Assembly: GCA_000720535.1 (NCBI GenBank)
Contig: JOAZ01000020.1
Span: forward strand, 209,681-273,680
Direction of reading: 5' to 3'
Length of the DNA: 64,000 bases
Source of the DNA: Streptomyces halstedii
GTDB taxonomy: Bacteria > Actinomycetota > Actinomycetes > Streptomycetales > Streptomycetaceae
Position numbers and translations under genes: made by a program. Below the pieces are notes generated by a model that did not search any database, had not been told where the DNA came from, and was given only the letters and a program-made list of their open reading frames with translations. Below, in pieces: positions 1 through 64,000 of this stretch. Each line of letters opens with the position of its first letter. Position 1 is the stretch's first letter.

Positions 1-672
1 ATCCCCTTGCTCGCGTCCATAGTCGTCGGCTTCCTGATGTTCGTCGTGGTCGGCAAGCCGATCGCCTCGCTCCAGAACGCGCTCACCGACTGGCTGAACG
101 GTCTGTCCGGCTCCAACGCGGTCATCCTGGGCGTCGTCCTCGGCCTGATGATGTGCTTCGACATGGGCGGCCCGCTCAACAAGGTCGCCTACGCCTTCGC
201 CGTCGGCGGCCTGGCCGACCCGACGCCCGGCAGTCTCAAGGTCATGGCGGCCGTCATGGCGGCGGGCATGGTCCCGCCGCTCGCTCTGGCACTCGCCACG
301 ACCGTACGCGGCAGGCTGTTCACCCACACCGAGCGGGAGAACGGCAGGGCGGCCTGGGTGCTGGGCGCCTCGTTCATCACCGAGGGCGCGATCCCGTTCG
401 CCGCGGCCGACCCGCTGCGGGTGATCCCCTCGGTCATGGCGGGCGGAGCGGTCACCGGTGCCCTGTCGATGGCCTTCGGCTGCACGCTCCGCGCGCCGCA
501 CGGCGGAATCTTCGTCGTGCCGCTGATCGGGGAACCGTTCCTCTACCTGCTGGCCGTCGCCGCGGGTACGGCGGTGTCGGCCGCTCTCGTGGTCGTACTC
601 AAGGGAACGCGCCGGACCTCGCGGGAGGCCGCCGCGGCACCCGGGAAGCCCGAGGCGTCCGTCGCCGCCTGA
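1..672 (+). CDS. Fructose-type PTS permease, EIIC domain (C-terminal part, cut by window edge)
   Basis: This is the 3' end of a phosphotransferase-system sugar permease; the frame is open through the left edge. The visible part is a polytopic membrane domain with several hydrophobic segments. It includes the stretch around MMCFDMGGPLNKVAYAF and the conserved motif FITEGAIPFAAADPLR, both typical of fructose/mannitol EIIC domains. EIIC forms the translocation channel while fused EIIA and EIIB domains, which would lie outside the window, pass phosphate to the incoming sugar. The short charged tail ends with an Ala/Glu/Lys-rich stretch. An HPr gene follows 108 bp downstream in the same direction, so the energy-coupling protein and permease probably belong together. 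Family assignment is firm; fructose specificity is inferred from the family. Confidence 0.9.
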   Translation: MPLLASIVVGFLMFVVVGKPIASLQNALTDWLNGLSGSNAVILGVVLGLMMCFDMGGPLNKVAYAFAVGGLADPTPGSLKVMAAVMAAGMVPPLALALATTVRGRLFTHTERENGRAAWVLGASFITEGAIPFAAADPLRVIPSVMAGGAVTGALSMAFGCTLRAPHGGIFVVPLIGEPFLYLLAVAAGTAVSAALVVVLKGTRRTSREAAAAPGKPEASVAA

Positions 673-780
673 CCTCCGTCCGTCTCCCCGCGCCGCCCCG
701 GGTTCCCGGCCCCGTCTCCGAACGGAGGCGGAGCCGGCTCCGGGGCGCGCGGTCGCTCATCCGTCCCACAGGAGTGATCC

Positions 781-1053
781 ATGTACCAGCGCACCGTCAC
801 CGTCGGCTCCCCCAGGGGTCTGCACGCCCGCCCCGCCTCGCTGTTCGTCCAGGCGGCCACCCGCCAGCCCGTCAAGGTGACGATCGCGCGGGACGGAGGA
901 GAGCCGGTCGACGCCCGGAGCATGCTCTCGGTCCTCGCCCTGGCCGCTCAGCACGGTGACTCCGTCGTCCTGACCGCCATCGGTGACGGGGGGCGGGAGG
1001 CCGTCGAGGAGCTGGCGACCCTTCTCTCCCAGGACCTCGACGCCACGGGCTGA
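781..1053 (+). CDS. ptsH: HPr phosphocarrier protein
   Basis: A 90-residue cytoplasmic phosphocarrier of the phosphotransferase system. It takes phosphate from enzyme I on a histidine and passes it to EIIA domains. The active-site motif GLHARPAS places the phosphorylated histidine at residue 15, exactly where it is in HPr proteins. The second landmark, RSMLSVLAL, contains Ser47 near the regulatory-serine position, although high-GC HPr proteins are not generally controlled by HPr kinase. Start ATG 781 follows an aggag-like ribosome site (caggagtgatcc). The gene lies directly after the PTS permease and is followed by a strong dyad that probably ends transcription. Confidence 0.95.
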   Translation: MYQRTVTVGSPRGLHARPASLFVQAATRQPVKVTIARDGGEPVDARSMLSVLALAAQHGDSVVLTAIGDGGREAVEELATLLSQDLDATG

Positions 1054-1067
1054 CCGCTTCATTTCGT

Positions 1068-1112
1068 GTGACGCCACGTCATGTGACAAAACGTCATGTG
1101 ACGTGGCGTCAC
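1068..1112. terminator. Bidirectional hairpin terminator between HPr and thpR
   Basis: Two 20-base arms (1068-1087 and 1093-1112) are inverted repeats with two mismatches and a five-base A-rich loop. The arms also contain a direct repeat of acgtcatgtgac. It sits between two convergent genes, which fits a shared terminator. An operator role cannot be excluded because the half-sites resemble a protein-binding dyad. Confidence 0.7.
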
Positions 1113-1155
1113 CTGTGGTGATCGATCGCCTCCCCCGGCGGGTGCCCGCTCCGGA

Positions 1156-1752
1156 TCAGGGCTCGGTGCGGTCGCCGTCGCCCAGAGGCCACGCCGCGAT
1201 GTCGCGGTAGTGGATCGGCCCACGGCTGCGTCCCACGTTGCTGCCGACCAGGTGCAGGCGTTCGGCGGGCCACCGTCGGCCGGTGAATCCGGCGAGCCCC
1301 TCGGCGATCTCCGCCGCCGAGGTCCTGTCTCCCCGGCGGGCGCGGGCCAGGGTCAGATGGGGCCAGAGGGGGCGGCCCTCGAAGGCGACACCGCAGTCCC
1401 TGACGACGGTACGCACGTCGGTGGCGAGCGTGTGCAGCGCGTCGAGGTCACCGTCGATCCCGGTCCACAGCACCCGGTCGTCGAAGTCCCCGCTGCCGCG
1501 CAGGGACAGCCAGGGCGGTCGGTGGGCCGACGCGAGGCCGGCGAGCGGCCGGCGCAGGAGCGGAACGGTCTCGGCCGGTAGTTCCCCGAGGAACGCCAGG
1601 GTGATGTGCCAGTCCTCGACACGGTTCCACCGCATGTGAGGGTGTGTGCCGTAGGCGGGGCGCAGCAGCCGGGCGAGTTCTTCCTTGGCGTGGTCGGGCG
1701 GGGCGAGGGCGATGAACACGCGGTGGGTCGCGGGCTGGGTCTGTTCGTTCAC
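1156..1752 (-). CDS. thpR: RNA 2',3'-cyclic phosphodiesterase (2H family)
   Basis: A 198-residue member of the 2H phosphoesterase superfamily (LigT/ThpR type), which opens 2',3'-cyclic phosphates on RNA ends. The two catalytic HxTx motifs are both present: HITL at residues 49-52 and HLTL at 132-135, at the usual spacing. Length matches the family (about 180-200). The C-terminal half carries the typical LHLVGSNVGRSRGPIHY strand. It is monocistronic, convergent with HPr, and nothing suggests specialised regulation. The exact physiological RNA substrate in Streptomyces is not known. Confidence 0.88.
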   Translation of the reverse strand: MNEQTQPATHRVFIALAPPDHAKEELARLLRPAYGTHPHMRWNRVEDWHITLAFLGELPAETVPLLRRPLAGLASAHRPPWLSLRGSGDFDDRVLWTGIDGDLDALHTLATDVRTVVRDCGVAFEGRPLWPHLTLARARRGDRTSAAEIAEGLAGFTGRRWPAERLHLVGSNVGRSRGPIHYRDIAAWPLGDGDRTEP

Positions 1753-1854
1753 ACCGCACTTCGTACCGCATCGGGTGTCCGGGGCGACGGCCGCGTACGG
1801 GGAAGAAGCCGGTCCTGGGTGCCCGGTGCCGTGCCGGAGCCTGGCCGCTGAGCG

Positions 1855-2235
1855 TCAGAGCGGGTTGAGGCGGGCCTTCAGCAGGCAGAACTCATTGCCT
1901 TCGGGGTCGACCAGGACGTGCCACTGCTCCTCCCCCGTCTGGCCGATGTCGGCCGGGCGCGCACCGAGTTCCAGCAGGCGTTCGAGCTCGGCGTCCTGAT
2001 CGCGGTCGGTGGCGTTGACGTCGATGTGCAGCCGGGACTTCCCCTTCTCCGGCTCGTCCCTGCGGCTGAGGATGATCGTCGGCTGCGGCCCGCCGAACCC
2101 CTCGCGCGGTCCGATCTCCAAGGTGCCGTCGTCCTCGCGGTCGAGTACGACGAAGTCCAGGACCTCGCACCAGAACCGGGCCAGTACCTCGGGGTCGCGG
2201 CAACCGAGCACGAGTTCACTGATACGACATGCCAT
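1855..2235 (-). CDS. VOC / glyoxalase-like domain protein
   Basis: A 126-residue single-domain vicinal-oxygen-chelate protein. The start at 2235 (MACRISELVLG) is chosen because homology begins there; an upstream in-frame Met at 2346 would add a 37-residue Ser/Arg-rich extension of low quality. Two beta-alpha-beta-beta-beta modules are visible, with conserved metal-site-like positions in SRLHIDV and in PEGNEFCLL, as in the subgroup that often contains Trp-free glyoxalase-like proteins of Streptomyces. The substrate cannot be predicted; such proteins may act as dioxygenases, isomerases or drug-binding resistance proteins. It lies between thpR and the secreted glucanase, on the same strand as both, with separate spacing. 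Confidence 0.8.
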   Translation of the reverse strand: MACRISELVLGCRDPEVLARFWCEVLDFVVLDREDDGTLEIGPREGFGGPQPTIILSRRDEPEKGKSRLHIDVNATDRDQDAELERLLELGARPADIGQTGEEQWHVLVDPEGNEFCLLKARLNPL

Positions 2236-2472
2236 GGACGAAGACCTGCTCTCGGCGTGGGAACGTGCCGGGGCCACCCGCGAACGCGTGGACTCCCAGT
2301 GGGGGAACTCCGCGACCGTACCGGACGAGGCGAGCGCGGGCGACAAGATTTCGGGGCCCCTCGCACGGGGGCGGACGGGCAGACGCGCCCCGCCCGTCCG
2401 TCCCCGTGCGTGGGGTGGACGGGCGGGGCCGTGGTGCGGGCCGGGCCGTGTGGCGTCCCGGCCCGCGGCGGG

Positions 2473-5400
2473 TCAGCGGCGGGCCGCCTTGGCGGGCGAG
2501 CCGTTGAAGACGAACTGCGAGCCCGGCTCGACCGTGACGTCACCGTCACGCGAGTGGGAGATGGTGACGTTCGTCAGGGTCGCGCTGCCCCGGGCACCGC
2601 CCATCGCGAGGATGCCGGAGCCGTTGTTGGACCTGTCGATCCGGACGTCGGTGATCTTCACGTCCGGGTACTGCCCGCCACCCGTCTTGAACTGGATGCC
2701 GTCGTACGTCGAGTCCAGGATGTCCGTGTCCCGGATGGTGAGCCCGGGAATGTCGGTGGCCTGGGCGAAGAGCGTGATGGCGCCGAACTCCTGGGCCTCG
2801 TTCCAGAACGCCCCGCCGGTGCGGTGCAGGGTGTTGCCCGCGATGAGGGTCTGCCCGGAGAAGGGGATCGGGTCGTGGTCGGTGGCGAGCATGATGCCCG
2901 GGTAGTTCATCGTGTCGGAGATGACGTTGTTCTCGATCGTGTTGCCGAAGCCTCCGTAGACGGCGATCCCGTTGGCCCGCCAGGGCAGCTGGATCGTGTT
3001 GTTGCGGAAGTGGTTGTCGGAGCCGATGTCCACCGAGGTGTCCTTGACGTACTTGCTGGCCCAGACGGCGAGCGAGTCGTCACCCGTGTTGCGGAAGGAC
3101 GAGTTGAAGACGGTCGACTTACGTGTCCCGTTGGAGAAGTTGATGCCGTCGGCGTAGGTGTTGCGGATGCGCATGCCGCTGAACTCCAGGCCGTTGCCCG
3201 GCCCCCACAGCTCGGGGATGTTGGAGTAGTCGCGGCCAGCCCAGACCGCCACGTTGGCGTGCTCGATCCAGACGTTCTTGATTTTGGTGTCCTTGCCGAA
3301 GCGGCCGTTGAGACCGACTCCGCCCTCGGCGTCGCCGTCGCCGCCCCGGATGGTGCCGGAACCGAAGATGGCGATGTCGGAGATCTGCGTGTTGTCGTCG
3401 ATGTCGAAGCCGAAGTTGCCCTCGTGCGGGTGGTTGATGCCACCCGCGTCCTGCGGGGCGGTGAGGGTGTAGAGCTGGGAGTGCCACATCCCGGCACCCT
3501 TGATGGTGACGTCCCTGATGCCGACCTGGTTGTACTGCCCTCGGTTCTGCGGGTCGTCGGTCAGGATCTTCTGCTCCTGGCGCCACTGGCCGGCCGGGAT
3601 CCAGACGCAGGAGATCTGGCCGTTCTGGTTGGCGGTCACGGCGCGCTGGAGGGCGTCGGTGTCGTCGATGCCGTCGTTGGGCACGGCACCGTACTCGGTG
3701 ATCGAGGTGCAGTTCGCCGGCTTGGCGGCCGGGGGCGCGACCTGCTCCAGGTCGACGAGGTCCACGATGTAGAAGCCCGCCGTGTCGTCCGCGTCCCGCT
3801 GGAGGCGGAAGGTGGTGCCCTCGGGGTAGGTCCGGCTGAGCAGCGCGTGGGACTCGTCGAAGAGCCGCCGGGCGTCGCCGCCGGGGCGGTTGGTGAGACC
3901 TTCGGGGTCGTCGGTGCTGCCGTACAGCCAGGAGTGCTTGGAGGAGAGGTTCAGTTTGCGGACGAAGGTGCCGTCCGCGTAGAGGCTGAGCGTCGCCTCC
4001 TGTCCGCCGCCGGCGGCCGCGTCCGGGATGGAGTTGCGTACGACGATCGAGTTGGACGGGTTGGTGGAGGTGAACTCCACGTACTGTCCGGTGGAGTTGA
4101 GCCGGACCGACTCGCGGCCCGAGGACTCGGTGGCGAAGTTGGTGTGGCCGAAGGTACGCAGCGCGTCGGTGGTGAGGAGGGTACCGGTGTAGGTGCCGTC
4201 CTCCGCCTCGTACTCGGTGTACGGCACGGCGGCGCCGCGGCCGACGACCAGGGAGCGGGAGAAGGTGTTGTTGTTCTCGTCGGTCTCGGTGACGGTGTCG
4301 GTGGCGTCGGCGGTGGCGGTGAGCGTGACTCCGCCGTCGGTGGCCTTCCAGGTGCCGGCGATCGGCACGGTGACGGACTGGCCTGCCGGGACGGCCGGGG
4401 TGGTGCCGTCGAGCGTGGTGGTGCCGGCCGTCAGCCGGGTGACCGTACCGGCCGGGACGGCGGTGGTCCCGCGGTTGTGCACGGTGACGGTGAAGCTCAC
4501 GTCGGCGCCGGTGGCCGGGTTCTCCGGGTTGCCGGCGATGGCGAGCACCTGGAGGTCGGGGCCGGGGGCCTGCGAGACGACGAGCTTGCCGTCGCCCGTA
4601 CGGCTGTTGTTGCTGTCGTCCAGCTCGATGACGGTGTCCGTCGGGTCGACCACGGCGGAGACGGTGTACGAGCCGGTCGGCCTGCGGCCCACGTCCACCG
4701 GGACGGTGACGGAGGCTCCGGCGGCGAGCGCGCCGACCGGGGCGCTGCCCGCGACGGTGCCGTCCACGCTGACGTCCACGGTGGTGGCGGGCGAGGCCGC
4801 GCTGCCGGCGTTGCGCACGGTGGCGCGGACGGTGACCGCGTCCTTCTCGGACGGGGTCACCGGGGTCCACGTCAGGTCGGTGAGCGTGAGGTCCGGGTTG
4901 GGCGCGGCGGTGCCGACGACCTGGATCTCGGCGACCTGGGCGCCGGGGGCCCCGGTGTTGGAGGAGAAGGTGAGGCGGACGTCGGCGGCGCGCGCCGCGA
5001 CCGGGATCGTCACGGTGTTCTCGTTGCCGGCCGGGCTGAAGGAGTAGTCGGCTCGGGCCTTGAGCGAGGTGAAGCCGGAGGCGGTCTGGCCCCGGCCGAG
5101 GACCTCTATGGCCTGGGTACGGGCCGACCAGGCGTGGTCCGGGTTCAGCTTGACCACGACGGCCTCGATGTCCGCGTCGGCGCCGAGCCGGGTGGTGAGC
5201 GAGGCGGGTGTGCCGGACGACTCCCAGTAGGTGTTCAGGCTGTCGTCGTTGGCGTTGGCCGCGACGAAGTTCTGGGTGTGCGAGGTCGCCTCGATCGGCT
5301 TGCCGCGGGCGAGGTTGGTACCGGTGACCGGCGTCCCGCCCGGGTCGGTGGATCCGTCGTCGCCCCCGGCGCCGCGGACCTCCACCTCGGAGAGCTGAGC

Positions 5401-5889
5401 GGCGGGCCAGCCGGTGTTGGCCGTCACCTGGACGCGTACGTAGCGGACCTCGGCGGCGTCGAAGTCGAGGGTCACGGTGTTGGCCGTGGAGGGGCCGAAG
5501 GTGCGGGAGGCCGGGGCGGCGAGGGTGGAGTAGGTGTCGCCGTCGTTGCCGCCCTGCACGCTCAGCGTCTCGTCGCGGGCTTCCCAGGTGGTCGGGAGCT
5601 TGAGCGTCACCTGGTTCACGGAGGTCTTGGCGCCGAGGTCGATCCGGACCCACTGGGGGAAGGAGTTGTCCGGACCCTCCCAGTACGAGCCCTGGTTTCC
5701 GTCGGTGACGTTGCCCGCGCCGTAGGAACCGTTGACGCCACTCGCGGTGGCGGGCCGGCCGAGCGCCAGGTTGGGGCCTGGTGCGGCCTTCTCGGCGGCG
5801 TGCGCCGTGGCCGGGAGCAGTCCGAGCGGGATCAGGCAGGCCGCGAGCAGCCCGGTGATCATCCGCCGGACGGATGGCTTCCGTCTCAT
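2473..5889 (-). CDS. Secreted multidomain GH87-type alpha-1,3-glucanase (mycodextranase family)
   Basis: A 1138-residue exported polysaccharide hydrolase. Residues 1-31 form a Sec signal peptide (two Arg-rich clusters, hydrophobic core, cleavage after AHA). Then come two discoidin/F5-8C-like modules (about 38-172 and 190-328, both opening with NLARGKP/NLALGRP-type strands), two CARDB Ig-like modules (about 333-440 and 443-548), a CBM6/35-like module (about 555-720, starting YTEYEAEDG) and a right-handed beta-helix catalytic domain to the C terminus. In that domain Asp914, Asp937 and Asp938 (ADGINF and NTGDDSLAVW) reproduce the D-x22-DD pattern reported for GH87 catalytic aspartates. Discoidin plus CBM plus GH87 is a known architecture for enzymes that attack fungal cell-wall alpha-1,3-glucan. 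Start ATG has an agagga site upstream. Monocistronic. Family confidence is high; the precise linkage is inferred. Confidence 0.85.
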   Translation of the reverse strand: MRRKPSVRRMITGLLAACLIPLGLLPATAHAAEKAAPGPNLALGRPATASGVNGSYGAGNVTDGNQGSYWEGPDNSFPQWVRIDLGAKTSVNQVTLKLPTTWEARDETLSVQGGNDGDTYSTLAAPASRTFGPSTANTVTLDFDAAEVRYVRVQVTANTGWPAAQLSEVEVRGAGGDDGSTDPGGTPVTGTNLARGKPIEATSHTQNFVAANANDDSLNTYWESSGTPASLTTRLGADADIEAVVVKLNPDHAWSARTQAIEVLGRGQTASGFTSLKARADYSFSPAGNENTVTIPVAARAADVRLTFSSNTGAPGAQVAEIQVVGTAAPNPDLTLTDLTWTPVTPSEKDAVTVRATVRNAGSAASPATTVDVSVDGTVAGSAPVGALAAGASVTVPVDVGRRPTGSYTVSAVVDPTDTVIELDDSNNSRTGDGKLVVSQAPGPDLQVLAIAGNPENPATGADVSFTVTVHNRGTTAVPAGTVTRLTAGTTTLDGTTPAVPAGQSVTVPIAGTWKATDGGVTLTATADATDTVTETDENNNTFSRSLVVGRGAAVPYTEYEAEDGTYTGTLLTTDALRTFGHTNFATESSGRESVRLNSTGQYVEFTSTNPSNSIVVRNSIPDAAAGGGQEATLSLYADGTFVRKLNLSSKHSWLYGSTDDPEGLTNRPGGDARRLFDESHALLSRTYPEGTTFRLQRDADDTAGFYIVDLVDLEQVAPPAAKPANCTSITEYGAVPNDGIDDTDALQRAVTANQNGQISCVWIPAGQWRQEQKILTDDPQNRGQYNQVGIRDVTIKGAGMWHSQLYTLTAPQDAGGINHPHEGNFGFDIDDNTQISDIAIFGSGTIRGGDGDAEGGVGLNGRFGKDTKIKNVWIEHANVAVWAGRDYSNIPELWGPGNGLEFSGMRIRNTYADGINFSNGTRKSTVFNSSFRNTGDDSLAVWASKYVKDTSVDIGSDNHFRNNTIQLPWRANGIAVYGGFGNTIENNVISDTMNYPGIMLATDHDPIPFSGQTLIAGNTLHRTGGAFWNEAQEFGAITLFAQATDIPGLTIRDTDILDSTYDGIQFKTGGGQYPDVKITDVRIDRSNNGSGILAMGGARGSATLTNVTISHSRDGDVTVEPGSQFVFNGSPAKAARR

Positions 5890-5968
5890 GCTGTCCTCTG
5901 TTCGATGAGGGGGAGAAGAGGTGGTGGGACGGTGGTGCCCCGCCCTCCGGACCGCTGCGGGGCGGAGC

Positions 5969-5990
5969 GGGCAGGGCGAACGCCCTGCCC
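5969..5990. repeat. Perfect 10-bp inverted repeat upstream of the glucanase
   Basis: Arms gggcagggcg and cgccctgccc are separated by aa, about 80-100 bp upstream of the glucanase ATG. There is no T-run, so it is more likely an operator or a leader-RNA hairpin than a terminator. The regulator is unknown. Confidence 0.6.
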
Positions 5991-6290
5991 CTGAAGGCAG
6001 GTTGATAAGTTTTTGAGCGAACTCGTCTGTATTTTGCGGCTACTTGGGGCACAGATTCTCGACCGGTCAAAGATTTGTCAACGGCCGGTGCGAGATCAAC
6101 ACGTACGGCGATTCTTATATGACTGTGCGTCAACGACATGGCCTCGCGCTCGCGGGGCGTCCGGACCCGGAGCGGTCGGAGGACACCGCCCCTCCCCCGC
6201 ACGCAGGCCCGCGCTGTCATTTTTTTGACAGAGACCGAGCAAAAACCTTACGGGTCAGCGACGTTGTCGCGGTGGTGGCGGCACTCCGGC

Positions 6291-6350
6291 GCCGCACCGC
6301 GATCCGCCGCACCGCGATCCGCCGTACCAGGGCCCGCCGTACCACTCACG
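6291..6350 (+). repeat. 15-bp degenerate tandem repeat, four units
   Basis: Units of 15 bp start at 6291, 6306, 6321 and 6336. The first two are identical (gccgcaccgcgatcc) and the last two degenerate. It lies upstream of the SRPBCC gene. Confidence 0.7.
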
Positions 6351-6444
6351 CGCCCCTGTTCCGCCTTGCGCGGGCAATTCGACTTGACGTACCCGTGGCC
6401 CTTACCTTGACCGGCCCCCCGACGGCTCTGTCAGTATCCTCGGC

Positions 6445-6987
6445 ATGAGTGAGATCAACGACGAAAAGACGCCTCTATTCCGGTCACGGGCCGCCGTTCG
6501 TATTGCGGCCGCGCCCCATGAGGTCTATTCGGTGATCAGCGATCTGCCGCGCAGTGGTGAGTGGAGTCCGGAATGCCGGGGAGGAGCCTGGGTCGCCGGG
6601 GAACCCGGTGCCGTGGGTGCCGTGTTCCAGGGGGAGAACGTGCGCGGTCCGGAGGTCGTCTCCTGGGCGCCGGTGGTGCGCGGGGGATGGACCACCAGGG
6701 CGGAGGTGGTGGCCGCCGAGCCGGGGCGCTCCTTCCGCTGGGCCATGCACAACGCGGCCGGGGTCAAGCAGGACAGCGTGTGGGGCTTCGACGTCGAGGA
6801 GGACGGCGAGGAGAGCGTGCTGATCCACCACTTCCGGATGGGCACGGCCACCGAGGGCGTCCTCGGGATCACCGCGGAGATGGACGAGAGCGGGAAAAGG
6901 CGATTCTTCGCGGAGTGGGGGGAGAAGATCGACGGCGATCTCGCCGCCACCCTTCGACGTATCAAGGACGTCATCGAGAAACGGTGA
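6445..6987 (+). CDS. SRPBCC (START-like) family protein, possible cyclase or ligand-binding protein
   Basis: A 180-residue single-domain protein of the SRPBCC/Bet v1-like helix-grip fold. Support comes from the N-terminal strand AAVRIAAAPHEVYSVISDLPRSGEWSPE, a common signature of polyketide_cyc2-type proteins, and the beta-rich centre followed by a long C-terminal helix (ESGKRRFFAEWGEKIDGDLAATLRRIKDVIEK). Such proteins bind hydrophobic small molecules and some act as cyclases or aromatases. It opens the rightward ligase operon: the first ANL ligase begins 108 bp downstream. Two CTTGAC motifs 23 bp apart (6383 and 6406) lie just upstream and resemble the SARP-type spacing seen elsewhere in the cluster. 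No catalytic residue can be assigned. Confidence 0.72.
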   Translation: MSEINDEKTPLFRSRAAVRIAAAPHEVYSVISDLPRSGEWSPECRGGAWVAGEPGAVGAVFQGENVRGPEVVSWAPVVRGGWTTRAEVVAAEPGRSFRWAMHNAAGVKQDSVWGFDVEEDGEESVLIHHFRMGTATEGVLGITAEMDESGKRRFFAEWGEKIDGDLAATLRRIKDVIEKR

Positions 6988-7095
6988 TCCGATTTCCGTC
7001 CGTTGCGGTCCGCTTGTTTCCGGGACGTCTTTTTCAGCGGACTGCCACCCGTCAGTTGAAGGCACATCGGAAAGCCGTGGCAGAGAAGGACGCAG

Positions 7096-8679
7096 ATGCT
7101 TCTTCAGCGTATCGGAAATCAGGGTATTCAACTCGGGCGGCTCTTCGAACGGGCCGCCTCCCGGCATGGAGCGAACATCCTCGTCCTGGACCACGACCTC
7201 GACATCGCACCGGAGCTGGGCCGCCGGGCGACCGTCGCCGAAGTGGCGGACGTGGTGGACGACATCGCGTCCCGGCTGTGGGCAGCGCGGGTCCGCCCCG
7301 GCGAGCGTGTCGTCGTCCACAAGTCCGACGGTTTCGACATCATGCTGCTGGCCTGCGCGGCGGCGCGCATCGGCGCCGTGCCGGTGCTGCTCTCACCGGC
7401 GCTCGACGGCGAGACGGTCGCCGAGCTGGTCCGCCGGACGGACCGGCCGTACCTGATCACCGATCAGGAGAAGCTGGAGAACGAGCTGCCGGCGGAGGTT
7501 GCCGGTCTCGCCGAGCGGGTGATCCTCACCTCCGGCAGCCACCCGGGCTGTCTGGAGCTGGCCGCGCTGGCGGGCGTGGAGCGTGTCGCCCCCGTCGTCA
7601 TGCCCGCCCGGCACCCGATGCTGATCACCCACACCTCGGGCACCACGGGTACGCCCAAACTGGCCGTGCACACCGGGTTCAGCCTCCAGTCGCGCTACCG
7701 CCCGCAGGCCTCCGTCACCCGGCCGCTGATACCGGGCCGGGAGACCATCGCGATCCACGTCTCCTTCGTGCACTCCCGGCTCGTGACCGCGCTCGCCATC
7801 GCACTGCGCCGGGGCTTCCCCGTCGTCGTGCTCCGCGATCCGGACCCCAAGCGGGTCGGTGATCTCTTCGCCCGGCTGAAGCCGGGCATCCTGGAGGCGC
7901 ACCCCAACTCGTTCATGGAGTGGGAGGAGCTGGCGGACGACCCGCGTGGACCGCTGTCCAACGTCAAGCTGTTCAGCAGCACCTTCGACGCCATCCACCC
8001 GCGCACCGTGCACCGGCTGCTGCGGGCGAGCAGGCGCAGGGCGCCGTTGTTCGGGCAGTTGTACGGGCAGAGCGAGGTGGGCCCGGCGGTGGTACGGGGA
8101 TTCACCCGGCGCCGCACCCTGGACGACGACGGCCGCTGCGTCGGCATGCCGTTCCCCGGGATGACGGACGTACGGGTGGTCAGCCGCGACGGGAACCCGT
8201 CCTCCGCGCGGAACCCCGGCTACATCGAGGTCCGCAGCGACGGACGGATCGTCACCTACCTCGGGGAGCGGGCACGGTACGACGCCCAGGTGTCCGACGG
8301 CGGCTGGTGGCGCATGGGCGACGTCGGCTACCGGACCCGGTGGGGCTGCGTGCACCTGCTGGACCGCGAGGTCGACCTCATCGAGGGGTTCGGCAGCACG
8401 CTCGCCGCCGAGGACACGCTCTTCGGGAAGCTGCCGGAACTCACCGAGGCCATCATCATCCCCGGACCGGACGGCAGGGCCGTACCCGTGGTGTGCACCA
8501 GGGACGACAAGCCCCTCGACCCGGTGTCCTGGAAGCGCGCCGCGGCCTCCCTGCCGCCGATGGCGGAACCGGTGCAGTGGCGGCTCGGGGATCTGCCGCA
8601 GACCGCCACCACGAAGATCAAGCGGCTGGAGCTCGCCCGGCTGCTGGCCGACGGGAGCGGGAAGCCGCCCCGGCCGTAG
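7096..8679 (+). CDS. ANL-superfamily adenylate-forming ligase 1
   Basis: A 527-residue acyl-AMP/acyl-CoA synthetase-like enzyme. The P-loop core THTSGTTGTPK occupies residues 178-188 and fits motif A3 of the family. Downstream FGQLYGQSEVGP is the A5-like aromatic-ATP motif, WWRMGDVGY is the A7 Asp motif and the C-terminal TATTKIKRLEL carries the probable A10 lysine. There is no fused carrier domain, so it acts on a free acid or amine. It starts at ATG 7096 after an agaagga site and is followed by a close paralogue (about half of positions appear identical). In characterised diazo pathways (cremeomycin CreM, avenalumic acid AvaA6) enzymes annotated as acyl-CoA ligases use ATP to condense nitrous acid with an aromatic amine. 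With creE/creD nearby, that role is attractive but inferred; simple carboxylate activation is the alternative. Confidence 0.85.
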   Translation: MLLQRIGNQGIQLGRLFERAASRHGANILVLDHDLDIAPELGRRATVAEVADVVDDIASRLWAARVRPGERVVVHKSDGFDIMLLACAAARIGAVPVLLSPALDGETVAELVRRTDRPYLITDQEKLENELPAEVAGLAERVILTSGSHPGCLELAALAGVERVAPVVMPARHPMLITHTSGTTGTPKLAVHTGFSLQSRYRPQASVTRPLIPGRETIAIHVSFVHSRLVTALAIALRRGFPVVVLRDPDPKRVGDLFARLKPGILEAHPNSFMEWEELADDPRGPLSNVKLFSSTFDAIHPRTVHRLLRASRRRAPLFGQLYGQSEVGPAVVRGFTRRRTLDDDGRCVGMPFPGMTDVRVVSRDGNPSSARNPGYIEVRSDGRIVTYLGERARYDAQVSDGGWWRMGDVGYRTRWGCVHLLDREVDLIEGFGSTLAAEDTLFGKLPELTEAIIIPGPDGRAVPVVCTRDDKPLDPVSWKRAAASLPPMAEPVQWRLGDLPQTATTKIKRLELARLLADGSGKPPRP

Positions 8680-8690
8680 CGACGCTCCCG

Positions 8691-8765
8691 GCACCCCGTA
8701 CGCCGGCCCGCACCCCGTACGCCGACCGGCACCCGTACTCCGTCCCGCACCCCGTACGCCGGCCG
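8691..8765 (+). repeat. About 19-bp tandem repeat, four units
   Basis: Imperfect units beginning gcaccccgtacgccg start at 8691, 8710, 8729 and 8747 in the gap between the two ligase genes. No coding or terminator role is evident. Confidence 0.75.
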
Positions 8766-8834
8766 GCCCGCCGACCGCCCGGGGCCGCGTCCGGGTGCGT
8801 GTCGTTCCGAGACCAACCGAACGGGAAGGCAAGC

Positions 8835-10409
8835 ATGTTCCTGCAACGCATCGGCAACAAGGGCATCCGGCTCGGCACGGTCTTCGACCGGGCGGCCGCG
8901 CGTCATCCCGCGAACCCCGTCTACCTGGACCACGCGCTCGACATCGCGCCGGAGCTGGGCCACCGGGTGACGCTGACCGAGATCGCGGATCTGGTGGACG
9001 ACTTCGCCTCCCGGCTGTGGGCCTCGCGGGTGCGGCCCGGGGACCATGTGGTCGTCCACAAGTCGGACAGCTTCGACATCTCCCTGCTCGCCTACAGCGT
9101 GGCGCGCGTCGGGGCGGTGCCGGTCCTGCTGTCGCCGAAGCTGGACGGCGAGACCGTCGCCCGGCTGCTGGGGCGGCTGCGCCGGCCGACCCTGGTGACC
9201 GACCAGGCGAAGCTGGAGAAGGAACTGCCGCCCGCCGTGTTCGAGTTGACGGAACGGGTGCTGCTGGCGGCCGGGAGCTTCCCGGAGGCGGTCTCGCTGG
9301 ACTCGCTCGCCGGGGTCGCTCGGGTCCGTCCGGTGACCCGGCCGCAGAACCTGCCGGCGCTGATCACCCACACCTCGGGCACCACCGGGCTGCCGAAGCT
9401 CGCGGTCCAGACCGGGCACACGATCCAGGCCCGCTGCCGCCCTCAGTCCGTCCTGCTCGCGCCGGTGAGCCGCCGCGAACCCATCGCCGTCCACGTCTCG
9501 TTCGCGCATTCGAGGATGATCAGCGGGGCGGCGCTGTTCGCGTTGCGTGGTCATCCGCTCATCGTGCTGCGGGACGACGAACCGGAGCGGGTGGCCGAGC
9601 TCTTCTCCCGTATCCCCCCGGGCGTGGTCGAGTCGCACCCCAACACGCTGCTGCACTGGGAGGTTCTGGCGGACCATCCCGCCAGGCCGCTGGCCCGGGT
9701 GCGCTGCTTCAGCAACACCTTCGACGCCATCCACCCCCGTACGGTGGAGACGCTGCTGGGTGCCTCGGAGCGGCGCGTGCCGTTCTTCGCGCAGACCTAC
9801 GGGCAGAGCGAGACCGGGGCAATCTGCGCGCGGACCTACACCCGGCGCCACCGGCTGGGCGCCGACGGCCGGTGCGTGGGCCGGAACTTCTCCGGGCTGA
9901 CCGAGGTGCGGGTGGTGAGCCGGGACGGGCGCACGCCCACCAAGGACTCCCCCGGGCACATCGAGGCGCGCAGCGGCGGGCAGATCGTCACCTACTTCGG
10001 TGAACAGGAGCGGTTCGACGGGCAGTTCTCGGCGGACGGCTGGTGGCGGATGGGGGACCTCGGATACCGCACCCGGTGGGGGTGCGTGCACCTGCTGGAC
10101 CGGGAGGTCGACGAGATCCCGGGCATCAGCAGCACGCTGGAGCTGGAGGACAAGCTGTTCACGCGGCTTCCGGAGCTGCTGGAGGTGATCATCGTCCCGG
10201 GCGGGGGCGGGGCGCCGGTTCCCGTGGTGTGCACCCGCGGGGACGCGCCGCTCGACCGTGCCCGGTGGCGGAGCGCGGTGGTGGATCTGCCGGAGCTGGC
10301 GGAGCCGGTGCAGCGGCGGCTGGAGGAGCTGCCGCACACCGCCACCACCAAGGTCAAGCGGCTGGAGCTGGCCCGGCTGCTGGCCGGGCCCGAGGGTGCC
10401 GCCGACTGA
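8835..10409 (+). CDS. ANL-superfamily adenylate-forming ligase 2 (paralogue of the upstream ligase)
   Basis: A 524-residue paralogue of the preceding ligase. The N termini are nearly superposable (LQRIGN-GI-LG at the start of both) and the motifs occur in the same order: THTSGTTGLPK, FAQTYGQSETG, WWRMGDLGY and C-terminal TATTKVKRLEL. The ATG at 8835 is chosen because the paralogue starts identically; the frame is open for 915 bases further upstream but that part shadows gene 1. The tandem duplication implies divided labour, for example one enzyme activating a carboxylate and the other doing ATP-dependent N-N bond formation, or two acids being activated for one amide. Ends at a strong hairpin shared with the convergent acetolactate synthase. 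Confidence 0.85.
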   Translation: MFLQRIGNKGIRLGTVFDRAAARHPANPVYLDHALDIAPELGHRVTLTEIADLVDDFASRLWASRVRPGDHVVVHKSDSFDISLLAYSVARVGAVPVLLSPKLDGETVARLLGRLRRPTLVTDQAKLEKELPPAVFELTERVLLAAGSFPEAVSLDSLAGVARVRPVTRPQNLPALITHTSGTTGLPKLAVQTGHTIQARCRPQSVLLAPVSRREPIAVHVSFAHSRMISGAALFALRGHPLIVLRDDEPERVAELFSRIPPGVVESHPNTLLHWEVLADHPARPLARVRCFSNTFDAIHPRTVETLLGASERRVPFFAQTYGQSETGAICARTYTRRHRLGADGRCVGRNFSGLTEVRVVSRDGRTPTKDSPGHIEARSGGQIVTYFGEQERFDGQFSADGWWRMGDLGYRTRWGCVHLLDREVDEIPGISSTLELEDKLFTRLPELLEVIIVPGGGGAPVPVVCTRGDAPLDRARWRSAVVDLPELAEPVQRRLEELPHTATTKVKRLELARLLAGPEGAAD

Positions 10410-10416
10410 GCGGGCG

Positions 10417-10456
10417 GGCCCGGCGCCCGGCCCTTCCACGGGCCGGGCGCCGGGCC
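10417..10456. terminator. Perfect 17-bp hairpin, bidirectional terminator
   Basis: Arms 10417-10433 and 10440-10456 are perfectly complementary with loop ttccac. The hairpin lies between the convergent ends of ligase 2 and ilvB. Confidence 0.85.
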
Positions 10457-10470
10457 TTCGCGCGAGGTGG

Positions 10471-12339
10471 TCAGTCGGCCACGTCGCCGAAGTCGGGGCG
10501 CACGCCCCGCGCGGACCGGATCTCGTCGTTGCTGGTGCCGGCGGCGACCATCGGCCAGACCATGGCGTCCTGGTGGACGATGAAGTCCACGACGACGGGC
10601 CGGTCGTCGACGGCGTTGGCCTTCTGGATGACGGCGTCGAGGTCGGACGGGTCCTCGCAGCGCAGGCCGACGCAGCCCATCGCCTCGGCGAGCTTGACGA
10701 AGTCCGGCACGCGGGTGCCGTGCACGGGCGCGGCGGCGCCGGACTCGGCCGGGGGCCGGTGCAGCGCGGTGTGGGAGTAGCGCTGGTCGTAGAAGAGGGT
10801 CTGCCACTGGCGGACCATCCCGAGGGCGCCGTTGTTGATGACGGCGACCTTGATCGGGATGTTGTTGAGCGCGCAGGTGGTGAGCTCCTGGTTGGTCATC
10901 TGGAAGCAGCCGTCGCCGTCGATCGCCCAGACCGTGCGGTCCGGCATGCCCGCCTTGGCGCCCATCGCGGCCGGGACGGCGTAGCCCATGGTGCCCGCGC
11001 CCCCGGAGTTCAGCCAGTGGCGGGGCTCCTGGAAGCGGAGGAACTGCGAGGCCCACATCTGGTGCTGGCCGACGCCCGCCGCGAAGACGGTCCCCTCGGG
11101 GGCGAGCCGGCCGATCCGCTCGATGACCCGCTGGGGTGACAGTCGGCCCTCGGGCGCGGGTTCGTAGCCGAGCGGATAGCGGGTCCGCCAGTCGTCGAGC
11201 CGTTCCCACCAGGCGGTGCGGTCGCCGTGGTTGCCCGCCTCGTGCTCGGACCGGACGACATGGAGCAGGGCCTCCAGCACCTCGCGGGCGTCGCCGACGA
11301 TCGGCACGTCGGCGGCGCGGTTCTTGCCGATCTCGGCCGGGTCGACGTCCGCGTGCACGACCTTGGCGTACGGGGCGAAGCTGTCCAGCCTGCCGGTCAC
11401 CCGGTCGTCGAAGCGCGCGCCGACGGCGAAGATCAGGTCCGCCTTCTGGAGCGCGGTCACCGCGGCCACCGTGCCGTGCATGCCGGGCATGCCCAGGCAG
11501 CGCGGATGATCAGCCGGGATGGTGCCCAGTGCCATCAGGGTGGTGACGACGGGGACCCCGGTCAGCTCCACCAGGGACCTCAGTTCGTCGGCGGCCCCGG
11601 CCTTGACGACGCCTCCGCCGACGTAGAGGACCGGGCGTTCGGCCGCCAGGAGCAGCTCGGCGGCCTGGCGGATCTGCCGGTCGTGCGGCCTGCCGACGCG
11701 CTGGTAGCCGGGCAGTTCGGTCCGCTGCGGCGGGCAGTACGCGGCCGGCCGCTGGAGGGCGTCCTTGGTGATGTCGACCAGGACCGGTCCGGGGCGCCCG
11801 GTGGAGGCGACGTGGAACGCCTCCGCGATCACGCGCGGGATGTCGGCCGGGTCGGTGACCAGGTAGTTGTGTTTGGTGATCGGCACGGTGATGCCGCAGA
11901 TGTCCGCCTCCTGGAAGGAGTCGGTGCCGATCGACGAGGAGGGCACCTGCCCCGTCACGGCGACGATCGGCACCGAGTCCATGTAGGCGTCGGCGATGGC
12001 CGTGACCAGGTTGGTGGCGCCCGGCCCTGACGTGGCCATGCAGACGCCGACCTTGCCGGTGGCCTGGGCGTAACCGGTGGCCGCGTGGCCGGCGCCCTGC
12101 TCGTGGCGGACCAGGATGTGCCGGAGCTTGACGGAGTCCATCAGCGGGTCGTAGGCGGGCAGGACCGCACCGCCCGGGATGCCGAAGACGGTGTCGGCCC
12201 CGGCTTCCTCCAGCGAGCGGATGAGGGCCTGGGCGCCGGTCAGGCGGGGCGCGGCGTCGCCGGTCCCGGGCTCCAGGGCGGTGGGCGGGGCGGCGGTCTC
12301 CGCCCGCTCCGCGCGGTCAGCTGTCGCGTATTCGGTCAT
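10471..12339 (-). CDS. ilvB: Acetolactate synthase large (catalytic) subunit, stand-alone copy
   Basis: A 622-residue ThDP-dependent acetohydroxyacid synthase. It condenses two pyruvates, or pyruvate and 2-ketobutyrate, in branched-chain amino-acid synthesis. Catalytic Glu80 lies in [22 protein letters not shown] and the ThDP-binding [12 protein letters not shown]...NN motif are intact, and the AHAS-specific MVRQWQ tryptophan is present. The whole length looks like a housekeeping streptomycete IlvB rather than a divergent ThDP enzyme. ATG 12339 is chosen for its ggagag ribosome site; the upstream open extension is non-coding. The usual partners ilvN and ilvC are absent: the neighbours are an exporter on one side and convergent ligases on the other. 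It may supply precursor, or be a target copy giving self-resistance; the sequence alone cannot decide. A 260-bp leader separates it from the exporter. Confidence 0.9.
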
Positions 12340-12599
12340 CTTTCTCTCCAGCCTCTCGGTTTCTTCGACGTGGGTCCCCCTGGGGCGGGGGCGGGTTCTG
12401 GCCGGGCCTCGCGTCCGCCGAGGTGCGCGTGCGCGTCGGGGGCCGGGCCGTCGTCGTGAGAACCGGGGCAGCAGGGTCGCCTCCGCGCCGGTCGTCCGGT
12501 GCCGCGTGCCGGGGGTGGTCCGGCGGGGGTGCGGCGCCACGACGTCGAACGGCGGCCGGGACTCTGGTCGTCCGGGCCGCGGCGGACATCGGGTACGGC

Positions 12600-13820
12600 T
12601 CAGTCCGCGCGGGCGGCCGAGCGTGCCGTGACGCGCAGGAAGAGCAGGGCCACGAACGCCAGGGCGGCGCCCAGTCCGTACACGGTCGCCATTCCGGCCG
12701 GGAGCGTGAGGCCGCCGAGCACGGTGCCGAGGCCGATGCCGAGGTAGATCGAGGAGGAGTTCAGGGAGACCACCAGGGGGGCCTCCTGGGGTGCGACCTC
12801 GATGAGCCGGTGCTGCTGCGGGGGCGTCTGGCACCAGCTGCTCGCTCCCCAGAGCAGGACCAGGAGGCCGACCGCCACGCGCAGCGAGACATCGGCGGCG
12901 GCGAGCCAGGCCAGCAGGCCGAGGGCGAGCACCATGCAGACGTATCCGGTGGTCAGGACCCGGACGGAGCCCCAGCGGTCGGTCGCGTAGCCGGCGGCGA
13001 GGTTGCCGATGACGGCGCCCAGGCCGTAGAGGAAGAGCATCCAGAGCAGGGCGCTCTCCGGGATGTCCACCGCGGCGAGGGCGGGGACGCTGTAGGCGTA
13101 GGCCGTGTAGCACGCTCCCATGCCGAGCACGGTGAGGGGCAGTACGGCGAGTACGGCCGGACGGCGCAGCACCGCGAGCCGGGTGCGCAGCGGCACGCGC
13201 GCGTTGCCGGGCAGCGCGGGCATGATCACCCGCAGCCAGACGGCGACGAGCAGGCACAGCGCGGCCACCAGGCCGAGCGCGGTCCGCCATCCCAGCCAGT
13301 GGCTCGCCAGGTTGCCGAGGGGCACCCCGAGCGCGGTGGCGACGGTGAGGCCCCCGACGACCACGGCCAGGGCACGGGCCCGGAGTTCGGGGCGGACGAG
13401 CGCGGCGCTGACCGCACCGGCGCAGGGTGTGTAGGCGGCGGCGCCCGCGGCCGCCAGGACCCGGCTGGCGATCAGTACGGCGAAGTTCGGTGCCAGCGCC
13501 GAGCCGAGGTTGGCCACACCGAGCGTGAGCAGGGCGAGCACCAGCAGGGTCCGGCGCGGCAGGCGGGCGGTGGCGGTGGCGAGCACCGGTGAGAGGACGG
13601 CGTAGGCGCCCGCGAACACCGTGACGGACTGGCCGGCCCGTGCCGCCGACACGTGCAGGGAGTCGGCCATGGAGGGCAGGAACCCGGCCACCACGAAGGC
13701 GTCCGTGCCGACGGCGAACGTGCCTAAGGCCAGGACCAGGGTGGAGGAGAGTCCCCCCGGCTCGGCTTTCGACTCCCGGCCGACGGCCGGGCGGCCGGAC
13801 GAAACAGAGACATCAGACAT
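12600..13820 (-). CDS. MFS drug:H+ antiporter (DHA1-type exporter) with a TTA codon
   Basis: A 406-residue integral membrane protein with about 12 predicted hydrophobic segments. It shows the loop 2-3 type motif ([17 protein letters not shown]) and the AraJ/CmlA-like start [22 protein letters not shown] typical of DHA1 efflux proteins. Start ATG 13820 has an excellent aaggag site seven bases upstream. Codon 32 is TTA (genomic 13725-13727), rare in high-GC Streptomyces and read by the bldA tRNA, so production should be developmentally delayed. It lies between an Rrf2 regulator and ilvB on the same strand, so it probably exports the cluster product under Rrf2 control. Substrate unknown. Confidence 0.87.
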
Positions 13821-13883
13821 CCAGATTCTCCTTACATGTGTGCGCGGGGGTGGGAGCCGCGCGGCGGGCGGCTCGTCCTGGCG

Positions 13884-13979
13884 CGTACGGTCGGCGCCTC
13901 GTGCGGGCGTACGGTCAGCGGCTCGTGCGGGCGTGTGGCCGGCGCCTCGTGCGGGCCTGCGGTCAGCGGCTCGTCCGGG
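13884..13979. repeat. 24-bp tandem repeat, four units
   Basis: Four 24-bp units (starts 13884, 13908, 13932 and 13956) related to cgtacggtcggcgcctcgtg occupy the Rrf2-MFS gap. The last unit runs into the 3' end of the Rrf2 gene, so the repeat shapes that protein's C-terminal residues. Confidence 0.85.
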
Positions 13980-14448
13980 TGTAGCGGCGCCGGTTGCGGT
14001 CGGCCGCTCCGGGGGGCGCGGCCGCCATCAGGTCCGCGACGCTCTGTCCGGCGAGCTCACGGCGCCAGGCCAGTTCGGCCCGGCGCATCGCGGAGGCGAC
14101 CCCGCAGGGCCGCTGGAACTCCTGGATGAGCTCGGCGGTCTCCGCCTCTTCCGCCCGCTGCCGGATCTCGGTGCAGCGGAAGACGTCGTCGCGTCCCTCG
14201 ATGGCGGTCACCACGTCCATGAGGGTGATCCGCTCCGGGGGCCGGGCCAGCCGGAACCCGCCCCGGGCCCCGGCCGTGGAGCTGAGGATGCCCGCCCGGA
14301 CCAAGGCTTGCAGGCGCTTGTTCAGGTACGCGGGCGGCAGCCCGAACCAGGCCGCCAGTGTCGCCGTCGGCACCGGTTCGTCGTCTTCGAGCCAGGCCAG
14401 CGCCAGACAGCAGTGCAGGCCCCACTCGACTCCCTCACCCATCCGCAT
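13963..14448 (-). CDS. Rrf2-family transcriptional regulator
   Basis: A 161-residue regulator with an N-terminal winged helix (VPTATLAAWFGLPPAYLNKRLQALVRAGILSSTAGARGGFRLARPPERITLMDVVTAIEG). The GARGGFRLAR wing is the Rrf2 hallmark. Four cysteines are present: 13, 14, 92 and 115. C92 matches the first ligand of Fe-S Rrf2 proteins, but the C-x5-C-x5-C pattern of IscR/NsrR is not complete, so the protein may use other ligands, thiols, or none. It is divergent from the oxidoreductase-creE-creD operon and upstream of the exporter. Because that operon should generate nitrous acid, a reactive-nitrogen sensor would make sense, but this is inference. An imperfect dyad around 14450-14470 may be its own operator. 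Confidence 0.85.
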   Translation of the reverse strand: MRMGEGVEWGLHCCLALAWLEDDEPVPTATLAAWFGLPPAYLNKRLQALVRAGILSSTAGARGGFRLARPPERITLMDVVTAIEGRDDVFRCTEIRQRAEEAETAELIQEFQRPCGVASAMRRAELAWRRELAGQSVADLMAAAPPGAADRNRRRYTRTSR

Positions 14449-14641
14449 AACCAGGATGATAGATGTCCAGGTTCCTCTTCCGCGCGGACTCGGCGGGAAC
14501 GCGCCAAAGTTGACGCGTCGTCATGTGTCCGGAACGGCACCGGACCTGGAAGCGCCCGGGGACCTCCCGGGTTCCGTACGCGCCGCGCCCACCCCCCGTA
14601 CGCGCCGCCCCGCCCGGTGCGCGTTCCCGGCCGCGCCGACC

Positions 14642-14712
14642 TGACGGACCGGTGGCGCCGACCTGACGGATCGGTGGCCGAGGTGACGGACCCGGGACAC
14701 GGAGGTGACGGG
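14642..14712 (+). promoter_or_regulatory. Four-copy TGACGG direct repeat, candidate SARP operator
   Basis: Heptamers tgacgga, tgacgga, tgacgga and tgacggg start at 14642, 14664, 14684 and 14706. The spacings of 22, 20 and 22 bp are about two helical turns, so the copies lie on one DNA face. SARP activators bind heptameric direct repeats with 11- or 22-bp periodicity. The block ends 62 bp before the ATG at 14775, within the 326-bp gap (14449-14774), which otherwise contains only the Rrf2 promoter. Confidence 0.65.
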
Positions 14713-14774
14713 TCCTGGACGGTGCCGCGCCCTCAACCGGCCGAAGGGGCCGGGCGCGAGGAGAATCCAGCACC

Positions 14775-15779
14775 ATGCGTGCCGCCTACGTCGAAGAGCT
14801 CGGTCCCCCTGACCTCATCCGGGTCGGCGAGGTGCCCCCGCCCCGGCCAGGTCCCGACGACGTGCTCGTGGACGTCGAGGTGACCGCCGTCAACCACGTC
14901 GACACCTTCGTACGGTCGGGCGCGTGGCGCACCCCCGTGCCCTTTCCCTTCGTCATCGGACGGGATGTGGTGGGCACGGTCACCCGGGCCGGACCCGGAG
15001 CACCGGGCTTCGCCGCCGGAGACCGGGTGTGGTGCAGCAGCCTGGGGCACGCGGGCCGTCAGGGCGCGGCCGCCGAGCGGGTGGCGGTGCCCGCCGACCG
15101 GCTGTACCGGCTGCCGGAGGGCGTCGACGCGGTGGACGCGGTGGCGCTCTCCCACCCGGCCTCGACCGCCTACCTCGCGCTCTTCACCCACGGGCGGATG
15201 CGCGCGGGCGAGACGGTCGTCGTCCTCGGGGGCGCGGGAAACGTCGGCGGTGCCGCCGTGGTGATGGCCGCTCAGGCCGGTGCGCGTGTGGTGGCCGTCG
15301 CCTCCGCCGAGGACGCGGACCACTGCCGGGGGCTCGGCGCCCACCATGTCGTGGACTACCGGGACCCCGAAGCACCGCGGTCGATCCGCGCGTACGCCCC
15401 GCGAGGCGTCGACCTGCACGTCGACACCTCCGGCACCAACGACCTGGAAACGGCGGTGGACCTCCTCGCCCCGCGCGGGCGCGCCGTCGTCCTCGCCGGT
15501 CTGCGGACCCGGCCGGTGCTGCCCGCCGGGGCGCTGTACCTCCAGGACCGGTCGGTGCGCGGATTCGCCATCTCCAACGCCCGGCCGGACGAACTCGCCG
15601 ACGCGGCCGCGCACATCAACACCCTGCTGGCCGACGGGACCCTGCGTCCCCGGACCACGGAGGTGCTGCCGCTGGGCGAGGCCGCCGAGGCCCACCGGAG
15701 GCTGGAGGCGGGCGCGGTCGACGGAAAACTGGTGCTGCGCGTCGCCAAGGGCCGTCCCGTCGGCGGTACGGCGGCCTGA
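14775..15779 (+). CDS. MDR-superfamily NADPH:quinone oxidoreductase-like enzyme
   Basis: A 334-residue medium-chain dehydrogenase/reductase of the zinc-free quinone-reductase type. The N-terminal GroES-like domain (AVNHVDTFVRSGAWRTP...FVIGRDVVGTV) is followed by a Rossmann fold with the nucleotide motif VLGGAGNVGGAAV. There are no zinc-ligand cysteine clusters. Members reduce quinones or enones with NADPH. It opens an operon with the creE-like gene 85 bp downstream, so it may reduce a quinoid or diazo-quinone-type intermediate, or handle redox stress from the product. ATG 14775 is preceded by gaggag. Confidence 0.85.
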   Translation: MRAAYVEELGPPDLIRVGEVPPPRPGPDDVLVDVEVTAVNHVDTFVRSGAWRTPVPFPFVIGRDVVGTVTRAGPGAPGFAAGDRVWCSSLGHAGRQGAAAERVAVPADRLYRLPEGVDAVDAVALSHPASTAYLALFTHGRMRAGETVVVLGGAGNVGGAAVVMAAQAGARVVAVASAEDADHCRGLGAHHVVDYRDPEAPRSIRAYAPRGVDLHVDTSGTNDLETAVDLLAPRGRAVVLAGLRTRPVLPAGALYLQDRSVRGFAISNARPDELADAAAHINTLLADGTLRPRTTEVLPLGEAAEAHRRLEAGAVDGKLVLRVAKGRPVGGTAA

Positions 15780-15864
15780 CGCGCCTCCTCGCACGAGCCC
15801 CCGCACATCTCCCCGCCCGCACGACGACGTGCCGCCGCCCCCCTCTGAGAGAAGGAGACTCCCC

Positions 15865-17844
15865 ATGACGAAACGCCGGCTGGAGATCGCCGTCGTCGGT
15901 GCCGGACCACGCGGACTGTCGGTCCTGGAACGGCTCTGCGCCAACGAGCGCCGGGCACCGTCGCACGACGTCCTGGTGGTGCACATGATCGACCCGTCGC
16001 CTCCCGGGGCGGGCGCGGTCTGGCGCACCGCGCAGTCCCGCCACCTGCTGATGAACACCGTCACGTCCCAGATCACCGTGTTCACGGACGACAGCGTGCG
16101 CATCGACGGCCCGGTCGAGCCCGGCCCCTCGCTGTACGAGTGGGCCCGCGGCCTCGCGCTGCTGGGCGACGTCGACCGGTACGGGCCCGAGACCATCGCC
16201 GAGGCCCGTGCCCTCGGCCCCGACGCCTACCCCAGCCGCGCCTTCTACGGCCACTACCTCGACGACTGCTTCCGCCGGGTCGTCGCCGACGCGCCCGGAC
16301 ACATCAGGGTGGTGGCGCACCGCTCGCGGGCGGTCGCCATGGCCGACACCCACGGCTCGCCCTCCGGCCCGCAGGGCGTCCGGCTGGAGAACGGGGTCCG
16401 GCTCAACCGTCTGGACGCGGTCGTGCTGGCGCAGGGGCACCTGCCGTCCCGGCTCACCCGGCGCGACGCGCGCACCGCGAGCCTGGCCCGGATCCACCAC
16501 CTCGCGTACGTCGCCCCGGCCAACCCCGCCGATGTGGACCTGAGCGGTGTCCGCCCGGGGCGCAACGTGCTGCTGCGGGGGCTGGGCCTGAACTTCTTCG
16601 ACCACATGGCGCTGCTGACCGCGGGCCGCGGCGGAACCTTCGTACAGGTGGACGGCCGTCTCGTGTACCGGCCTTCGGGGCAGGAGCCACGGCTGTACGC
16701 GTTCTCCCGGCGCGGTGTGCCCTACCACGCCCGCGGCGAGAACGAGAAGGGCGCGCACGGCCGCCACCTCCCCCGGTTCCTCGACGCCGACCGCGTCGCC
16801 GCGCTGCGCCGCCGCGCCGCACGGGGTGAACGGGTCGACTTCCGCGCCGACCTGTGGCCGCTGATCTCCCGCGAGGTGGAGGGCGTCCACTACGGCGCCC
16901 TGCTCGCCGCGCGCGGAAAGGAGACGGAACGGGAGCGCTTCACCGAGCGCTGGGCCGCCCTCGGGCCGGACGCGGACCCGGGGCCGCTGCTGGCGGAGTC
17001 CGGGATCACCGAGGACGAGCACTGGGACTGGGACCGGCTGGCCCACCCGCTCAAGGGCCGTACGTTCACCGGCCGGGCCGACTTCCGGGCGTGGCTGCTG
17101 GACCACCTGGCCCGGGACGTCGTGGCGGCGCGCGAGGGCAACGTCAGCGGGCCGCTGAAGGCCGCGCTGGACGTGCTGCGCGACCTGCGCAACGAGATCC
17201 GGCTGGTCGTCGACCACGGCGGGCTGGCGGGCGACTCGCACCGCGACGACCTGGAGGGCTGGTACACGCCGCTGAACGCGTTCTTGTCCATCGGGCCGCC
17301 GGTGTCGCGGATCGAGGAGATGGCGGCGCTGATCGAGGCGGGGGTGCTCACGGTGCTCGGGCCCGGGGTGCAGGTGCGGCTCGACACCAACGCCCAGTTG
17401 TTCGTGGCACGTTCGGAGGCGGTGCCGGGCGAGCCGGTGCGGGCGACCACGCTGATCGAGGCCAGGCTGCCCGAGCCGGACCTCAGGTGCACCGCCGATC
17501 CGCTGCTGCGCCATCTGCTCGACACCGACCAGGTGTCCGCGTACCGGATCGACGGTCCCCCGGGCACGCGCTACGAGACGGGGGGCCTCGCCGTGACCGA
17601 GCGGCCGTACCACCTCCTGGACGGCCGGGGCCGGGCCCATCCGCGCCGGTTCGCCTACGGGGTGCCCACGGAGGCCGTGCACTGGGTGACGGCGGCGGGC
17701 ATCCGGCCGGGCGTGGACTCGGTGACGCTCGGCGACTCGGACGCCATCGCGCGCACCGTGCTGGCGCTGCCGCCGGTCGCCCGGACGCCCGCCGCCGTGG
17801 GGGCCCTGGAGTCCGGGACCGACCTCACCGAGGTGGTCGTATGA
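15865..17844 (+). CDS. creE: CreE-like flavin N-monooxygenase (aspartate to nitrosuccinate)
   Basis: A 659-residue FAD/NAD(P)-binding protein. The dinucleotide motif VVGAGPRGLSVLERL lies at residues 10-24, and the AQGHLPS and VLLRGLGLNFFD strands match the NAD_binding_9 class. CreE of the cremeomycin pathway is annotated in the same way, has a similar size, and oxidises L-aspartate to nitrosuccinate using NADPH and oxygen. The decisive context is the next gene: a fumarase/ASL-superfamily lyase whose start overlaps this stop (ATGA), the arrangement expected for nitrous-acid production. ATG 15865 follows gaaggag. Catalytic flavin chemistry cannot be proved from motifs; other FAD/NAD(P) proteins of this class have unknown roles. 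Confidence 0.8.
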   Translation: MTKRRLEIAVVGAGPRGLSVLERLCANERRAPSHDVLVVHMIDPSPPGAGAVWRTAQSRHLLMNTVTSQITVFTDDSVRIDGPVEPGPSLYEWARGLALLGDVDRYGPETIAEARALGPDAYPSRAFYGHYLDDCFRRVVADAPGHIRVVAHRSRAVAMADTHGSPSGPQGVRLENGVRLNRLDAVVLAQGHLPSRLTRRDARTASLARIHHLAYVAPANPADVDLSGVRPGRNVLLRGLGLNFFDHMALLTAGRGGTFVQVDGRLVYRPSGQEPRLYAFSRRGVPYHARGENEKGAHGRHLPRFLDADRVAALRRRAARGERVDFRADLWPLISREVEGVHYGALLAARGKETERERFTERWAALGPDADPGPLLAESGITEDEHWDWDRLAHPLKGRTFTGRADFRAWLLDHLARDVVAAREGNVSGPLKAALDVLRDLRNEIRLVVDHGGLAGDSHRDDLEGWYTPLNAFLSIGPPVSRIEEMAALIEAGVLTVLGPGVQVRLDTNAQLFVARSEAVPGEPVRATTLIEARLPEPDLRCTADPLLRHLLDTDQVSAYRIDGPPGTRYETGGLAVTERPYHLLDGRGRAHPRRFAYGVPTEAVHWVTAAGIRPGVDSVTLGDSDAIARTVLALPPVARTPAAVGALESGTDLTEVVV

Positions 17845-19274
17845 CGTCCGTGCCCGAGCGGGCGCCCGACACGTCCGGGGCCGACGCGGCCCTCGTGGAC
17901 GCGGGGCTGTTGTCGCCGGTCCGCGCGGGCACCCCGGTGGAGGCCGTCGTCGGCGACACGGCGTGGTTGCAGGCCATGCTCGACGCCGAGGCCGCACTGG
18001 CCCGCGCCCAGGCCGGTCTGGGAACCGTCCCCGACCGGGCCGCCCAGGCCGTCACCGCCGCCGCCCGCGCCGAGCGGCTGGACCTGCGTGCCATCGCGCT
18101 CGCCGCGCGGGAGACCGCCAATCCCGTCGTCCCGCTCGTCCAGGCGCTCGCCCGGGAGGTCGCCCGCACCGACCCGCGGGCCGCGGAGTACGTGCACCGC
18201 GGATCCACCAGCCAGGACGTGCTGGACACCGGTGCCATGCTGGTGGCGCACCGGGCGCTGGCCGTCATCCGGGCCGACCTGGCCGCCACCGAGGAGGCGG
18301 TCGCCCGGCTCGCCGGGCGCTACCGCGACACCCCGGTCGCGGGGCGGACCCTGGCGCTGCACGCGGTTCCCACGACCTTCGGTCTCAAGGCGGCGGGCTG
18401 GCTGCGGCTGGTGCGGGACGCCGACGCGCGACTGGCGCGGGTGCGTGAGCACGGGCTGCCCGTCTCGCTCGGCGGCGCGGCCGGGACCCTCGCCGGATAC
18501 GTCGAGTACGCGCGGCTCGACGGCCCGGACCCCGAGGTGGACGCCGGGGTGTTCACGGACCGGCTCACGGAGGCGTACGCGCGGGAGACGGGTCTCGCCG
18601 TGCCCGTGCTGCCCTGGCACACGCTGCGCACGCCGATCGCGGACCTGGCCTCCGCGCTCGCGTTCACGGCCGGGGCGCTCGGGAAGATCGCCGTCGATGT
18701 GCAGGGGATGGCGAGGACCGAGGTCGCCGAGGTGCGGGAACCCGGCGGCCCCGGGCACGGCCGGTCCTCCGCGATGCCGCACAAACGCAATCCCGTGCTG
18801 TCCACCCTGGTGCGCTGCGCCGCCCTCCAGGTGCCGGCGCTGGCGGCGGCCCTGACGCAGAGCCTCGTCTCGGAGGACGAGCGCTCGGCCGGTGCCTGGC
18901 ACGCCGAGTGGCTGCTGTCACGTGAGTGCCTGCGCCTGGTCGGCGGGGCCGCGCACACCTGCGCGGCCCTGACACGGGGCCTGGAGGCCGATCCGGGGCG
19001 TATGCGCGAGAACCTGGACCTCACCGGGGGCCTGGTGACCTCCGAGCGGATCGCGGCCGTCCTGGCCCCTCGCGTCGGCAAGGCGGCGGCCAAGCGGCTG
19101 CTGGACGAGGCCGCCACCACCGCCGTGCGCACCGGGCGGGACCTGGCCGGGGTCCTGGCGGACGTGAAGGAGGTGTCGGAGCACCTGAGCGCGGCCGAAC
19201 TGGCCGACCTGTGCGACCCGGCCCGGTACACCGGCGCCGCGCCGCAACTCGTGGACCGGGCCCTGCGGCCGTGA
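17841..19274 (+). CDS. creD: CreD-like nitrosuccinate lyase (ASL/fumarase superfamily)
   Basis: A 477-residue superfamily lyase. The signature loop GRSSAMPHKRNP spans residues 307-318 with the candidate catalytic serines 309 and 310, and HRGSTSQDVLDT and the HAVPTTFGLKAAGW region are conserved. The family splits C-N or C-C bonds to release fumarate-like products; CreD releases nitrous acid from nitrosuccinate. Start ATG overlaps the creE-like stop by four bases, implying translational coupling. The sequence is clearly related to PcaB (3-carboxymuconate cycloisomerase) encoded later in this window, but this copy is linked to the monooxygenase rather than to pca genes and has KRNP instead of KANP. 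The assignment therefore rests on both sequence class and partner. Confidence 0.8.
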   Translation: MTSVPERAPDTSGADAALVDAGLLSPVRAGTPVEAVVGDTAWLQAMLDAEAALARAQAGLGTVPDRAAQAVTAAARAERLDLRAIALAARETANPVVPLVQALAREVARTDPRAAEYVHRGSTSQDVLDTGAMLVAHRALAVIRADLAATEEAVARLAGRYRDTPVAGRTLALHAVPTTFGLKAAGWLRLVRDADARLARVREHGLPVSLGGAAGTLAGYVEYARLDGPDPEVDAGVFTDRLTEAYARETGLAVPVLPWHTLRTPIADLASALAFTAGALGKIAVDVQGMARTEVAEVREPGGPGHGRSSAMPHKRNPVLSTLVRCAALQVPALAAALTQSLVSEDERSAGAWHAEWLLSRECLRLVGGAAHTCAALTRGLEADPGRMRENLDLTGGLVTSERIAAVLAPRVGKAAAKRLLDEAATTAVRTGRDLAGVLADVKEVSEHLSAAELADLCDPARYTGAAPQLVDRALRP

Positions 19275-19281
19275 CCTCCGC

Positions 19282-19315
19282 GGGGCGTGCCGGGCGGTCC
19301 CTCCCGGCACGCCCC
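19282..19315 (+). terminator. Hairpin terminator after creD
   Basis: Perfect 13-bp arms (19282-19294 and 19303-19315) with an eight-base loop begin eight bases after the creD stop. Confidence 0.8.
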
Positions 19316-19330
19316 GGCTTTGCCCGGCCG

Positions 19331-19374
19331 GGCCCTCGGCCTTTCCCGGTCGGGCCCTCGGCCTTTCCCGGTCG
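19331..19374 (+). repeat. Perfect 22-bp tandem duplication
   Basis: Two identical 22-bp units (19331-19352 and 19353-19374) beginning ggccctcggcctttcccgg lie just after the creD terminator, in a gene-free gap (19275-19584). Confidence 0.85.
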
Positions 19375-19469
19375 GCCCCCGGCGGAGGCGCCGGTTCCGG
19401 CAGTTCACCGCCGGCCCGGAACTGACCTGCGCGTTTGCCGATCCTCTCCCGTCTCTTAGCTGCCCTGTG

Positions 19470-19497
19470 TGACGCTCCGACACCGAATCGTGACGTC
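19470..19497 (+). promoter_or_regulatory. Candidate SARP repeat upstream of the IS701-like gene
   Basis: Two TGACG-starting heptamers (19470 tgacgct, 19491 tgacgtc) are 21 bp apart, the same spacing as at 14642 and 21090. Only two copies are clear, so support is weaker. Confidence 0.4.
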
Positions 19498-19584
19498 CGG
19501 ATCGTTGACCATCGGCCGTCGTGCACCGCACGGATCCGCGCCGGCCGGTCCCACGAGGGTCCCGGCCGGCCGAGGGAGGTAGTC

Positions 19585-20895
19585 GTGAGAGGTAGCGTGC
19601 CGTCACAGCACGACGGTTCGGGCCGGGCCGGCCCGGAACCGGTCGAACGCGCAGGGCCGTTCGAGGAGGCCGGGCCCTTCCGGCCGTTGGAGCACGTCGG
19701 GCGGCTCCAGGCGGTCGGGCCCATGGACCCGGCGGAGTCCACGGCGTACGTCGCCGCGCTCTCGGAGCTGGGGCCCCGGCTGTTCTCCTCCATGCCGCGC
19801 AGCGACCAGCGCGCCAAGGGCATGCACTACCTGCGTGGTCTGCTGGAGGCCGAGGGGCGCAAGTCCATCCGCAACATCGCGACGCTCTTCGGCGGCGACG
19901 CGACGGAGCAGAGCCTGCACCACTTCATCACCAGTTCCACCTGGGACTGGGTGCCGGTGCGGCGCGCGCTGGCGCAGTACGTGGAGCGGGTGGCGCCACC
20001 GCAGGCGTACGTGGTCCACCCGCTGGTCATCCCCAGGGCGGGGGCGACGTCGGTGGGGGTCGAGCGGCGCTATGTGCCCGCGCTGGGCCAGGTGGTCAAC
20101 TCCCAGCAGGCGGTGGGGGTGTGGGCCGCGGCCCCGTACTGGAGCACCCCGCTGAACTGGAGGCTCCAGCTGCCCCGGAGGTGGCTGGCGGACCAGCGCA
20201 CGCGCCGTCAGGCCGCCATACCCGAGGCCGAGGTGGCGGAGAGTCTGGGCCAGTGCTCCGTCGCGGCCTGTCTGGAGCTGATCAGGAAGTACCGGCTGCC
20301 GGTCAGACCGGTGGTGATGGACGCCCGCGAGACGGACGTGACCACGGCCATCGGGCGGCTGCGTGACGCGGACACCCCGATGCTGCTGCGGATCGACGGT
20401 GCCCTGCGGCTGATCGTCGAGGAGCCCGCGTTCCCCCGGAGGGGCGTCGGCATGACGGCGCAGCAGATCATGTCGACCGTGTGGCACATGCGGCGCCCGG
20501 GGCTGCGGGCGGGCCCGCGCACGCTGTCCCCCGACCCGGTGGGGGCGGTCGGCGGGGTGGTCACCGTCGCGGCCACGCCGGCCGCCGACGCGGGCCGGCC
20601 GGCGGACAGGAACGACATGCTGCTGATCGGGGTCGCGGAGCGGGGGCAGTGGCCCGCGCAACTGTGGCTCACCGACCTGACCGCCCTGAGCCCCGGCGAG
20701 CTGCTCCGGCTGACCCGGCTGACCCTCCGGGTGGAGCGGGACCAGGCGGAGATCGGCGGCGAGGTGGGGTTCAGGGACTTCTCGGGGCGGCTGTTCACCG
20801 GGTGGCACCGCCACATCACCCTCGCCTCGGCGGCCCACACGGTCAGGGTGCAGCACCGGCTGGCGGGATCGCTGCTGCCGGCCGGATCGGGCTGA
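19585..20895 (+). CDS. IS701-type transposase relative with lost catalytic aspartates (probably domesticated)
   Basis: A 436-residue protein with the full backbone of an IS701 transposase: [56 protein letters not shown] and [13 protein letters not shown] align with the usual blocks. The first DDE aspartate block (normally VVDDTGF) reads VVHPLVI and the second (normally ADAGYG) reads MDARETD, whereas the glutamate of the third block is kept. The protein should therefore not transpose DNA. GTG 19585 is chosen for its gggaggt site four bases upstream. No terminal inverted repeats or target duplication are visible around it. It sits in the middle of the biosynthetic cluster with a possible SARP box upstream, so a DNA-binding or structural role is plausible. 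Function unknown. Confidence 0.78.
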
Positions 20896-21069
20896 GCGGC
20901 GCGCCCCGCCGCGCGGCGCACGGCGGACGGCGGACGGCGCCTTCCGCCGCTCCCGCCGCCTCGTGACGGCGGTCCCGGTCTCCTCGTACGGCCCCGGCAC
21001 CGGCCGTCGGACGCTGCCGCGCCGTACGGCCGTGCGGGCGGGGCCGGGAGAGGGTCCGTCAGGTCGGCG

Positions 21070-21138
21070 TGACCGGTGCCGGTGGGACCTGACGGACCCT
21101 GGAGGCGACCTGACGGACCGGCCGGGCCAGTTGACGGA
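21070..21138 (+). promoter_or_regulatory. TGACGG direct-repeat array, candidate SARP operator for the 3-hydroxyanthranilate operon
   Basis: Heptamers tgaccgg (21070), tgacgga (21090), tgacgga (21111) and tgacgga (21132) are spaced 20, 21 and 21 bp. An opposite-strand copy (tccgtca) lies at 21055. It matches the array at 14642, strengthening the case for one shared activator. It is the main content of the gap after the IS701-like gene. Confidence 0.65.
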
Positions 21139-21221
21139 TGGTTGCGGCGGGCGTTGGCCGGGGCCCCGGCTCCCGCACAGGATCGGGCGTCGGAGCCGAT
21201 CGCCCAAGGAGATCCCCGGAC

Positions 21222-21398
21222 ATGACCGCCGCCCCGCCCCGTGCCGTCCGCCCCGAAGAAGTGCTCTCCCGGCGGGCCCGATCCGTACACCCCGCCGAAG
21301 CCGCTGCCCCGGGCACGCGTCACCCGGCCGCCGCCCGTGACGGACGGGCCCGCGCCCGGCCGGGGATCGCGCGCCGCGTGGCCCGGCGGACCCGGTGA
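21222..21398 (+). CDS. Small Arg/Ala-rich ORF leading the DAHP synthase operon
   Basis: A 58-codon frame with a clear aaggag ribosome site ten bases before its ATG, located between the repeat array and the DAHP synthase gene. The product is Ala/Arg/Pro-rich, has no recognisable domain and contains no Trp, Phe or Tyr run, so it is not a classic aromatic attenuation peptide. It could be a leader or a chance frame in GC-rich DNA; the good ribosome site is the main support. Confidence 0.35.
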
Positions 21399-21500
21399 AC
21401 CGCATGTGCGCCACCCTGCCGCCCCGGCGCGGGTCCCTTCCCCTTTCCGCACGACGCCGGCTCCGTACGGCCGGCCGTGTCCGTCCTGTCGGAGGCAACC

Positions 21501-22682
21501 GTGGAGAACACCCTGCTCGGCATCCGGCTCGAACCGGCCCCGCACCAGCCCGCCTGGGAAGACGCCGCGCAGGTCGCGCGGGTCAGGACGGAACTGGCCG
21601 CCCGGCCGCCGCTGGTGTCCTCCGGCGACGTCCGCCTGCTGCGGTCGCTGCTGGCCCGGGTGGCCGCGGGCGAGGCCCAGGTGATCCAGGCGGGCGACTG
21701 CGCCGAGGACCCCGACGAGTGCACGGCGGGGCACGTCGCGCGCAAGGCCGCCCTGCTGGACCTGATGGCCGGCGCCCTGGGTCTGCTGACGCACCGTCCG
21801 GTGCTGCGGGCGGGCCGGATCGCCGGCCAGTACGCGAAACCGCGCTCCAGGCCGAGCGAGACGGTCGGCGGAGTCGAACTGCCCGTGTTCCGGGGCCACA
21901 TGGTCAACAGTCCCGAACCGGACCCGGACGCCAGACGCCCGGATCCGCTGCGGCTGCTCACCGGCTACATGGCCGCCCGGGACGTGCTGCGGCACCTCGG
22001 CTGGCCTCCCTCGGCCGGGGCCGGCGGGCACGGGACCGGCGGCCGGGTGTGGACGAGCCACGAGGCGTTGCTCCTCGACTACGAGGTGCCGATGCTGCGC
22101 CGCGACGACGACGGCCGGCTGCTGCTGGCGTCCACCCACTGGCCGTGGATCGGCGAGCGGACCCGGCAGGTGGACGGCGCCCACGTCGCGCTCCTCGCCG
22201 AGGTGGCCAACCCGGTCGCCTGCAAGGTGGGGCCGCGCATGACGGCGGAGGACCTGCTGGCGCTGTGTTCCCGGCTCGACCCGGAGCGCGAGCCGGGGCG
22301 GCTCACCCTGATCGCGCGCATGGGCGCCGGCACCGTCGCCGACGCGCTGCCGCCGCTGGTGGCGGCGGTCCACGGGGCCGGGCACCCGGTGATCTGGCTG
22401 ACCGATCCGCTGCACGGCAACACCGTGACCGCGCCCGGCGGCCTCAAGACCCGGTTCGTCGGGACCGTCGCGCGCGAGGCCGCCGCCTTCCGCCGGGCGG
22501 TGGAGGACGCGGGTGGCGTCGCCGGGGGGCTCCATCTGGAGACCACGCCCGACGCGGTCGCCGAGTGCGTCGAGGACGCCTCGGCCGTCCACCGGGTCGG
22601 AGAAGGGGCGTACACGACCTTCTGCGACCCACGGCTCAACCCGGACCAGGCGCTCTCGGTGATCTCGGCCTGGGGCGGGTGA
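21501..22682 (+). CDS. phzC: Class II DAHP synthase, short PhzC-type
   Basis: A 393-residue class II 3-deoxy-D-arabino-heptulosonate-7-phosphate synthase, the first shikimate-pathway enzyme (PEP plus erythrose 4-phosphate). Recognised from [14 protein letters not shown] (metal Cys), [50 protein letters not shown] and [15 protein letters not shown]. It is shorter than housekeeping actinobacterial enzymes (about 450-460) and matches the lengths of PhzC-like copies in phenazine and 3-hydroxyanthranilate clusters, which are usually insensitive to aromatic feedback. GTG 21501 is preferred for its ggagg site; another GTG at 21477 is poorly placed. It heads a four-gene operon. Confidence 0.88.
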
Positions 22683-22699
22683 CCCGGCCTCGGCGAAGG

Positions 22700-22798
22700 A
22701 CCGCACGGTACCGGTCGCACCGCACGTCCCGCACCGTCCTGTCCGCACCGCACCGCACCGCACGACCGTACTGTCCGCACCGCACGGATGGAGGTCCG
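22700..22798 (+). repeat. Short CCGCAC-rich direct repeats between phzC-like gene and dehydrogenase
   Basis: The gap contains repeated gtccgcaccgcac and ccgcaccgcac blocks. The unit is short and irregular, and no function is apparent. Confidence 0.5.
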
Positions 22799-22803
22799 TA
22801 GAA

Positions 22804-23574
22804 GTGAAGAAGACCATCGCCCTCGTCACGGGGGCGGCAGGAGGCATCGGCAGTGCCGTCACCCGCGCCCTGGCGGAGCGGGGGACGGCCGTGGCCGCCG
22901 TCGACCGCGACGCGGAACCGCTCGAACAGGTCACCGCCGCCTTCGCCGCGAAGGGGCTGGACGTCACCGCGTTCCCGGCGGACGTCACCCGCGCCGACGA
23001 CGTGGAGCGCGCGGTGGCGGCGGTCGAGCGGCGCCTCGGCCCGGTGGACCACCTCGTCAACGCGGCGGGCGTGCTGCGGACGGGCGAAGCGGTCACGCTC
23101 ACCGACGACGACTGGAACACCACCTTCGCGGTCAACACCGCCGGTGTCTTCCACGTCTCGCGCGCCGTGGTGGGCCGCATGGCCCGGCGCGGACACGGCA
23201 GCGTGGTCACGGTGGCGTCCAACGCGGCCGGGACACCCCGCACGGGGATGGCCGCGTACGCCGCGTCCAAGGCGGCGGCGGCCATGTTCACCAAGTGCCT
23301 CGGCCTGGAGGTCGCCCGGTACGGCGTCCGCTGCAACGTCGTCGCGCCGGGGTCCACGGACACACCCATGCTCAGCTCGATGTGGAAGGACGCCTCGGGT
23401 CCCCGCAGGACGATCGAGGGCATCCCCGAGAGCTTCAAGGTCGGCATCCCGCTCGGGAAGCTCGCCCGGCCCGACGACATCGCGGACGCCGTGGTGTTCC
23501 TGCTCTCGGACCGGGCGTCCCACATCACCCTGCACAGCCTCCTCGTGGACGGCGGCGCCTCCCTGGGCAACTGA
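22804..23574 (+). CDS. EntA/DhbA-type SDR, 2,3-dihydro-3-hydroxyanthranilate dehydrogenase
   Basis: A 256-residue classical short-chain dehydrogenase. It has the NAD motif TGAAGGIG, the NAAG strand, the catalytic YAASK pair and the sub-family block [17 protein letters not shown] seen in 2,3-dihydro-2,3-dihydroxybenzoate dehydrogenases. Placed between phzC-, phzD- and phzE-like genes, it should oxidise trans-2,3-dihydro-3-hydroxyanthranilate to 3-hydroxyanthranilate, as its counterparts do in benzoxazole and calcimycin-type pathways. The substrate is inferred from context. GTG 22804 follows a weak gaggt site. Confidence 0.85.
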
Positions 23575-23614
23575 CCACGACCCCGCCGGACCCACGAGAC
23601 AACGAGAGGACGTC

Positions 23615-24238
23615 ATGGCCGGCATCCCGACCATCGAGCCCTACGCCCTGCCCACGGCCGGAGAGCTGCCCCGCAACACGGCCCCCTGGACCATCGACCC
23701 CGCGCGCGCCGTGCTGCTCGTCCACGACATGCAGCGCTACTTCCTGGCCGCGCTGCCCGAGGCCCTGCGTTCCCCACTGGTCGAGAACGCGGCCCTGGTG
23801 CGCCGGCAGTGTGCCGAACTCGGCGTCCCGGTCGCCTACACGGCGCAGCCGGGCGGCATGACGGAGCGGCAGCGGGGCCTGCTGAAGGACTTCTGGGGCG
23901 CGGGCATGCGCCCCTCCCCCGCCGACCGCGAGGTCGTCGAGCCGCTCGCCCCGCGCCCCGGGGACTGGCTGCTCACCAAGTGGCGGTACAGCGCCTTCTT
24001 CCGTACCGACCTGCTCGACCGGATGCGCGGCCACGGGCGCGACCAGCTGGTCGTCTGCGGGGTGTACGCGCACATCGGCGTGCTCGCCACGGCCGTGGAG
24101 TCCTTCAGCCACGACATGGAGACCTTCCTGGTGGCGGACGCCGTGGCCGACTTCTGCCGGGACGACCACCGCATGGCCGTGGAGTACGCCGCCCGGCGCT
24201 GTGCCGTGGTCACCACGGTCAAGGAGGCGTTCGCGTGA
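23615..24238 (+). CDS. phzD: PhzD-type isochorismatase (ADIC hydrolase)
   Basis: A 207-residue isochorismatase-like hydrolase, the same length as Pseudomonas PhzD. The catalytic Asp38 ([10 protein letters not shown]) and Lys122 ([10 protein letters not shown]) fall at the same residue numbers as in PhzD, and [13 protein letters not shown] is conserved. It removes the enolpyruvyl group of 2-amino-2-deoxyisochorismate, giving 2,3-dihydro-3-hydroxyanthranilate and pyruvate. No fused aryl-carrier domain is present, unlike siderophore EntB. Start ATG 23615; the stop overlaps the next gene's GTG by three bases. Confidence 0.93.
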
Positions 24239-26187
24239 CCCCGTCGCCCGAGCCGGCGGGGCCGTCCGGGCCGCTCGGACGGATCCTCGGCGGCGATCCG
24301 CCGCCGTTCGCCGTGCTGCACCGCCCCGAGACCACCGGCCCCGGTGTGCTGGAGGTCCTGGTCGGTGAGGTGTCCGAGCCCGCGTCGCTCGCGGATCTGC
24401 CCCTGCGGGCGGCGGGCGCGGGCGCGCCGGGCGGGCACGACACCCTCGTCGTCATGCCGTACCGCCAGATCGCCGAGCGGGGGTTCGCGGCGCCCGACGA
24501 CGGGTCGCCGCTGCTCGCGCTGGCGGTCACCGGGCAGGAGACCGTGCCCCTCGCCGAGGCGGTGGCGCGGATCGGCGACCGGCCGATCCGGGTGGACGGC
24601 GGCCGGTTCGACATCGGTGACGAGCCGTACGCGGAGCTGGTGCGCCGGGTCGTCACCGACGAGATCGGCCAGGGGGCCGGCTCCAACTTCGTCGTCAAGC
24701 GCACGTTCACCGCCGAGATCGCCTCCTACGGCCCGCGCAGCGCCCTCACGCTCTTCCGGCGGCTGCTGGAGCGGGAGACGGGCTCCTACTGGACGTTCGT
24801 CGTCCACACGGGTGACCGTACGTTCGTCGGGGCCACTCCGGAGCGGCACATCAGCGTGCGCGGCGGCACGGCGGTGATGAACCCCGTCAGCGGCACGTAC
24901 CGCTATCCGCCGTCGGGGCCCACCCTGCCGGAGGTGATGGCCTTCCTCGCGGACCGCAAGGAGACCGACGAACTCACCATGGTGGTCGACGAAGAGCTGA
25001 AGATGATGGCCCGGATCTGCGACGGCGGCGGCCGGGTCACCGGCCCGCACCTGAAGGAGATGGCCCGGCTCGCGCACACCGAGTACTTCATCGAGGGCCG
25101 CACCACGCGCGACCCCCGGGAGATCCTGCGCGAGACCATGTTCGCCCCCACGGTGACGGGCAGTCCGCTGGAGAGCGCAGCCCGGGTCATCAGCCGTTAC
25201 GAACCCGAGGGGCGCGGCTACTACAGCGGGGTCGTCGCGCTGGTGGGGCGGGACGCGCGGGGGGCGGCGGAACTGGACTCCGCGATCCTCATCCGCACCG
25301 CCGACATCGCGGCCGACGGCGCGCTGCGGATCGGTGTCGGGGCGACGCTGGTGCGCCACTCCGACCCGGTCTCCGAGGTCGCCGAGACCCGGGCGAAGGC
25401 CGAAGGGCTGATCTCCGCCCTGCACGCGGGGCCGTCCGCCCGCTTCGCGGACCACCCCGAGGTGCGGTCGGCGCTGGCCCGCCGCAACGAGGACTTGGCC
25501 GCGTTCTGGCTGGCCGGGGGCGCGGGGCCGGACGGGTGCGACCCGGCGCTCACCGGGCGGCGGGTGCTGGTCGTGGACGCCGAGGACACCTTCACCTCGA
25601 TGCTCGGACATCAACTGCGCGCCCTGGGGCTGGCGGTGACGGTGCGCCGCTTCGACGAGCCGTACGCGCTGGAGGGACACGACCTGGTCGTCCTGGGGCC
25701 GGGGCCCGGTGACCCGCGCGATGCCGCGCATCCCAAGATCGGTCATCTGCGCGGCACGGTCCGCCGTCTCCTGCGTGGGCGGCGGCAGCCCTTCCTGGCC
25801 GTCTGTCTCAGCCATCAGGTGCTCGCCGCCGAGCTGGGCTTCGGCCTGGTGCGCCGGCCGGTGCCCAACCAGGGCGCGCGGCGGGAGATCGAGCTGTTCG
25901 GCCGCCTCGAACAGGTCGGCTTCTACAACACGTTCGCCGCCCGCAGCGGCGAGGACAAGCGGGACTGCGGCGGGGTCGGGGCCGTGGAGGTGAGCCGCGA
26001 CCCGGACACCGGCGAGGTGCACGCCCTGCGGGGCCCGCACTTCGCGTCGGTGCAGTTCCATCCGGAATCGGTCCTCACGCGGGACGGGGTGCGCATCGTC
26101 GGCGCGCTGCTCACCGGGCTGCCGGGGGGCGGTCCCACGGGAGGGGGTCCGCCCGGCGGCGGGGCGGCGGCCCCGTCCGGATCCTGA
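24235..26187 (+). CDS. phzE: PhzE-type 2-amino-2-deoxyisochorismate synthase (fused chorismate-utilising and glutaminase domains)
   Basis: A 650-residue fusion. The N-terminal chorismate-binding domain (about 100-420) has [21 protein letters not shown] and the [12 protein letters not shown] block. The C-terminal class I glutamine amidotransferase (about 445-625) has the nucleophile Cys524 in AVCLSHQ and VQFHPES. It aminates chorismate to ADIC without releasing pyruvate, which separates PhzE from anthranilate synthase; pairing with phzD supports that reading. GTG 24235 overlaps the phzD stop (GTGA) and has aaggagg upstream. The C-terminal tail is a Gly/Pro-rich low-complexity stretch. Last gene of the operon. 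Confidence 0.92.
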
Positions 26188-26199
26188 CAGGCGTCTCAC

Positions 26200-26258
26200 A
26201 TCGTGGCACGTGGGGGTAGGCGGAAAAGTCACTACCCCGCGCCCCGCGCATCCACGAT
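26200..26258. terminator. Nested double stem downstream of phzE
   Basis: An outer pair atcgtgg (26200-26206) / ccacgat (26252-26258) encloses an inner pair ggggtag (26213-26219) / ctacccc (26232-26238). There is no T-run. It probably ends the phzE operon or acts as a regulatory fold in the SARP promoter region (gap 26188-26599, which otherwise shows only gttgacaggtgacacc, a possible promoter or repeat element near 26300). Confidence 0.5.
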
Positions 26259-26599
26259 CATTGGAGGCACCGCTGAGCACAGACGACCATCGATGCGCCG
26301 TTGACAGGTGACACCAGGCAGCCTTGCACCCGGGGGATGGCAAGTGATCTGCGTTTCCTCTTCGAACGACGGGGCTGTGCACGGGCCCCTCGGCACGCGA
26401 CCGGCGCGGGTGCGCCCCTTGTGCCGTCGTGTGAGACGGCCGGAGCGGTGTTGCCGCCCGTGCGGTGATCCGTAGGAGCGCGCGTGCGCTCCGGCCGGCG
26501 TGACGCCTGTGGCCCGGACGGACCGGCCCGCCGCGGAAGACCCTGCCGCGACGGGCCGGTCCATGGGCCGAACCCGAGTCGACGAACGGTGAGGACCTG

Positions 26600-28444
26600 G
26601 TGATGTTGCACTTCGCTCTGCTGGGACCGATGGAGATCCGCGTGGACGGGGAGGTCCGCACCCCGAGCCCGCCCATGGCCCGCCGGGTCCTCGCGGTGCT
26701 GCTGACCCATGCGTACCGTGTGGTGCCCACGGAACTGCTGATCGACGAGCTGTGGGGCGAGCATCCCCCCAAGCGGGCGCGCAAGACCGTCCAGACGTAC
26801 ATCTGCCACTTACGCAAGGCCCTCGGCGGTGACGGGGGTTCCGGACCGGGGGGAGGTGATCCCGTGGAGACCCATCCGTACGGCTACCGGCTGCGGCTCC
26901 AGGGATGCCAGTCGGACGTGTGGCTGTTCCAGGAGCGGGTGCGCGCGGGGCGCGAGGCGCTGGCCCGGGGCGAGGCGAGCGAGGGCGTCGCGACGCTGCG
27001 GAGCGGGCTGGAGCTGTGGCGGGGCGCGGCCCTGGAGGGCGTGGAGACGGGCACGGTCCTGGGGGCGCGGGCCACCCGGCTCGAAGAGCTCAGGATGCGG
27101 GCGCTGGAGCAGCGCGTCGCGGGCGAACTCGCCCTGGGCCGACACCACTCACTGCTGGAGGAGATCCGGGATCTGGCGTCCCAGCATCCGCTGAACGAGG
27201 AGTTCTGCGCCCAGCTGATGACGGCGGCGAGTGCCTGCGGGCAGCGCGGTGAGGCGCTCGGCGCCTACGCCCGGATGCGCCGGGCCATGGCCGAGCAGCT
27301 GGGGCTGGAGCCCTCCGAACGGCTGCGGGAGCTGCAACGCGACATCCTGACGGGCCAGGGCGAGTCCCCGTCCGCGCGTACGGCGGCCCGGGGTCCGGGC
27401 CGGAGCGGGGAACCGGGCGCTCCCTTCCATCTGCCCGCGGCCATCGGCGACTTCGTGGGACGGCTGGACGAACTGGACCGGATCGAGCGGGCGGTGAGCG
27501 GCGACGGCCGCGCCTCGGAGGTACGGGTGGTGACGGTGACCGGCAGCCCGGGGGTGGGGAAAACGGAGGCGGCGCTCCAGGTGGCGCACCGCCTGCGGGG
27601 CCGTTTTCCCGACGGGCAGCTCAGGGGGCTGCTGTGCCGGAAGGACCGGACGCCGCGCGATCCGGGCGAGGTCCTGGGCGAGTTGCTCGCCGCCGTGGGG
27701 TACGACCGCGCGGTCCTGCCGGAGCGGGTGGACGACCTCGCCCGGATGTTCCGCGGGTGGGCGGCCGGCCGGCGTTTCCTGCTCGTGCTGGACGACGCGG
27801 TGAGCCGGGACCAGGTCGTGCCGTTGCTGCCCGCCGGGACGGACAACACGGTGATCGTCACGTCCCGCTGCCGGCTGTCGGGGCTTCCCGGCTCGGTGAC
27901 GGATGTCGAACTGGGGCCGCTGCCCGAGGCCGTGAGCAGGCAGTTGCTGACCCAGGTGATCGGCCCCACCCGGGCGCGGCGGGAACCCGCCGCGGTGTCG
28001 GCCGTCGTGGCCAAGTGCGAGGGCATGCCCGCCGCCGTCCGGGCGGTGGGCGGCCGGATCGCCACCTGGCCGCACCGCAGCCTGGCGGACTTCGCGGCGC
28101 GTCTGGAGGACGACGGGCAGCGCCTGGAGGAGCTGAGCAGTCCGCACCTGGACATGCGGCGCTACCTCGTCGAGTCCGCCGACCGGCTGCCGCGCAGTGC
28201 GAGGGACGTGCTGGCCGCGCTGGGCCGGGCGGCGACGGCCGAGGTCACGGTCGCGGACCTCGCGCTGGGCCTGTGCCGCTCCACGTCGTCCATCGAACGT
28301 TCGGTGGAGCTGCTGGCGGCCTTCCACGTGGTCAGGCCGGTCGTCCGCGACGGCGGTTACGTCCTGCGGCTCGCGCCGCTGATCCGGCTCGCCTTCGCGG
28401 GCGGAGGCCACACCACCCCGGCTCCCGAACTCGCGGCGCGGTGA
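26600..28444 (+). CDS. SARP-family pathway activator with NB-ARC domain; contains a TTA codon
   Basis: A 614-residue Streptomyces antibiotic regulatory protein of the AfsR-like medium class. Residues about 1-95 form an OmpR-type winged helix (FALLGPMEIRVDGE, ELLIDELWGEHPPKRARKTVQTYI) and about 100-250 the bacterial transcriptional activation domain ending GLEPSERLRELQRDIL. After a linker comes a P-loop ATPase (TGSPGVGKTEAAL, LLVLDDAV, VIVTSRCR). Codon 71 is TTA (26810-26812), inside the conserved YI-HLRKAL helix, so translation needs the bldA tRNA. Start GTG 26600 or ATG 26603; the two cannot be separated. Likely activates the operons preceded by TGACGG arrays. It lies at the right end of the biosynthetic cluster, converging with an LLM gene. 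Confidence 0.92.
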   Translation: MMLHFALLGPMEIRVDGEVRTPSPPMARRVLAVLLTHAYRVVPTELLIDELWGEHPPKRARKTVQTYICHLRKALGGDGGSGPGGGDPVETHPYGYRLRLQGCQSDVWLFQERVRAGREALARGEASEGVATLRSGLELWRGAALEGVETGTVLGARATRLEELRMRALEQRVAGELALGRHHSLLEEIRDLASQHPLNEEFCAQLMTAASACGQRGEALGAYARMRRAMAEQLGLEPSERLRELQRDILTGQGESPSARTAARGPGRSGEPGAPFHLPAAIGDFVGRLDELDRIERAVSGDGRASEVRVVTVTGSPGVGKTEAALQVAHRLRGRFPDGQLRGLLCRKDRTPRDPGEVLGELLAAVGYDRAVLPERVDDLARMFRGWAAGRRFLLVLDDAVSRDQVVPLLPAGTDNTVIVTSRCRLSGLPGSVTDVELGPLPEAVSRQLLTQVIGPTRARREPAAVSAVVAKCEGMPAAVRAVGGRIATWPHRSLADFAARLEDDGQRLEELSSPHLDMRRYLVESADRLPRSARDVLAALGRAATAEVTVADLALGLCRSTSSIERSVELLAAFHVVRPVVRDGGYVLRLAPLIRLAFAGGGHTTPAPELAAR

Positions 28445-28573
28445 GGCGGGGTGTCATGGGCGGGTGCGGTGCCGTGAGGGCGTCGCCCCGGACAACGCCT
28501 GGCGGAGGCGGCGGAGGCGGCGGAAGCGGCCGGGGCCGTCGCCTCCCGCCCCAACCCCCGCCCCCACTACGCT

Positions 28574-29470
28574 CTACCGGGCCTTGTCGAGCAGGCTCCG
28601 GACCAGTTCGAGCGCGTGGTCGACGTCGTGCGCGATGTTCATCAGCTCCACGAAGCAGTGATCGACGTCGGTCTCCCGCCCGGCGCCCGAGATCGCTTCG
28701 AGGATCTCGTCAAGAGGGGTGTCCGGAGCGGGGTTCACCCGAAGGATGACGCCGACCTCGGACGGATCCCGGCCGGCCTCGGCGGCCAGCCGCCGGATCT
28801 CCGCCAGGGGGACGTTGACGGACTCCGGGGCGAAGGGGCCGGAGCCCGGCTTGGCGACGGGGAGCCAGCCGTCTGCTCTGCGGGCGACGCGGCGCATCGC
28901 GGCCGGGGCGAAGCCGGCCAGGTAGACGGGGGGACGCGGTCGGCGGGCGGGTTTGAGGCCCACATGGGTGGCCGGGATCCGCGTGTACTTGCCCTCGAAC
29001 TCCACCGGATCGGTGGTCCACCACGCCTCCAGCGCGTCCAGGGCCTCGTCCAGCCGAGCGCCGCGCTCCTTCATCGGCACGCCGACGGCCTCGTACTCCT
29101 CGGGGGACCAGCCCGTGCCGAAGCCGGGCAGCAGACGCCCTCCGCTGATCAGGTCGATGGTCGTCAGCGAGCGGGCGAGCAGGGCGGGCGCGTACCAGGG
29201 CGCCTGAAGGACGTTGGATCCGATCTCGGCCCGTTCCGTGGCGGCGGCGGCCACGGTCATCATGGCGAACGGGTCGAGGACGGTCCGGAAGGCGTCCGGG
29301 ATCGTGTCCCCGCCTCCGTATCCCACGGTGGGCTCGACGGGGGCCAGGAGCCGGTCGCCGACCCAGAGGCTGTCCGCCCCCAGCGCCTCGGCCTCCTTGG
29401 CGAAGCGGCCGGCCTCGTCGGCCTGGCGGGCCAACGAGCCCATCTGCGGGATGGTGAATCCGATACGCAT
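28574..29470 (-). CDS. LLM-class (F420/flavin-dependent) oxidoreductase
   Basis: A 298-residue luciferase-like monooxygenase fold protein. It starts MRIGFTIPQMG and shows LGADSLWVGDRLL, RAEIGSNVLQAPWYAPALLARSL, GRLLPGFGTGWSPEEYEAVGVP and RRPRPPVYLAGF, typical of the F420-dependent LLM families abundant in actinobacteria. ATG 29468-29470 was chosen at the family start; the long upstream extension is non-coding. It is convergent with the SARP gene and probably outside the biosynthetic cluster. Cofactor preference (F420 or FMN) and substrate are not determined by the sequence. Confidence 0.85.
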   Translation of the reverse strand: MRIGFTIPQMGSLARQADEAGRFAKEAEALGADSLWVGDRLLAPVEPTVGYGGGDTIPDAFRTVLDPFAMMTVAAAATERAEIGSNVLQAPWYAPALLARSLTTIDLISGGRLLPGFGTGWSPEEYEAVGVPMKERGARLDEALDALEAWWTTDPVEFEGKYTRIPATHVGLKPARRPRPPVYLAGFAPAAMRRVARRADGWLPVAKPGSGPFAPESVNVPLAEIRRLAAEAGRDPSEVGVILRVNPAPDTPLDEILEAISGAGRETDVDHCFVELMNIAHDVDHALELVRSLLDKAR

Positions 29471-29577
29471 GCTGCCTCCGGGGAACGGTCGGTCGAAGAA
29501 GGACGGGGGACGGGGTCCTGGGCGACCGCACCGCCGAGATCGCCCAGGGGACGTGAAAGCTGGTCCTTGCACCGGTG

Positions 29578-30099
29578 TCAGACCCGCTCGAACGGCTCCG
29601 CGTACGCGAAGGTGCCCCGCAGCGCCGGGTCGTGGGCGGTCAGGGTGCGGACCTGGAAGTACGCGCCCCACGCGGGGTCCGGTGCGGCGATGCCGTGGTC
29701 CGTGCCGGCGCGGAACCCGAAGCGGCCGTAGTACGCGGGGCTGCCGAGCAGTGCGACGAGGGGCTCGCCCAGGGCGTCCGCCGCCCCGAGCACCGTGTGG
29801 ACGAGGGCGAGGCCGACGCCCCGGCGCTGGTGGCCGGGGTGCACGCCGAGCGGGCCGAGGCCCACGGCCGGGACCGTGCCGGCACGGCCCCGGGTGCAGA
29901 CCACGTGGCCTACCACCTCGCCCTTGTCGCCGAGTGCCACGAGCGACAGTTCCGGCAGCCAGCCGTCGCAGGTACGCAGTTCGTCGAGGAGGGTCACCTC
30001 CACCGGAACCGGAGTCTCCGGCGTGGCGAACGCCGCCGCGGTGACGGCGCGTACGGCGGGGACATCGGCGGGCGTTTCGCGGCGGATCAGCATCGGCAC
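29578..30099 (-). CDS. GNAT-family N-acetyltransferase
   Basis: A 173-residue acetyltransferase. The acetyl-CoA-binding motif LGPLGVHPGHQRRGVGLALV is intact and is followed by LLGSPAYYGRFGFRAG, characteristic of the YhbS-like subgroup. The acceptor is unknown. The GTG at 30099 and the ATG at 30093 are both possible starts. It is monocistronic and divergent from the small secreted protein gene. Confidence 0.85.
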   Translation of the reverse strand: MPMLIRRETPADVPAVRAVTAAAFATPETPVPVEVTLLDELRTCDGWLPELSLVALGDKGEVVGHVVCTRGRAGTVPAVGLGPLGVHPGHQRRGVGLALVHTVLGAADALGEPLVALLGSPAYYGRFGFRAGTDHGIAAPDPAWGAYFQVRTLTAHDPALRGTFAYAEPFERV

Positions 30100-30419
30100 A
30101 GTCTGCGCCCCGGGCCCCGGCGCCGCAAAGGGTTTGCCCGTGTTCCGGACGGTCTTGGGAGCGGGCGGCCCCGTCGTTGCCCCCTACTCCCCGACGAGGC
30201 CGGTGTCTTGGCGCCGGCCGCCGGACCGGAACCGGGCATCGGCGCCGGCCGCACCGGCGCACCACCCGGCGGGACGGGCCGTGCCGCGCCGACCCGCGGG
30301 GCGGATTGCACCCGATCAGGTTGGTTGTTCCGCGTGTCCGCGCGTGCTCCCCGCAATCGCCCCGTCAGCGTGGATGGTTGGGACGACACATCAAGCACGC
30401 GTTCCTGAGGGGAAGCACT
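30100..30419. other. Divergent intergenic region, promoters only
   Basis: This 320-bp gap separates the acetyltransferase and small secreted protein genes. It contains repeated ggcgccggccgc patches (30210-30250) and presumably two promoters. No gene, RNA or clear operator was seen. Confidence 0.5.
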
Positions 30420-30671
30420 ATGGTTCGTCGTATCGCGATCACTCTGGCCACCGTCGCCGCCGCCGGTTTCGTCGCCGCCGCACCGGCCGCCGCCGGCGAC
30501 TGGGAGGGCGGCCAGCTGGGCGCCGCCTACCAGTCGGTCGAGGGGTCCCGCCAGGCCGGAGAGTTCGTCAACGTGGGCGGCCCGTACGGGATCACGTTCG
30601 CCAAGGAGAACAAGGCGCACTTCGAGTCCGTGGACGCCTACCTCTGGGCCGAGTACGCGCGCGGCCACTGA
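30420..30671 (+). CDS. Small secreted protein (83 aa), unknown function
   Basis: An 83-residue protein with a clear signal peptide (MVRRIAITLATVAAAGFVAAAPAAA, cleavage near residue 26), leaving a mature domain of about 57 residues that is acidic and aromatic (DWEGGQLG, FVNVGGPYGITFAKENKAHFESVDAYLWAEYARGH). No cysteines. It resembles the small exported proteins widespread in Streptomyces whose roles are unknown. ATG 30420 follows gagggga. A strong terminator follows 11 bases after the stop, so it is an independent, probably well-expressed unit. Confidence 0.75.
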   Translation: MVRRIAITLATVAAAGFVAAAPAAAGDWEGGQLGAAYQSVEGSRQAGEFVNVGGPYGITFAKENKAHFESVDAYLWAEYARGH

Positions 30672-30682
30672 GCGCTGACGTA

Positions 30683-30724
30683 GCGGCGAGACCCCGGACC
30701 CGCGAGGGACCGGGGTCTCGCCGC
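30683..30724. terminator. Strong 15-bp hairpin terminator
   Basis: Perfect arms gcggcgagaccccgg (30683-30697) and ccggggtctcgccgc (30710-30724) with a 12-base loop, just after the small secreted protein gene. Confidence 0.9.
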
Positions 30725-30841
30725 GTCCCCCGCAGGCCACGGCACGGCTCAACACCGCACTCGCGCCGGGTCTCGCACTCCTGCGCACCCGTGAGCCCTC
30801 GTGCGATGCTCGGCCCGAGCGCCGGTGTGCGGGGCGCGGGG

Positions 30842-32029
30842 CTAGTTCTCCTCCACGGCGAGCGTGTTCTCCGCGAGGACGCGGTCCGCGAGGGCGAAAG
30901 CCGCGTTGGCGGCCGGGACTCCGCAGTAGACGGCGGATTGGAGCAGCACTTCCTGCACGTCGGCGGGCGTCAGGTCGCCGCTGCGCAGGGCGGCGCGCAG
31001 GTGCATCTCCAGCTCGGCGTGGTGCCCCAGGGCGATCATCGCGGTGATGGTGAGGCAGCGGCGGGTCCGGTGGTCGAGGCCGGGCCTGCTCCACACCTCG
31101 CCCCACGCGTAGCGGGTGATGAAGTCCTGGAAAACCGAGGTGAACGGGGTGGTGTGGGCGACGGCCCGGTCCACGTGCTCGGCGCCGAGGACCTGGCGGC
31201 GCACCGCCGTTCCCGCCGCGTGCCGGGTGCCGTCGTCCGCCGCGGGCTCCACGGCGGCAGCGAAGTGCCCCAGCAGGGCGGACAGCACGGGGCCGGGCCG
31301 CTCGACGCCCGCCAGGTGTGCCGCGCCCGGTACCTCGACCAGTCCGGCGCCGGTGATCCCGTCGGTGAGCTCCCGGGCGTGGGCCACGGGGGTCGCGGGG
31401 TCCTCCCGGCCGGCCACCACCAGGGTGGGCGCCGTGATCCGGGCCAGGTCGCCGCGCATGTCGTACGAGGCGATGGCGTCGCACAGGGTGGCGTACGCGC
31501 CCGGGTCGGCGGCCCTCAGGTCGTCGACGAGGGCCACCGCGGCCCGATCCCCCGCGAACCCGGGGGTGAACCAGCGGCCCGCCGACGCGTCCGCGACCTG
31601 CCCGGTGCCGGCCGAGCGCACGTGCGCGGCCCGGTCCCGCCAGTTCCGCGGATCGCCGAAGTGCGCGGAGGAGCACACGAGCGCCAGTGCGGTCACCCGC
31701 TCCGGGTGGTGGACGGCGAGCCAGGTGCCGACCGCGCCTCCGAGGGAGACGCCGGCGTACGCGAACCGGTCGACGCCGAGAGCGTCGGCCAGCCGCAGCA
31801 CCTCGCGGCCCAGGTCGGAGACCTGGCCGTCCTCGGGCAGCATCGAGGCGGGGCAGCGGCCGTGGCCGGGCAGGTCCCAGCGGATCACGCGGTGGGCGCG
31901 GGCCAGCCCGGCGACCTGCGGGGCCCAGACGGCGAGCGACGTGCCGAGGGACGGGCCGAGCAGCAGCGGCGGGGCGGAAGCCGGACCGTCCACCTGATGG
32001 TGCAGCAGGCCCGTGGTGCGGGTGGTCAT
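30842..32029 (-). CDS. pcaL: PcaL: fused 3-oxoadipate enol-lactonase and 4-carboxymuconolactone decarboxylase
   Basis: A 395-residue bifunctional enzyme of the protocatechuate branch. Residues about 1-255 are an alpha/beta-hydrolase lactonase with nucleophile motif GVSLGG and a late His in GAAHLAGVE. Residues about 270-390 are the AhpD-like decarboxylase (WSRPGLDHRTRRCLTITAMIALGHHAELEMHLRAA, SAVYCGVPAANAAF). The fusion is the usual actinobacterial form. It decarboxylates 4-carboxymuconolactone and then hydrolyses the enol-lactone to 3-oxoadipate. Last gene of the leftward pca operon, 125 bp after pcaB. Confidence 0.93.
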   Translation of the reverse strand: MTTRTTGLLHHQVDGPASAPPLLLGPSLGTSLAVWAPQVAGLARAHRVIRWDLPGHGRCPASMLPEDGQVSDLGREVLRLADALGVDRFAYAGVSLGGAVGTWLAVHHPERVTALALVCSSAHFGDPRNWRDRAAHVRSAGTGQVADASAGRWFTPGFAGDRAAVALVDDLRAADPGAYATLCDAIASYDMRGDLARITAPTLVVAGREDPATPVAHARELTDGITGAGLVEVPGAAHLAGVERPGPVLSALLGHFAAAVEPAADDGTRHAAGTAVRRQVLGAEHVDRAVAHTTPFTSVFQDFITRYAWGEVWSRPGLDHRTRRCLTITAMIALGHHAELEMHLRAALRSGDLTPADVQEVLLQSAVYCGVPAANAAFALADRVLAENTLAVEEN

Positions 32030-32154
32030 GGGGCTCCTTGCGTGACGACCTGGTCGAGGCCGGTGGTGGAGGTGTGCGCGGGGCGCGTGATGTCCGGAGC
32101 CGGCGGCGCCCCGGCGTGTGGGCGGGCGCCCCTGCGTGTGGGGCGGGCGGCGGC

Positions 32155-33579
32155 TCAGGCGGGTGGCGGGCCGCCCGGCCGCCGGTCCAGGGCCCGGTCG
32201 ACGAGTGGGCCCGCCGAGCCCGGATATCCGGTGGGGTCGATGAGGGCGCGCAGCCGTTCCCCGGGCAGCAGGCCCGTGAGCACCGGCTCCGCGAGCACGG
32301 GCTCCGCGAGCAACGAGGCGTACAGCCCGGTTCCTTCGCGCACCGCGCGTTCGCCGGCGCGTGTCACGGCTTCGCGTGCCTCGGCGTGGCCCACCAGCGG
32401 CGCGTAGGCGGAGGCCAGCCGTTCGGTGGTGATCAGCCCGTGGGTGGCGTCGAGGTTGTCCCGCATCCGTCCCGGATGGACCCGGAGCCCCTCCGCCAGG
32501 TCGGCCGCGGTGGCGGCGGCGCCGCCGACGGCGCGGAGCGCGTCCCGCAGCGTCTGCCACTCCGCGTGCCAGGCACCGGCGGGGCGTTCGTCCTCGGCGA
32601 CGAGTGAGCCGTAGAGGATCCCGGCCAGCGCCGGCACCCGGCGGGCGGCGCCGGCGATCAGGGTGGCGCGGGCGGGATTGGCTTTGTGCGGCATGGCCGA
32701 CGACTCGCCGCCGCCGCCTTCGGAGACCTCTCCGATCTCCGTCCGTGAGAGCACCAGTACGTCGGCGGCGAGCTTGCCGAGCGCCCCCGCCGCGAACGCC
32801 AGGGCGCCGCCCAGGTCGGCGACCGGGGTGCGGAGCACGTGCCAGGGCAGGGCGGGTTCGGCGAGCCCCACCCCGGCGGCGTAGGCGGCCAGCAGCCGTA
32901 CTCCGGGATCCGGGCCGTCCTCGGCCGGGGCGGGGCCGTCCGCCGCTTCGGCGAACGCGGCCAAGGTGCCTGCGGCACCGCCCAGTTGGGCCGGGAGCGC
33001 GGACCGTGCGGCGGCGACCCGGTCGTGGGCGTCGAGCACGAGGGCCCGCCAGCCCGCCGCCTTCAGCCCGAAGGTCGTCGGCACCGCGTGCTGGGTCAGC
33101 GTGCGGCCCGGCATGGCGGTGTCCCGGTGCTCGGCGGCCAGCCGGCCGAGGGCGACGCCGACCCGGACGAGGTCGTCGAGGACCGGTTCCAGGGCGCGGG
33201 AGGCCACCAGCATCGTGGCGGTGTCCAGGACGTCCTGGCTGGTCGCCCCCCGGTGCACGTACGCCGCCGCCTCCGGGTCCCTCTCCCGTACGGCCGCCCT
33301 GAGGTCGGTCACCAGCGGGATGACCGGATTGCCGCCGGAGCGGGACCGCAGCGCGAGGTCGCGGGCGTCGAAGCGGCCCGGCGGACCGGCGGCGGCCGCC
33401 ACCGCGTCCGCCGCGCTGCCGGGGGCGAGCCCCAGCGTCGCCTGGGCACGGGTCAGCGCCACCTCGGCGTCCAGCATCGCCCGGAGGTAGGCCGCGTCGC
33501 CCGTCAGCTCCTCCACGGCCGAACCCGCCTGGACCGGGGAGAGCAGACCGACGTCCGCGGCGGATTCAGCCGAAGTCAA
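32155..33579 (-). CDS. pcaB: 3-carboxy-cis,cis-muconate cycloisomerase
   Basis: A 474-residue ASL/fumarase-superfamily cycloisomerase with HRGATSQDVLDT and the signature GESSAMPHKANP. It converts 3-carboxymuconate to 4-carboxymuconolactone. No ATG is available near the homology start; TTG 33579, overlapping the pcaG 3' end by 14 bases with gaggag upstream, is the best candidate. Its closeness to the creD-like lyase at 17841 makes it a useful comparison. Position between pcaG and pcaL fixes the role. Confidence 0.9.
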   Translation of the reverse strand: MTSAESAADVGLLSPVQAGSAVEELTGDAAYLRAMLDAEVALTRAQATLGLAPGSAADAVAAAAGPPGRFDARDLALRSRSGGNPVIPLVTDLRAAVRERDPEAAAYVHRGATSQDVLDTATMLVASRALEPVLDDLVRVGVALGRLAAEHRDTAMPGRTLTQHAVPTTFGLKAAGWRALVLDAHDRVAAARSALPAQLGGAAGTLAAFAEAADGPAPAEDGPDPGVRLLAAYAAGVGLAEPALPWHVLRTPVADLGGALAFAAGALGKLAADVLVLSRTEIGEVSEGGGGESSAMPHKANPARATLIAGAARRVPALAGILYGSLVAEDERPAGAWHAEWQTLRDALRAVGGAAATAADLAEGLRVHPGRMRDNLDATHGLITTERLASAYAPLVGHAEAREAVTRAGERAVREGTGLYASLLAEPVLAEPVLTGLLPGERLRALIDPTGYPGSAGPLVDRALDRRPGGPPPA

Positions 33580-34168
33580 GGAACACCGTCTCCTCGTGTG
33601 GCGCGTCGCCCTGCAGACGGATGTCGAAGCGGTGCACACCGGCCCGCTCGGGCGTCGTGACCAGCGTGGCACGGCGCTCGGCGGGGAGCGCGGCGAGCAG
33701 GGGGTCGGTCGTGAGGCCGCTCGCGTCGTGCAGGTAGGCCCGGGTGTACAGATGGTGCAGCAGCCCGCGGGCGAAGACGGCGAGCGACACGTACGGCACT
33801 CCGCCCGGCGGCAGGGTCCGTACGGCGAAGTGGCCGTCGGCGTCCGTGTCCACCCGGCCGAAGCCGGTGAAGACCAGCCCGTTGCGGCCGATGAACGCAC
33901 CGTCCACCGGGTCGCGGCGCATCGATCCCGGCGCGCCGTCGCGCGAACCGTCCGGAGCCGGCTGCCACACCTCTATGACGGCGTCCGGCACCGGTGTGCC
34001 GGCCCCGTCCAGGACGTACCCGTGCAGGGTGACGGTCTCCGGGTGCCCGGCCGGGGCGATGTCGCCGCCGCCCAGGAACGGCAGCGCGTAGCCGTAGAAG
34101 GGGCCGACCGTCTGGGACGGGGTGGGTGCCAGATCGGCGCGGGGTCCGGGAAGCGTGGGACGGGACAT
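33566..34168 (-). CDS. pcaG: Protocatechuate 3,4-dioxygenase alpha subunit
   Basis: A 200-residue intradiol dioxygenase alpha chain (PTPSQTVGPFYGYALPF near the N terminus, then the beta-sandwich with GRVDTDADGHFAVRTLPPG). As expected for alpha chains it lacks the full set of iron ligands. ATG 34168 is preferred over an in-frame Met at 34240 because homology begins at MSRPTLPGPR and because it overlaps the pcaH stop (ATGA). Confidence 0.93.
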   Translation of the reverse strand: MSRPTLPGPRADLAPTPSQTVGPFYGYALPFLGGGDIAPAGHPETVTLHGYVLDGAGTPVPDAVIEVWQPAPDGSRDGAPGSMRRDPVDGAFIGRNGLVFTGFGRVDTDADGHFAVRTLPPGGVPYVSLAVFARGLLHHLYTRAYLHDASGLTTDPLLAALPAERRATLVTTPERAGVHRFDIRLQGDAPHEETVFLDFG

Positions 34169-34938
34169 CAGCGGCCCTCCTCGATCCAGGTGGCGGACGG
34201 TCCGTCCAGGACGATGTCCCAGCGGTAGCCGAGCGACCACTCCGGGGTGGACAGGTCGTGGTCGTACGTGGCGACCAGGCGGTCGCGGGCGGCGTCGTCG
34301 GTGACCGACTGGAGGATCGGGTCGTACGCGAACAGCGGGTCGCCGGGGAAGTACATCTGGGTGATCAGGCGTTGCGCGAACGCGGAGCCGAACAGCGAGA
34401 AGTGGATGTGCGCGGGTCGCCAGGCGTTGGTGTGGTTGCGCCAGGGATAGGCGCCCGGCTTGACGGTGACGAAGGAGTACACACCCTGATCGTCCGTCAG
34501 GCAGCGGCCCACACCGGTGAAGTTGGGGTCGAGCGGCGCGGGGTGCTGGTCGCGCTGGTGGGCGTACCGGCCCGACGCGTTGGCCTGCCAGATCTCCACC
34601 AGCTGGCCGCGTACCGGCCGGCCCGAGCGGTCCAGGACCCGGCCGGTGACGGTGATCCGCTCGCCGAGCGGCTCGCCCGGGTGCTGACGCACCAGGTCGC
34701 TGTCCAGCTCGGTGACGTCGGTGACGCCGAAGACCGGACCGGTCAGCTCGACCGCCTCCGGATCCCCGGTGGGCAGCAAGGGCCGCTTCGGGTGGCGGAG
34801 CACGCTGCTGCGGTACGGGGCGTAGTCCCGGTCCGGGTGCGGGCGGACGGGGCCGCCGGCGGTGAGGTGCCCGGCATACCGCTGGTGCGCTTCGTGGATT
34901 TCGGCGGTGATGTCGCCCTGGGTGAGCGGGGTGGTCAT
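34168..34938 (-). CDS. pcaH: Protocatechuate 3,4-dioxygenase beta subunit
   Basis: A 256-residue catalytic chain. Iron ligands are visible as the Tyr in KPGAYPW and the two His in PAHIHFSLFG, with a further Tyr in GRYAHQRD. It opens protocatechuate between its hydroxyls to 3-carboxymuconate. Overlaps pcaG by four bases; starts nine bases after the pcaF stop. Confidence 0.95.
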   Translation of the reverse strand: MTTPLTQGDITAEIHEAHQRYAGHLTAGGPVRPHPDRDYAPYRSSVLRHPKRPLLPTGDPEAVELTGPVFGVTDVTELDSDLVRQHPGEPLGERITVTGRVLDRSGRPVRGQLVEIWQANASGRYAHQRDQHPAPLDPNFTGVGRCLTDDQGVYSFVTVKPGAYPWRNHTNAWRPAHIHFSLFGSAFAQRLITQMYFPGDPLFAYDPILQSVTDDAARDRLVATYDHDLSTPEWSLGYRWDIVLDGPSATWIEEGR

Positions 34939-34946
34939 GCGGGGTC

Positions 34947-36161
34947 CTACCTTTCCAGTACGAGGGCTGAGCCCTGGCCCACGCCGATGCACAGCGTGGC
35001 CACGCCGACGCCGGACCCGGCTGCCTTGAGCTGGTGGGCGACCGCGCCCGCCAGCCGGGCGCCGGAGGCTCCGAGCGGGTGGCCGAGCGCGATCGCGCCG
35101 CCGCGCGGGTTGAGGATCGCGGGGTCGAGGTCGGGCCACTCGGCGACGCAGCCCAGCACCTGGGCGGCGAAAGCCTCGTTGAGTTCGAGCGTGGTGAGGT
35201 CGGCGAAGGTCCTGCCCGCCCGGTCCAGCGCCCGGTTCACGGCCTCGACGGGCGCGAGGCCGAAGTAGTGCGGCTGTCCGGCGGACAGGCCCGTGGCCGA
35301 GATCCGGGCCAGTGGCTCGCGGCCGGTGGCCCGCAGCCCCTCCTCGTCGGCCAGCAGAAGCGCGGCCGCCCCGTCGTTGAGCGGTGAGGAGTTGCCCGCG
35401 GTGACGGTGCCGTTCTCCGTCCGGAACGAGGTGCGGAGCTTGGCCATGGCCTCCAGCGAGGCGTCGTCCCTGACGCACTCGTCGCGGTCCACGACACGTG
35501 CGTCGCCCGTGCGTCGTGGGACGGTGACCGGCACGATCTCCTCGTCGAAGAGCCCGGCGGCCCATGCCTCGGACGCCTTGCGGTGGGAGGCGAGGGCGAA
35601 CGCGTCCTGCCGCTCGCGGCCGAGGGAGTGCTTCTCCGCGATCAGTTCGGCGCTCTCGCCGAGCGCCACCGTCCACCGCGGGTCCATCTTCGGGTTGACC
35701 ATGCGCCAGCCGAGGGTGGTCGAGTACATCTCGGTGTGCCCCGCCGGGAAGGCGCGGTCACTCTTCGGCAGCACGTACGGGGCGCGGGTCATCGACTCGA
35801 CACCGCCCGCCACGACCAGCGAGTGGTCGCCGAGGGCGATCGCGCGGGCCGCCTGCACCACGGCCTCCAGGCCCGAGGCGCACAGCCGGTTGACGGTGAC
35901 GCCCGGTACGGTGACGGGCAGTCCCGCCAGGAGCGCGGCCATCCGGCCGACGTTGCGGTTCTCCTCCCCGGCGCCGTTGGCGTTGCCGAGCACCACGTCT
36001 CCGACACGCGCCGGATCGAGCTCCGGGGTTCGGGCCAGAAGCGCGCGGATGGCGTGGGCGGCCAGGTCGTCGGGGCGCACCTGGGCCAGCGCCCCGTTGT
36101 ACCGGCCGATCGGCGTGCGGACGGCATCGACGACGTAGACGTCGCGCGGTCGGAAACTCAT
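34947..36161 (-). CDS. pcaF: 3-oxoadipyl-CoA thiolase
   Basis: A 404-residue type II thiolase with active-site Cys in [12 protein letters not shown], His in [11 protein letters not shown] and the second Cys in [10 protein letters not shown]. It cleaves 3-oxoadipyl-CoA to succinyl-CoA and acetyl-CoA, the last step of the pathway. Start ATG overlaps the pcaJ stop (ATGA). Confidence 0.94.
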
Positions 36162-36805
36162 GAGCCGGTCCTTTCGGCTGCTCGTACGGGGGCCGCGGTC
36201 GCGGTCAGTACGTCGTCGACGCTCACCCCGGGGGCGGTCTCCACCAGAACGAGCCCGTCCTCGGTCACGTCGAGCACGGCCAGATCGGTGATCACGCGGT
36301 GGACGCACGCCCTGCCGGTCAGCGGCAGCGTGCACTCCTCCACGATCTTCGGGCTGCCGTCCTTGGCGGTGTGCGTCATGGTCACTATGACGCGGCGCGC
36401 GCCGTGCACCAGGTCCATGGCCCCGCCGATACCGGTCACCATCTTCCCCGGCACCGCCCAGTTGGCCAGGTCGCCGCGGGCCGAGACCTCCATGGCGCCG
36501 AGCACGGCGGTGTCGATGTGGCCGCCGCGGATCATGCCGAAGGACAGCGCCGAGTCGAAGAACGAGGCGCCGGGCCGGACGGTCACCGTCTCCTTGCCCG
36601 CGTTGATCAGGTCGGGGTCGACGTCCTCGTCGTACGGGAAGGCGCCGGTGCCCAGGATTCCGTTCTCGGACTCCAGGACCACGTGCACCCCCTTGGGCAG
36701 GTGGTTCGGGATCAGCGTCGGCAGTCCGATGCCGAGGTTGACGTACTCGCCGTCGCGCAGTTCGGCCGCGGCCCTGGCGGCCATCTCGTTCCGGTTCCAG
36801 GCCAT
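36158..36805 (-). CDS. pcaJ: 3-oxoadipate CoA-transferase subunit B
   Basis: A 215-residue class I CoA-transferase beta chain. The motif [11 protein letters not shown] and the catalytic-Glu region [10 protein letters not shown] are present. With PcaI it moves CoA from succinyl-CoA to 3-oxoadipate. It starts on the pcaI stop. Confidence 0.94.
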
Positions 36806-37575
36806 CAGCCCCGCACCTCCCGCTCGGTCACCGTGCGCTGCTCGATCTTCTTGTCCGTGGCCTGTTCCGGGGTCAGCCCGACCACGCGCTGCACGAATAT
36901 GCCGGGGAGGTGGACGTGGTCCGGGTCGATCTCGCCCGGCTCGACCAGCTCCTCGACCTCCGCGACCGTGACCCGGCCCGCCATGGCCGCGAGCGGGTTG
37001 AAGTTGCGCGCGGACTTGTTGAACACGAGGTTGCCGTGCCGGTCGCCCTTGGCCGCTCGCACGAGCGCGAAGTCGGTGCGGATGCCGCGTTCCAGTACGT
37101 ACTCGGTGCCGTCGAACGCGCGCACCTCCTTGGCCGGCGACGCCAGGGCCACGCCGCCCGCACCGTCGTAGCGCCAGGGCAGCCCGCCCTCCGCGACCTG
37201 GGTGCCGACACCGGCGGGGGTGTAGAACGCGGGGACGCCGGCCCCGCCGGCCCGCAGCCGCTCGGCCAGCGTGCCCTGGGGGATGAGTTCGAGCTCCAGC
37301 TCGCCCCCGAGGTACTGCCGGGCGAACTCCTTGTTCCCGCCGATGTAGGAGCCGGTGACCCTGCTGATCCGCCCTGCGGCGAGCAGCACCGCGAGTCCGG
37401 AGTCCATCGCCCCGCAGTTGTTGGAGACGACTTCGAGTCCGCCGACGCCTCGCGCGTACAGGGCGTCGATCAACACGTTCGGCACACCACTGAGACCGAA
37501 GCCTCCCACCGCCATCGACGCGCCGTCCGGCACGTCGGCGACGGCCAGTGCCGCCGACGCGACCACCTTGTCCAT
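36805..37575 (-). CDS. pcaI: 3-oxoadipate CoA-transferase subunit A
   Basis: A 256-residue alpha chain with the glycine-rich CoA-site motif [18 protein letters not shown] and [14 protein letters not shown]. First gene of the leftward pca operon. ATG 37575 ([10 protein letters not shown]) is preferred; another in-frame Met lies four codons upstream. A nested palindrome immediately upstream probably binds the divergent IclR-type regulator. Confidence 0.93.
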
Positions 37576-37594
37576 GGGACCGCCCATCCAGTAT

Positions 37595-37626
37595 GTTCGC
37601 CTGGTGAAATTTTCTTCACTTTGAAC
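37595..37626. promoter_or_regulatory. Nested palindrome upstream of pcaI, candidate IclR operator
   Basis: GTTC (37595-37598) pairs with GAAC (37623-37626) and GTGAA (37604-37608) with TTCAC (37615-37619), giving a two-level dyad 20-51 bp before pcaI in the divergent promoter. It is AT-rich against the local background. IclR proteins usually bind such dyads. Confidence 0.6.
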
Positions 37627-37818
37627 CATGAGTCTGCTGCCGAGACGGGGGTCTGTCAATGGCCGCGCCATGGATCAGGAAGGACGCGGGCCCGTCCCGC
37701 CGGCCGTCAGCCCTGGGCACCTGGCCTGGAAGTATGGGGTTCGGCGGCCGCCCGCGACGCGGCCGCGCGCCGCCCCGCACCGCCTCCTCGTGGTGCGGAT
37801 CCACCCGACGGAGAGCTG

Positions 37819-39483
37819 ATGCCACCGACCCGGAACCTTCCGCCCGAGACACCGGCACCGGCCGAGGCCGTCGCCCCGCTCATGCGGGGAATCACCGTCC
37901 TGCGACGGCTCACCGACGGCGACGGGACGATGAGCCTCAGCGCGCTGGAACGCGCGACCGGTCTCGCCCGCTCCACCGTCGACCGCGTCGCCACCACACT
38001 CGCCCGCATGGGGTACGTACGCCTCGACGGCCGCGACGTCACCCTCGCCCCGCCCCTGATGGAACTCGGCAACGCCTATCTGGCCTCCATCCGCCTTCCC
38101 GCCCTCCTCGGCGAGCGGGCCGACGCCCTCGCGGACGAACTCGACGAGTCCGTCTCCCTGGCCGTGAGCGACGGCGACGGCATCCGCTTCATCCATCAGG
38201 CCACCCGGCGCCGCGCCATGTCCCTCAGCTTCCGCATCGGCGACCTGCTGCCCGCCGAACGGACCGCCCCGGGGCCCCTGTTCGCGGCCGGCTGGGACAG
38301 CGACAGTTGGACGGCCTGGCGTGAGCGGCGGGCCGGGGACCCGGAAGGCGGCCACTTCCCGTCCGTGCCGCACCGCCCGCTCCCGGCGGCCGAACGGTTC
38401 GAGGACAGGGTGGCCCGTGCGCGTACCGAGCGGTGGGCGCTGGACGACCAGTTGATCGAACCCGGCCTGGTGGCACTCGCGGTCCTGGTCCGCGGGCCCG
38501 CCACGGTCCCCACCTGCGCGCTGAGCGTGGTGAGCCACACCAGCCGGCACACCGCCCGGGAGCTGCGCGACAGTCTGCTCCCCCGCCTGCGCACCGCCGC
38601 CCAGGAGATGGAACGCCACCTGCGCGATGCCCCGCCCGCGCCAGCCGCGGCCGCGCCCGAGGCGCTCGCCTCCTGGACGGGTGCGTCGAAACAGGAACTG
38701 GGCCGCGGGTTCATCGAATCCCTCGCGCGCGGCCTGACCGTCCTGACCGCGTTCGGCGACGGCGGTGACCACCTCACGCTCAGCGGTGTCGCCCAGGCCA
38801 CCGGCCTCTCCAGGGCCTCCGCCCGCCGGGCCCTCATCACCCTGGAACACCTCGGCTACGCCGCTTCCGAGGGCCGCCACCACCGGCTCACCCCACGCGT
38901 CCTGGGCCTCGGCTACCCGCCGCTCTCCCGCACGACCCTCGCCCAGATCGCCCAGCCCCATCTCGCGGCGCTGGCCGGGCGGATCGGGGACTCGGTGTCA
39001 CTCGCGGTGCTCGCCGACGACTCCGTGCAGTACGTCGCCCGAGCGGCGACCCACAGCATCATGAACGTCAACATCACCGTGGGCACCCGCTTCCCCGCCT
39101 ACGCCACGTCCCTCGGCCGCGTCCTGCTGGCCGACCTGCCCGCCGCCGACCTCGCCGCCGTGCTCGCCCGCACCGAGTTCCGCCCCCTCGCCGAGCACAC
39201 CCTGACCCGCCGCGGCGCCCTCGAAGCCGCTCTGGACCGCGTCCGGGAGCAGGGGCACGCCCTGGTGGACGAGGAGTTGGAAGCGGGACTCCGCTCGATC
39301 GCCGTCCCCGTCCGCGACCGCACCGGCGGCGCCGTCGCGTCGATCAACGTGGCCATGCACAGCGGCAGCCGCACGATCGAGGAGTGCGAGGAGCAGGTCC
39401 TCCCCCGACTCCGCGCCACGGCGGGAGGGATCGAGGCCGAGCTGCACACCGCGGAGCGCTTCGCACGGGTCGCGGTGGCGTGA
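37819..39483 (+). CDS. Tandem double IclR-family regulator (PcaR/PobR-like fusion)
   Basis: A 554-residue protein made of two complete IclR units. Unit 1 (about 20-270) has the helix-turn-helix MSLSALERATGLARSTVDRVATTLARMGYV and an effector domain. Unit 2 (about 300-550) has LTLSGVAQATGLSRASARRALITLEHLGYA and a better-conserved effector domain (TRFPAYATSLGRVLLADLP, AVPVRDRTGGAVASINVAMHS) like pca and pob regulators. A usual IclR protein is about 260 residues, so this is an in-frame fusion of two. Divergent from pcaI, it should control the pca operon in response to protocatechuate or a pathway product; activation or repression is unknown. Confidence 0.88.
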   Translation: MPPTRNLPPETPAPAEAVAPLMRGITVLRRLTDGDGTMSLSALERATGLARSTVDRVATTLARMGYVRLDGRDVTLAPPLMELGNAYLASIRLPALLGERADALADELDESVSLAVSDGDGIRFIHQATRRRAMSLSFRIGDLLPAERTAPGPLFAAGWDSDSWTAWRERRAGDPEGGHFPSVPHRPLPAAERFEDRVARARTERWALDDQLIEPGLVALAVLVRGPATVPTCALSVVSHTSRHTARELRDSLLPRLRTAAQEMERHLRDAPPAPAAAAPEALASWTGASKQELGRGFIESLARGLTVLTAFGDGGDHLTLSGVAQATGLSRASARRALITLEHLGYAASEGRHHRLTPRVLGLGYPPLSRTTLAQIAQPHLAALAGRIGDSVSLAVLADDSVQYVARAATHSIMNVNITVGTRFPAYATSLGRVLLADLPAADLAAVLARTEFRPLAEHTLTRRGALEAALDRVREQGHALVDEELEAGLRSIAVPVRDRTGGAVASINVAMHSGSRTIEECEEQVLPRLRATAGGIEAELHTAERFARVAVA

Positions 39484-39531
39484 GGGCCGGGGTGCGGCCG
39501 GCCGCGCGGACGCTCCGGATAGAGTCGTGGA

Positions 39532-40545
39532 GTGGACATCCCCCGCCTGCTCGACGGCCGGCTGAAGTTCCGGCACCTGATCCTCGTGGACGCCCTCTCC
39601 CGGCAGGGCAGCGTCGTCGGGGCCGCGGCGGAACTGCACGTGACACAGCCCGCGGCCACCCGGAGCCTGCACGAACTGGAGGACATCCTCGGAGTCGCGC
39701 TGTTCGAACGCAGGCCCCGGGGCGTCACCGCCACGGTCTTCGGCGAGGCGTTCACCCAGCACGCGCGGGCCGTGCTCGCGCAACTGGCGCAGGCGGGGCG
39801 TCATGTGGTGGAACTCGCCGACGCGGACCGGGGGACGGTGATCGTCGGCACACACCTGGCCGGATCCAATGTGCTCCTGCCACGGGCCATCACCGGGATC
39901 AAAAAGGAGCGCCCGTATCTGACGGTGATCGTGCGGGAGGCGTCGCCCGAGGCGCTGCTGCTGGAGCTGGAAGCCGGGCGCGTCGACTTCGTCGTGGGCC
40001 GGCTGACCGCGCCGTCCGACGAGCGGATGGTGCGCCGCAAGCTCTACGACGAGTCGGTCGACCTGGTCGTCCGGGCCGGGCACGTCCTCGTCGGGCGGCC
40101 GCACGTCGAGCTGGCCGAGCTGGTGGACTACCCGTGGATCCTGCCGGGCGGGGAAACGGCGCTGCGCCGGGAGATCGAGGAGTTCTTCACCCGCAACGGC
40201 TTCGCCCTCCCGCTGAACCGGGTCGAGACCACCTCGTTCCTGACGGTACGCCAGCTCCTGCTGGAGACGAACGTCGTCGCCGTACTGCCCAGCCTGATCA
40301 TCCGGGACGACCCCCGGATCGTGCGGCTGCCCGTGCCGCTGGACCCGATCGGGCACAGCGTCGGGCTGACCCTGTCGGCCACCCGTACGCTGAGCCCGTC
40401 CGCCGAGGTCCTGATCAAGAGCCTGGAGGACATCGCCGCGGACATGGTGCCCCAGGGCTCCCCGGGGGAGCACTCCGGTGGCGTGCCCGGGGAGACGCCG
40501 GAAGGCGTCCCCGGGCACGCCCCCGGATCCGGCGCGGATCAGTAG
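39532..40545 (+). CDS. LysR-type transcriptional regulator
   Basis: A 337-residue LTTR. The N-terminal helix-turn-helix (LSRQGSVVGAAAELHVTQPAATRSLHELEDILGVALFERRPRGV) is followed by the periplasmic-binding-like effector domain. It starts at GTG 39532, 48 bp after the double IclR gene, and has a Gly/Pro-rich C-terminal tail. The stop overlaps the convergent nbaD gene by seven bases. It is the obvious candidate regulator of the 3-hydroxyanthranilate operon or of pca genes; binding sites next to it are not evident. Confidence 0.9.
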   Translation: MDIPRLLDGRLKFRHLILVDALSRQGSVVGAAAELHVTQPAATRSLHELEDILGVALFERRPRGVTATVFGEAFTQHARAVLAQLAQAGRHVVELADADRGTVIVGTHLAGSNVLLPRAITGIKKERPYLTVIVREASPEALLLELEAGRVDFVVGRLTAPSDERMVRRKLYDESVDLVVRAGHVLVGRPHVELAELVDYPWILPGGETALRREIEEFFTRNGFALPLNRVETTSFLTVRQLLLETNVVAVLPSLIIRDDPRIVRLPVPLDPIGHSVGLTLSATRTLSPSAEVLIKSLEDIAADMVPQGSPGEHSGGVPGETPEGVPGHAPGSGADQ

Positions 40546-41552
40546 CCGGCGGCGTCGCCCCGAAGGCCGAGGAAGCGCTCGGCGTTGCCCCGGGTCACCA
40601 GCCGACGGCTCGCGTCGTCGAGGAACGCGCTCCTGCGGACGACCTCACCGACCGGGCGTTCTCCCAGCGGATACGGGTAGTCGCTGCCCACCATCACCCG
40701 GTCCGCGCCCACCGTGTCCACCAGCAGCCGCAGCGCGCGGTCGTCGAAGACGACCGAGTCGACGTAGAAGCGGCCGAGGTAGTGCGAGGGCGGGAACTCC
40801 GACGTACCGATGACGTCGTTGCGTCCGTGCCACGCGTTCTCCATCCGGCCGAGCCAGAAGGCGAACGATCCGCCGCCGTGGGCGAAGCAGATCTTCAGGC
40901 TGTCGTCGATGCGGTCGAACACCCCGCCCAGGATGAGGGCGAGGATCGACAGATGCGTCTCCGCGGGCATCGCGGTGAGCCACTGGGCCATCCACCGGTC
41001 GAGCCGGGGGGAACTGGCCATGTCCCACGGGTGGACGAACACCGGGACGTCCAGCGACGCGCAGTGCTGGAGAAAGGTGACGACGCCCTCGCTGTCGAGG
41101 TCGAGGTCGCCGACGTGGTTGCCTATCTCCACCCCCCGGTGGCCGTTGGCGACACTGCGTTCCAGCTCACGGCAGGCGGCGTCCGGGTCCTGCAACGGCA
41201 CCTGGCAGAAGGGGATGAGCCGGTCCGGCGCCGGGGCGACGATCTCCAGCGCCAGGTCGTTGAAGACACGGGCGACCTTGGCCGCTTCCCTGCCGTCGCT
41301 CCCGTAGCTGAAGAAGGCCGGGGTCGGGGAGACGACCTGCGTCTGGACGCCGTCCGCGTCCATGTCGCGCAGGCGGGTCTCCGCGTCCCAGCAGTCCGCC
41401 TGGATCCGGCGGAACTCCTTCGTGCCCATCATGATCATCGCGTCGGACTCGGACTCGATCCGCAGCCACGGCGCGTCCGGTCCGATCTCGGACGTCAGGT
41501 CCGGCCAGCCCCGGGGGACGTAATGGGTGTGGACGTCGATCATCCGGTCCAC
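40539..41552 (-). CDS. nbaD: 2-amino-3-carboxymuconate-6-semialdehyde decarboxylase (ACMSD)
   Basis: A 337-residue amidohydrolase-fold decarboxylase. The metal motif IDVHTHY opens the protein; FVHPWDM, CFAHGGGSFAFWLGRM and MVGSDYPYPLGE are typical ACMSD blocks. It removes CO2 from the unstable ring-opened product of 3-hydroxyanthranilate, giving 2-aminomuconate semialdehyde. GTG 41552 has a gaaggg site at good spacing; ATG 41543 is the alternative. Last gene of the leftward operon, two bases after the nbaC stop. Confidence 0.92.
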   Translation of the reverse strand: MDRMIDVHTHYVPRGWPDLTSEIGPDAPWLRIESESDAMIMMGTKEFRRIQADCWDAETRLRDMDADGVQTQVVSPTPAFFSYGSDGREAAKVARVFNDLALEIVAPAPDRLIPFCQVPLQDPDAACRELERSVANGHRGVEIGNHVGDLDLDSEGVVTFLQHCASLDVPVFVHPWDMASSPRLDRWMAQWLTAMPAETHLSILALILGGVFDRIDDSLKICFAHGGGSFAFWLGRMENAWHGRNDVIGTSEFPPSHYLGRFYVDSVVFDDRALRLLVDTVGADRVMVGSDYPYPLGERPVGEVVRRSAFLDDASRRLVTRGNAERFLGLRGDAAGY

Positions 41553-41554
41553 GG

Positions 41555-42076
41555 TCAGCCCTTCCCGGGATGCAGTGCCCCGCACCTGGGGCAGACTCGG
41601 GCCTTCTCGTCCGCGTAGAACTCGCTGAAGACCGGCGGCAGGTCCTCCACGATGTCCCGCACCTGGAGCTCGGTCTCGTGGATCAGCTGGGAGCAGTCGA
41701 GGCAGTACCACTGGAACCGCTCCAGGGTGCCCTCCTCACGGACCCGCTCGATGACCAGCCCGATCGAGTCGGGGTCGGGCCGCTGCGGGGAGTGCGGGAG
41801 GTTGCCGGGGAGCAGCCACGCCTGCCCCTCCTTGATGTGCACGGTCCGCGGCCCGTCCTCGGTCATGACGTTGACGTGCATGTCACCCCTGACCTGGTAG
41901 AACCACTCCTCGTACGGGTCGAGGTGGTAGTCCGTCCGCTGGTTGGGGCCGCCGACGATCTGGACGATGAAGTCCTTGCCCAGGGACATGGTCCGGTTGT
42001 TCACCGGCGGCTTGAGCAGGTGCTCGTGCTCGGTGATCCATCCCTGGAAATCGATGACCTGCGGGATCTCGGTCAT
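41555..42076 (-). CDS. nbaC: 3-hydroxyanthranilate 3,4-dioxygenase
   Basis: A 173-residue cupin dioxygenase. Iron ligands are visible in [14 protein letters not shown] (His, Glu) and LPHSPQRP (His). The C terminus has two CxxC pairs (WYCLDCSQ and VCPRCGAL) that form the rubredoxin-like iron site of bacterial enzymes. It opens 3-hydroxyanthranilate to 2-amino-3-carboxymuconate semialdehyde. Overlaps the RidA-like gene start/stop by four bases. Confidence 0.95.
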
Positions 42077-42537
42077 GAGACCGCCTCCGTGCTGTGCGAT
42101 GTGTGTGACTGGGTGCTCTGCCTGTTCCGCGGCAGATGGGCGATGGCCTGGATCTCGATCAGCAGGTGCGGGTGCGGCAGCTGGTGGACCGCCACCGTCG
42201 TCCGCGTCGGGCCCCGCTCGTCGAAGAACTCGCCGTAGACCTCGTTGTATCCGCCGAAGTCGTTCATGGACACCAGGTACGCGGTGACCTGGGCGACGTC
42301 GGAGAGCTCCGCGCCCAGCTCGGCGAGCATGTCGCGGATGTTCTCGATCACCGCCCGCGTCTGCGCCCGGATGTCGAGGTTCGTGGTGCCCATCGCGTCG
42401 GCCTCGACGCCCACGAAGGTGTTGTCGGGCCGGCGCGAACTCGTCCCCGAGACGAAGACCAGGTCGCCGACGACCTTCACGTGCGGGAACCGCCCGCGCG
42501 GGGTGGCCTTCCCCCGCATGACGTGTGCCCCGCTCAT
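42073..42537 (-). CDS. nbaF: RidA-family 2-aminomuconate deaminase
   Basis: A 154-residue YjgF/YER057c/RidA-fold protein ([75 protein letters not shown]). In this operon it should hydrolyse 2-aminomuconate to 2-oxo-3-hexenedioate plus ammonia rather than act on free imines. ATG 42537 overlaps the upstream gene's stop. Confidence 0.88.
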
Positions 42538-43301
42538 CGGACCCCCCTCACCGAGACGGCGCCGATGCCCGCGACGTCGCAGCTGGTGACGCCCGGCGTC
42601 AGCGGCACGGCCGCCGTCGCCGCACCGGCGAGCACCACCTGGCCGGCCCGCAACGGGATGTTCCGGCGACGGCACATGTCCAGCAGCGCGTGCAGCGCGC
42701 GCACCGGGTCGCCGAGGATCGCGGCGGTCGAACCGGTCACCACCGTCGTCCCGGCGGACAGCCGCACCGCGCGGTTGGACACGCTCCGGACCGGACGCCA
42801 GGGGCCGACCACGTACGCGGCGGCCGAGGTGTTGTCGGCGACGACGTCGCCGTAGGTGAAGCGGAAGTCCCGGTACCGCGAGTCGATGATCTCCAGGGCC
42901 GGGGCGACCGCGTCGACACAGGACTCGATGTCCGTCGCCGGGTCGTCCAGGTCCACGTCGCGGCCGATCCGGTAGGCGACCTCGGGCTCGGCCTTCGGAT
43001 GGATGAAACGGCCGAGATCGACGTCGCCGCCGTCCGTGACCCGCATCGCGTCGGTGAGCCGTCCGACGATCACGTCGGAGACCCCCATCTGCGCCATCTT
43101 CGCCTTGCTGGTGAAGCCCAGCTTGACGCCGGTGAACCGCTCGCCGCGCGCCGTGCGCCGGGCCAGCAGCGCCGCCTGGATCGCGTACGCGTCGTCGATG
43201 CCGAACTCGTGCGTGTCGGCGAGGCTCGGGGTGTCGGTCCGGGACGTCTGCGCGGTGTCGAGCCGTTCGGCCAGGGCGTCGATGGTGTCCGCCGGAATCA
43301 T
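42534..43301 (-). CDS. nbaG: 2-oxo-3-hexenedioate (4-oxalocrotonate) decarboxylase
   Basis: A 255-residue member of the hydratase/decarboxylase family. [18 protein letters not shown] and [16 protein letters not shown] match the XylI/DmpH decarboxylase branch, whereas the other copy in this operon follows the hydratase pattern. It decarboxylates 2-oxo-3-hexenedioate to 2-oxopent-4-enoate. Coupled by ATGA overlaps at both ends. Confidence 0.87.
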
Positions 43302-44329
43302 GCGGCGCTCCCGTCCGTCAGGGCCCCGCGCCGCGCGGCCAGGTCCAGTGCGATGTCCACGATCATGTCCTCCTGGCCGCCGACCATCTGACGCCGGCCG
43401 GCCTCCAGCAGGATGTCCCTGGTGTCGACCCCGTACCGCAGCGAGGCCCGTTCGGCGTGCAGCAGGAAGCTGGAGTAGACCCCGGCGTACCCGAGTGTCA
43501 GCGTCTCGCGGTCCACCTGGACCGGCCGGTTCCGCATCGGCCGGACGATGTCGTCGGCGGCGTCCTGGAGTGCGAACAGGTCGCAGCCGTGCTCCCAGCC
43601 CATCAGGTCCGCGACGGCGACGAAGGGTTCGGCCGGGCAGTTGCCCGCCCCGGCGCCCTGCCCCGCCAGTGCCACGTCGACGCGGTACGCGCCGTGCTCG
43701 ACGGCGGTCACACTGTTGGCGACCGACAGCGAGAGGTTCTCGTGGGCGTGGATGCCGATCTCGGTGCTCTCGTCCAGCACCCGGCGGTAGGCGTCGATCC
43801 GTTCCGCGACGTCCCGCATGGTCAGGCGGCCGCCGGAGTCGGTGACGTAGACGCAGTGGGCGCCGTAGGACTCCATGAGGGCCGCCTGGCGGGCCAGGCC
43901 CTCGGGAGAGTTGAGGTGGCTCATCATCAGGAAGCCGGACACGTCCATGCCGTGCTCACGGGCCCAGGTGATGTGCTGCGCGGCGACGTCCGCCTCGGTG
44001 CAGTGGGTGGCGACCCGGACGCTGCGCACGCCCAGGTCGTACGCCCGGCGCAGGTGCTCGATGGTGCCGATGCCGGGAAGGAGCAGCGTCGTGAGCTTGG
44101 CGTGTTCGAGTACGTCCGCGGCGGCCTCGATCCACTCCTCGTCGGTGTGGGCGCCGAAACCGTAGGTGGCGCTCGATCCGCCGAGGCCGTCGCCGTGCGC
44201 GACCTCGACGGCCGCGACCCCCGCCTTGTCCAGGGCGGACACGATGTCACGGACCTGGTCGACGGTGTACATGTGCCCCATGGCGTGCATGCCGTCCCTC
44301 AGGGTGACGTCCTGTACATAGAGCTTCAT
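43298..44329 (-). CDS. nbaI: 4-hydroxy-2-oxovalerate aldolase
   Basis: A 343-residue DmpG-type aldolase with [14 protein letters not shown] (metal Asp and catalytic His region), [15 protein letters not shown] and [15 protein letters not shown]. It splits 4-hydroxy-2-oxovalerate into pyruvate and acetaldehyde and normally channels the aldehyde to its dehydrogenase partner, encoded immediately upstream. Confidence 0.94.
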
Positions 44330-45282
44330 GCGTTCACCCATCCTCGGAGTGCGGCGATCTTCTCGGCGGTCCGGACCGCGGCGGAGGTCATGATGTCGAG
44401 GTTCCCGGCGTAGTCGGGCAGGTAGTAGCCGGCGCCCAGCACCTCCAGGAAGACCGAGACCCTGACCCCGGTGATCCGCCGGCCGAGCGCCGGGACCATG
44501 GCGTCCTCGACCGGGTCGAACTGCACGTCCTGCTTGAGCCGGTAGCCCGGCACGTACTCCTGGACGGTCCCGGTCATCTCCCGTACGGAGGCGGCGATCC
44601 GCTCCCGTGTCCCGGCGTCCACGGCGCCCTCGACGAGGCAGTACACGGTGTCGCGCATGACGAGGGGCGGCTCGGCCGGGTTGAGCACGATGATCGCCTT
44701 GCCCACCGAGGCGCCGCCGACGACGCGGATGGCCTCGCTGGTCGTCTCGGTGAACTCGTCGATGTTGGCCCGGGTACCCGGGCCGGCCGATCTGGAGGAG
44801 ATGGAGGCGACGATCTCCCCGTACGCGACCGGGGCGACCCGGGAGACCGCGGCGACGACGGGGATGGTGGCCTGTCCCCCGCACGTCACCATGTTGACGT
44901 CCGGGGCGTCCAGGTGCTCGTCCAGGTTGACCGAGGGCACCACGAACGGCCCGAGGGCCGCCGGTGTCAGGTCGATCATCAGCTTCCCGTGCCGGCGCGC
45001 CGTCTCCGCGTTGCGCACGTGCGCCTTGGCGGAGGTGGCGTCGAAGATCACCTTGATGTCCTCGAACCCGTCCATCCCGACCAGGCCTTCGACGCCCTGG
45101 TGGGTGGTGGCGACCCCCAGCCGTGCGGCGCGGGCGAGCCCGTCGGACTCCGGGTCGATGCCCACCATGGCGCCCATGCGCAGCGTCTTCGACAGCCGCA
45201 TGACCTTGATCATGAGGTCGGTCCCGATGTTGCCGGAGCCGATGACGGCGACCGGAACGGTTCCGGTGGCTGGTGTACTCAC
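44326..45282 (-). CDS. nbaJ: Acetaldehyde dehydrogenase (acylating)
   Basis: A 318-residue DmpF/HsaG-type enzyme with the NAD motif [12 protein letters not shown] and the catalytic Cys in [12 protein letters not shown]. It converts acetaldehyde to acetyl-CoA and works as a complex with the aldolase. Four-base overlaps join it to both neighbours. Confidence 0.94.
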
Positions 45283-46142
45283 TTGGTCTCCTCCTCGATG
45301 ACTGCCTCGACCTCGCCCAGCCCGTCCAGTTCCAGCCGGAACCGCCCCGGCCCGCCGATGGGCACCATCGGCCCGAGCGCGCCGGACATCACGACGTCAC
45401 CGGCCCGCAGCGGCTGTTCGCGCCGGGCCATCTCGCGCGCCAGCCAGGCCACGGCGACGACCGGCGAACCGAGGCAGGCGTGTCCCGCGCCGAAGGAGAC
45501 CGGTTCGCCGTCGCGGTGGAGCGTCATCCCGACCCGGGAGAGGTCCCGGGCGTCGAGCGTGTACGGGGTGGTCCCGAGGACGACCGCGCCGCTGGAGGCG
45601 TTGTCCGCGACGGTGTCGGTGATGGTCAGGTCCCAGTCCGCGATCCGGGAGTCGACGATCTCGACGGCGGGGAGCACGAATTCGGTGGCCCGCAGGACGT
45701 CCGCGACAGTGGCGCCGGGCAGGTCGAGGTCGCGGCCGAGCACGAAGGCGATCTCGCCCTCCGCACGCGGCTGGAGGAACCCGCCGAGCGGCAGCGGCTC
45801 GCCGTGGGCGTACGTCATGTCGTCGAAGAGCACCCCGAAGTCCGGCTGGTACACACCGAACTGCTGCTGTACGACGGGGGCGGTGAGCCCGATCTTGGCG
45901 CCCACCCGGCGTGCCCCGGAGGCGGTTCTGGCGGCGGCGACGCGGCGCTGGACCTCGTAGGCGGCGTCGATGTCGGTCGGGCCCAGGTGCTGCCGGACCG
46001 GTGCGCAGGGGGTGCGGGTGAGCGCGGCGGTGGTGAGCAGCGCGGCGGCGGTGGCGATGCGCCCGTCGGTGCCGGTGGACTCGTCAGGGCCCGTGCTCTC
46101 GTGGGTGCCGGTGTTCTCGTGGGTGCCCGGGGGTGGTGTCAC
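45279..46142 (-). CDS. nbaH: 2-oxopent-4-enoate hydratase with a repetitive N-terminal extension
   Basis: A 287-residue hydratase of the MhpD/DmpE type: [18 protein letters not shown] and [16 protein letters not shown] define the branch. It hydrates 2-oxopent-4-enoate to 4-hydroxy-2-oxovalerate. The first 27 or so residues are a Thr/Glu/Ser/Gly low-complexity stretch ([12 protein letters not shown]) encoded by short DNA repeats at about 46060-46135. Family homology begins only at [12 protein letters not shown] 46142 overlaps the upstream dehydrogenase stop, supporting that start despite the odd extension. Confidence 0.88.
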
Positions 46143-47614
46143 AGCTGTACGCACACATTCGTCGGCTCGGTGTAGAAGTGCAGGGAGGATTCGCCGCCCT
46201 CGCGGCCGATGCCGGAGAGCCCGACTCCGCCGAAGGGCGAGCGCAGGTCGCGCAGGAACCAGGTGTTGACCCAGGCCATGCCCACGTTCATCGACTGCGC
46301 CACACGGTGACCGCGGCGCAGGTCGTTGGTCCACACCGACGCCGCGAGGCCGTAGTCGGTGTCGTTGGCCAGGGCGATCGCCTCGGCCTCGGTGTCGAAG
46401 GGGATGAGCGCGGCCACCGGGCCGAAGATCTCCTCGCGTACGACCCGGTCGGCGTTGGTCAGGCCGGTCCACAGCGTCGGCTCGATCCACGAACCGCCGT
46501 CCAGGCCCTCCCCCAGCCGGGGCACCCCTCCGCCGGTGATCACCTCGGCGCCGGCCTGTTCGGCCAGGTCGAAGTAGTGGAGGACCTTGTCCCGGTGGGT
46601 CTGCGAGATCAACGGACCCGTGGTGGTGGCCTCGTCCAGCGGACGCCCCAGCCGCAGGCCCCGGGCCCGCTCCACGAGCCCGCCCGCGATGTCGTCGAAC
46701 ACGGACCGCTGTACGTAGACCCGCTCGGTGCACAGGCAGACCTGACCGGTGTTGGTGAACACCGACCTGGTGAGTCCGTTCAGGGCCTCGTCGATGTCGA
46801 CGTCGTCGAAGACGACGGCGGCGTTCTTGCCGCCGAGTTCGAAGGACACCGGGCGGACCCGGGGCGCGACCGTCTTCATCACGTGCGAGCCGGTCGCCGA
46901 GGAACCGGTGAAGGTCACGCCGTCGATCCCGGGGTGGGACGTCACGTACTCGCCGGCCGATCCGCCGCCGAATCCGTGGACGACGTTGTACACACCGGCG
47001 GGGAGGCCGGCCTCGGCCAGGACCTCGGCGAGCAGGGTGGCCGTGGAGGGCGTCTCCTCGCTGGGCTTGACGACCACGGCGTTGCCGCAGGCGAGGGCGG
47101 GGGCGATCTTCCAGGTCAGCAGGAGGAGCGGCAGGTTCCACGGCACGATGACCGCGACGACGCCGAGCGGCTTGCGGACCGCGTAGTTGAGGGCCTGTCT
47201 GCCGCCCGGGAGGTCGGTGAGGAACGACTCCTGGCCCGCCGCGGCGACCACGTCCGCGAAGGTGCGGAAGTTCGCGACGGCCCGTGCCACATCCAGTTCG
47301 CGCGCCTGCGTGACCGGTTTTCCGGTGTCGGCGATCTCCGCGGCGACGAACTCCTCGAAGCGCTCCTCGATCCGGTCCGCGGCGCGGCGCAGCAGTGCGG
47401 CCCTCTCGCGTACCGGTGTACTCGCCCACCCGTCGTCCAGGGCCCGCCGGGCCGCGGCCACGGCGCGGTCCACGAGGGGTTCGTCCGCCTCGTGGACGCG
47501 AGCGTGGACCGCCCCGGTGGCCGGGTCCACCTTGGTGAAGCTGCTGCGCTCGTCGGGTTCGACGAACCGTCCGTCAACGAAATTGCGGATCCACCGCCCA
47601 GTATCTGCCGTCAT
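46139..47614 (-). CDS. nbaE: 2-aminomuconate-6-semialdehyde dehydrogenase (ALDH superfamily)
   Basis: An NAD-dependent aldehyde dehydrogenase of 491 residues from ATG 47614. It shows GVVAVIVPWNLPLLLLTWKIA, the catalytic Glu in SFELGGKNAA and the nucleophile in TNTGQVCLCTERVYV. First gene of the eight-gene operon; it should oxidise 2-aminomuconate semialdehyde to 2-aminomuconate. Upstream starts at 47641 (ATG) and 47650 (TTG) are in frame and none has an ideal ribosome site, so the N terminus is uncertain by up to 12 residues. Confidence 0.88.
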   Translation of the reverse strand: MTADTGRWIRNFVDGRFVEPDERSSFTKVDPATGAVHARVHEADEPLVDRAVAAARRALDDGWASTPVRERAALLRRAADRIEERFEEFVAAEIADTGKPVTQARELDVARAVANFRTFADVVAAAGQESFLTDLPGGRQALNYAVRKPLGVVAVIVPWNLPLLLLTWKIAPALACGNAVVVKPSEETPSTATLLAEVLAEAGLPAGVYNVVHGFGGGSAGEYVTSHPGIDGVTFTGSSATGSHVMKTVAPRVRPVSFELGGKNAAVVFDDVDIDEALNGLTRSVFTNTGQVCLCTERVYVQRSVFDDIAGGLVERARGLRLGRPLDEATTTGPLISQTHRDKVLHYFDLAEQAGAEVITGGGVPRLGEGLDGGSWIEPTLWTGLTNADRVVREEIFGPVAALIPFDTEAEAIALANDTDYGLAASVWTNDLRRGHRVAQSMNVGMAWVNTWFLRDLRSPFGGVGLSGIGREGGESSLHFYTEPTNVCVQL

Positions 47615-47668
47615 GCCCCTCACTCTGGGAGGTGCAGCCATATCAAACAAATGAACTTCTCGTGACCT

Positions 47669-47690
47669 GACATATCAGGGTTGGTATGTC
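47669..47690 (-). promoter_or_regulatory. Operator-like element 1 (GACATACCA-N5-GATAT), minus orientation
   Basis: Read on the minus strand this 22-bp element matches the one at 47806 at 16 of 22 positions. It is also close to a palindrome (tgacata / tatgtca). It lies 55-76 bp upstream of nbaE, where it could control the operon. Confidence 0.6.
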
Positions 47691-47805
47691 ACCTTGCCGC
47701 AGGCAGGCCATGGGCGGGACACTCCCGAGGGCGAACCGACCCGCCACAGCCGTCCGTCCACCGGACCGGGCGACCGACTCCCCGCAGCCACGACAGCGCG
47801 ACCGA

Positions 47806-47827
47806 GACATACCAGAACCGATATACC
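47806..47827 (+). promoter_or_regulatory. Operator-like element 2 (GACATACCA-N5-GATAT), plus orientation
   Basis: Second copy, on the plus strand and inverted relative to copy 1, about 135-156 bp before the symporter ATG. Two inverted copies in one divergent promoter (gap 47615-47961) suggest a shared regulator for uptake and catabolism. Confidence 0.6.
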
Positions 47828-47961
47828 AAACCCCCGATTCGGCATTTGTGCGTCATGTCTCACGGGGTGAGTATCCACCGATAACGCGTCACACCCCGCC
47901 GGCCGCCGTAGCGGCTCCGCCGGGCAAGAGACCGCGAGTCACCCAAGCGATAGGTCACCCC

Positions 47962-49305
47962 ATGAGTAATCCGTCTCCAGAAGAAACAGCGGGCGGTGCC
48001 GCGACCGCTCCGGGAAGAACGGCGGTCGCGACGCTGGCCGGCACCACACTTGAGTGGTACGACTTCTTCCTCTACGGCACGGCCGCCGCCCTCATCTTCG
48101 ACAAGCAGTTCTTTCCCTCGCTGAGCCCGACCGCGGGAACTCTGGCGGCGTTCAGCACACTTGCCGTCGGTTTCGTCGCCCGGCCACTCGGCGGTCTGGT
48201 CTTCGGGCATTTCGGGGACCGCATCGGGCGGAAGGCGACCCTGGTGGTCTCCCTCGTGATGATGGGAATCGGCTCCACCCTCATCGGCGCCATTCCGAAC
48301 TACGACTCGATCGGTTTCTGGGCGCCGGTCCTGCTGGTTCTCCTGCGCATCGTCCAGGGCATCGGCCTCGGTGGTGAGGGCGCGGGCGCGACGCTGATGT
48401 CGATGGAGCACGCCCCGAAGGGCAAACGGAACCTCTACGCGGGGTTCCCCCAGATGGGCACCCCCGCGGGGCTGGTCCTGGCCAACATCATCTTCCTCGT
48501 CACCAACTCGCTCATGGGCGACAACGCGTTCACCTCATGGGGCTGGCGCATACCCTTCCTGCTGAGCTTCGTCCTCGTCGCGGTGGGCCTGGTCATCCGG
48601 CTCCGCGTCACCGAGTCCCCGTCCTTCAACCGCGTCCTGGAACAGGACGACGTCGTCAGGTTCCCGCTCGCGGAATCCTTCAAGGTCGGATTCCCCCGCC
48701 TCGGGCTGACCCTGCTCGCGGTCGTCGCGAACTCCGCCGTCGCTTATGTGTTCATGGTGTTCACCCTGTCCTACGGCACCAAGAACCTCGCGTACGACCG
48801 GCAGTTCCTCATTCTGAGCGTGACCGCGGCCGCCGTCCTGTGGTTCGCGACCATTCCGGTGTGGACGAAAATCGCCGACCGCTACGGCCGGCGGGCGATG
48901 TTCGTCGGCGGCTCGGCCGCGATCCTGGCCTGGTGCGCCGTCTTCTTCCCGCTCTTCGACACGGGCAGCGATGTCCTCGCCGTCGTGGCACTCGCCGGAA
49001 TGGGGCTCATCATACCGGTGACGCACTGTGTGCAAGGCGCGATCATCGCCGACACCTTCCCCGCCCACGTGCGCTATTCGGGGTCCTCCCTGATCCTCCA
49101 GACCGGCGCCATCCTCGGCGGCGGCCTCGCCCCGATGATCTCCACCGCGCTGCTGGGCGACGGCGGTTCCTCGACCGGTGTGACGTGGTACCTCGTCACC
49201 ATGTGCGCCATCAGCCTCGGCGGAGCGATCGCCCTGTTCCGCACGGTGCCCGGCGGGCCGGCCGCCGGGAACCAGCCGCCCGCCAGGACCCTCACGCAGG
49301 TCTGA
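47962..49305 (+). CDS. MHS-family metabolite:H+ symporter (MFS)
   Basis: A 447-residue transporter with 12 predicted membrane segments. TTLEWYDFFLYGTAAALIF and the GFVARPLGGLVFGHFGDRIGRKATL block define the metabolite/H+ symporter family, whose members import organic and aromatic acids. Divergent from the 3-hydroxyanthranilate operon and sharing its operator-like elements, it probably imports an aromatic acid feeding that pathway. ATG 47962 begins the family homology; the upstream open frame is non-coding. Confidence 0.9.
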   Translation: MSNPSPEETAGGAATAPGRTAVATLAGTTLEWYDFFLYGTAAALIFDKQFFPSLSPTAGTLAAFSTLAVGFVARPLGGLVFGHFGDRIGRKATLVVSLVMMGIGSTLIGAIPNYDSIGFWAPVLLVLLRIVQGIGLGGEGAGATLMSMEHAPKGKRNLYAGFPQMGTPAGLVLANIIFLVTNSLMGDNAFTSWGWRIPFLLSFVLVAVGLVIRLRVTESPSFNRVLEQDDVVRFPLAESFKVGFPRLGLTLLAVVANSAVAYVFMVFTLSYGTKNLAYDRQFLILSVTAAAVLWFATIPVWTKIADRYGRRAMFVGGSAAILAWCAVFFPLFDTGSDVLAVVALAGMGLIIPVTHCVQGAIIADTFPAHVRYSGSSLILQTGAILGGGLAPMISTALLGDGGSSTGVTWYLVTMCAISLGGAIALFRTVPGGPAAGNQPPARTLTQV

Positions 49306-49468
49306 TCCGGCCACCCGGGGCCCACCGTTCGTATCCGCGCGGGCCCCGGCACCGCCGCCCCGTACCCGTCGCGCGTACGGTTCGTCCCGGGCCCGCCGCG
49401 CGGCGCCCAGGTTCCGCCGGTCCGCCCCTCCCCGCAGGGGCCGGACCGGCCGATTGTGGAGGTATCCC

Positions 49469-50680
49469 ATGACCGCACCGTCGAGTGTCCGGACCGGACC
49501 CGTCCGCTACGCCACCGCGGAGCGCTTCGCGCGCCCCCGCCCCGTGACGGCCCAGGACGCGCGCCCGTCGAGCGGCGAGATCTGCCCGCAACTGCCCTCC
49601 CGCCTCGACGCGGTGATGGGCCCGCCCCTCGACAGCCGGCCCCAGGGCGAGGACTGCCTGAACCTGTCGGTCACCACACCGGCCCGGGACTCCCGGGCCC
49701 GGCCGGTCATGGTCTGGTTCCACGGCGGCGGGTTCAGCAGCGGCGCCGGCCTCAGGGACTGGTACGACGGCGGAGCGCTCGCCGCGCAGGGCGACGTGGT
49801 GGTCGTCGCGGTCAACTACCGTCTCGGGGCGCTCGGGTACCTCTGCCTCGACGGAGTCAGCGAGGGCAACCTCGGCCTGTACGACCAGCTCGAAGCCCTC
49901 CGCTGGGTCAGGACCCACATCGCCGCGTACGGCGGCGACCCCGGCAACGTCACGGTCTTCGGGCAGTCCGCCGGCGCCCTGTCCATCCGGCTGCTGATGG
50001 AGATGCCGGAGGCCCGGGGCCTCTTCCACCGCGCGATCCTCCAGAGCGCCCCTCTCCCGATCGGCGCCCGGCCCCGCCCCGAAGCCCTCGCCCTCGGCCG
50101 GACCTTCACCGGCTTCCTCGCGGACGACCCGCGCACAGCCCCGCTCCCCGCGCTCCTGGAGGCCCAGCGGGAGACGGCGGTGGACCACCGGCGACGGACC
50201 GGCAGCACGCTGGAACCACCGTTCACCCCGGTCGAGTACACCGGCCCCGCCCACTCCCCCGGCACCGCCTTCGAGGAGAACGTGCGCGGCATGGACGTCA
50301 TGTACGGCTGGAACGCCGACGACATGACCGCGTTCCCCGGTGAGGGCGACGACGCCCGGGAGCTGACCCGGCGGACGTACGAGGAACCGCTCGGCAGACT
50401 CGGGGAGCGGCTGGCGCGGGCCGGGGCCCGGGTCCACACGTACCGCCTCGACTGGCGGCCCGCCGGATCCCCCTTCGGCGCCACCCACTGCGTCGAACTG
50501 CCGCTGCTCCTGGGCACCCGGAACGCCTGGCGCGGTTCGCCGATGCTCGGGGACACCTCCTGGGAGGACGTCGAGACCATCGGCGCGACCCTGCGCACGG
50601 CCTGGACCGGCTTCGCCCGCACGGGCGCGCCCGGCCCCGTCCTCGCTCCGCTGCACTGCGCCCGGGGCCCCGAGGCGTGA
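49469..50680 (+). CDS. Type-B carboxylesterase (short form)
   Basis: A 403-residue alpha/beta-hydrolase with the oxyanion loop VWFHGGGFSSGAG, the nucleophile elbow GQSAGALS, an RYA-type start (GPVRYATAERFARP) and a late His in GATHCVELPLLLG. Family members are usually about 500 residues, so an internal segment appears reduced; no frameshift was noticed. ATG 49469 follows ggagg. Substrate unknown. Independent of the preceding operon. Confidence 0.85.
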   Translation: MTAPSSVRTGPVRYATAERFARPRPVTAQDARPSSGEICPQLPSRLDAVMGPPLDSRPQGEDCLNLSVTTPARDSRARPVMVWFHGGGFSSGAGLRDWYDGGALAAQGDVVVVAVNYRLGALGYLCLDGVSEGNLGLYDQLEALRWVRTHIAAYGGDPGNVTVFGQSAGALSIRLLMEMPEARGLFHRAILQSAPLPIGARPRPEALALGRTFTGFLADDPRTAPLPALLEAQRETAVDHRRRTGSTLEPPFTPVEYTGPAHSPGTAFEENVRGMDVMYGWNADDMTAFPGEGDDARELTRRTYEEPLGRLGERLARAGARVHTYRLDWRPAGSPFGATHCVELPLLLGTRNAWRGSPMLGDTSWEDVETIGATLRTAWTGFARTGAPGPVLAPLHCARGPEA

Positions 50681-50802
50681 CGAGCCCGGGCCCCCTCCAC
50701 CGCGCCGAAGTCAGGGGCACCGCCCGGCGCCTGAGCTCCGGCACGGCCGCGCCCCCGAAGGCACCGGCGCGCCCGGAGCCGGGACGTCGGGGCCCGGGGA
50801 GG

Positions 50803-51012
50803 TCAGCCGGGGTAGGGAGGCGCCTCAGGGAGCGGCCGGTGGCCGTCGGACCACTCGTTGACCCAGCCGCAGCCGGAGCAGGAATACCGGCCGTCAAGCC
50901 CCGCGATCTCGGTCCCGCACTGAGCGCACCCTATGTAGGTGATCATGGGGTGCGGGGAGGACTGGGGCTTCTCGGACCGGGTCGGCGGTTCCGGTTCCTG
51001 GGTCGTTGCCAT
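50803..51012 (-). CDS. Small zinc-ribbon protein (69 aa)
   Basis: A 69-residue protein with two cysteine pairs, CAQCG and CSGCGW, spaced 14 residues apart, forming a typical zinc ribbon, followed by a Pro-rich tail. Small ribbons of this kind are widespread in Streptomyces and of unknown function. ATG 51012 is preceded by a gagcatgg-like weak site. A second, overlapping frame upstream also encodes a CxxC motif. Confidence 0.7.
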   Translation of the reverse strand: MATTQEPEPPTRSEKPQSSPHPMITYIGCAQCGTEIAGLDGRYSCSGCGWVNEWSDGHRPLPEAPPYPG

Positions 51013-51143
51013 GCTCGGAGGCTACCGTCACGGGCGGCCGCGCGACCCCGGTAATCCCGGATGACCAGCCGCACTGGTTGCCGCACGTCCAGGACCCGCC
51101 GGATCCCTGTGACCGCTCCCGCTCCACACCTGGGACAGTTCAC
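50943..51143 (-). CDS. Possible second small Cys-containing ORF overlapping the zinc-ribbon gene
   Basis: GTG 51143 has a very good gaggggga site three bases upstream and opens a 66-codon frame beginning VNCPRCGAGAVTG. Only one CxxC is present in this frame; a second cysteine pair (TCGNQCGW) occurs in a neighbouring frame, as if a ribbon had been split by a frameshift. The last 70 bases overlap the 69-aa gene. Could be a decayed ribbon gene or chance. Confidence 0.3.
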   Translation of the reverse strand: MNCPRCGAGAVTGIRRVLDVRQPVRLVIRDYRGRAAARDGSLRAWQRPRNRNRRPGPRSPSPPRTP

Positions 51144-51538
51144 GGCTCCCCCTCGCCACGCACCAGTCTGCCACCGGCATCGTGACGCCGGACGGTTCCT
51201 ACGGGCAAGGGGGCCGACCGGGAGAACCGTGGCTTCGGCCGGCACACCGGCCACGACGACCCCGATTTCCACAAGCGCCCACCTGGGAACGCCGCCCCGG
51301 ACGAAGATGGAATCGTTCTGTCGTCAGGTCCCTCCACTGTCCGCGCCGGTGCCGGGCACGGGAGTGGCGGCGAAAGGAGCGCATCGCTCGTCCGGCCTCC
51401 CCGGCCGGCCGGTTCGACCCGCACCACCGGTGGTCCACGCCGTATCGCTGCCCGCACTCCTCGAAGGGGCCCGGCTCCCCGCCCCACCGCCCGACAGGCC
51501 GACGTCACCGCTTCCTCCACCCGGTAAGGACCCACGCC
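51144..51538. other. Intergenic region upstream of epoxide hydrolase, no gene seen
   Basis: About 395 bp with no convincing coding frame on either strand. It presumably contains the hydrolase promoter. Codon-position GC bias of the open frames here is not gene-like. Confidence 0.5.
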
Positions 51539-52774
51539 ATGACCGCCCCTCACGCCTTTCCCCTGGAGCCCACCCCGATCCACGTGGCCGACCAGGTCCT
51601 CGACGACCTGCGCTCCCGTCTCGCGTCGACCCGTCCGCCGCTGGACGAAGGGAACGAGGACTGGTCCTACGGCGTCCCGGACAGCTACCTCCGTGAGCTG
51701 GTCGCCTACTGGCGGGACGGCTACGACTGGCGCAAGGCCGAAGCCGCCATCAACGCCCACGAGCATTACCAGGTGAACGTCGCCGGTGTCCCGGTGCACT
51801 TCATGCGCGAGCCCGGCCGCGGCCCCCGCCCGGTCCCGTTGATCCTCACCCACGGCTGGCCGTGGACGTTCTGGCACTGGTCGAAGGTGATCGGCCCGCT
51901 CGCCGACCCGGCGGCGTACGGCGGGGACCCCGCCGACGCGTTCGACGTCATCGTGCCGTCCCTGCCCGGCTTCGGTTTCCCCGGCCCGCTCACCGGCTTT
52001 CCGGACGTCAACTTCTGGAAGGTCTCCGACCTCTGGCACACCCTCATGACCGAGACCCTGGGATACGGGAAATACGCCGCCGGGGGCTGCGACATCGGCG
52101 GGATCGTCACCAGCCAGCTCGGCCACAAGTACGCCGACGAGCTGTACGGCATCCACATCGGCTCCGGACTGCCCCTCGACTTCTTCAACGGCCCGCGCGC
52201 CTGGGACTTCGCCCGGAATCGGCCCCTCACCGACGACCAGCCCGCCGACGTCCGCGCCCGCGTCGTCGAGCTGGACCACCGCCTGGCGTCCCACCTCGCC
52301 GTGCACATGCTCGACGGCGCCACCCTGGCCCACGGGCTGAGCGACTCCCCCGCCGGACTGCTCGCCTGGCTGCTGGAGCGCTGGAACGCCTGGAGCGACA
52401 ACGGCGGTGACGTCGAGTCCGTCTTCAGCAAGGACGACCTGCTCACCCACGCCACGATCTACTGGGTGAACAACTCCATCGCCACGTCGATGCGTTACTA
52501 CGCCAACGCCAACCGCTACCCCTGGGCCCCCGCCCACGACCGCGTCCCGGTCGTACAGACCCCGGTCGGCCTCACGCTCGTCACGTACGAGAACCCACCC
52601 GGCATCCACACCGCCGACGAACGGGTCCGGGCGTTCAAGACCGGCCCCCAGGCCGACTGGTTCAACCATGTCAACGTCAACGCCCATGACCACGGGGGGC
52701 ACTTCACCCCCTGGGAGAACCCCGACGCCTGGGTGAGCGACCTGCGCCGCACGTTCCGCGGCCGCAGGCCCTGA
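51539..52774 (+). CDS. Epoxide hydrolase with EHN domain
   Basis: A 411-residue alpha/beta-hydrolase. The N-terminal EHN region (IHVADQVLDDLRSRLASTRPP...WSYGVPDSYLRELVAYW) is followed by the oxyanion HGWP motif, nucleophile Asp in GGCDIGGIVTSQLG, a lid domain and a catalytic His in DHGGHFTPWENP. It opens epoxides to diols via an ester intermediate. ATG 51539 follows gtaagga. Monocistronic; a detoxification or catabolic role is likely, and no biosynthetic neighbour is obvious. Confidence 0.9.
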   Translation: MTAPHAFPLEPTPIHVADQVLDDLRSRLASTRPPLDEGNEDWSYGVPDSYLRELVAYWRDGYDWRKAEAAINAHEHYQVNVAGVPVHFMREPGRGPRPVPLILTHGWPWTFWHWSKVIGPLADPAAYGGDPADAFDVIVPSLPGFGFPGPLTGFPDVNFWKVSDLWHTLMTETLGYGKYAAGGCDIGGIVTSQLGHKYADELYGIHIGSGLPLDFFNGPRAWDFARNRPLTDDQPADVRARVVELDHRLASHLAVHMLDGATLAHGLSDSPAGLLAWLLERWNAWSDNGGDVESVFSKDDLLTHATIYWVNNSIATSMRYYANANRYPWAPAHDRVPVVQTPVGLTLVTYENPPGIHTADERVRAFKTGPQADWFNHVNVNAHDHGGHFTPWENPDAWVSDLRRTFRGRRP

Positions 52775-53090
52775 ACGACTCTGCGGGCCCTCTGACGACC
52801 GGCCAGGCGAACGTTGCCTTGCGGGGGCGCGCGGCGGGAGCGTCGGCAGCCAGGCTTCAGGCCGTTTCGCTGTCCTCACTCCCGAGCGGCACCGTTGAAG
52901 AGGCTCGATGAGAGTGGGGGACCCGTGAGAAGCGCGCCGGGAATTGCCACGGTGACGGCGAGCCGTGGGCCGGGCGAACGACCCTCGGCCTCGGCCACGA
53001 GGCGGCGGAGATGACTGTCGGTGTGGTGATCGGGATCGTTGTCGGGATCGCCTCTGTCAGCTGGGTCGTCTCGTCGCGCAGCACAATCTC
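52775..53090. other. Intergenic region between convergent genes
   Basis: About 316 bp between the epoxide hydrolase and the phosphodiesterase-family gene. A short frame from 53011 with a hydrophobic start is discussed under rejected items. No terminator hairpin is obvious. Confidence 0.5.
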
Positions 53091-54248
53091 TCAGCTTCGG
53101 ACCTGGAGTAGGGGGATGGACTGTTCGGCCTGGGTCATGGCGCCGTGGAGGCCGATCATTGAGCTGGCGCCCGGCTCTGTTTCGGTGGCGATGACGGCGA
53201 TGTCGTCGTGGGCGACGGCGATCACGTCACCGAGACGGCCCATGACGCGGTCCTCTACGTGCGGGCCGAACCAGCCCGCGGTGACGGCCTGCTCCCGCGA
53301 GGCGATCCACATCCGGTCGCCCAGGACCTCCGTCCAGACAGCGCGCACGTCCGCGGCGGCGCCGGCGGCGGTGTAGACGTGCCGGGCCCTGGCCTCGCCG
53401 CCGAGAAGGGACACTCCGGCGCGCAGCTCCCAGTCGTGGTCGAAGTCGACGCGGTCCTCCTCGGCGATGTCGACCATGCCGTGGTCGGCGGTGACGTAGA
53501 GGGCCGACCGGGGTGGCAGGCGGTTGGCCAGGCGTTCGGCCAGGCGGTCCGCGCGCATGAGTTCACCCCGCCATTCCTCGGAGTCGACGCCGTAGCGGTG
53601 GCCTGCTGCGTCGAGGTCGCTGATGTACGTGTAGACCACCGCACGGTCAGCCGCGGCGAGGAACGCGGCGGAGAGGTCCATCCTCTGGTCGGCGTCGTCG
53701 TCGCCGAAGAAGCTGCCGCCGGAGACGGCGATCCGAGTCAGGCCGGTGGCTGCGAACCTGGCGGGAAGGACCTGCGCCACCTGCACCCCGGCGTCGTGCA
53801 GGAGCTGGAAGACGGTCGGGTGGGGCTGCCAGACGGTGGGTTCGACCCAGGGCTCCCAACGGAGCTGGTTCATCAGGACGTTCTGGCCGGGCACCGCCAC
53901 GCTGTAGCCGGCCAGGCCGTGGTGCCCCACGGGCCGGCCCGTACCGAACGAGGCCAGGGAGGCGGCCGTGGTCGAGGGGAACCCCGCGCTCATCGCCGGC
54001 TGCTGGTCCGGCAGCGAGGCCAGGAAGGGCGCGTACGCCGCGTGCTCGCGCAGCTGCTCGCTGCCGAGCCCGTCGATGAGGAAGACGCAGACCCGGTCCG
54101 CGGGTGGCAGCACGAGGCGGGTCCTGGGGAGGCGGGCGCTGGGCGGCAGGTCGAAGCCCGCAGCCACGGCGGGCAGCAGGTCACTCAGCGTCCCGCTGCC
54201 GTAGGCGGGCACGGGCGCGTCGAAGGGGTCGAGCAGTTGTGTGGTCAT
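53091..54248 (-). CDS. Type I phosphodiesterase / nucleotide pyrophosphatase family protein
   Basis: A 385-residue alkaline-phosphatase-superfamily enzyme. Metal and nucleophile motifs are visible: FLIDGLGSEQL (Asp), GFPSTTAASLASFGTG (Thr nucleophile), YISDLDAAGHRYG and VTADHGMVDI. The family hydrolyses phosphodiester or pyrophosphate bonds of nucleotides. No signal peptide, so cytoplasmic. It is the last gene of the leftward run that starts at the PurM-like gene, 70 bp after the HAD gene. Members of this type also occur as housekeeping genes in Streptomyces, so membership in the run is likely but not certain. Confidence 0.85.
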   Translation of the reverse strand: MTTQLLDPFDAPVPAYGSGTLSDLLPAVAAGFDLPPSARLPRTRLVLPPADRVCVFLIDGLGSEQLREHAAYAPFLASLPDQQPAMSAGFPSTTAASLASFGTGRPVGHHGLAGYSVAVPGQNVLMNQLRWEPWVEPTVWQPHPTVFQLLHDAGVQVAQVLPARFAATGLTRIAVSGGSFFGDDDADQRMDLSAAFLAAADRAVVYTYISDLDAAGHRYGVDSEEWRGELMRADRLAERLANRLPPRSALYVTADHGMVDIAEEDRVDFDHDWELRAGVSLLGGEARARHVYTAAGAAADVRAVWTEVLGDRMWIASREQAVTAGWFGPHVEDRVMGRLGDVIAVAHDDIAVIATETEPGASSMIGLHGAMTQAEQSIPLLQVRS

Positions 54249-54318
54249 GTGCGGCGGTCTGCTGCTTCCGGCTGGTGGCGGGATGGGGTCCTCGGCTCCG
54301 GTGAAGGGGGAGCAGTGC

Positions 54319-54954
54319 TCATCGCAGCAGGGTCAGCACGTCGCGCAGGTCGTCCGTGTCGAGCGCGTGGTCGGCGACGTCGCGGGCGTCCTGGGTGGCG
54401 TTGAGGGCGATGGCCCTGCCGGCCGCTTTGAAGAGCGGGACGTCGGAGCGGGAGTCGCCGATCGCGGCGACCTGGCTCAGTTCGACGTCGTGCGCGCGGC
54501 ACCAGGACTCGACGAAGGCGAGCTTGGCGTTCTCGTCGATGTGCTGGGCCACCCGTCCGGTCAGCAGGCCGTCCTCCAGGTCCATCCCGGCGCCGGAGAC
54601 GTCGGCGAACCACGGCCGGTGCTCGATCTCCTGCGCCGCGAACCGCCAGGCCAGGGTCGCGAGCAGCAGGGTGCAGCCCGCCTCGGTCAGCGCTTTGAGG
54701 GTCTCCGTCACGCCTCCGATCCACGGAGCGCCACGGAGGTGCGCCCGGACCTGCTCTGGGCTGGCACCGGTGAACAATGACGCTTCCCGGGAGGCGAACT
54801 CGTAGTTGTCGATCTCGTAGGCGCTGTAGAGGCGTTCGAGCTCTTCGACGGCCGGACGGTGCCCCATGGCCTCGGCCAGCACGAGGGACGTCGTGGTGTC
54901 ACGAAGTAAGGTGCCGTCGAGGTCGAAGGCGACCACGGGGTAGCGAAAACTCAT
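54319..54954 (-). CDS. HAD-superfamily phosphatase (SerB/PSP-like)
   Basis: A 211-residue hydrolase with motif I FDLDGTLL (nucleophile Asp), a helical cap, and motif IV IGDSRSDVPLF. The fold and length fit phosphoserine-phosphatase-like enzymes that dephosphorylate small metabolites. In a run with PurM-, HisG- and MazG-like proteins it may remove the phosphate of a sugar-phosphate or nucleotide intermediate. Confidence 0.88.
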   Translation of the reverse strand: MSFRYPVVAFDLDGTLLRDTTTSLVLAEAMGHRPAVEELERLYSAYEIDNYEFASREASLFTGASPEQVRAHLRGAPWIGGVTETLKALTEAGCTLLLATLAWRFAAQEIEHRPWFADVSGAGMDLEDGLLTGRVAQHIDENAKLAFVESWCRAHDVELSQVAAIGDSRSDVPLFKAAGRAIALNATQDARDVADHALDTDDLRDVLTLLR

Positions 54955-55017
54955 CGCGGGAATCTCCTCCTGATGCTGCTGTGGCCCCGTGTACCGCGGC
55001 CTTGACGTGCATGGCCG

Positions 55018-55959
55018 TCACGCCCAACCCGTGCGGCGAGCCAGCCAGTCGCGGCACAGTCTGCCGTACCACCGCTCGTGCGTACGGATGTGCGGCGACC
55101 AGTACGGGTCCGGTTGACGGCCGCTGTGGGTGTAGAAGCCGGCCAGCGCGCACACGAAGGCGTCGATGGCGGCGGGGTCGGCCTTGCGGGTCACGGGATG
55201 ACTGCTGACGACGGCCTCGGGGTCACCGCCCGCCGCCGCGACCGACGGCAGGAGGTAGACGAGCTCCACCCAGTCGGCCCCCACGCAGGCCCACGCCCAG
55301 TCGACGGTCAGCGCCGTTCCCTGGCTCGTGACCAGCATGTTGTCGTGGCGCAGATCGGCGTGCAGCAGGGTGTCCCCGGCCGTCGCCCGTACCCAGCGGC
55401 TCTCCAGTTCGGCAAGCCGGCCGAGGTTGCGGACGGACCACGCGTCGAGGCGGGCCGTGGGCCCCTCGTCCATCAACCGCCGCCAGCCTCGTAGCAGGGG
55501 GCCGAGGGGTTCGGTGATGTCCGGCGCCCATGCCAGAGGGTTCGGGGTGAGGACCGTGGCCAGGTCCTCGACGCAGGCGAGGGCCGCCGCGAGATCCCTC
55601 GGCCGGGCGAAGTCGGGATGGCGGCCCTCGACGTCGTCGTAGACGAGGACGATCCAGCCGGCGCTGTCCAGCGAGAACCGCAGGCGAGACGCGGGCACCG
55701 CCGTCGGGAGAGCTCCCGCGATCCGTACTTCGGCACGGTAGTCGGGCGCCAGCTCGTGGTCGTCCGGCAGGGCCTTGACGAAGGCACGGCCTCCGTCGGC
55801 CAGGGTCAGGCGGGCGGCCACCCCGTTGGTGAACCCCCCGCCCTGGCTGGCCGCTCGGAGCGCGGCGGCGCCGAGCCGGTCCTCCACTCCTTCCTGTACG
55901 CGGAGCGGTAGTTCGGCCCAGGTCGTGCGTACGGCTGTCGCGGCCGGCAGTTCCCCCAC
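55018..55959 (-). CDS. APH-family small-molecule kinase
   Basis: A 313-residue aminoglycoside-phosphotransferase-fold protein. The catalytic loop LLHADLRHDNMLV and the metal Asp in LTVDWAWACVG are intact. Such kinases phosphorylate antibiotics, sugars or amino-alcohols. Between a reductase and a phosphatase it could protect the producer by phosphorylating the product or shield an intermediate later released by the HAD enzyme. GTG 55959 has gaggaga upstream. Confidence 0.85.
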   Translation of the reverse strand: MGELPAATAVRTTWAELPLRVQEGVEDRLGAAALRAASQGGGFTNGVAARLTLADGGRAFVKALPDDHELAPDYRAEVRIAGALPTAVPASRLRFSLDSAGWIVLVYDDVEGRHPDFARPRDLAAALACVEDLATVLTPNPLAWAPDITEPLGPLLRGWRRLMDEGPTARLDAWSVRNLGRLAELESRWVRATAGDTLLHADLRHDNMLVTSQGTALTVDWAWACVGADWVELVYLLPSVAAAGGDPEAVVSSHPVTRKADPAAIDAFVCALAGFYTHSGRQPDPYWSPHIRTHERWYGRLCRDWLARRTGWA

Positions 55960-56032
55960 GGTGTTCTCTCCTCGGTTTCCCTGTCGTACGTTCCGTAGTT
56001 GCCACGGAGGTGCGCCGGCCGATCGGGCGGTG

Positions 56033-56989
56033 TCAGCCGCGCTCGTCCAGGAGTGCGTTGATCCGCCGGAACTCCTCCGGCATGAGGCTCCGCCGGGCCG
56101 CGGTCGCGTTGTCGGCGGCGTGCCGGGTGTCGCGGGTGCCGACGAGAGCGGTGGTCACCACGGGGTGCGCCAGGAGCCAGGCGAGCGCGAGCTGCGGCAG
56201 TGATCCGTGGTCGGTGGTCTCGGCGAACGCCCGCAGTCCGGCCACGGCGTCGTCGTGCCGGGGGCGGACGTCGGGCGCGAAGAACCGCTCGTAGTTCTCG
56301 ACGCAGAAGAAGTCGTCGGACCCGACCTGTCCGCCGCGCCAGTCGGTGAGTTCCACCGTCGGGTCCAGTTTGCCGGTGAGGAGACCGTAGGCGAGGGAGC
56401 CGTAGGCCATCAGGCCGACGTCGTGGTGCTCGCACAGCGGTCCGAACTCGGTGAGTTCGGCGCGGTGGAGCATCGACGCCTGGATCTGGAGGTAGTCCAG
56501 TTCACCGGTGGCCGCGCACGCCTCGACGTCGGAAGCGGGGAAGTTCGAGAGGCCGATCGCGCCGACGAGCCCCTCTGCCTTGAGGTCCACCAGGGTCTGC
56601 CAGGGCTGGCGCACCGGTATGGTCTCGGCCGGCCAGTGCAGGAGATAGACGTCGACCCGGTCCCTGCCGAGGCGGGTCAGGGACGCCTCCAGCGCGTCCC
56701 GCATCCCCTTGTCGCTGTAGTGGTCCTCCTGTTCAGGAGCCACCTTCGTGCACACCTTGATCCCGGGGCGTCCCGCGACGGCTTCGCCCACCATCCGCTC
56801 GGAACCGCCGCCACCGCCGTAGACCTCCGCCGTGTCGATCCAGTTCACGCCGGAGTCGAAGGCGGTGTGGATCGCCTGGATCACCTCCTCCGAGGACGAG
56901 TTGGGACCCCAGGTCCCCCCGCCTCCCGCCTCCCACGCTCCGAATCCGAGCGGGGACAGTCCGGCCGGGTTCCGTTCCGTACGTGTCAC
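56033..56989 (-). CDS. Aldo/keto reductase
   Basis: A 318-residue AKR with the catalytic tetrad visible as Asp in NWIDTAEVYG, Tyr in the same motif, Lys in VCTKVAPEQ and His in YLLHWPAE. It reduces a carbonyl with NADPH. GTG 56989 has an aaggag site. Embedded in the run, it probably reduces a sugar or aglycone carbonyl; the substrate is not predictable. Confidence 0.9.
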   Translation of the reverse strand: MTRTERNPAGLSPLGFGAWEAGGGGTWGPNSSSEEVIQAIHTAFDSGVNWIDTAEVYGGGGGSERMVGEAVAGRPGIKVCTKVAPEQEDHYSDKGMRDALEASLTRLGRDRVDVYLLHWPAETIPVRQPWQTLVDLKAEGLVGAIGLSNFPASDVEACAATGELDYLQIQASMLHRAELTEFGPLCEHHDVGLMAYGSLAYGLLTGKLDPTVELTDWRGGQVGSDDFFCVENYERFFAPDVRPRHDDAVAGLRAFAETTDHGSLPQLALAWLLAHPVVTTALVGTRDTRHAADNATAARRSLMPEEFRRINALLDERG

Positions 56990-57041
56990 GTGCTTCTCCT
57001 TCGTGTGTCGCCCGTGGGGCGGGCGCGGACCGCTGCCGGGT

Positions 57042-57773
57042 TCAGATCAGTACGGGAATGGGCTGCTCGACGTGGATCTCCTCCCAGATCCGCGCGCCGG
57101 TGTGGTCATCTGCGGCGCTCGCCGCCCGTACGCCGCGCAGATAGGCGCCCCGGTGGTCCTGGACGTGCCGGGCCAGCCGTTCGCGGGCCACGCCGATCCC
57201 GTACCGGTCGCCCTCGGACCCGCCGCTCGTGTCGTTCAGCATCCGGAACAACAGGCGGCCCCAGCCGTTGATCCGGCACTGCCGCTCGGCTCCGTGGGCA
57301 CCACGGAACTTGTAGGCGACGGGGAACCGGTAGAGCAGCTCCATCGCGTGCAGCTGCTCCAGCGATTCGGTCAGCTCGGCCGGGGCCGGCGGAGCGATCG
57401 CGTGCGCCGTACGGAGCAGACAGGCCACGGAGCTCTCCGACGCCAGATAGATGTTGCCCGCGTACACACCGGCCTCGCGCACGACCTCGTCCCACAGGGC
57501 GAGAGTGCTCACCAGCCGGAGCGGCGCGGCGAGGACGGGCTCGGACTCCGGCGCCGTCAGCAGGAACTCGGGACCGGCGCTCGATTCTCCACGGGCCGCG
57601 TCGAACTCGACCGTCGTTCCTCGGCTGTAGCAGGCCACCGAGGGAGGATCCCCGGCCCGTTCGGCGGGCAAGGACACCCGTACGCCGTCCAGGTGACCAC
57701 GGTCGTTGAGCGCGGGCCAGGCGAGCAGCCTCAGGTGCGGGGGGAGGTCACGTAACGCGGTGGGCTTCGCCAC
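57042..57773 (-). CDS. Unknown protein with TTA codon at position 7
   Basis: A 243-residue protein with no recognised domain. It begins VAKPTALRDLPPHLRLLAWPALN and is a mixed alpha/beta, probably soluble protein with a conserved-looking core (AGVYAGNIYLASESSVACLLRTAHAI, ELLYRFPVAYKFRGAHGAERQCRINGWGRLLFRML). GTG 57773 with gaaggg upstream starts two bases before the HisG-like stop. Codon 7 is TTA (57753-57755), so translation should depend on bldA. Function unknown; tight linkage suggests a subunit or dedicated enzyme of the pathway. Confidence 0.75.
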   Translation of the reverse strand: MAKPTALRDLPPHLRLLAWPALNDRGHLDGVRVSLPAERAGDPPSVACYSRGTTVEFDAARGESSAGPEFLLTAPESEPVLAAPLRLVSTLALWDEVVREAGVYAGNIYLASESSVACLLRTAHAIAPPAPAELTESLEQLHAMELLYRFPVAYKFRGAHGAERQCRINGWGRLLFRMLNDTSGGSEGDRYGIGVARERLARHVQDHRGAYLRGVRAASAADDHTGARIWEEIHVEQPIPVLI

Positions 57774-57775
57774 GG

Positions 57776-58429
57776 TCAACGCCCTTCGGGAGTGGTGTGC
57801 AGAACGCCCTTCTCGGACAGCGGCGCGGGCTTGTGGGGGAGCTGGTCGGGTGCGTCCCTCTTCGCGATGACCTCGGCCCAGCGGCTGAGCAGCGCCAGGG
57901 TTCCGGAGTCCTTCGCCGCCTCGCGGGAGCAGATCAGCCAGACGTCCGCCTCGAAGAGCGTCTCCACGGCCACGAGGCCACGGCGCCGCATGCTCTCCCC
58001 GGTCTCCACACACTCGATTGCGACGTCGGCGAGATCGGGCAGGTAGTGCTCGACCGAGCCGCGTACGGTGCGCTGGGTGCTGGCGTCTCCCCAGCGGGCG
58101 GCGGCGAAGGCGCCGGCGATGCGCTGGTACTCGGAGACGACACGGACCTTCCTCCCGTGCGGTATCCCGGCTGGTCCGCACAGGGCGCAGATCCGTACGT
58201 GGTACCAGCACAGCGGCGCCACGCGGACCACGTCCGCGGCGCTTTCCACCAGCCATTCCTCGCCGGTGATGCCCACATCGACCAGCCCCTCGCAGACCAG
58301 GCCCGGGATGTCGGGCATCCGCAGGTAGCGCGCGTGCAGAGGGACGCCGGGCGCGGTGCCGGCGAGAGCGGCGACGGCGGCCTCCGACCGGGGGAGCAGC
58401 CGCCCCTTGGGCATCGCGACCTTCAGCAC
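57776..58429 (-). CDS. HisG-like ATP phosphoribosyltransferase, short form
   Basis: A 217-residue protein with the HisG catalytic fold: VLKVAMPKGRLLP at the start, RYLRMPDIPGLVCEGLVDVGITGEEWLVE, and the PRPP-loop region DVAIECVETGESMRRRGLVAVETLFEADVWLI. The C-terminal histidine-binding domain of long HisG is absent and no HisZ partner is in the window, so it is unlikely to serve histidine synthesis here. HisG homologues act in pentostatin/coformycin-type nucleoside pathways by attaching phosphoribose to ATP. GTG 58429 has ggaggt upstream and overlaps the MazG-like gene by seven bases. Confidence 0.83.
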   Translation of the reverse strand: MLKVAMPKGRLLPRSEAAVAALAGTAPGVPLHARYLRMPDIPGLVCEGLVDVGITGEEWLVESAADVVRVAPLCWYHVRICALCGPAGIPHGRKVRVVSEYQRIAGAFAAARWGDASTQRTVRGSVEHYLPDLADVAIECVETGESMRRRGLVAVETLFEADVWLICSREAAKDSGTLALLSRWAEVIAKRDAPDQLPHKPAPLSEKGVLHTTPEGR

Positions 58430-59325
58430 GGCAGCACCTCCCGCCGGTAGGGACGTATCTCGCCGTACTTGCGCAGTTGGCGGTCGCGTTCGGCCGAGAA
58501 GCTCTTCGCGAAGGCATGGGCGGCATCGGTGCGGGTGATGTTGGCGAGGCACAGCGCCCAGACCAGTACCTGGCCGAGCTCCTCCTCCAGCCGGACGGTG
58601 GACTCGCCCCGCCGCATCGCCTGCGACAGTTCCCCGAGCTCCTCCAGCGCCCAGGCGAGCGCCCGCTCGGGCTCCAGGCGGCCGTAGAGGTCACGGCACC
58701 GTTCCTGCACGCGCCGGAGCGCTGCCGCGTCGTCACCACGGACATCGGCCAGGGTCTCCGCGAGCCGTCCGCCCGCCTTGGCCAGGGCGCCGAGTGCCTC
58801 GTCCTCCGTCAGTCGCACGAGACGCTGCTGCGCGTCGGTGAGCCGGCCGGCGTCTTCCTGCGGCCCGTCGTACGACTCGGCCGCCACGAGCCCTGCCTGT
58901 CTCAGGAGCGCAAGGCGCTCCGGCTCACCGAGTCCGGCGGTGTCGGTCACCGTGCCGTCCCGCCCCATCACGGTGATACGGCGGATCGGCAACCAACTGG
59001 CGGAGCGGGTGGCGTCGTACGCCATCGTTCCCCGTACGAGCACGGGACGCGCGCCGACGGGCAGGGAGGCGCGACCAGGTGCCCGCAAGCACAGCTCGCA
59101 CGAGGTGCCGGGGGCGTCGGCCGTCACCGCGCCGACGACACACACGTCCGCGCGCTCCGCGGCCAACAGCGCGAGCAGGGCGGCACCGGTCAGGGGTTTC
59201 CCGTCTGCGCCCTCTCGGGCCTCAGCCCCATAGGGGCCGGGTAGGCCGACGGCTATGTCGGTGGGTAACTCCCCCGTCGGCTCCTCGTCATCCCAAGGAA
59301 CCGTCTTCCGGCTTCCTGTGGTCAT
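58423..59325 (-). CDS. MazG-like nucleotide pyrophosphohydrolase domain protein with unique N-terminal region
   Basis: A 300-residue protein. The C-terminal region (about 205-285) has ALAWALEELGELSQAMRRGESTVRLEEELGQVLVWALCLANI, the MazG/HisE-superfamily four-helix pattern. The second metal motif reads EELGQ where ExxD is usual, so the catalytic Asp seems replaced by Gln. The first about 200 residues have no recognised family. HisE, which acts after HisG in histidine synthesis, belongs to the same superfamily, so this protein may process the HisG-like product. ATG 59325 with gaggag upstream. Confidence 0.75.
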   Translation of the reverse strand: MTTGSRKTVPWDDEEPTGELPTDIAVGLPGPYGAEAREGADGKPLTGAALLALLAAERADVCVVGAVTADAPGTSCELCLRAPGRASLPVGARPVLVRGTMAYDATRSASWLPIRRITVMGRDGTVTDTAGLGEPERLALLRQAGLVAAESYDGPQEDAGRLTDAQQRLVRLTEDEALGALAKAGGRLAETLADVRGDDAAALRRVQERCRDLYGRLEPERALAWALEELGELSQAMRRGESTVRLEEELGQVLVWALCLANITRTDAAHAFAKSFSAERDRQLRKYGEIRPYRREVLPC

Positions 59326-59457
59326 CTTGCTCCTCTGTGTCGTGTGGACCCACTGCTGATACGTCCGTGGACAGAGCGGCGGGCATGGCGATGGAGAGAG
59401 CGACGGGCAGGGGCGACACGGCGGCCGGCCACCTACGTGTCACCGGCCGCGTGCCCG

Positions 59458-60552
59458 TCAACTGATCTGGAGTTCCCCGCCGCCGTACTCGATGCCGAGC
59501 GACGGAACCAGCACGGACTTCTCTCCCGCGACGACCTCGCCGGCCACGAACGCCCGGTGGCCGGCCTTCCGGGCGACGTCGACGGTCCGGTCCGCGTCCG
59601 CCTCCGCCACCACCGCGACGTACCCGAAGCCCATGTTGAGCGTGGAGTACGCCTCGGCAGGCGACATGCCGCTCTCCCCCACGAGGAAGTCGAGGACTTC
59701 CGGCACGTCGGGCAGGGTGTCCAGCACGTACCGGACGTCGGCGGCGGGCCTCATCATCTTCAGCAGACCGTGACCGGTGATCGGATTCAGGAAGTGCGGC
59801 TCCACCGGGGAGTCCAGCAGGGCGCGGACGAAGGCCGGATACAGCACGGACGGATCGAGCAGCGCCGCGCCAAGATTCCGGCCGGACGGCAGCGGCGTCA
59901 TCAGGCCGGACGGCAACCCGGACGCGATCCTGCGCGCGAGTGACGCCCCGTTGGTGTGCAGCCCCGAGCTGGGCAGTACGACGATGCGGTCGCCGGCGCG
60001 GACCTCGTCCCCGAACACCGGCCGCCGCCCCGCCGGAACGACCGCCACGGCACTGCCGCCCAGCTCGATTCCCGCGCCGGTCAGCAGCCCCGGAAGCGCC
60101 GGTGACTCCCCGCCGCCCCACGCCGCACCGGACTCCTCGCAGGCGCGCTGCCAGCCCGCGAGCAGTTCGAGCGACTTGCGCTCGTCGGAGTACCAGGCCG
60201 CGTCGCCGGTCGCGAAGTAGGCGGTGATCACCATGGGGTTCGCGCCCACCGAGATCACGTCGTTCACGATCGCGGCGACCGCGTCCACGGCGATGTCGGC
60301 GAAGCGGCTCTCACCGGACTGCTCCAGGTAGGTTTCCGTGATGATCGACTTGGTGCCCAGCCCCTCGGTCACCATGGCCAGGGTCAGCCCGCCCACCTCG
60401 ACGACGTAGGCGGTCGCCCCGCGCGATCCCCCGAACTCGCGAGCGCCCGAAGCGGCCAGCAGCGAGGCCGTGGCGGCCGCACGGGCCACCGCCGCCCGCT
60501 TCACGCCGTCCAGTACCGAGTAGTCCACGCCTGCACGCTCGTACTCTGACAT
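59458..60552 (-). CDS. AIR-synthase-related (PurM-like) ligase
   Basis: A 364-residue PurM-superfamily protein. It starts YERAGVDYSVLDGVK and keeps DIAVDAVAAIVNDVISVGANPMVITAYFATGD, GGGESPALPG, VLPSSGLHTNGASLARRI and LNPITGHGLLKMMR. The ATP-binding block GTDGVGTK of true PurM reads TEGLGTK and GGETAEMPG reads GGGESPALPG, so it is a diverged homologue rather than the housekeeping purine enzyme. PurM-type enzymes use ATP to close a five-membered imidazole ring from a formamidine. First gene of the leftward run; the ribosome site (gagaagg) is somewhat far from the ATG. Confidence 0.85.
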   Translation of the reverse strand: MSEYERAGVDYSVLDGVKRAAVARAAATASLLAASGAREFGGSRGATAYVVEVGGLTLAMVTEGLGTKSIITETYLEQSGESRFADIAVDAVAAIVNDVISVGANPMVITAYFATGDAAWYSDERKSLELLAGWQRACEESGAAWGGGESPALPGLLTGAGIELGGSAVAVVPAGRRPVFGDEVRAGDRIVVLPSSGLHTNGASLARRIASGLPSGLMTPLPSGRNLGAALLDPSVLYPAFVRALLDSPVEPHFLNPITGHGLLKMMRPAADVRYVLDTLPDVPEVLDFLVGESGMSPAEAYSTLNMGFGYVAVVAEADADRTVDVARKAGHRAFVAGEVVAGEKSVLVPSLGIEYGGGELQIS

Positions 60553-61094
60553 AAGGAAAGAATCGCCTTCTCTGCATCAAACCGGGCAGTGTGAAAGCCA
60601 GCCTCGCACCAAGCCGCGCCGCCACTCCGGCGCCCCGCCCGTCGACTCCGCAGGAGAGCCGAAATGCGGTGTCGTCGACGCGCACGCCGGCTGCCGGAAC
60701 AGTCGGCGATGGTTCATCACCAAAGGTTTCCATGCGGTGACCCAAGGCAAACGAGCGGCGACCGCGAGCTGTTCCAGGGACGCACAATGTCCGAATAGCT
60801 GGGCCGGAGCGACCGAACAGGCGCTCTTGCGACGTCATGCCGACCCGGCCTGGAGTGGGTCGTCAGATGTTCCAGTCGCGGAGTCACTTCCTCCTCGCCG
60901 CTCGGCAGCAGAGGCCCGAAGTACTCGGAGCGGAGGTCGACGCGGCCGGATCCTCGGCCACCCGGACGAGGGTGCACCACCGCGTGTCAGCCGGTCTCCA
61001 CACCACACTCACGCCCGGCCCAGCCCTACCCCTGACGCATGGCTTTCCGCAAGCGCCCCGCCTCAACGATTCCACACGTTGTGCGGCCTTCCTC
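60553..61094. other. Intergenic region upstream of the PurM-like operon, no gene seen
   Basis: About 540 bp that should hold the operon promoter. Several open frames exist on both strands but none has recognisable domains, ribosome sites or convincing codon bias. It borders decayed mobile-element genes, so it may be partly insertion debris. Confidence 0.5.
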
Positions 61095-61560
61095 TCAGCG
61101 GAGGCAGTGTGAAGTCGATCTTGCGGATTCTGTGCGCTGGTGTGGCAGGCGAGGATCTGTTCTTCCGGAGGCGAGCCGCATTTTCCCGACCTGTTCTTTC
61201 ATCTGGTCGTCGGTGCGGGTGCTGTGCCAGATGGTGCCCTCCCACGTCACGTACTGGGGTTCGCCGTCACGCAGGAGGACCGGCTTGAGGTGGCCGTGGA
61301 AGAAGAGGAGCGTGCGGCCCTGGTTCCGGCGGAGCCGGCTGAACCACATCGCGCTCCTCTCGTGCCGCGCGAGGCGGTTCGCGGCGACGCCGGGCAGGGT
61401 GCTGCGAACGCGGCCAGGTGTGCAGGTCGTCAGGGGCCGGCTGGGCGGTCGCCAGGAGTCGGCGAGGGCCCAGTGGGCGACGGCGTCGCCGCCGCGGTTG
61501 AGCGGGAGGTAAGGGTAGGTGACACGGCCCGCGACCTCCGCGAAGAACCGGGCCTGCTCG
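61095..61560 (-). pseudogene. Gene fragment of unknown family beside the TnsA remnant
   Basis: A coding-like minus-strand stretch with GDREQARFFAEVAGRV, YPYLPLNRGGDAVAHWALADSW and LLFFHGHLKPVLLRDGEPQYVTWEGTIW. It lacks its own start: the frame upstream reads into out-of-frame TnsA sequence. It looks like the 3' portion of a larger gene truncated by the same events that damaged the TnsA-like gene. I do not recognise the family. Confidence 0.45.
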
Positions 61561-61563
61561 CGG

Positions 61564-61984
61564 TCACCGGCCTGCTCCCGGCGAGACCAGCGAGCCGCCG
61601 TGCAAGGGCGCCGACACATCCACCGCCAGTTCGTGCGACCACAGCAGGTGGAACAGCACCGGCAGCACTGGCAGAGGCTCACCCGCAGCCAAGGCCCCGT
61701 CCATCAGCGGCAGCGGCTCAGCGAACACCTCCCGCGACCGCGAGGCCCACCGCCGGGTCGAAGTCCAGCAGCATGACGTGGTCCCGCTCCAGCCAGGACT
61801 GGTACCCGACATGCCCGCCCGTCGTCGCCGACCACCACAAGCCCGGCAGGTCGCGCTGTCGGCGGTACGACGCGAAGGCGCGTACGGGTAGGGCGTGCTC
61901 GAACGGCACCGCCCGGACCTCCGGCGGTGGGCGCCGTAACTCCGTCCCATCCAGGGCGATGTACGCGACCTCGAACCCGGTCAC
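61564..61984 (-). pseudogene. Decayed TnsA-like transposon endonuclease gene
   Basis: The 5' part (61984 to about 61740) encodes MTGFEVAYIALDGTELRRPPPEVRAV...GLWWSATTGGHVGYQSWLERDHVMLLDFDP, the N terminus of streptomycete TnsA-like endonuclease subunits. The reading then jumps to another frame (about 61731-61585) encoding VFAEPLPLMDG and LPVLPVLFHLLWSHELAVDVSAPL, the C terminus of the same family. The middle, including most nuclease residues, is missing. This is an internal deletion plus frameshift, leaving a relic of a Tn7-like or related element. Confidence 0.65.
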
Positions 61985-62153
61985 CGGCGGTCCGGCAGAA
62001 CCCCTACGCTGGCGCTGACCGGGCGTTCCCGACGCCAGGCACCCCCGCCCAAAGCTCAGGTCGTCGAAAGACGTCTTGTGGTTGCACCGCAGGCGATGTC
62101 GTCAGGTTCTGTCGGGCCGATCTTGGGCCGTGGGAGGATGCTGTTCATGATTG

Positions 62154-62579
62154 ATGTCCGAAGGGGCCGTGCCACGTAGAACGCCAGCTTCACTTCGGAC
62201 GCGTGAACGCGGCTGGAGACGCCCCTGGGTGCGCTATCGCGATGTCCCGAGACTGTCGGGGGCCGCGAACGCGGCCGTTCGCGTGCTCGAACGGGAACGT
62301 CTGACCCCAGGCATCGTGTCGGTAGCGCTGAGCGTCTGGTCGGTCCGCGTCCACGGCACCACGCGGCGTTGGAGGTGCTGGGAGGCCGAGTTCGCCTGTC
62401 CGTGCTGCGGTGAGGGCTGGGCTCGGGACAAGCTGCAAGAAGCTCTGCTCATGCTGCCTGCGAGCGCCGCCGCCGAGCTCCGGGTACAGGTCGAGGGCCT
62501 GGACGAGGTGCTGCTCAGGCGAACGCTTCACGAGCCCATGGCGGATCCGGAGTTGCCGTGGTGGCATCGCAGGTGCTGA
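62154..62579 (+). CDS. Conserved-type hypothetical protein (141 aa)
   Basis: A 141-residue soluble protein with an Arg-rich N terminus and a central WRCWEAEFACPCCGEGWARDKLQEALLMLP. A three-cysteine CPCC-type motif suggests metal or disulfide chemistry. No family is recognised. Start ATG 62154 (TTG 62151 and GTG 62169 are also in frame; none has a well-spaced site). It follows the mobile-element relic and precedes a membrane-anchored protein. Confidence 0.55.
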   Translation: MSEGAVPRRTPASLRTRERGWRRPWVRYRDVPRLSGAANAAVRVLERERLTPGIVSVALSVWSVRVHGTTRRWRCWEAEFACPCCGEGWARDKLQEALLMLPASAAAELRVQVEGLDEVLLRRTLHEPMADPELPWWHRRC

Positions 62580-62807
62580 CACCTCGGGTCCGGGGCGGCT
62601 CGTGCCCGCGCAGTGGATCATGCGGGATCCGACGTACGTGTCCCCGGGGCTGTTGAGTCCGCCCTTCGGGTACCCGAAGGTTCGGTCGGCCAGTTGGGGA
62701 AGGGGACCCACACTGTCCGGCGGGCCTCACTGTCAGTGCGCCGTGTCATTATGCGGACGCGTCCCTGGGAAGAGGGCCGCGGTCTACTGATTGCCAGGGG
62801 GTTGGGG

Positions 62808-63905
62808 ATGGGCGCGGGTACGGAGCCGGACGGATCGTCCAGGTCCGACGAGGAGTGGGACCGGTTTCTGCGCGAGTCGGTCGCGGGTGCCGCCGACGCG
62901 CCCAAGGAGCCGTCTGCGCGGGCCCGCGACGTGGCGAAGCGGCTGCGTACGGAGCCGGGCGGCGGCCAGGAGGGCTGGCGCACCTACACACCCGCGCGGC
63001 CCAAACGGCGCACGGGCTGGTACGTGGTCGGGCTACTGGTCACACTGGTGCTGCTGGTGGTGGTGCTCGTGCCGGGGCGGATAGCGGACCTGTTCACCGG
63101 CGACGCCGCCGACTCCGCGCCGCTGGCCGGTGAGACCGCCCGCCCGACTGCGGCGCCCCCGTCTGAGGCGGCCCAACGCCCCACCAAGGAGAGGCCGTTC
63201 CGCGGCTCACCGGCGGAGAGCTGGGCGAGCGGAGCGGCGGGAATCACCGTCCCGGATGCCGCTCCCGTCGGCTGGATGAGCGCGGCCGAGGTCGAGCGGG
63301 CCCTCACGCTCAGTCGGGACTTCCTGGTCGCGTCCGGCCTGGACCGCGGGGTACTTCGGGGCGAACGCCCCGAGAAGGCGATCGCACTGATCAACCCGCA
63401 TCAGAAGGACGTCCAGGAACTTCTGAAATCCGCTTTCCGAGCTCCGAGCGAGAAGAGCGACCCCCTCCTCCTCTTCAGCCGCTTCCAACCCTCCCGCATC
63501 CATCTGGTCGGCGACATCGTGAAGACCCGGGGACTGCTCACCTACCGGGAAGGCGAGCAAGGCGCTGTCCAGGTGACCGCCGACGTCACCTTCGTCTACC
63601 CGGTCACCCGCGCAGACGCGGGCGACGACGAGATAGTGCGCACGATCGTTCGGCGCGAGCTGATCCTGAGCTGGGACGACCCTGCCAAGGTGCTCACCGA
63701 GCCGGGCACCTTCTCGATCGTCTCGTACGCGTACGACATGACCAACGGTGGCTGCGGCGCCCCCACGGGCTACTTCGATCCGCCCTTCGGCACGGACCGC
63801 GGGTCGGTCGAGTCCGGCACGGAGGTCGACCCGTACGACCGCAGCGCGCCGGTGAGGCAGGGCGGGTCCTCCGAGGACGGGTGCGACAGGGCGACACGGG
63901 CCTAG
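62808..63905 (+). CDS. Single-pass membrane protein of unknown function
   Basis: A 365-residue protein. An acidic cytoplasmic N terminus (about 1-65; SDEEWDRFLRESVAGAADAPKEPSARARDVAKRL) is followed by one membrane helix (WYVVGLLVTLVLLVVVLVPGRI, about 68-89) and an extracellular domain of about 270 residues with an Ala/Pro/Thr linker. The outer domain contains LSRDFLVASGLDRGVLRGERPEKAIALINP and QVTADVTFVYPVTRAD, resembling conserved streptomycete membrane proteins without assigned function. ATG 62808 follows gggggttgggg; an upstream in-frame ATG at 62751 is possible. Confidence 0.7.
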   Translation: MGAGTEPDGSSRSDEEWDRFLRESVAGAADAPKEPSARARDVAKRLRTEPGGGQEGWRTYTPARPKRRTGWYVVGLLVTLVLLVVVLVPGRIADLFTGDAADSAPLAGETARPTAAPPSEAAQRPTKERPFRGSPAESWASGAAGITVPDAAPVGWMSAAEVERALTLSRDFLVASGLDRGVLRGERPEKAIALINPHQKDVQELLKSAFRAPSEKSDPLLLFSRFQPSRIHLVGDIVKTRGLLTYREGEQGAVQVTADVTFVYPVTRADAGDDEIVRTIVRRELILSWDDPAKVLTEPGTFSIVSYAYDMTNGGCGAPTGYFDPPFGTDRGSVESGTEVDPYDRSAPVRQGGSSEDGCDRATRA

Positions 63906-63926
63906 GTGTATTGATCACGAGCGTTG

Positions 63927-64000
63927 TTAACGCCGATCGGGCTTGATCATGGCGAAGGCCTCCGTGTGTGGTGGAGGTGTCGAATTCTTCACCGCACGGA
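63927..64000 (-). CDS. Possible 3' end of a gene entering from the right edge
   Basis: An open minus-strand frame runs from the window edge to a TAA at 63927-63929 and encodes a C terminus ending PPHTEAFAMIKPDRR. Only 23 codons are visible, so this is a tentative call; transposase and other C termini could look like this. Confidence 0.3.
   Translation of the reverse strand, partial: RAVKNSTPPPHTEAFAMIKPDRR

Follow-up and report, generated by a model that had tools for sequence, protein, structure and literature searches.

A Streptomyces halstedii locus with 3-hydroxyanthranilate, nitrous-acid and paired ligase genes is a probable orthologue of the penzonemycin (pzm) cluster

Results and discussion

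Gene content of the locus

In the window, the whole 64 kb stretch of DNA that was analysed, we find a group of biosynthetic, transport and regulatory genes and two predicted operators, given below with the corresponding member of the published pzm cluster in parentheses. Every gene named in an earlier note on this DNA is an intact frame with actinobacterial codon-position GC.

6445..6987, +, SRPBCC/polyketide-cyclase-fold protein (Pzm19, 180 aa); PF10604, 47 bits
7096..8679, +, CreM-like ANL ligase, ligase 1 (Pzm18, 527 aa); PF00501, core motifs intact
8835..10409, +, ANL ligase 2 (Pzm17), paralogue of ligase 1; ANL family profile, motifs intact
10471..12339, -, orphan acetolactate synthase (ALS) large subunit (Pzm16, 622 aa); TIGR00118, 756 bits, above cut-off
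12600..13820, -, MFS exporter (Pzm15); PF07690; adjoins ALS and Rrf2 genes in relatives
13963..14448, -, Rrf2-family regulator (Pzm14); PF02082, TIGR00738 above cut-off
14638..14714, +, predicted operator before MDR-CreE-CreD: four direct GRSSTGACGGRYC copies (14638, 14660, 14680, 14702), 20-22 bp apart
14775..15779, +, MDR/quinone-reductase-family enzyme (Pzm13); PF13602, PF08240; best NCBIfam model PIG3-type, below cut-off
15865..17844, +, CreE-like aspartate N-monooxygenase (Pzm12, 659 aa); PF13454; length equal to that of Pzm12
17841..19274, +, CreD nitrosuccinate lyase (Pzm11); NF052556, 749.7 against a cut-off of 650
19597..20895, +, IS701-type DDE protein (Pzm10); NF033540, 273.9 against 150
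21053..21119, no single strand, predicted operator before the 3-hydroxyanthranilate (3-HAA) operon: three exact GACCTGACGGACC copies (21053 on the minus strand, 21086, 21107)
21477..22682, +, class II DAHP synthase (Pzm9); PF01474, 409.6 bits; 393 aa from the GTG at 21501, start codon checked
22804..23574, +, 2,3-dihydro-3-hydroxyanthranilate dehydrogenase-type SDR (Pzm8); TIGR04316, 354.5 against a cut-off of 300
23615..24238, +, isochorismatase-domain hydrolase, PhzD-type role (Pzm7); PF00857, 137.9 bits
24235..26187, +, fused ADIC/anthranilate-synthase-type enzyme, PhzE-type role (Pzm6); PF00425 and PF00117
26600..28444, +, SARP/AfsR-type regulator (Pzm5, 614 aa); PF03704, 140 bits
28574..29470, -, F420-dependent LLM oxidoreductase (Pzm4, 298 aa); TIGR03619, 212.7 against 166.9
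29578..30093, -, GNAT N-acyltransferase (Pzm3, 171 aa); PF13527

Profile and motif searches bear out the genes of that note, namely the 3-HAA set, a CreE/CreD pair for nitrous acid from aspartate (15865-19274), two ANL ligases (7096-10409), the MDR reductase, the MFS exporter and the SARP. That inventory missed the SRPBCC, ALS, Rrf2, IS701-type, F420 and GNAT genes, and about 6.4-30.1 kb gives better limits for the cluster.

The 3-HAA set (21477-26187) is intact and, by profile searches, complete, comprising the DAHP synthase and PhzE-, PhzD- and DhbA-like enzymes. The Pzm8 SDR scores above the cut-off of TIGR04316, a model of 2,3-dihydro-2,3-dihydroxybenzoate dehydrogenase, and Pzm6 has a chorismate-binding domain fused to a glutamine amidotransferase. 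Judged by their families, the DAHP synthase would feed chorismate, from which the other three enzymes would make 3-HAA. The CreE-like gene overlaps creD at its 3' coding end. The CreD protein also passes the PcaB model narrowly (362.4 against 355.75), and we call it CreD because its nitrosuccinate lyase score far exceeds this value. The CreE assignment, for which the profiles give PF13454 only, is made because the gene shares an operon with CreD and its product equals in length Pzm12, a protein given as 62% identical to CreE (PMC9323291). As members of these families, the two enzymes would convert aspartate to nitrous acid. The IS701-type gene is the single full-length copy in the genome, with relatives at 38-53% in related regions; a terminal-repeat check returned only one 21-nt 81% GC-rich pair spanning it.

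Correspondence with the penzonemycin cluster

The earlier note had put the locus forward as a candidate new pathway, a claim that we reject because Table 3 of PMC9323291 lists the same set; a known cluster with these genes and a product is what the note itself had given as its refutation. The pathway in the window is already described, as the genes are a near gene-for-gene match to the pzm cluster of Streptomyces sp. SCSIO 40020 (ON345781; Liu et al. 2022, PMC9323291), which is proposed to make the arylhydrazones penzonemycins A and B. Functions and order agree from pzm2 to pzm22, including the transposase, Rrf2, ALS, SRPBCC and flanking genes, and protein lengths are identical to those in the published table for 15 of the 22 pzm genes. 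For pzm9, pzm11 and pzm21 the published length is reached from an alternative in-frame start codon; pzm17 and pzm20 have no start codon at the published length in the window, and the pzm5 frame is not open across 653 aa; the SARP is of 614 aa here against 653 in the paper. The 83-aa gene at the pzm2 position has no adjacent pzm1 LysR gene and instead neighbours a pca operon, and the LysR at 39532 is PcaQ-like, with a score under the cut-off of that model. Both pca and 3-HAA catabolic operons lie downstream of the cluster. The mismatches in pzm17, pzm20 and pzm5, together with the lack of an adjacent pzm1, mark the window as a relative rather than as demonstrably the same strain; the match is judged on function, order and length alone. 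The link between pzm and penzonemycin is bioinformatic, and both the paper and a review term the cluster or Pzm18 putative. With a probability of roughly 0.85, we hold that the window contains a pzm orthologue for which a route from 3-HAA and nitrous acid through a CreM-like ligase to an arylhydrazone is the explanation that we favour.

The cremeomycin cluster (creE/creD/creM), which to our knowledge has one ligase and no ALS, shares with the window the aspartate-nitrosuccinate route, a CreM-like ligase and an ortho-aminophenol acid core. It differs in that its core is 3,4-AHBA from CreH/CreI and in that the diazo group is retained in the product. The avenalumic and p-coumaric acid clusters (ava, cma) have the ANS pair and an ATP-dependent diazotase as well, but are described as combining a type II PKS with a 3,4-AHBA core and as using AvaA7/CmaA7 to strip the diazo group. 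The tasikamides (aha) resemble penzonemycin in that a diazo-anthranilate is reported to be captured as a hydrazone by Japp-Klingemann coupling; unlike the window, they have two gene clusters of their own and an alkyl hydroxyanthranilate joined to a cyclic pentapeptide.

Two ligases and the nitrogen at ring carbon 4

The two ligases are both intact and 63% identical to one another, and their motifs YGQSE and TATTKIKR/TATTKVKR hold what we take to be the catalytic Glu and the A10 Lys of adenylating enzymes. In a tree from a quick search without bootstraps, limited to family members of more than 450 aa and with no characterised diazotase among its rows, ligase 1 falls in a 7-row clade that holds 6 different sequences (SH-aLRT 97) and ligase 2 in a 9-row clade (SH-aLRT 100); the rows L075_4459 and L122_10001 are very long and of unsure placement. 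The motif alignment gives 14 clade-specific changes for ligase 2. In 9 of 9 genomes examined, two of them strains of one species, the Pzm17-type ligase is accompanied by a Pzm18 type. The ligases score 76.7 and 82.6 bits against the AvaA6-type diazotase model NF058622, below its equivalog cut-off of 975, and their PDB matches to Tri17 are weak. Pzm18 is given as 48% identical to CreM (PMC9323291).

In the pzm-type route, the CreM-like ligase would use ATP and nitrite to form a diazo or quinone-diazide group on ring carbon 4, in the position ortho to the phenol, and the GNAT enzyme would acylate the 3-HAA amine to the N-acetyl or N-propionyl amide. The GNAT gene has no match in related stretches, where other acyltransferases are found instead. 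The logic of the earlier note, in which 3-HAA, nitrous acid and an ATP-dependent ligase yield an N-N bond, is supported by the gene content. In the reported product, the N-N bond is on C-4 and the 3-HAA amine is N-acylated (PMC9323291), so that simple diazotisation of that amine is not what it shows.

The published scheme invokes an "unknown enzyme-catalyzed transamination" and assigns oxidase roles to Pzm19 (SRPBCC) and Pzm21 (VOC) (PMC9323291). Ligase 2, used as the query, retrieved 79 loci; by gene-family count the SRPBCC gene is present in 62 and, in 59 of these, directly upstream of a ligase. The SRPBCC protein has no NCBIfam match at the thresholds used. Its structure model (pLDDT 89.3) has helix-grip ligand-binding proteins as its nearest PDB folds, a likeness that speaks against the published oxidase role, and the VOC protein has no match in related stretches.

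Both observations would suit a two-nitrite route, in which one ligase C-nitrosates N-acyl-3-HAA at C-4, the MDR enzyme reduces the product and the second ligase diazotises it; we consider this possible but doubtful. Activated nitrite would attack C-4, which lies ortho to the phenol, and the MDR enzyme would convert the resulting o-quinone monoxime to an o-aminophenol, whose amine would then be diazotised. Because both hydrazone nitrogens would come from nitrite, no missing transaminase or oxidase, of the kind on which the published scheme relies, would be required. The constant pairing of two intact sister ligases is in keeping with such a route, as is the MDR gene, which is found in 52 of the 79 loci and stands directly before CreE/CreD in the window. 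Against it, how the ligases would share the work is a guess, loci with a single ligase and SRPBCC, MDR and 3-HAA genes exist, and we know of no ANL ligase that catalyses C-nitrosation.

A predicted operator shared by the two precursor operons

The 64 kb contain 7 matches to the GRSSTGACGGRYC pattern, each located in one of the two promoters that precede the CreE/CreD and 3-HAA operons. A shuffle control gave a mean of 0.53 and a maximum of 4; the pattern was picked after the sites had been seen. Pairs of CTGACGGA occur before the DAHP synthase gene in genomes G395 and G397 only. The repeated putative operator common to the nitrous-acid and 3-HAA operons is new here. The SARP and Rrf2 proteins presumably regulate the cluster, and the MFS protein may export its product.

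The same predicted operator bears on an alternative raised in the earlier note, a benzoxazole-like or amide product of the ligases; they would make it from 3-HAA, with nitrous acid used for something else. 3-HAA often serves as a building block of benzoxazoles. Demethylmycemycin A, which also derives from 3-HAA, was found in the strain that produces the penzonemycins (PMC9323291). Nevertheless, we regard this alternative as highly improbable, since the operator would link CreE/CreD to the 3-HAA operon and both ligases are of a family that frequently has nitrite-making genes as neighbours.

Acetolactate synthase and the four-carbon unit

The other full ALS of the genome lies on contig C31 beside ilvN- and ilvC-type genes and is 73% identical to the cluster copy, in which RHEQ, with the catalytic Glu, and GDG..NN are kept. 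In 8 of 9 genomes, counting that of the window, the gene set is accompanied by an ALS or ALS-derived frame; the ninth is G393, whose contig stops soon after the DAHP synthase gene. The ALS of these eight genomes is full length in three, is cut by contig ends in two and has lost its central domain and GDG..NN in three, a loss that does not fit a general need for acetolactate. In the pzm-type route, the orphan ALS would be the likely source of a four-carbon diketone, as the arylhydrazone of which the diazo group would be captured. In the published route, two carboxyl groups have to be reduced on the way to this C4 unit, "probably" by the F420 enzyme (PMC9323291), for which tblastn gave no match in the 79 loci or related regions.

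It is also conceivable, although we think it unlikely, that penzonemycin acquired its butanone part as an artefact of extraction and that the true product is a C-4 diazo compound (quinone diazide), which coupled with the main extraction solvent, butanone. Coupling at butanone C-3 would give the reported 3-oxobutan-2-ylidene hydrazone. Simple ketones are poor coupling partners, however, and the ALS or ALS-derived frame that accompanies the set would supply the C4 unit biologically. In favour of an artefact, n-butanone was used to extract the broths for analysis and, for isolation, both the supernatants and the mycelial acetone extract, and penzonemycins A and B carry the same C4 unit despite their different acyl groups (PMC9323291). 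The reliance of the published C4 route on an F420 enzyme unmatched in related stretches points the same way.

We judged it very unlikely that the orphan ALS is a self-resistance copy, protecting against a product that inhibits acetohydroxyacid synthase. It is a second full ALS beyond the ilvN/ilvC-linked copy and adjoins the exporter, and it has Ser at the position that we take to be the Ala205 site. At the presumed Pro197 herbicide site, however, the cluster copy keeps Pro whereas the housekeeping copy carries Ala, the reverse of what this reading predicts, and in three relatives the copy is without ThDP motifs. The site comparison, made by eye on alignments with G000_hk and L131_hk as the usable housekeeping rows (of five further ones, L126, L127, L129 and L138 were excluded as wrong reading frames), thus leaves this reading unsupported.

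Nitrite supply in related loci and implications

Of 8 related genomes, only 5 carry CreE/CreD within the stretch that was fetched. One relative with nasC but no creE/creD in its retrieved stretch is Streptomyces sp. 130. Across the 79 ligase 2-derived loci, 39 have CreE plus CreD, 32 have the NasC nitrate reductase and 52 have at least one of the two, NasC occurring without CreE plus CreD in 13; other families present are NarK (33), an FAD/BFD protein (32) and a second FAD protein (26). More tentative still than the two-nitrite route itself is its extension to a general module of ligase, SRPBCC and MDR for nitrite-using aromatic amination or diazotisation, whose nitrite may come from CreE/CreD or, in relatives, from a nitrate reductase (NasC) recruited with the transporter NarK. 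In the open-access PMC literature, we found no paper joining nitrosuccinate with nitrate reductase, and none beyond PMC9323291 joining nitrosuccinate lyase with SRPBCC.

Recognition of the pzm cluster keeps the locus from being wrongly reported as a new pathway and supplies a second instance of the cluster. The comparison also sharpens the questions of which enzyme adds nitrogen to ring C-4 and why two ligases are kept, as well as those of a biological origin of the butanone unit and of a possible recruitment of nitrate reductases to feed N-N chemistry.

Gene content and relation to the penzonemycin cluster

Codon-position calling and profile searches define the gene list of the window and bear out, with profile support, the earlier observation of 3-hydroxyanthranilate (3-HAA) genes, a CreE-like/CreD pair and two ANL ligases.

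Genes of the window (position, strand, product), each called by codon position and profile unless another basis is given
6445 (+), SRPBCC protein
7096 (+), ANL ligase 1
8835 (+), ANL ligase 2
10471-12339 (-), acetolactate synthase (ALS) large subunit
12600 (-), MFS protein
13963 (-), Rrf2 regulator
14775 (+), MDR reductase
15865 (+), CreE-like
17841 (+), CreD (nitrosuccinate-lyase model passed)
19597-20895 (+), IS701-type
21477 (+), class II DAHP synthase
22804 (+), DhbA-like SDR
23615 (+), isochorismatase
24235 (+), PhzE-like fused enzyme
26600 (+), SARP
28574 (-), F420 enzyme
29578 (-), GNAT

In the profile search, CreD scores 749.7 bits on the nitrosuccinate-lyase model (cut-off 650) and barely passes the PcaB model as well (362.4 versus 355.75 bits). 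The window's other lyase, at 32155-33516, is the PcaB of a protocatechuate (pca) operon, passing the PcaB model at 378.5 and falling below the CreD cut-off (540 versus 650 bits). The genome has one full copy of the IS701-type gene, and relatives with ~50% identity adjoin or lie near MDR in several related genomes; it is perhaps domesticated rather than mobile.

The earlier note had proposed a candidate new pathway, a claim that does not survive comparison with Table 3 of PMC9323291, where the same functions already appear in the same order: the pzm-type cluster is known. Functions and order agree from pzm2 (83 aa) to pzm22 (198 aa), and lengths equal those in Table 3 for 15 of 22 genes (pzm2, 3, 4, 6, 7, 8, 10, 12, 13, 14, 15, 16, 18, 19 and 22). 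The published lengths of pzm9, 11 and 21 can be reached from alternative in-frame start codons; pzm17 and pzm20 have frames that stay open across the published length with no standard start there, and the pzm5 frame is not open across 653 aa. No counterpart of the LysR gene pzm1 adjoins pzm2 in the window. Judged on function, order and lengths, with these exceptions, the window carries an orthologue of the pzm cluster (ON345781) in a related strain. The cluster-product assignment in PMC9323291 is itself bioinformatic, and the review PMC11705231 treats Pzm18 (ligase 1) as putative.

The place of pzm1 is occupied by the pca catabolic operon (30842-37575, minus strand, plus genes at 37882 and 39532), whose regulators are a double-length IclR/PcaR-like protein and a PcaQ-like LysR protein. 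An alpha-1,3-glucanase-type protein with discoidin and CARDB domains (2473-5862, minus strand) corresponds to pzm20 of PMC9323291. About 14 kb from the 3-HAA synthesis genes lies an apparently complete 3-HAA meta-cleavage operon (40539-47614, minus strand) encoding a 3-HAO above cut-off, an amidohydrolase, RidA-like and decarboxylase/hydratase-like proteins, an aldolase, and acetaldehyde and semialdehyde dehydrogenases; it has no match among the related stretches.

Two sister ligases and their neighbours

From the enzyme families, the cluster would synthesize 3-HAA and nitrous acid and form an N–N bond in an ATP-dependent step. The two ligases share 63% identity and both keep the ANL motifs. 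In a quick tree of 85 rows, ligase 2 falls in a clade of nine rows (support 100), set apart at 14 alignment positions, and ligase 1 in a clade of seven rows, six of them different (support 97), with the ligase-1 types of two related genomes (G394 and G385) placed just outside. The ligase-1 type is present in all nine examined genomes with the ligase-2 type, which were picked for the latter and include two strains of Kitasatospora phosalacinea; in G385 the two lie ~430 kb apart. Neither ligase reaches the AvaA6 model cut-off, and the closest solved chains are weakly similar (9xb8, an entry named FadD; 8ztz, a putative AMP-binding enzyme matched by ligase 2; and 9bq0/8tf7, which is Tri17 according to PMC11705231), which weakens the view that both are diazotases. 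It is conceivable, if rather unlikely, that two nitrite equivalents supply both hydrazone nitrogens, one ligase C-nitrosating C-4, the MDR reducing the product and the second ligase diazotizing it.

With ligase 2 as query, 106 stretches were confirmed and 80 of them retained, representing 79 distinct loci that contain a ligase by construction. Gene-family counts give SRPBCC in 62, MDR in 52, CreE in 42 and CreD in 40, and tblastn gives SRPBCC in 71 and CreE together with CreD in 43. SRPBCC stands immediately upstream of a ligase in 59 of the 62. PMC9323291 describes Pzm19 (SRPBCC) and Pzm21 (VOC) as oxidases. The predicted SRPBCC model (pLDDT 89.3) matches Cgl2372, lachrymatory factor synthase, PYR/PYL receptors and the TcmN aromatase/cyclase (TM 0.5-0.66), with no oxidase by name among the 50 structure matches listed. 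From these matches and its adjacency to the ligase in most of the loci, we judge that SRPBCC probably takes part in the diazo chemistry.

Mycobacteroides/Mycobacterium loci (L117, L119, L120 and L121) likewise contain the SRPBCC-ligase-CreE-CreD set. FAD_binding_3 monooxygenases, found in 22 of the 79 loci and placed in L087 (11653-12771) between ligase and CreE, suggest other aromatic substrates.

Conservation among related genomes

In stretches fetched from eight related genomes, both ligases are present in all eight; Rrf2, MFS and ALS or an ALS-derived frame in seven, the G393 contig ending first; and CreE/CreD in five, being absent from the fetched stretches of G393, G394 and G396. Six carry the 3-HAA genes; of the other two, G385 shows the PhzE-like gene alone, at the edge, and G398 none. 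No match to the window's GNAT, F420, VOC or glucanase genes turned up in these stretches or in the 79 loci, three of which hold SARP-like genes (37-41%). Relatives' stretches carry a different GNAT (five groups) or an arylamine-N-acetyltransferase-like gene (three groups), which makes acylation as such a plausible step.

The window's genome has two full ALS copies, Pzm16 and one on contig C31 (73% identical) beside ALS small-subunit and KARI genes. Pzm16 keeps RHEQ and GDG..NN, and full-length ALS also occurs in G392 and G394; G395 and G397 show an N-terminal piece alone, at a contig end. In G396, G398 and G385, by contrast, the ALS-derived frame is open over 337-379 aa and lacks both the central domain and GDG..NN. 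Acetolactate is thus a plausible C4 source in the window's cluster and would not be one group-wide. The butanone part of penzonemycin may instead be an extraction artefact, a reading we hold improbable; it draws on ordinary diazonium chemistry and on the methods of PMC9323291, which used n-butanone for broth and supernatant, and acetone then n-butanone for mycelia.

Shortened frames lacking the ThDP motif lie next to ligase 2 (L162:8138-9211, L159:8231-9370 and L157:9679-10692) and remain open in three genomes.

A putative shared operator

Starting from repeats at 19.25-21.5 kb, we found four exact copies of GACCTGACGGACC in the window, five matches with at most one mismatch (shuffle mean 0.51, maximum 4) and 14 with at most two (mean 6.68, maximum 12). 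The degenerate GRSSTGACGGRYC has seven matches, all inside the MDR-CreE-CreD and 3-HAA operon promoters, a flattering count because the pattern was picked after the sites were seen; same-strand neighbours are spaced 20-22 bp. A weaker match with two mismatches lies upstream of SRPBCC at 6381. G395 and G397 are the only relatives with CTGACGGA pairs ahead of DAHP, spaced 40 bp, and no relative has them ahead of MDR; the operator is therefore not general. Within the window, this putative operator links the nitrous-acid and 3-HAA operons as one regulon; from the direct-repeat layout, our guess for its binder is the SARP.

Nitrate reductase in relatives

A NasC-type nitrate reductase lies in the flank of 32 of the 79 loci, on the strand of a ligase in 31 and 1.4-6.2 kb away. 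A NarK-type transporter occurs in 33 loci and the two FAD reductases in 32 and 26; in the one set scanned, both reductases match the first part of NirB only. By chance, we estimate NasC near the ligase in <1 locus of 79 (21-kb window, 8-Mb genome, at most three copies). CreE and CreD alone occur in 20 loci, NasC alone in 13, both in 19 and neither in 27. Of these last 27, 12 are shorter than 21 kb, and in four mycobacterial ones tblastn does detect CreE and CreD. Five genomes have a NasC in or near the cluster at 73-100% identity to the query, and this type is also found away from the cluster in G395 and G402; other copies share 42-65% identity, and the sole NasC-like copy of the window's genome 45%.

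NasC, NarK and the FAD reductases stand near a CreM-like ligase at L150:15480-20000 with L151:1-1625 (G394) and at L160:211-6541.

In PMC open-access papers, our search found no text joining "nitrosuccinate" with "nitrate reductase". According to PMC10777205, avaE/avaD are missing from around half of the ava-like clusters, and the paper names other sources of nitrous acid. In the relatives with NasC, a nitrate-fed supply of nitrite for the N–N chemistry is possible.
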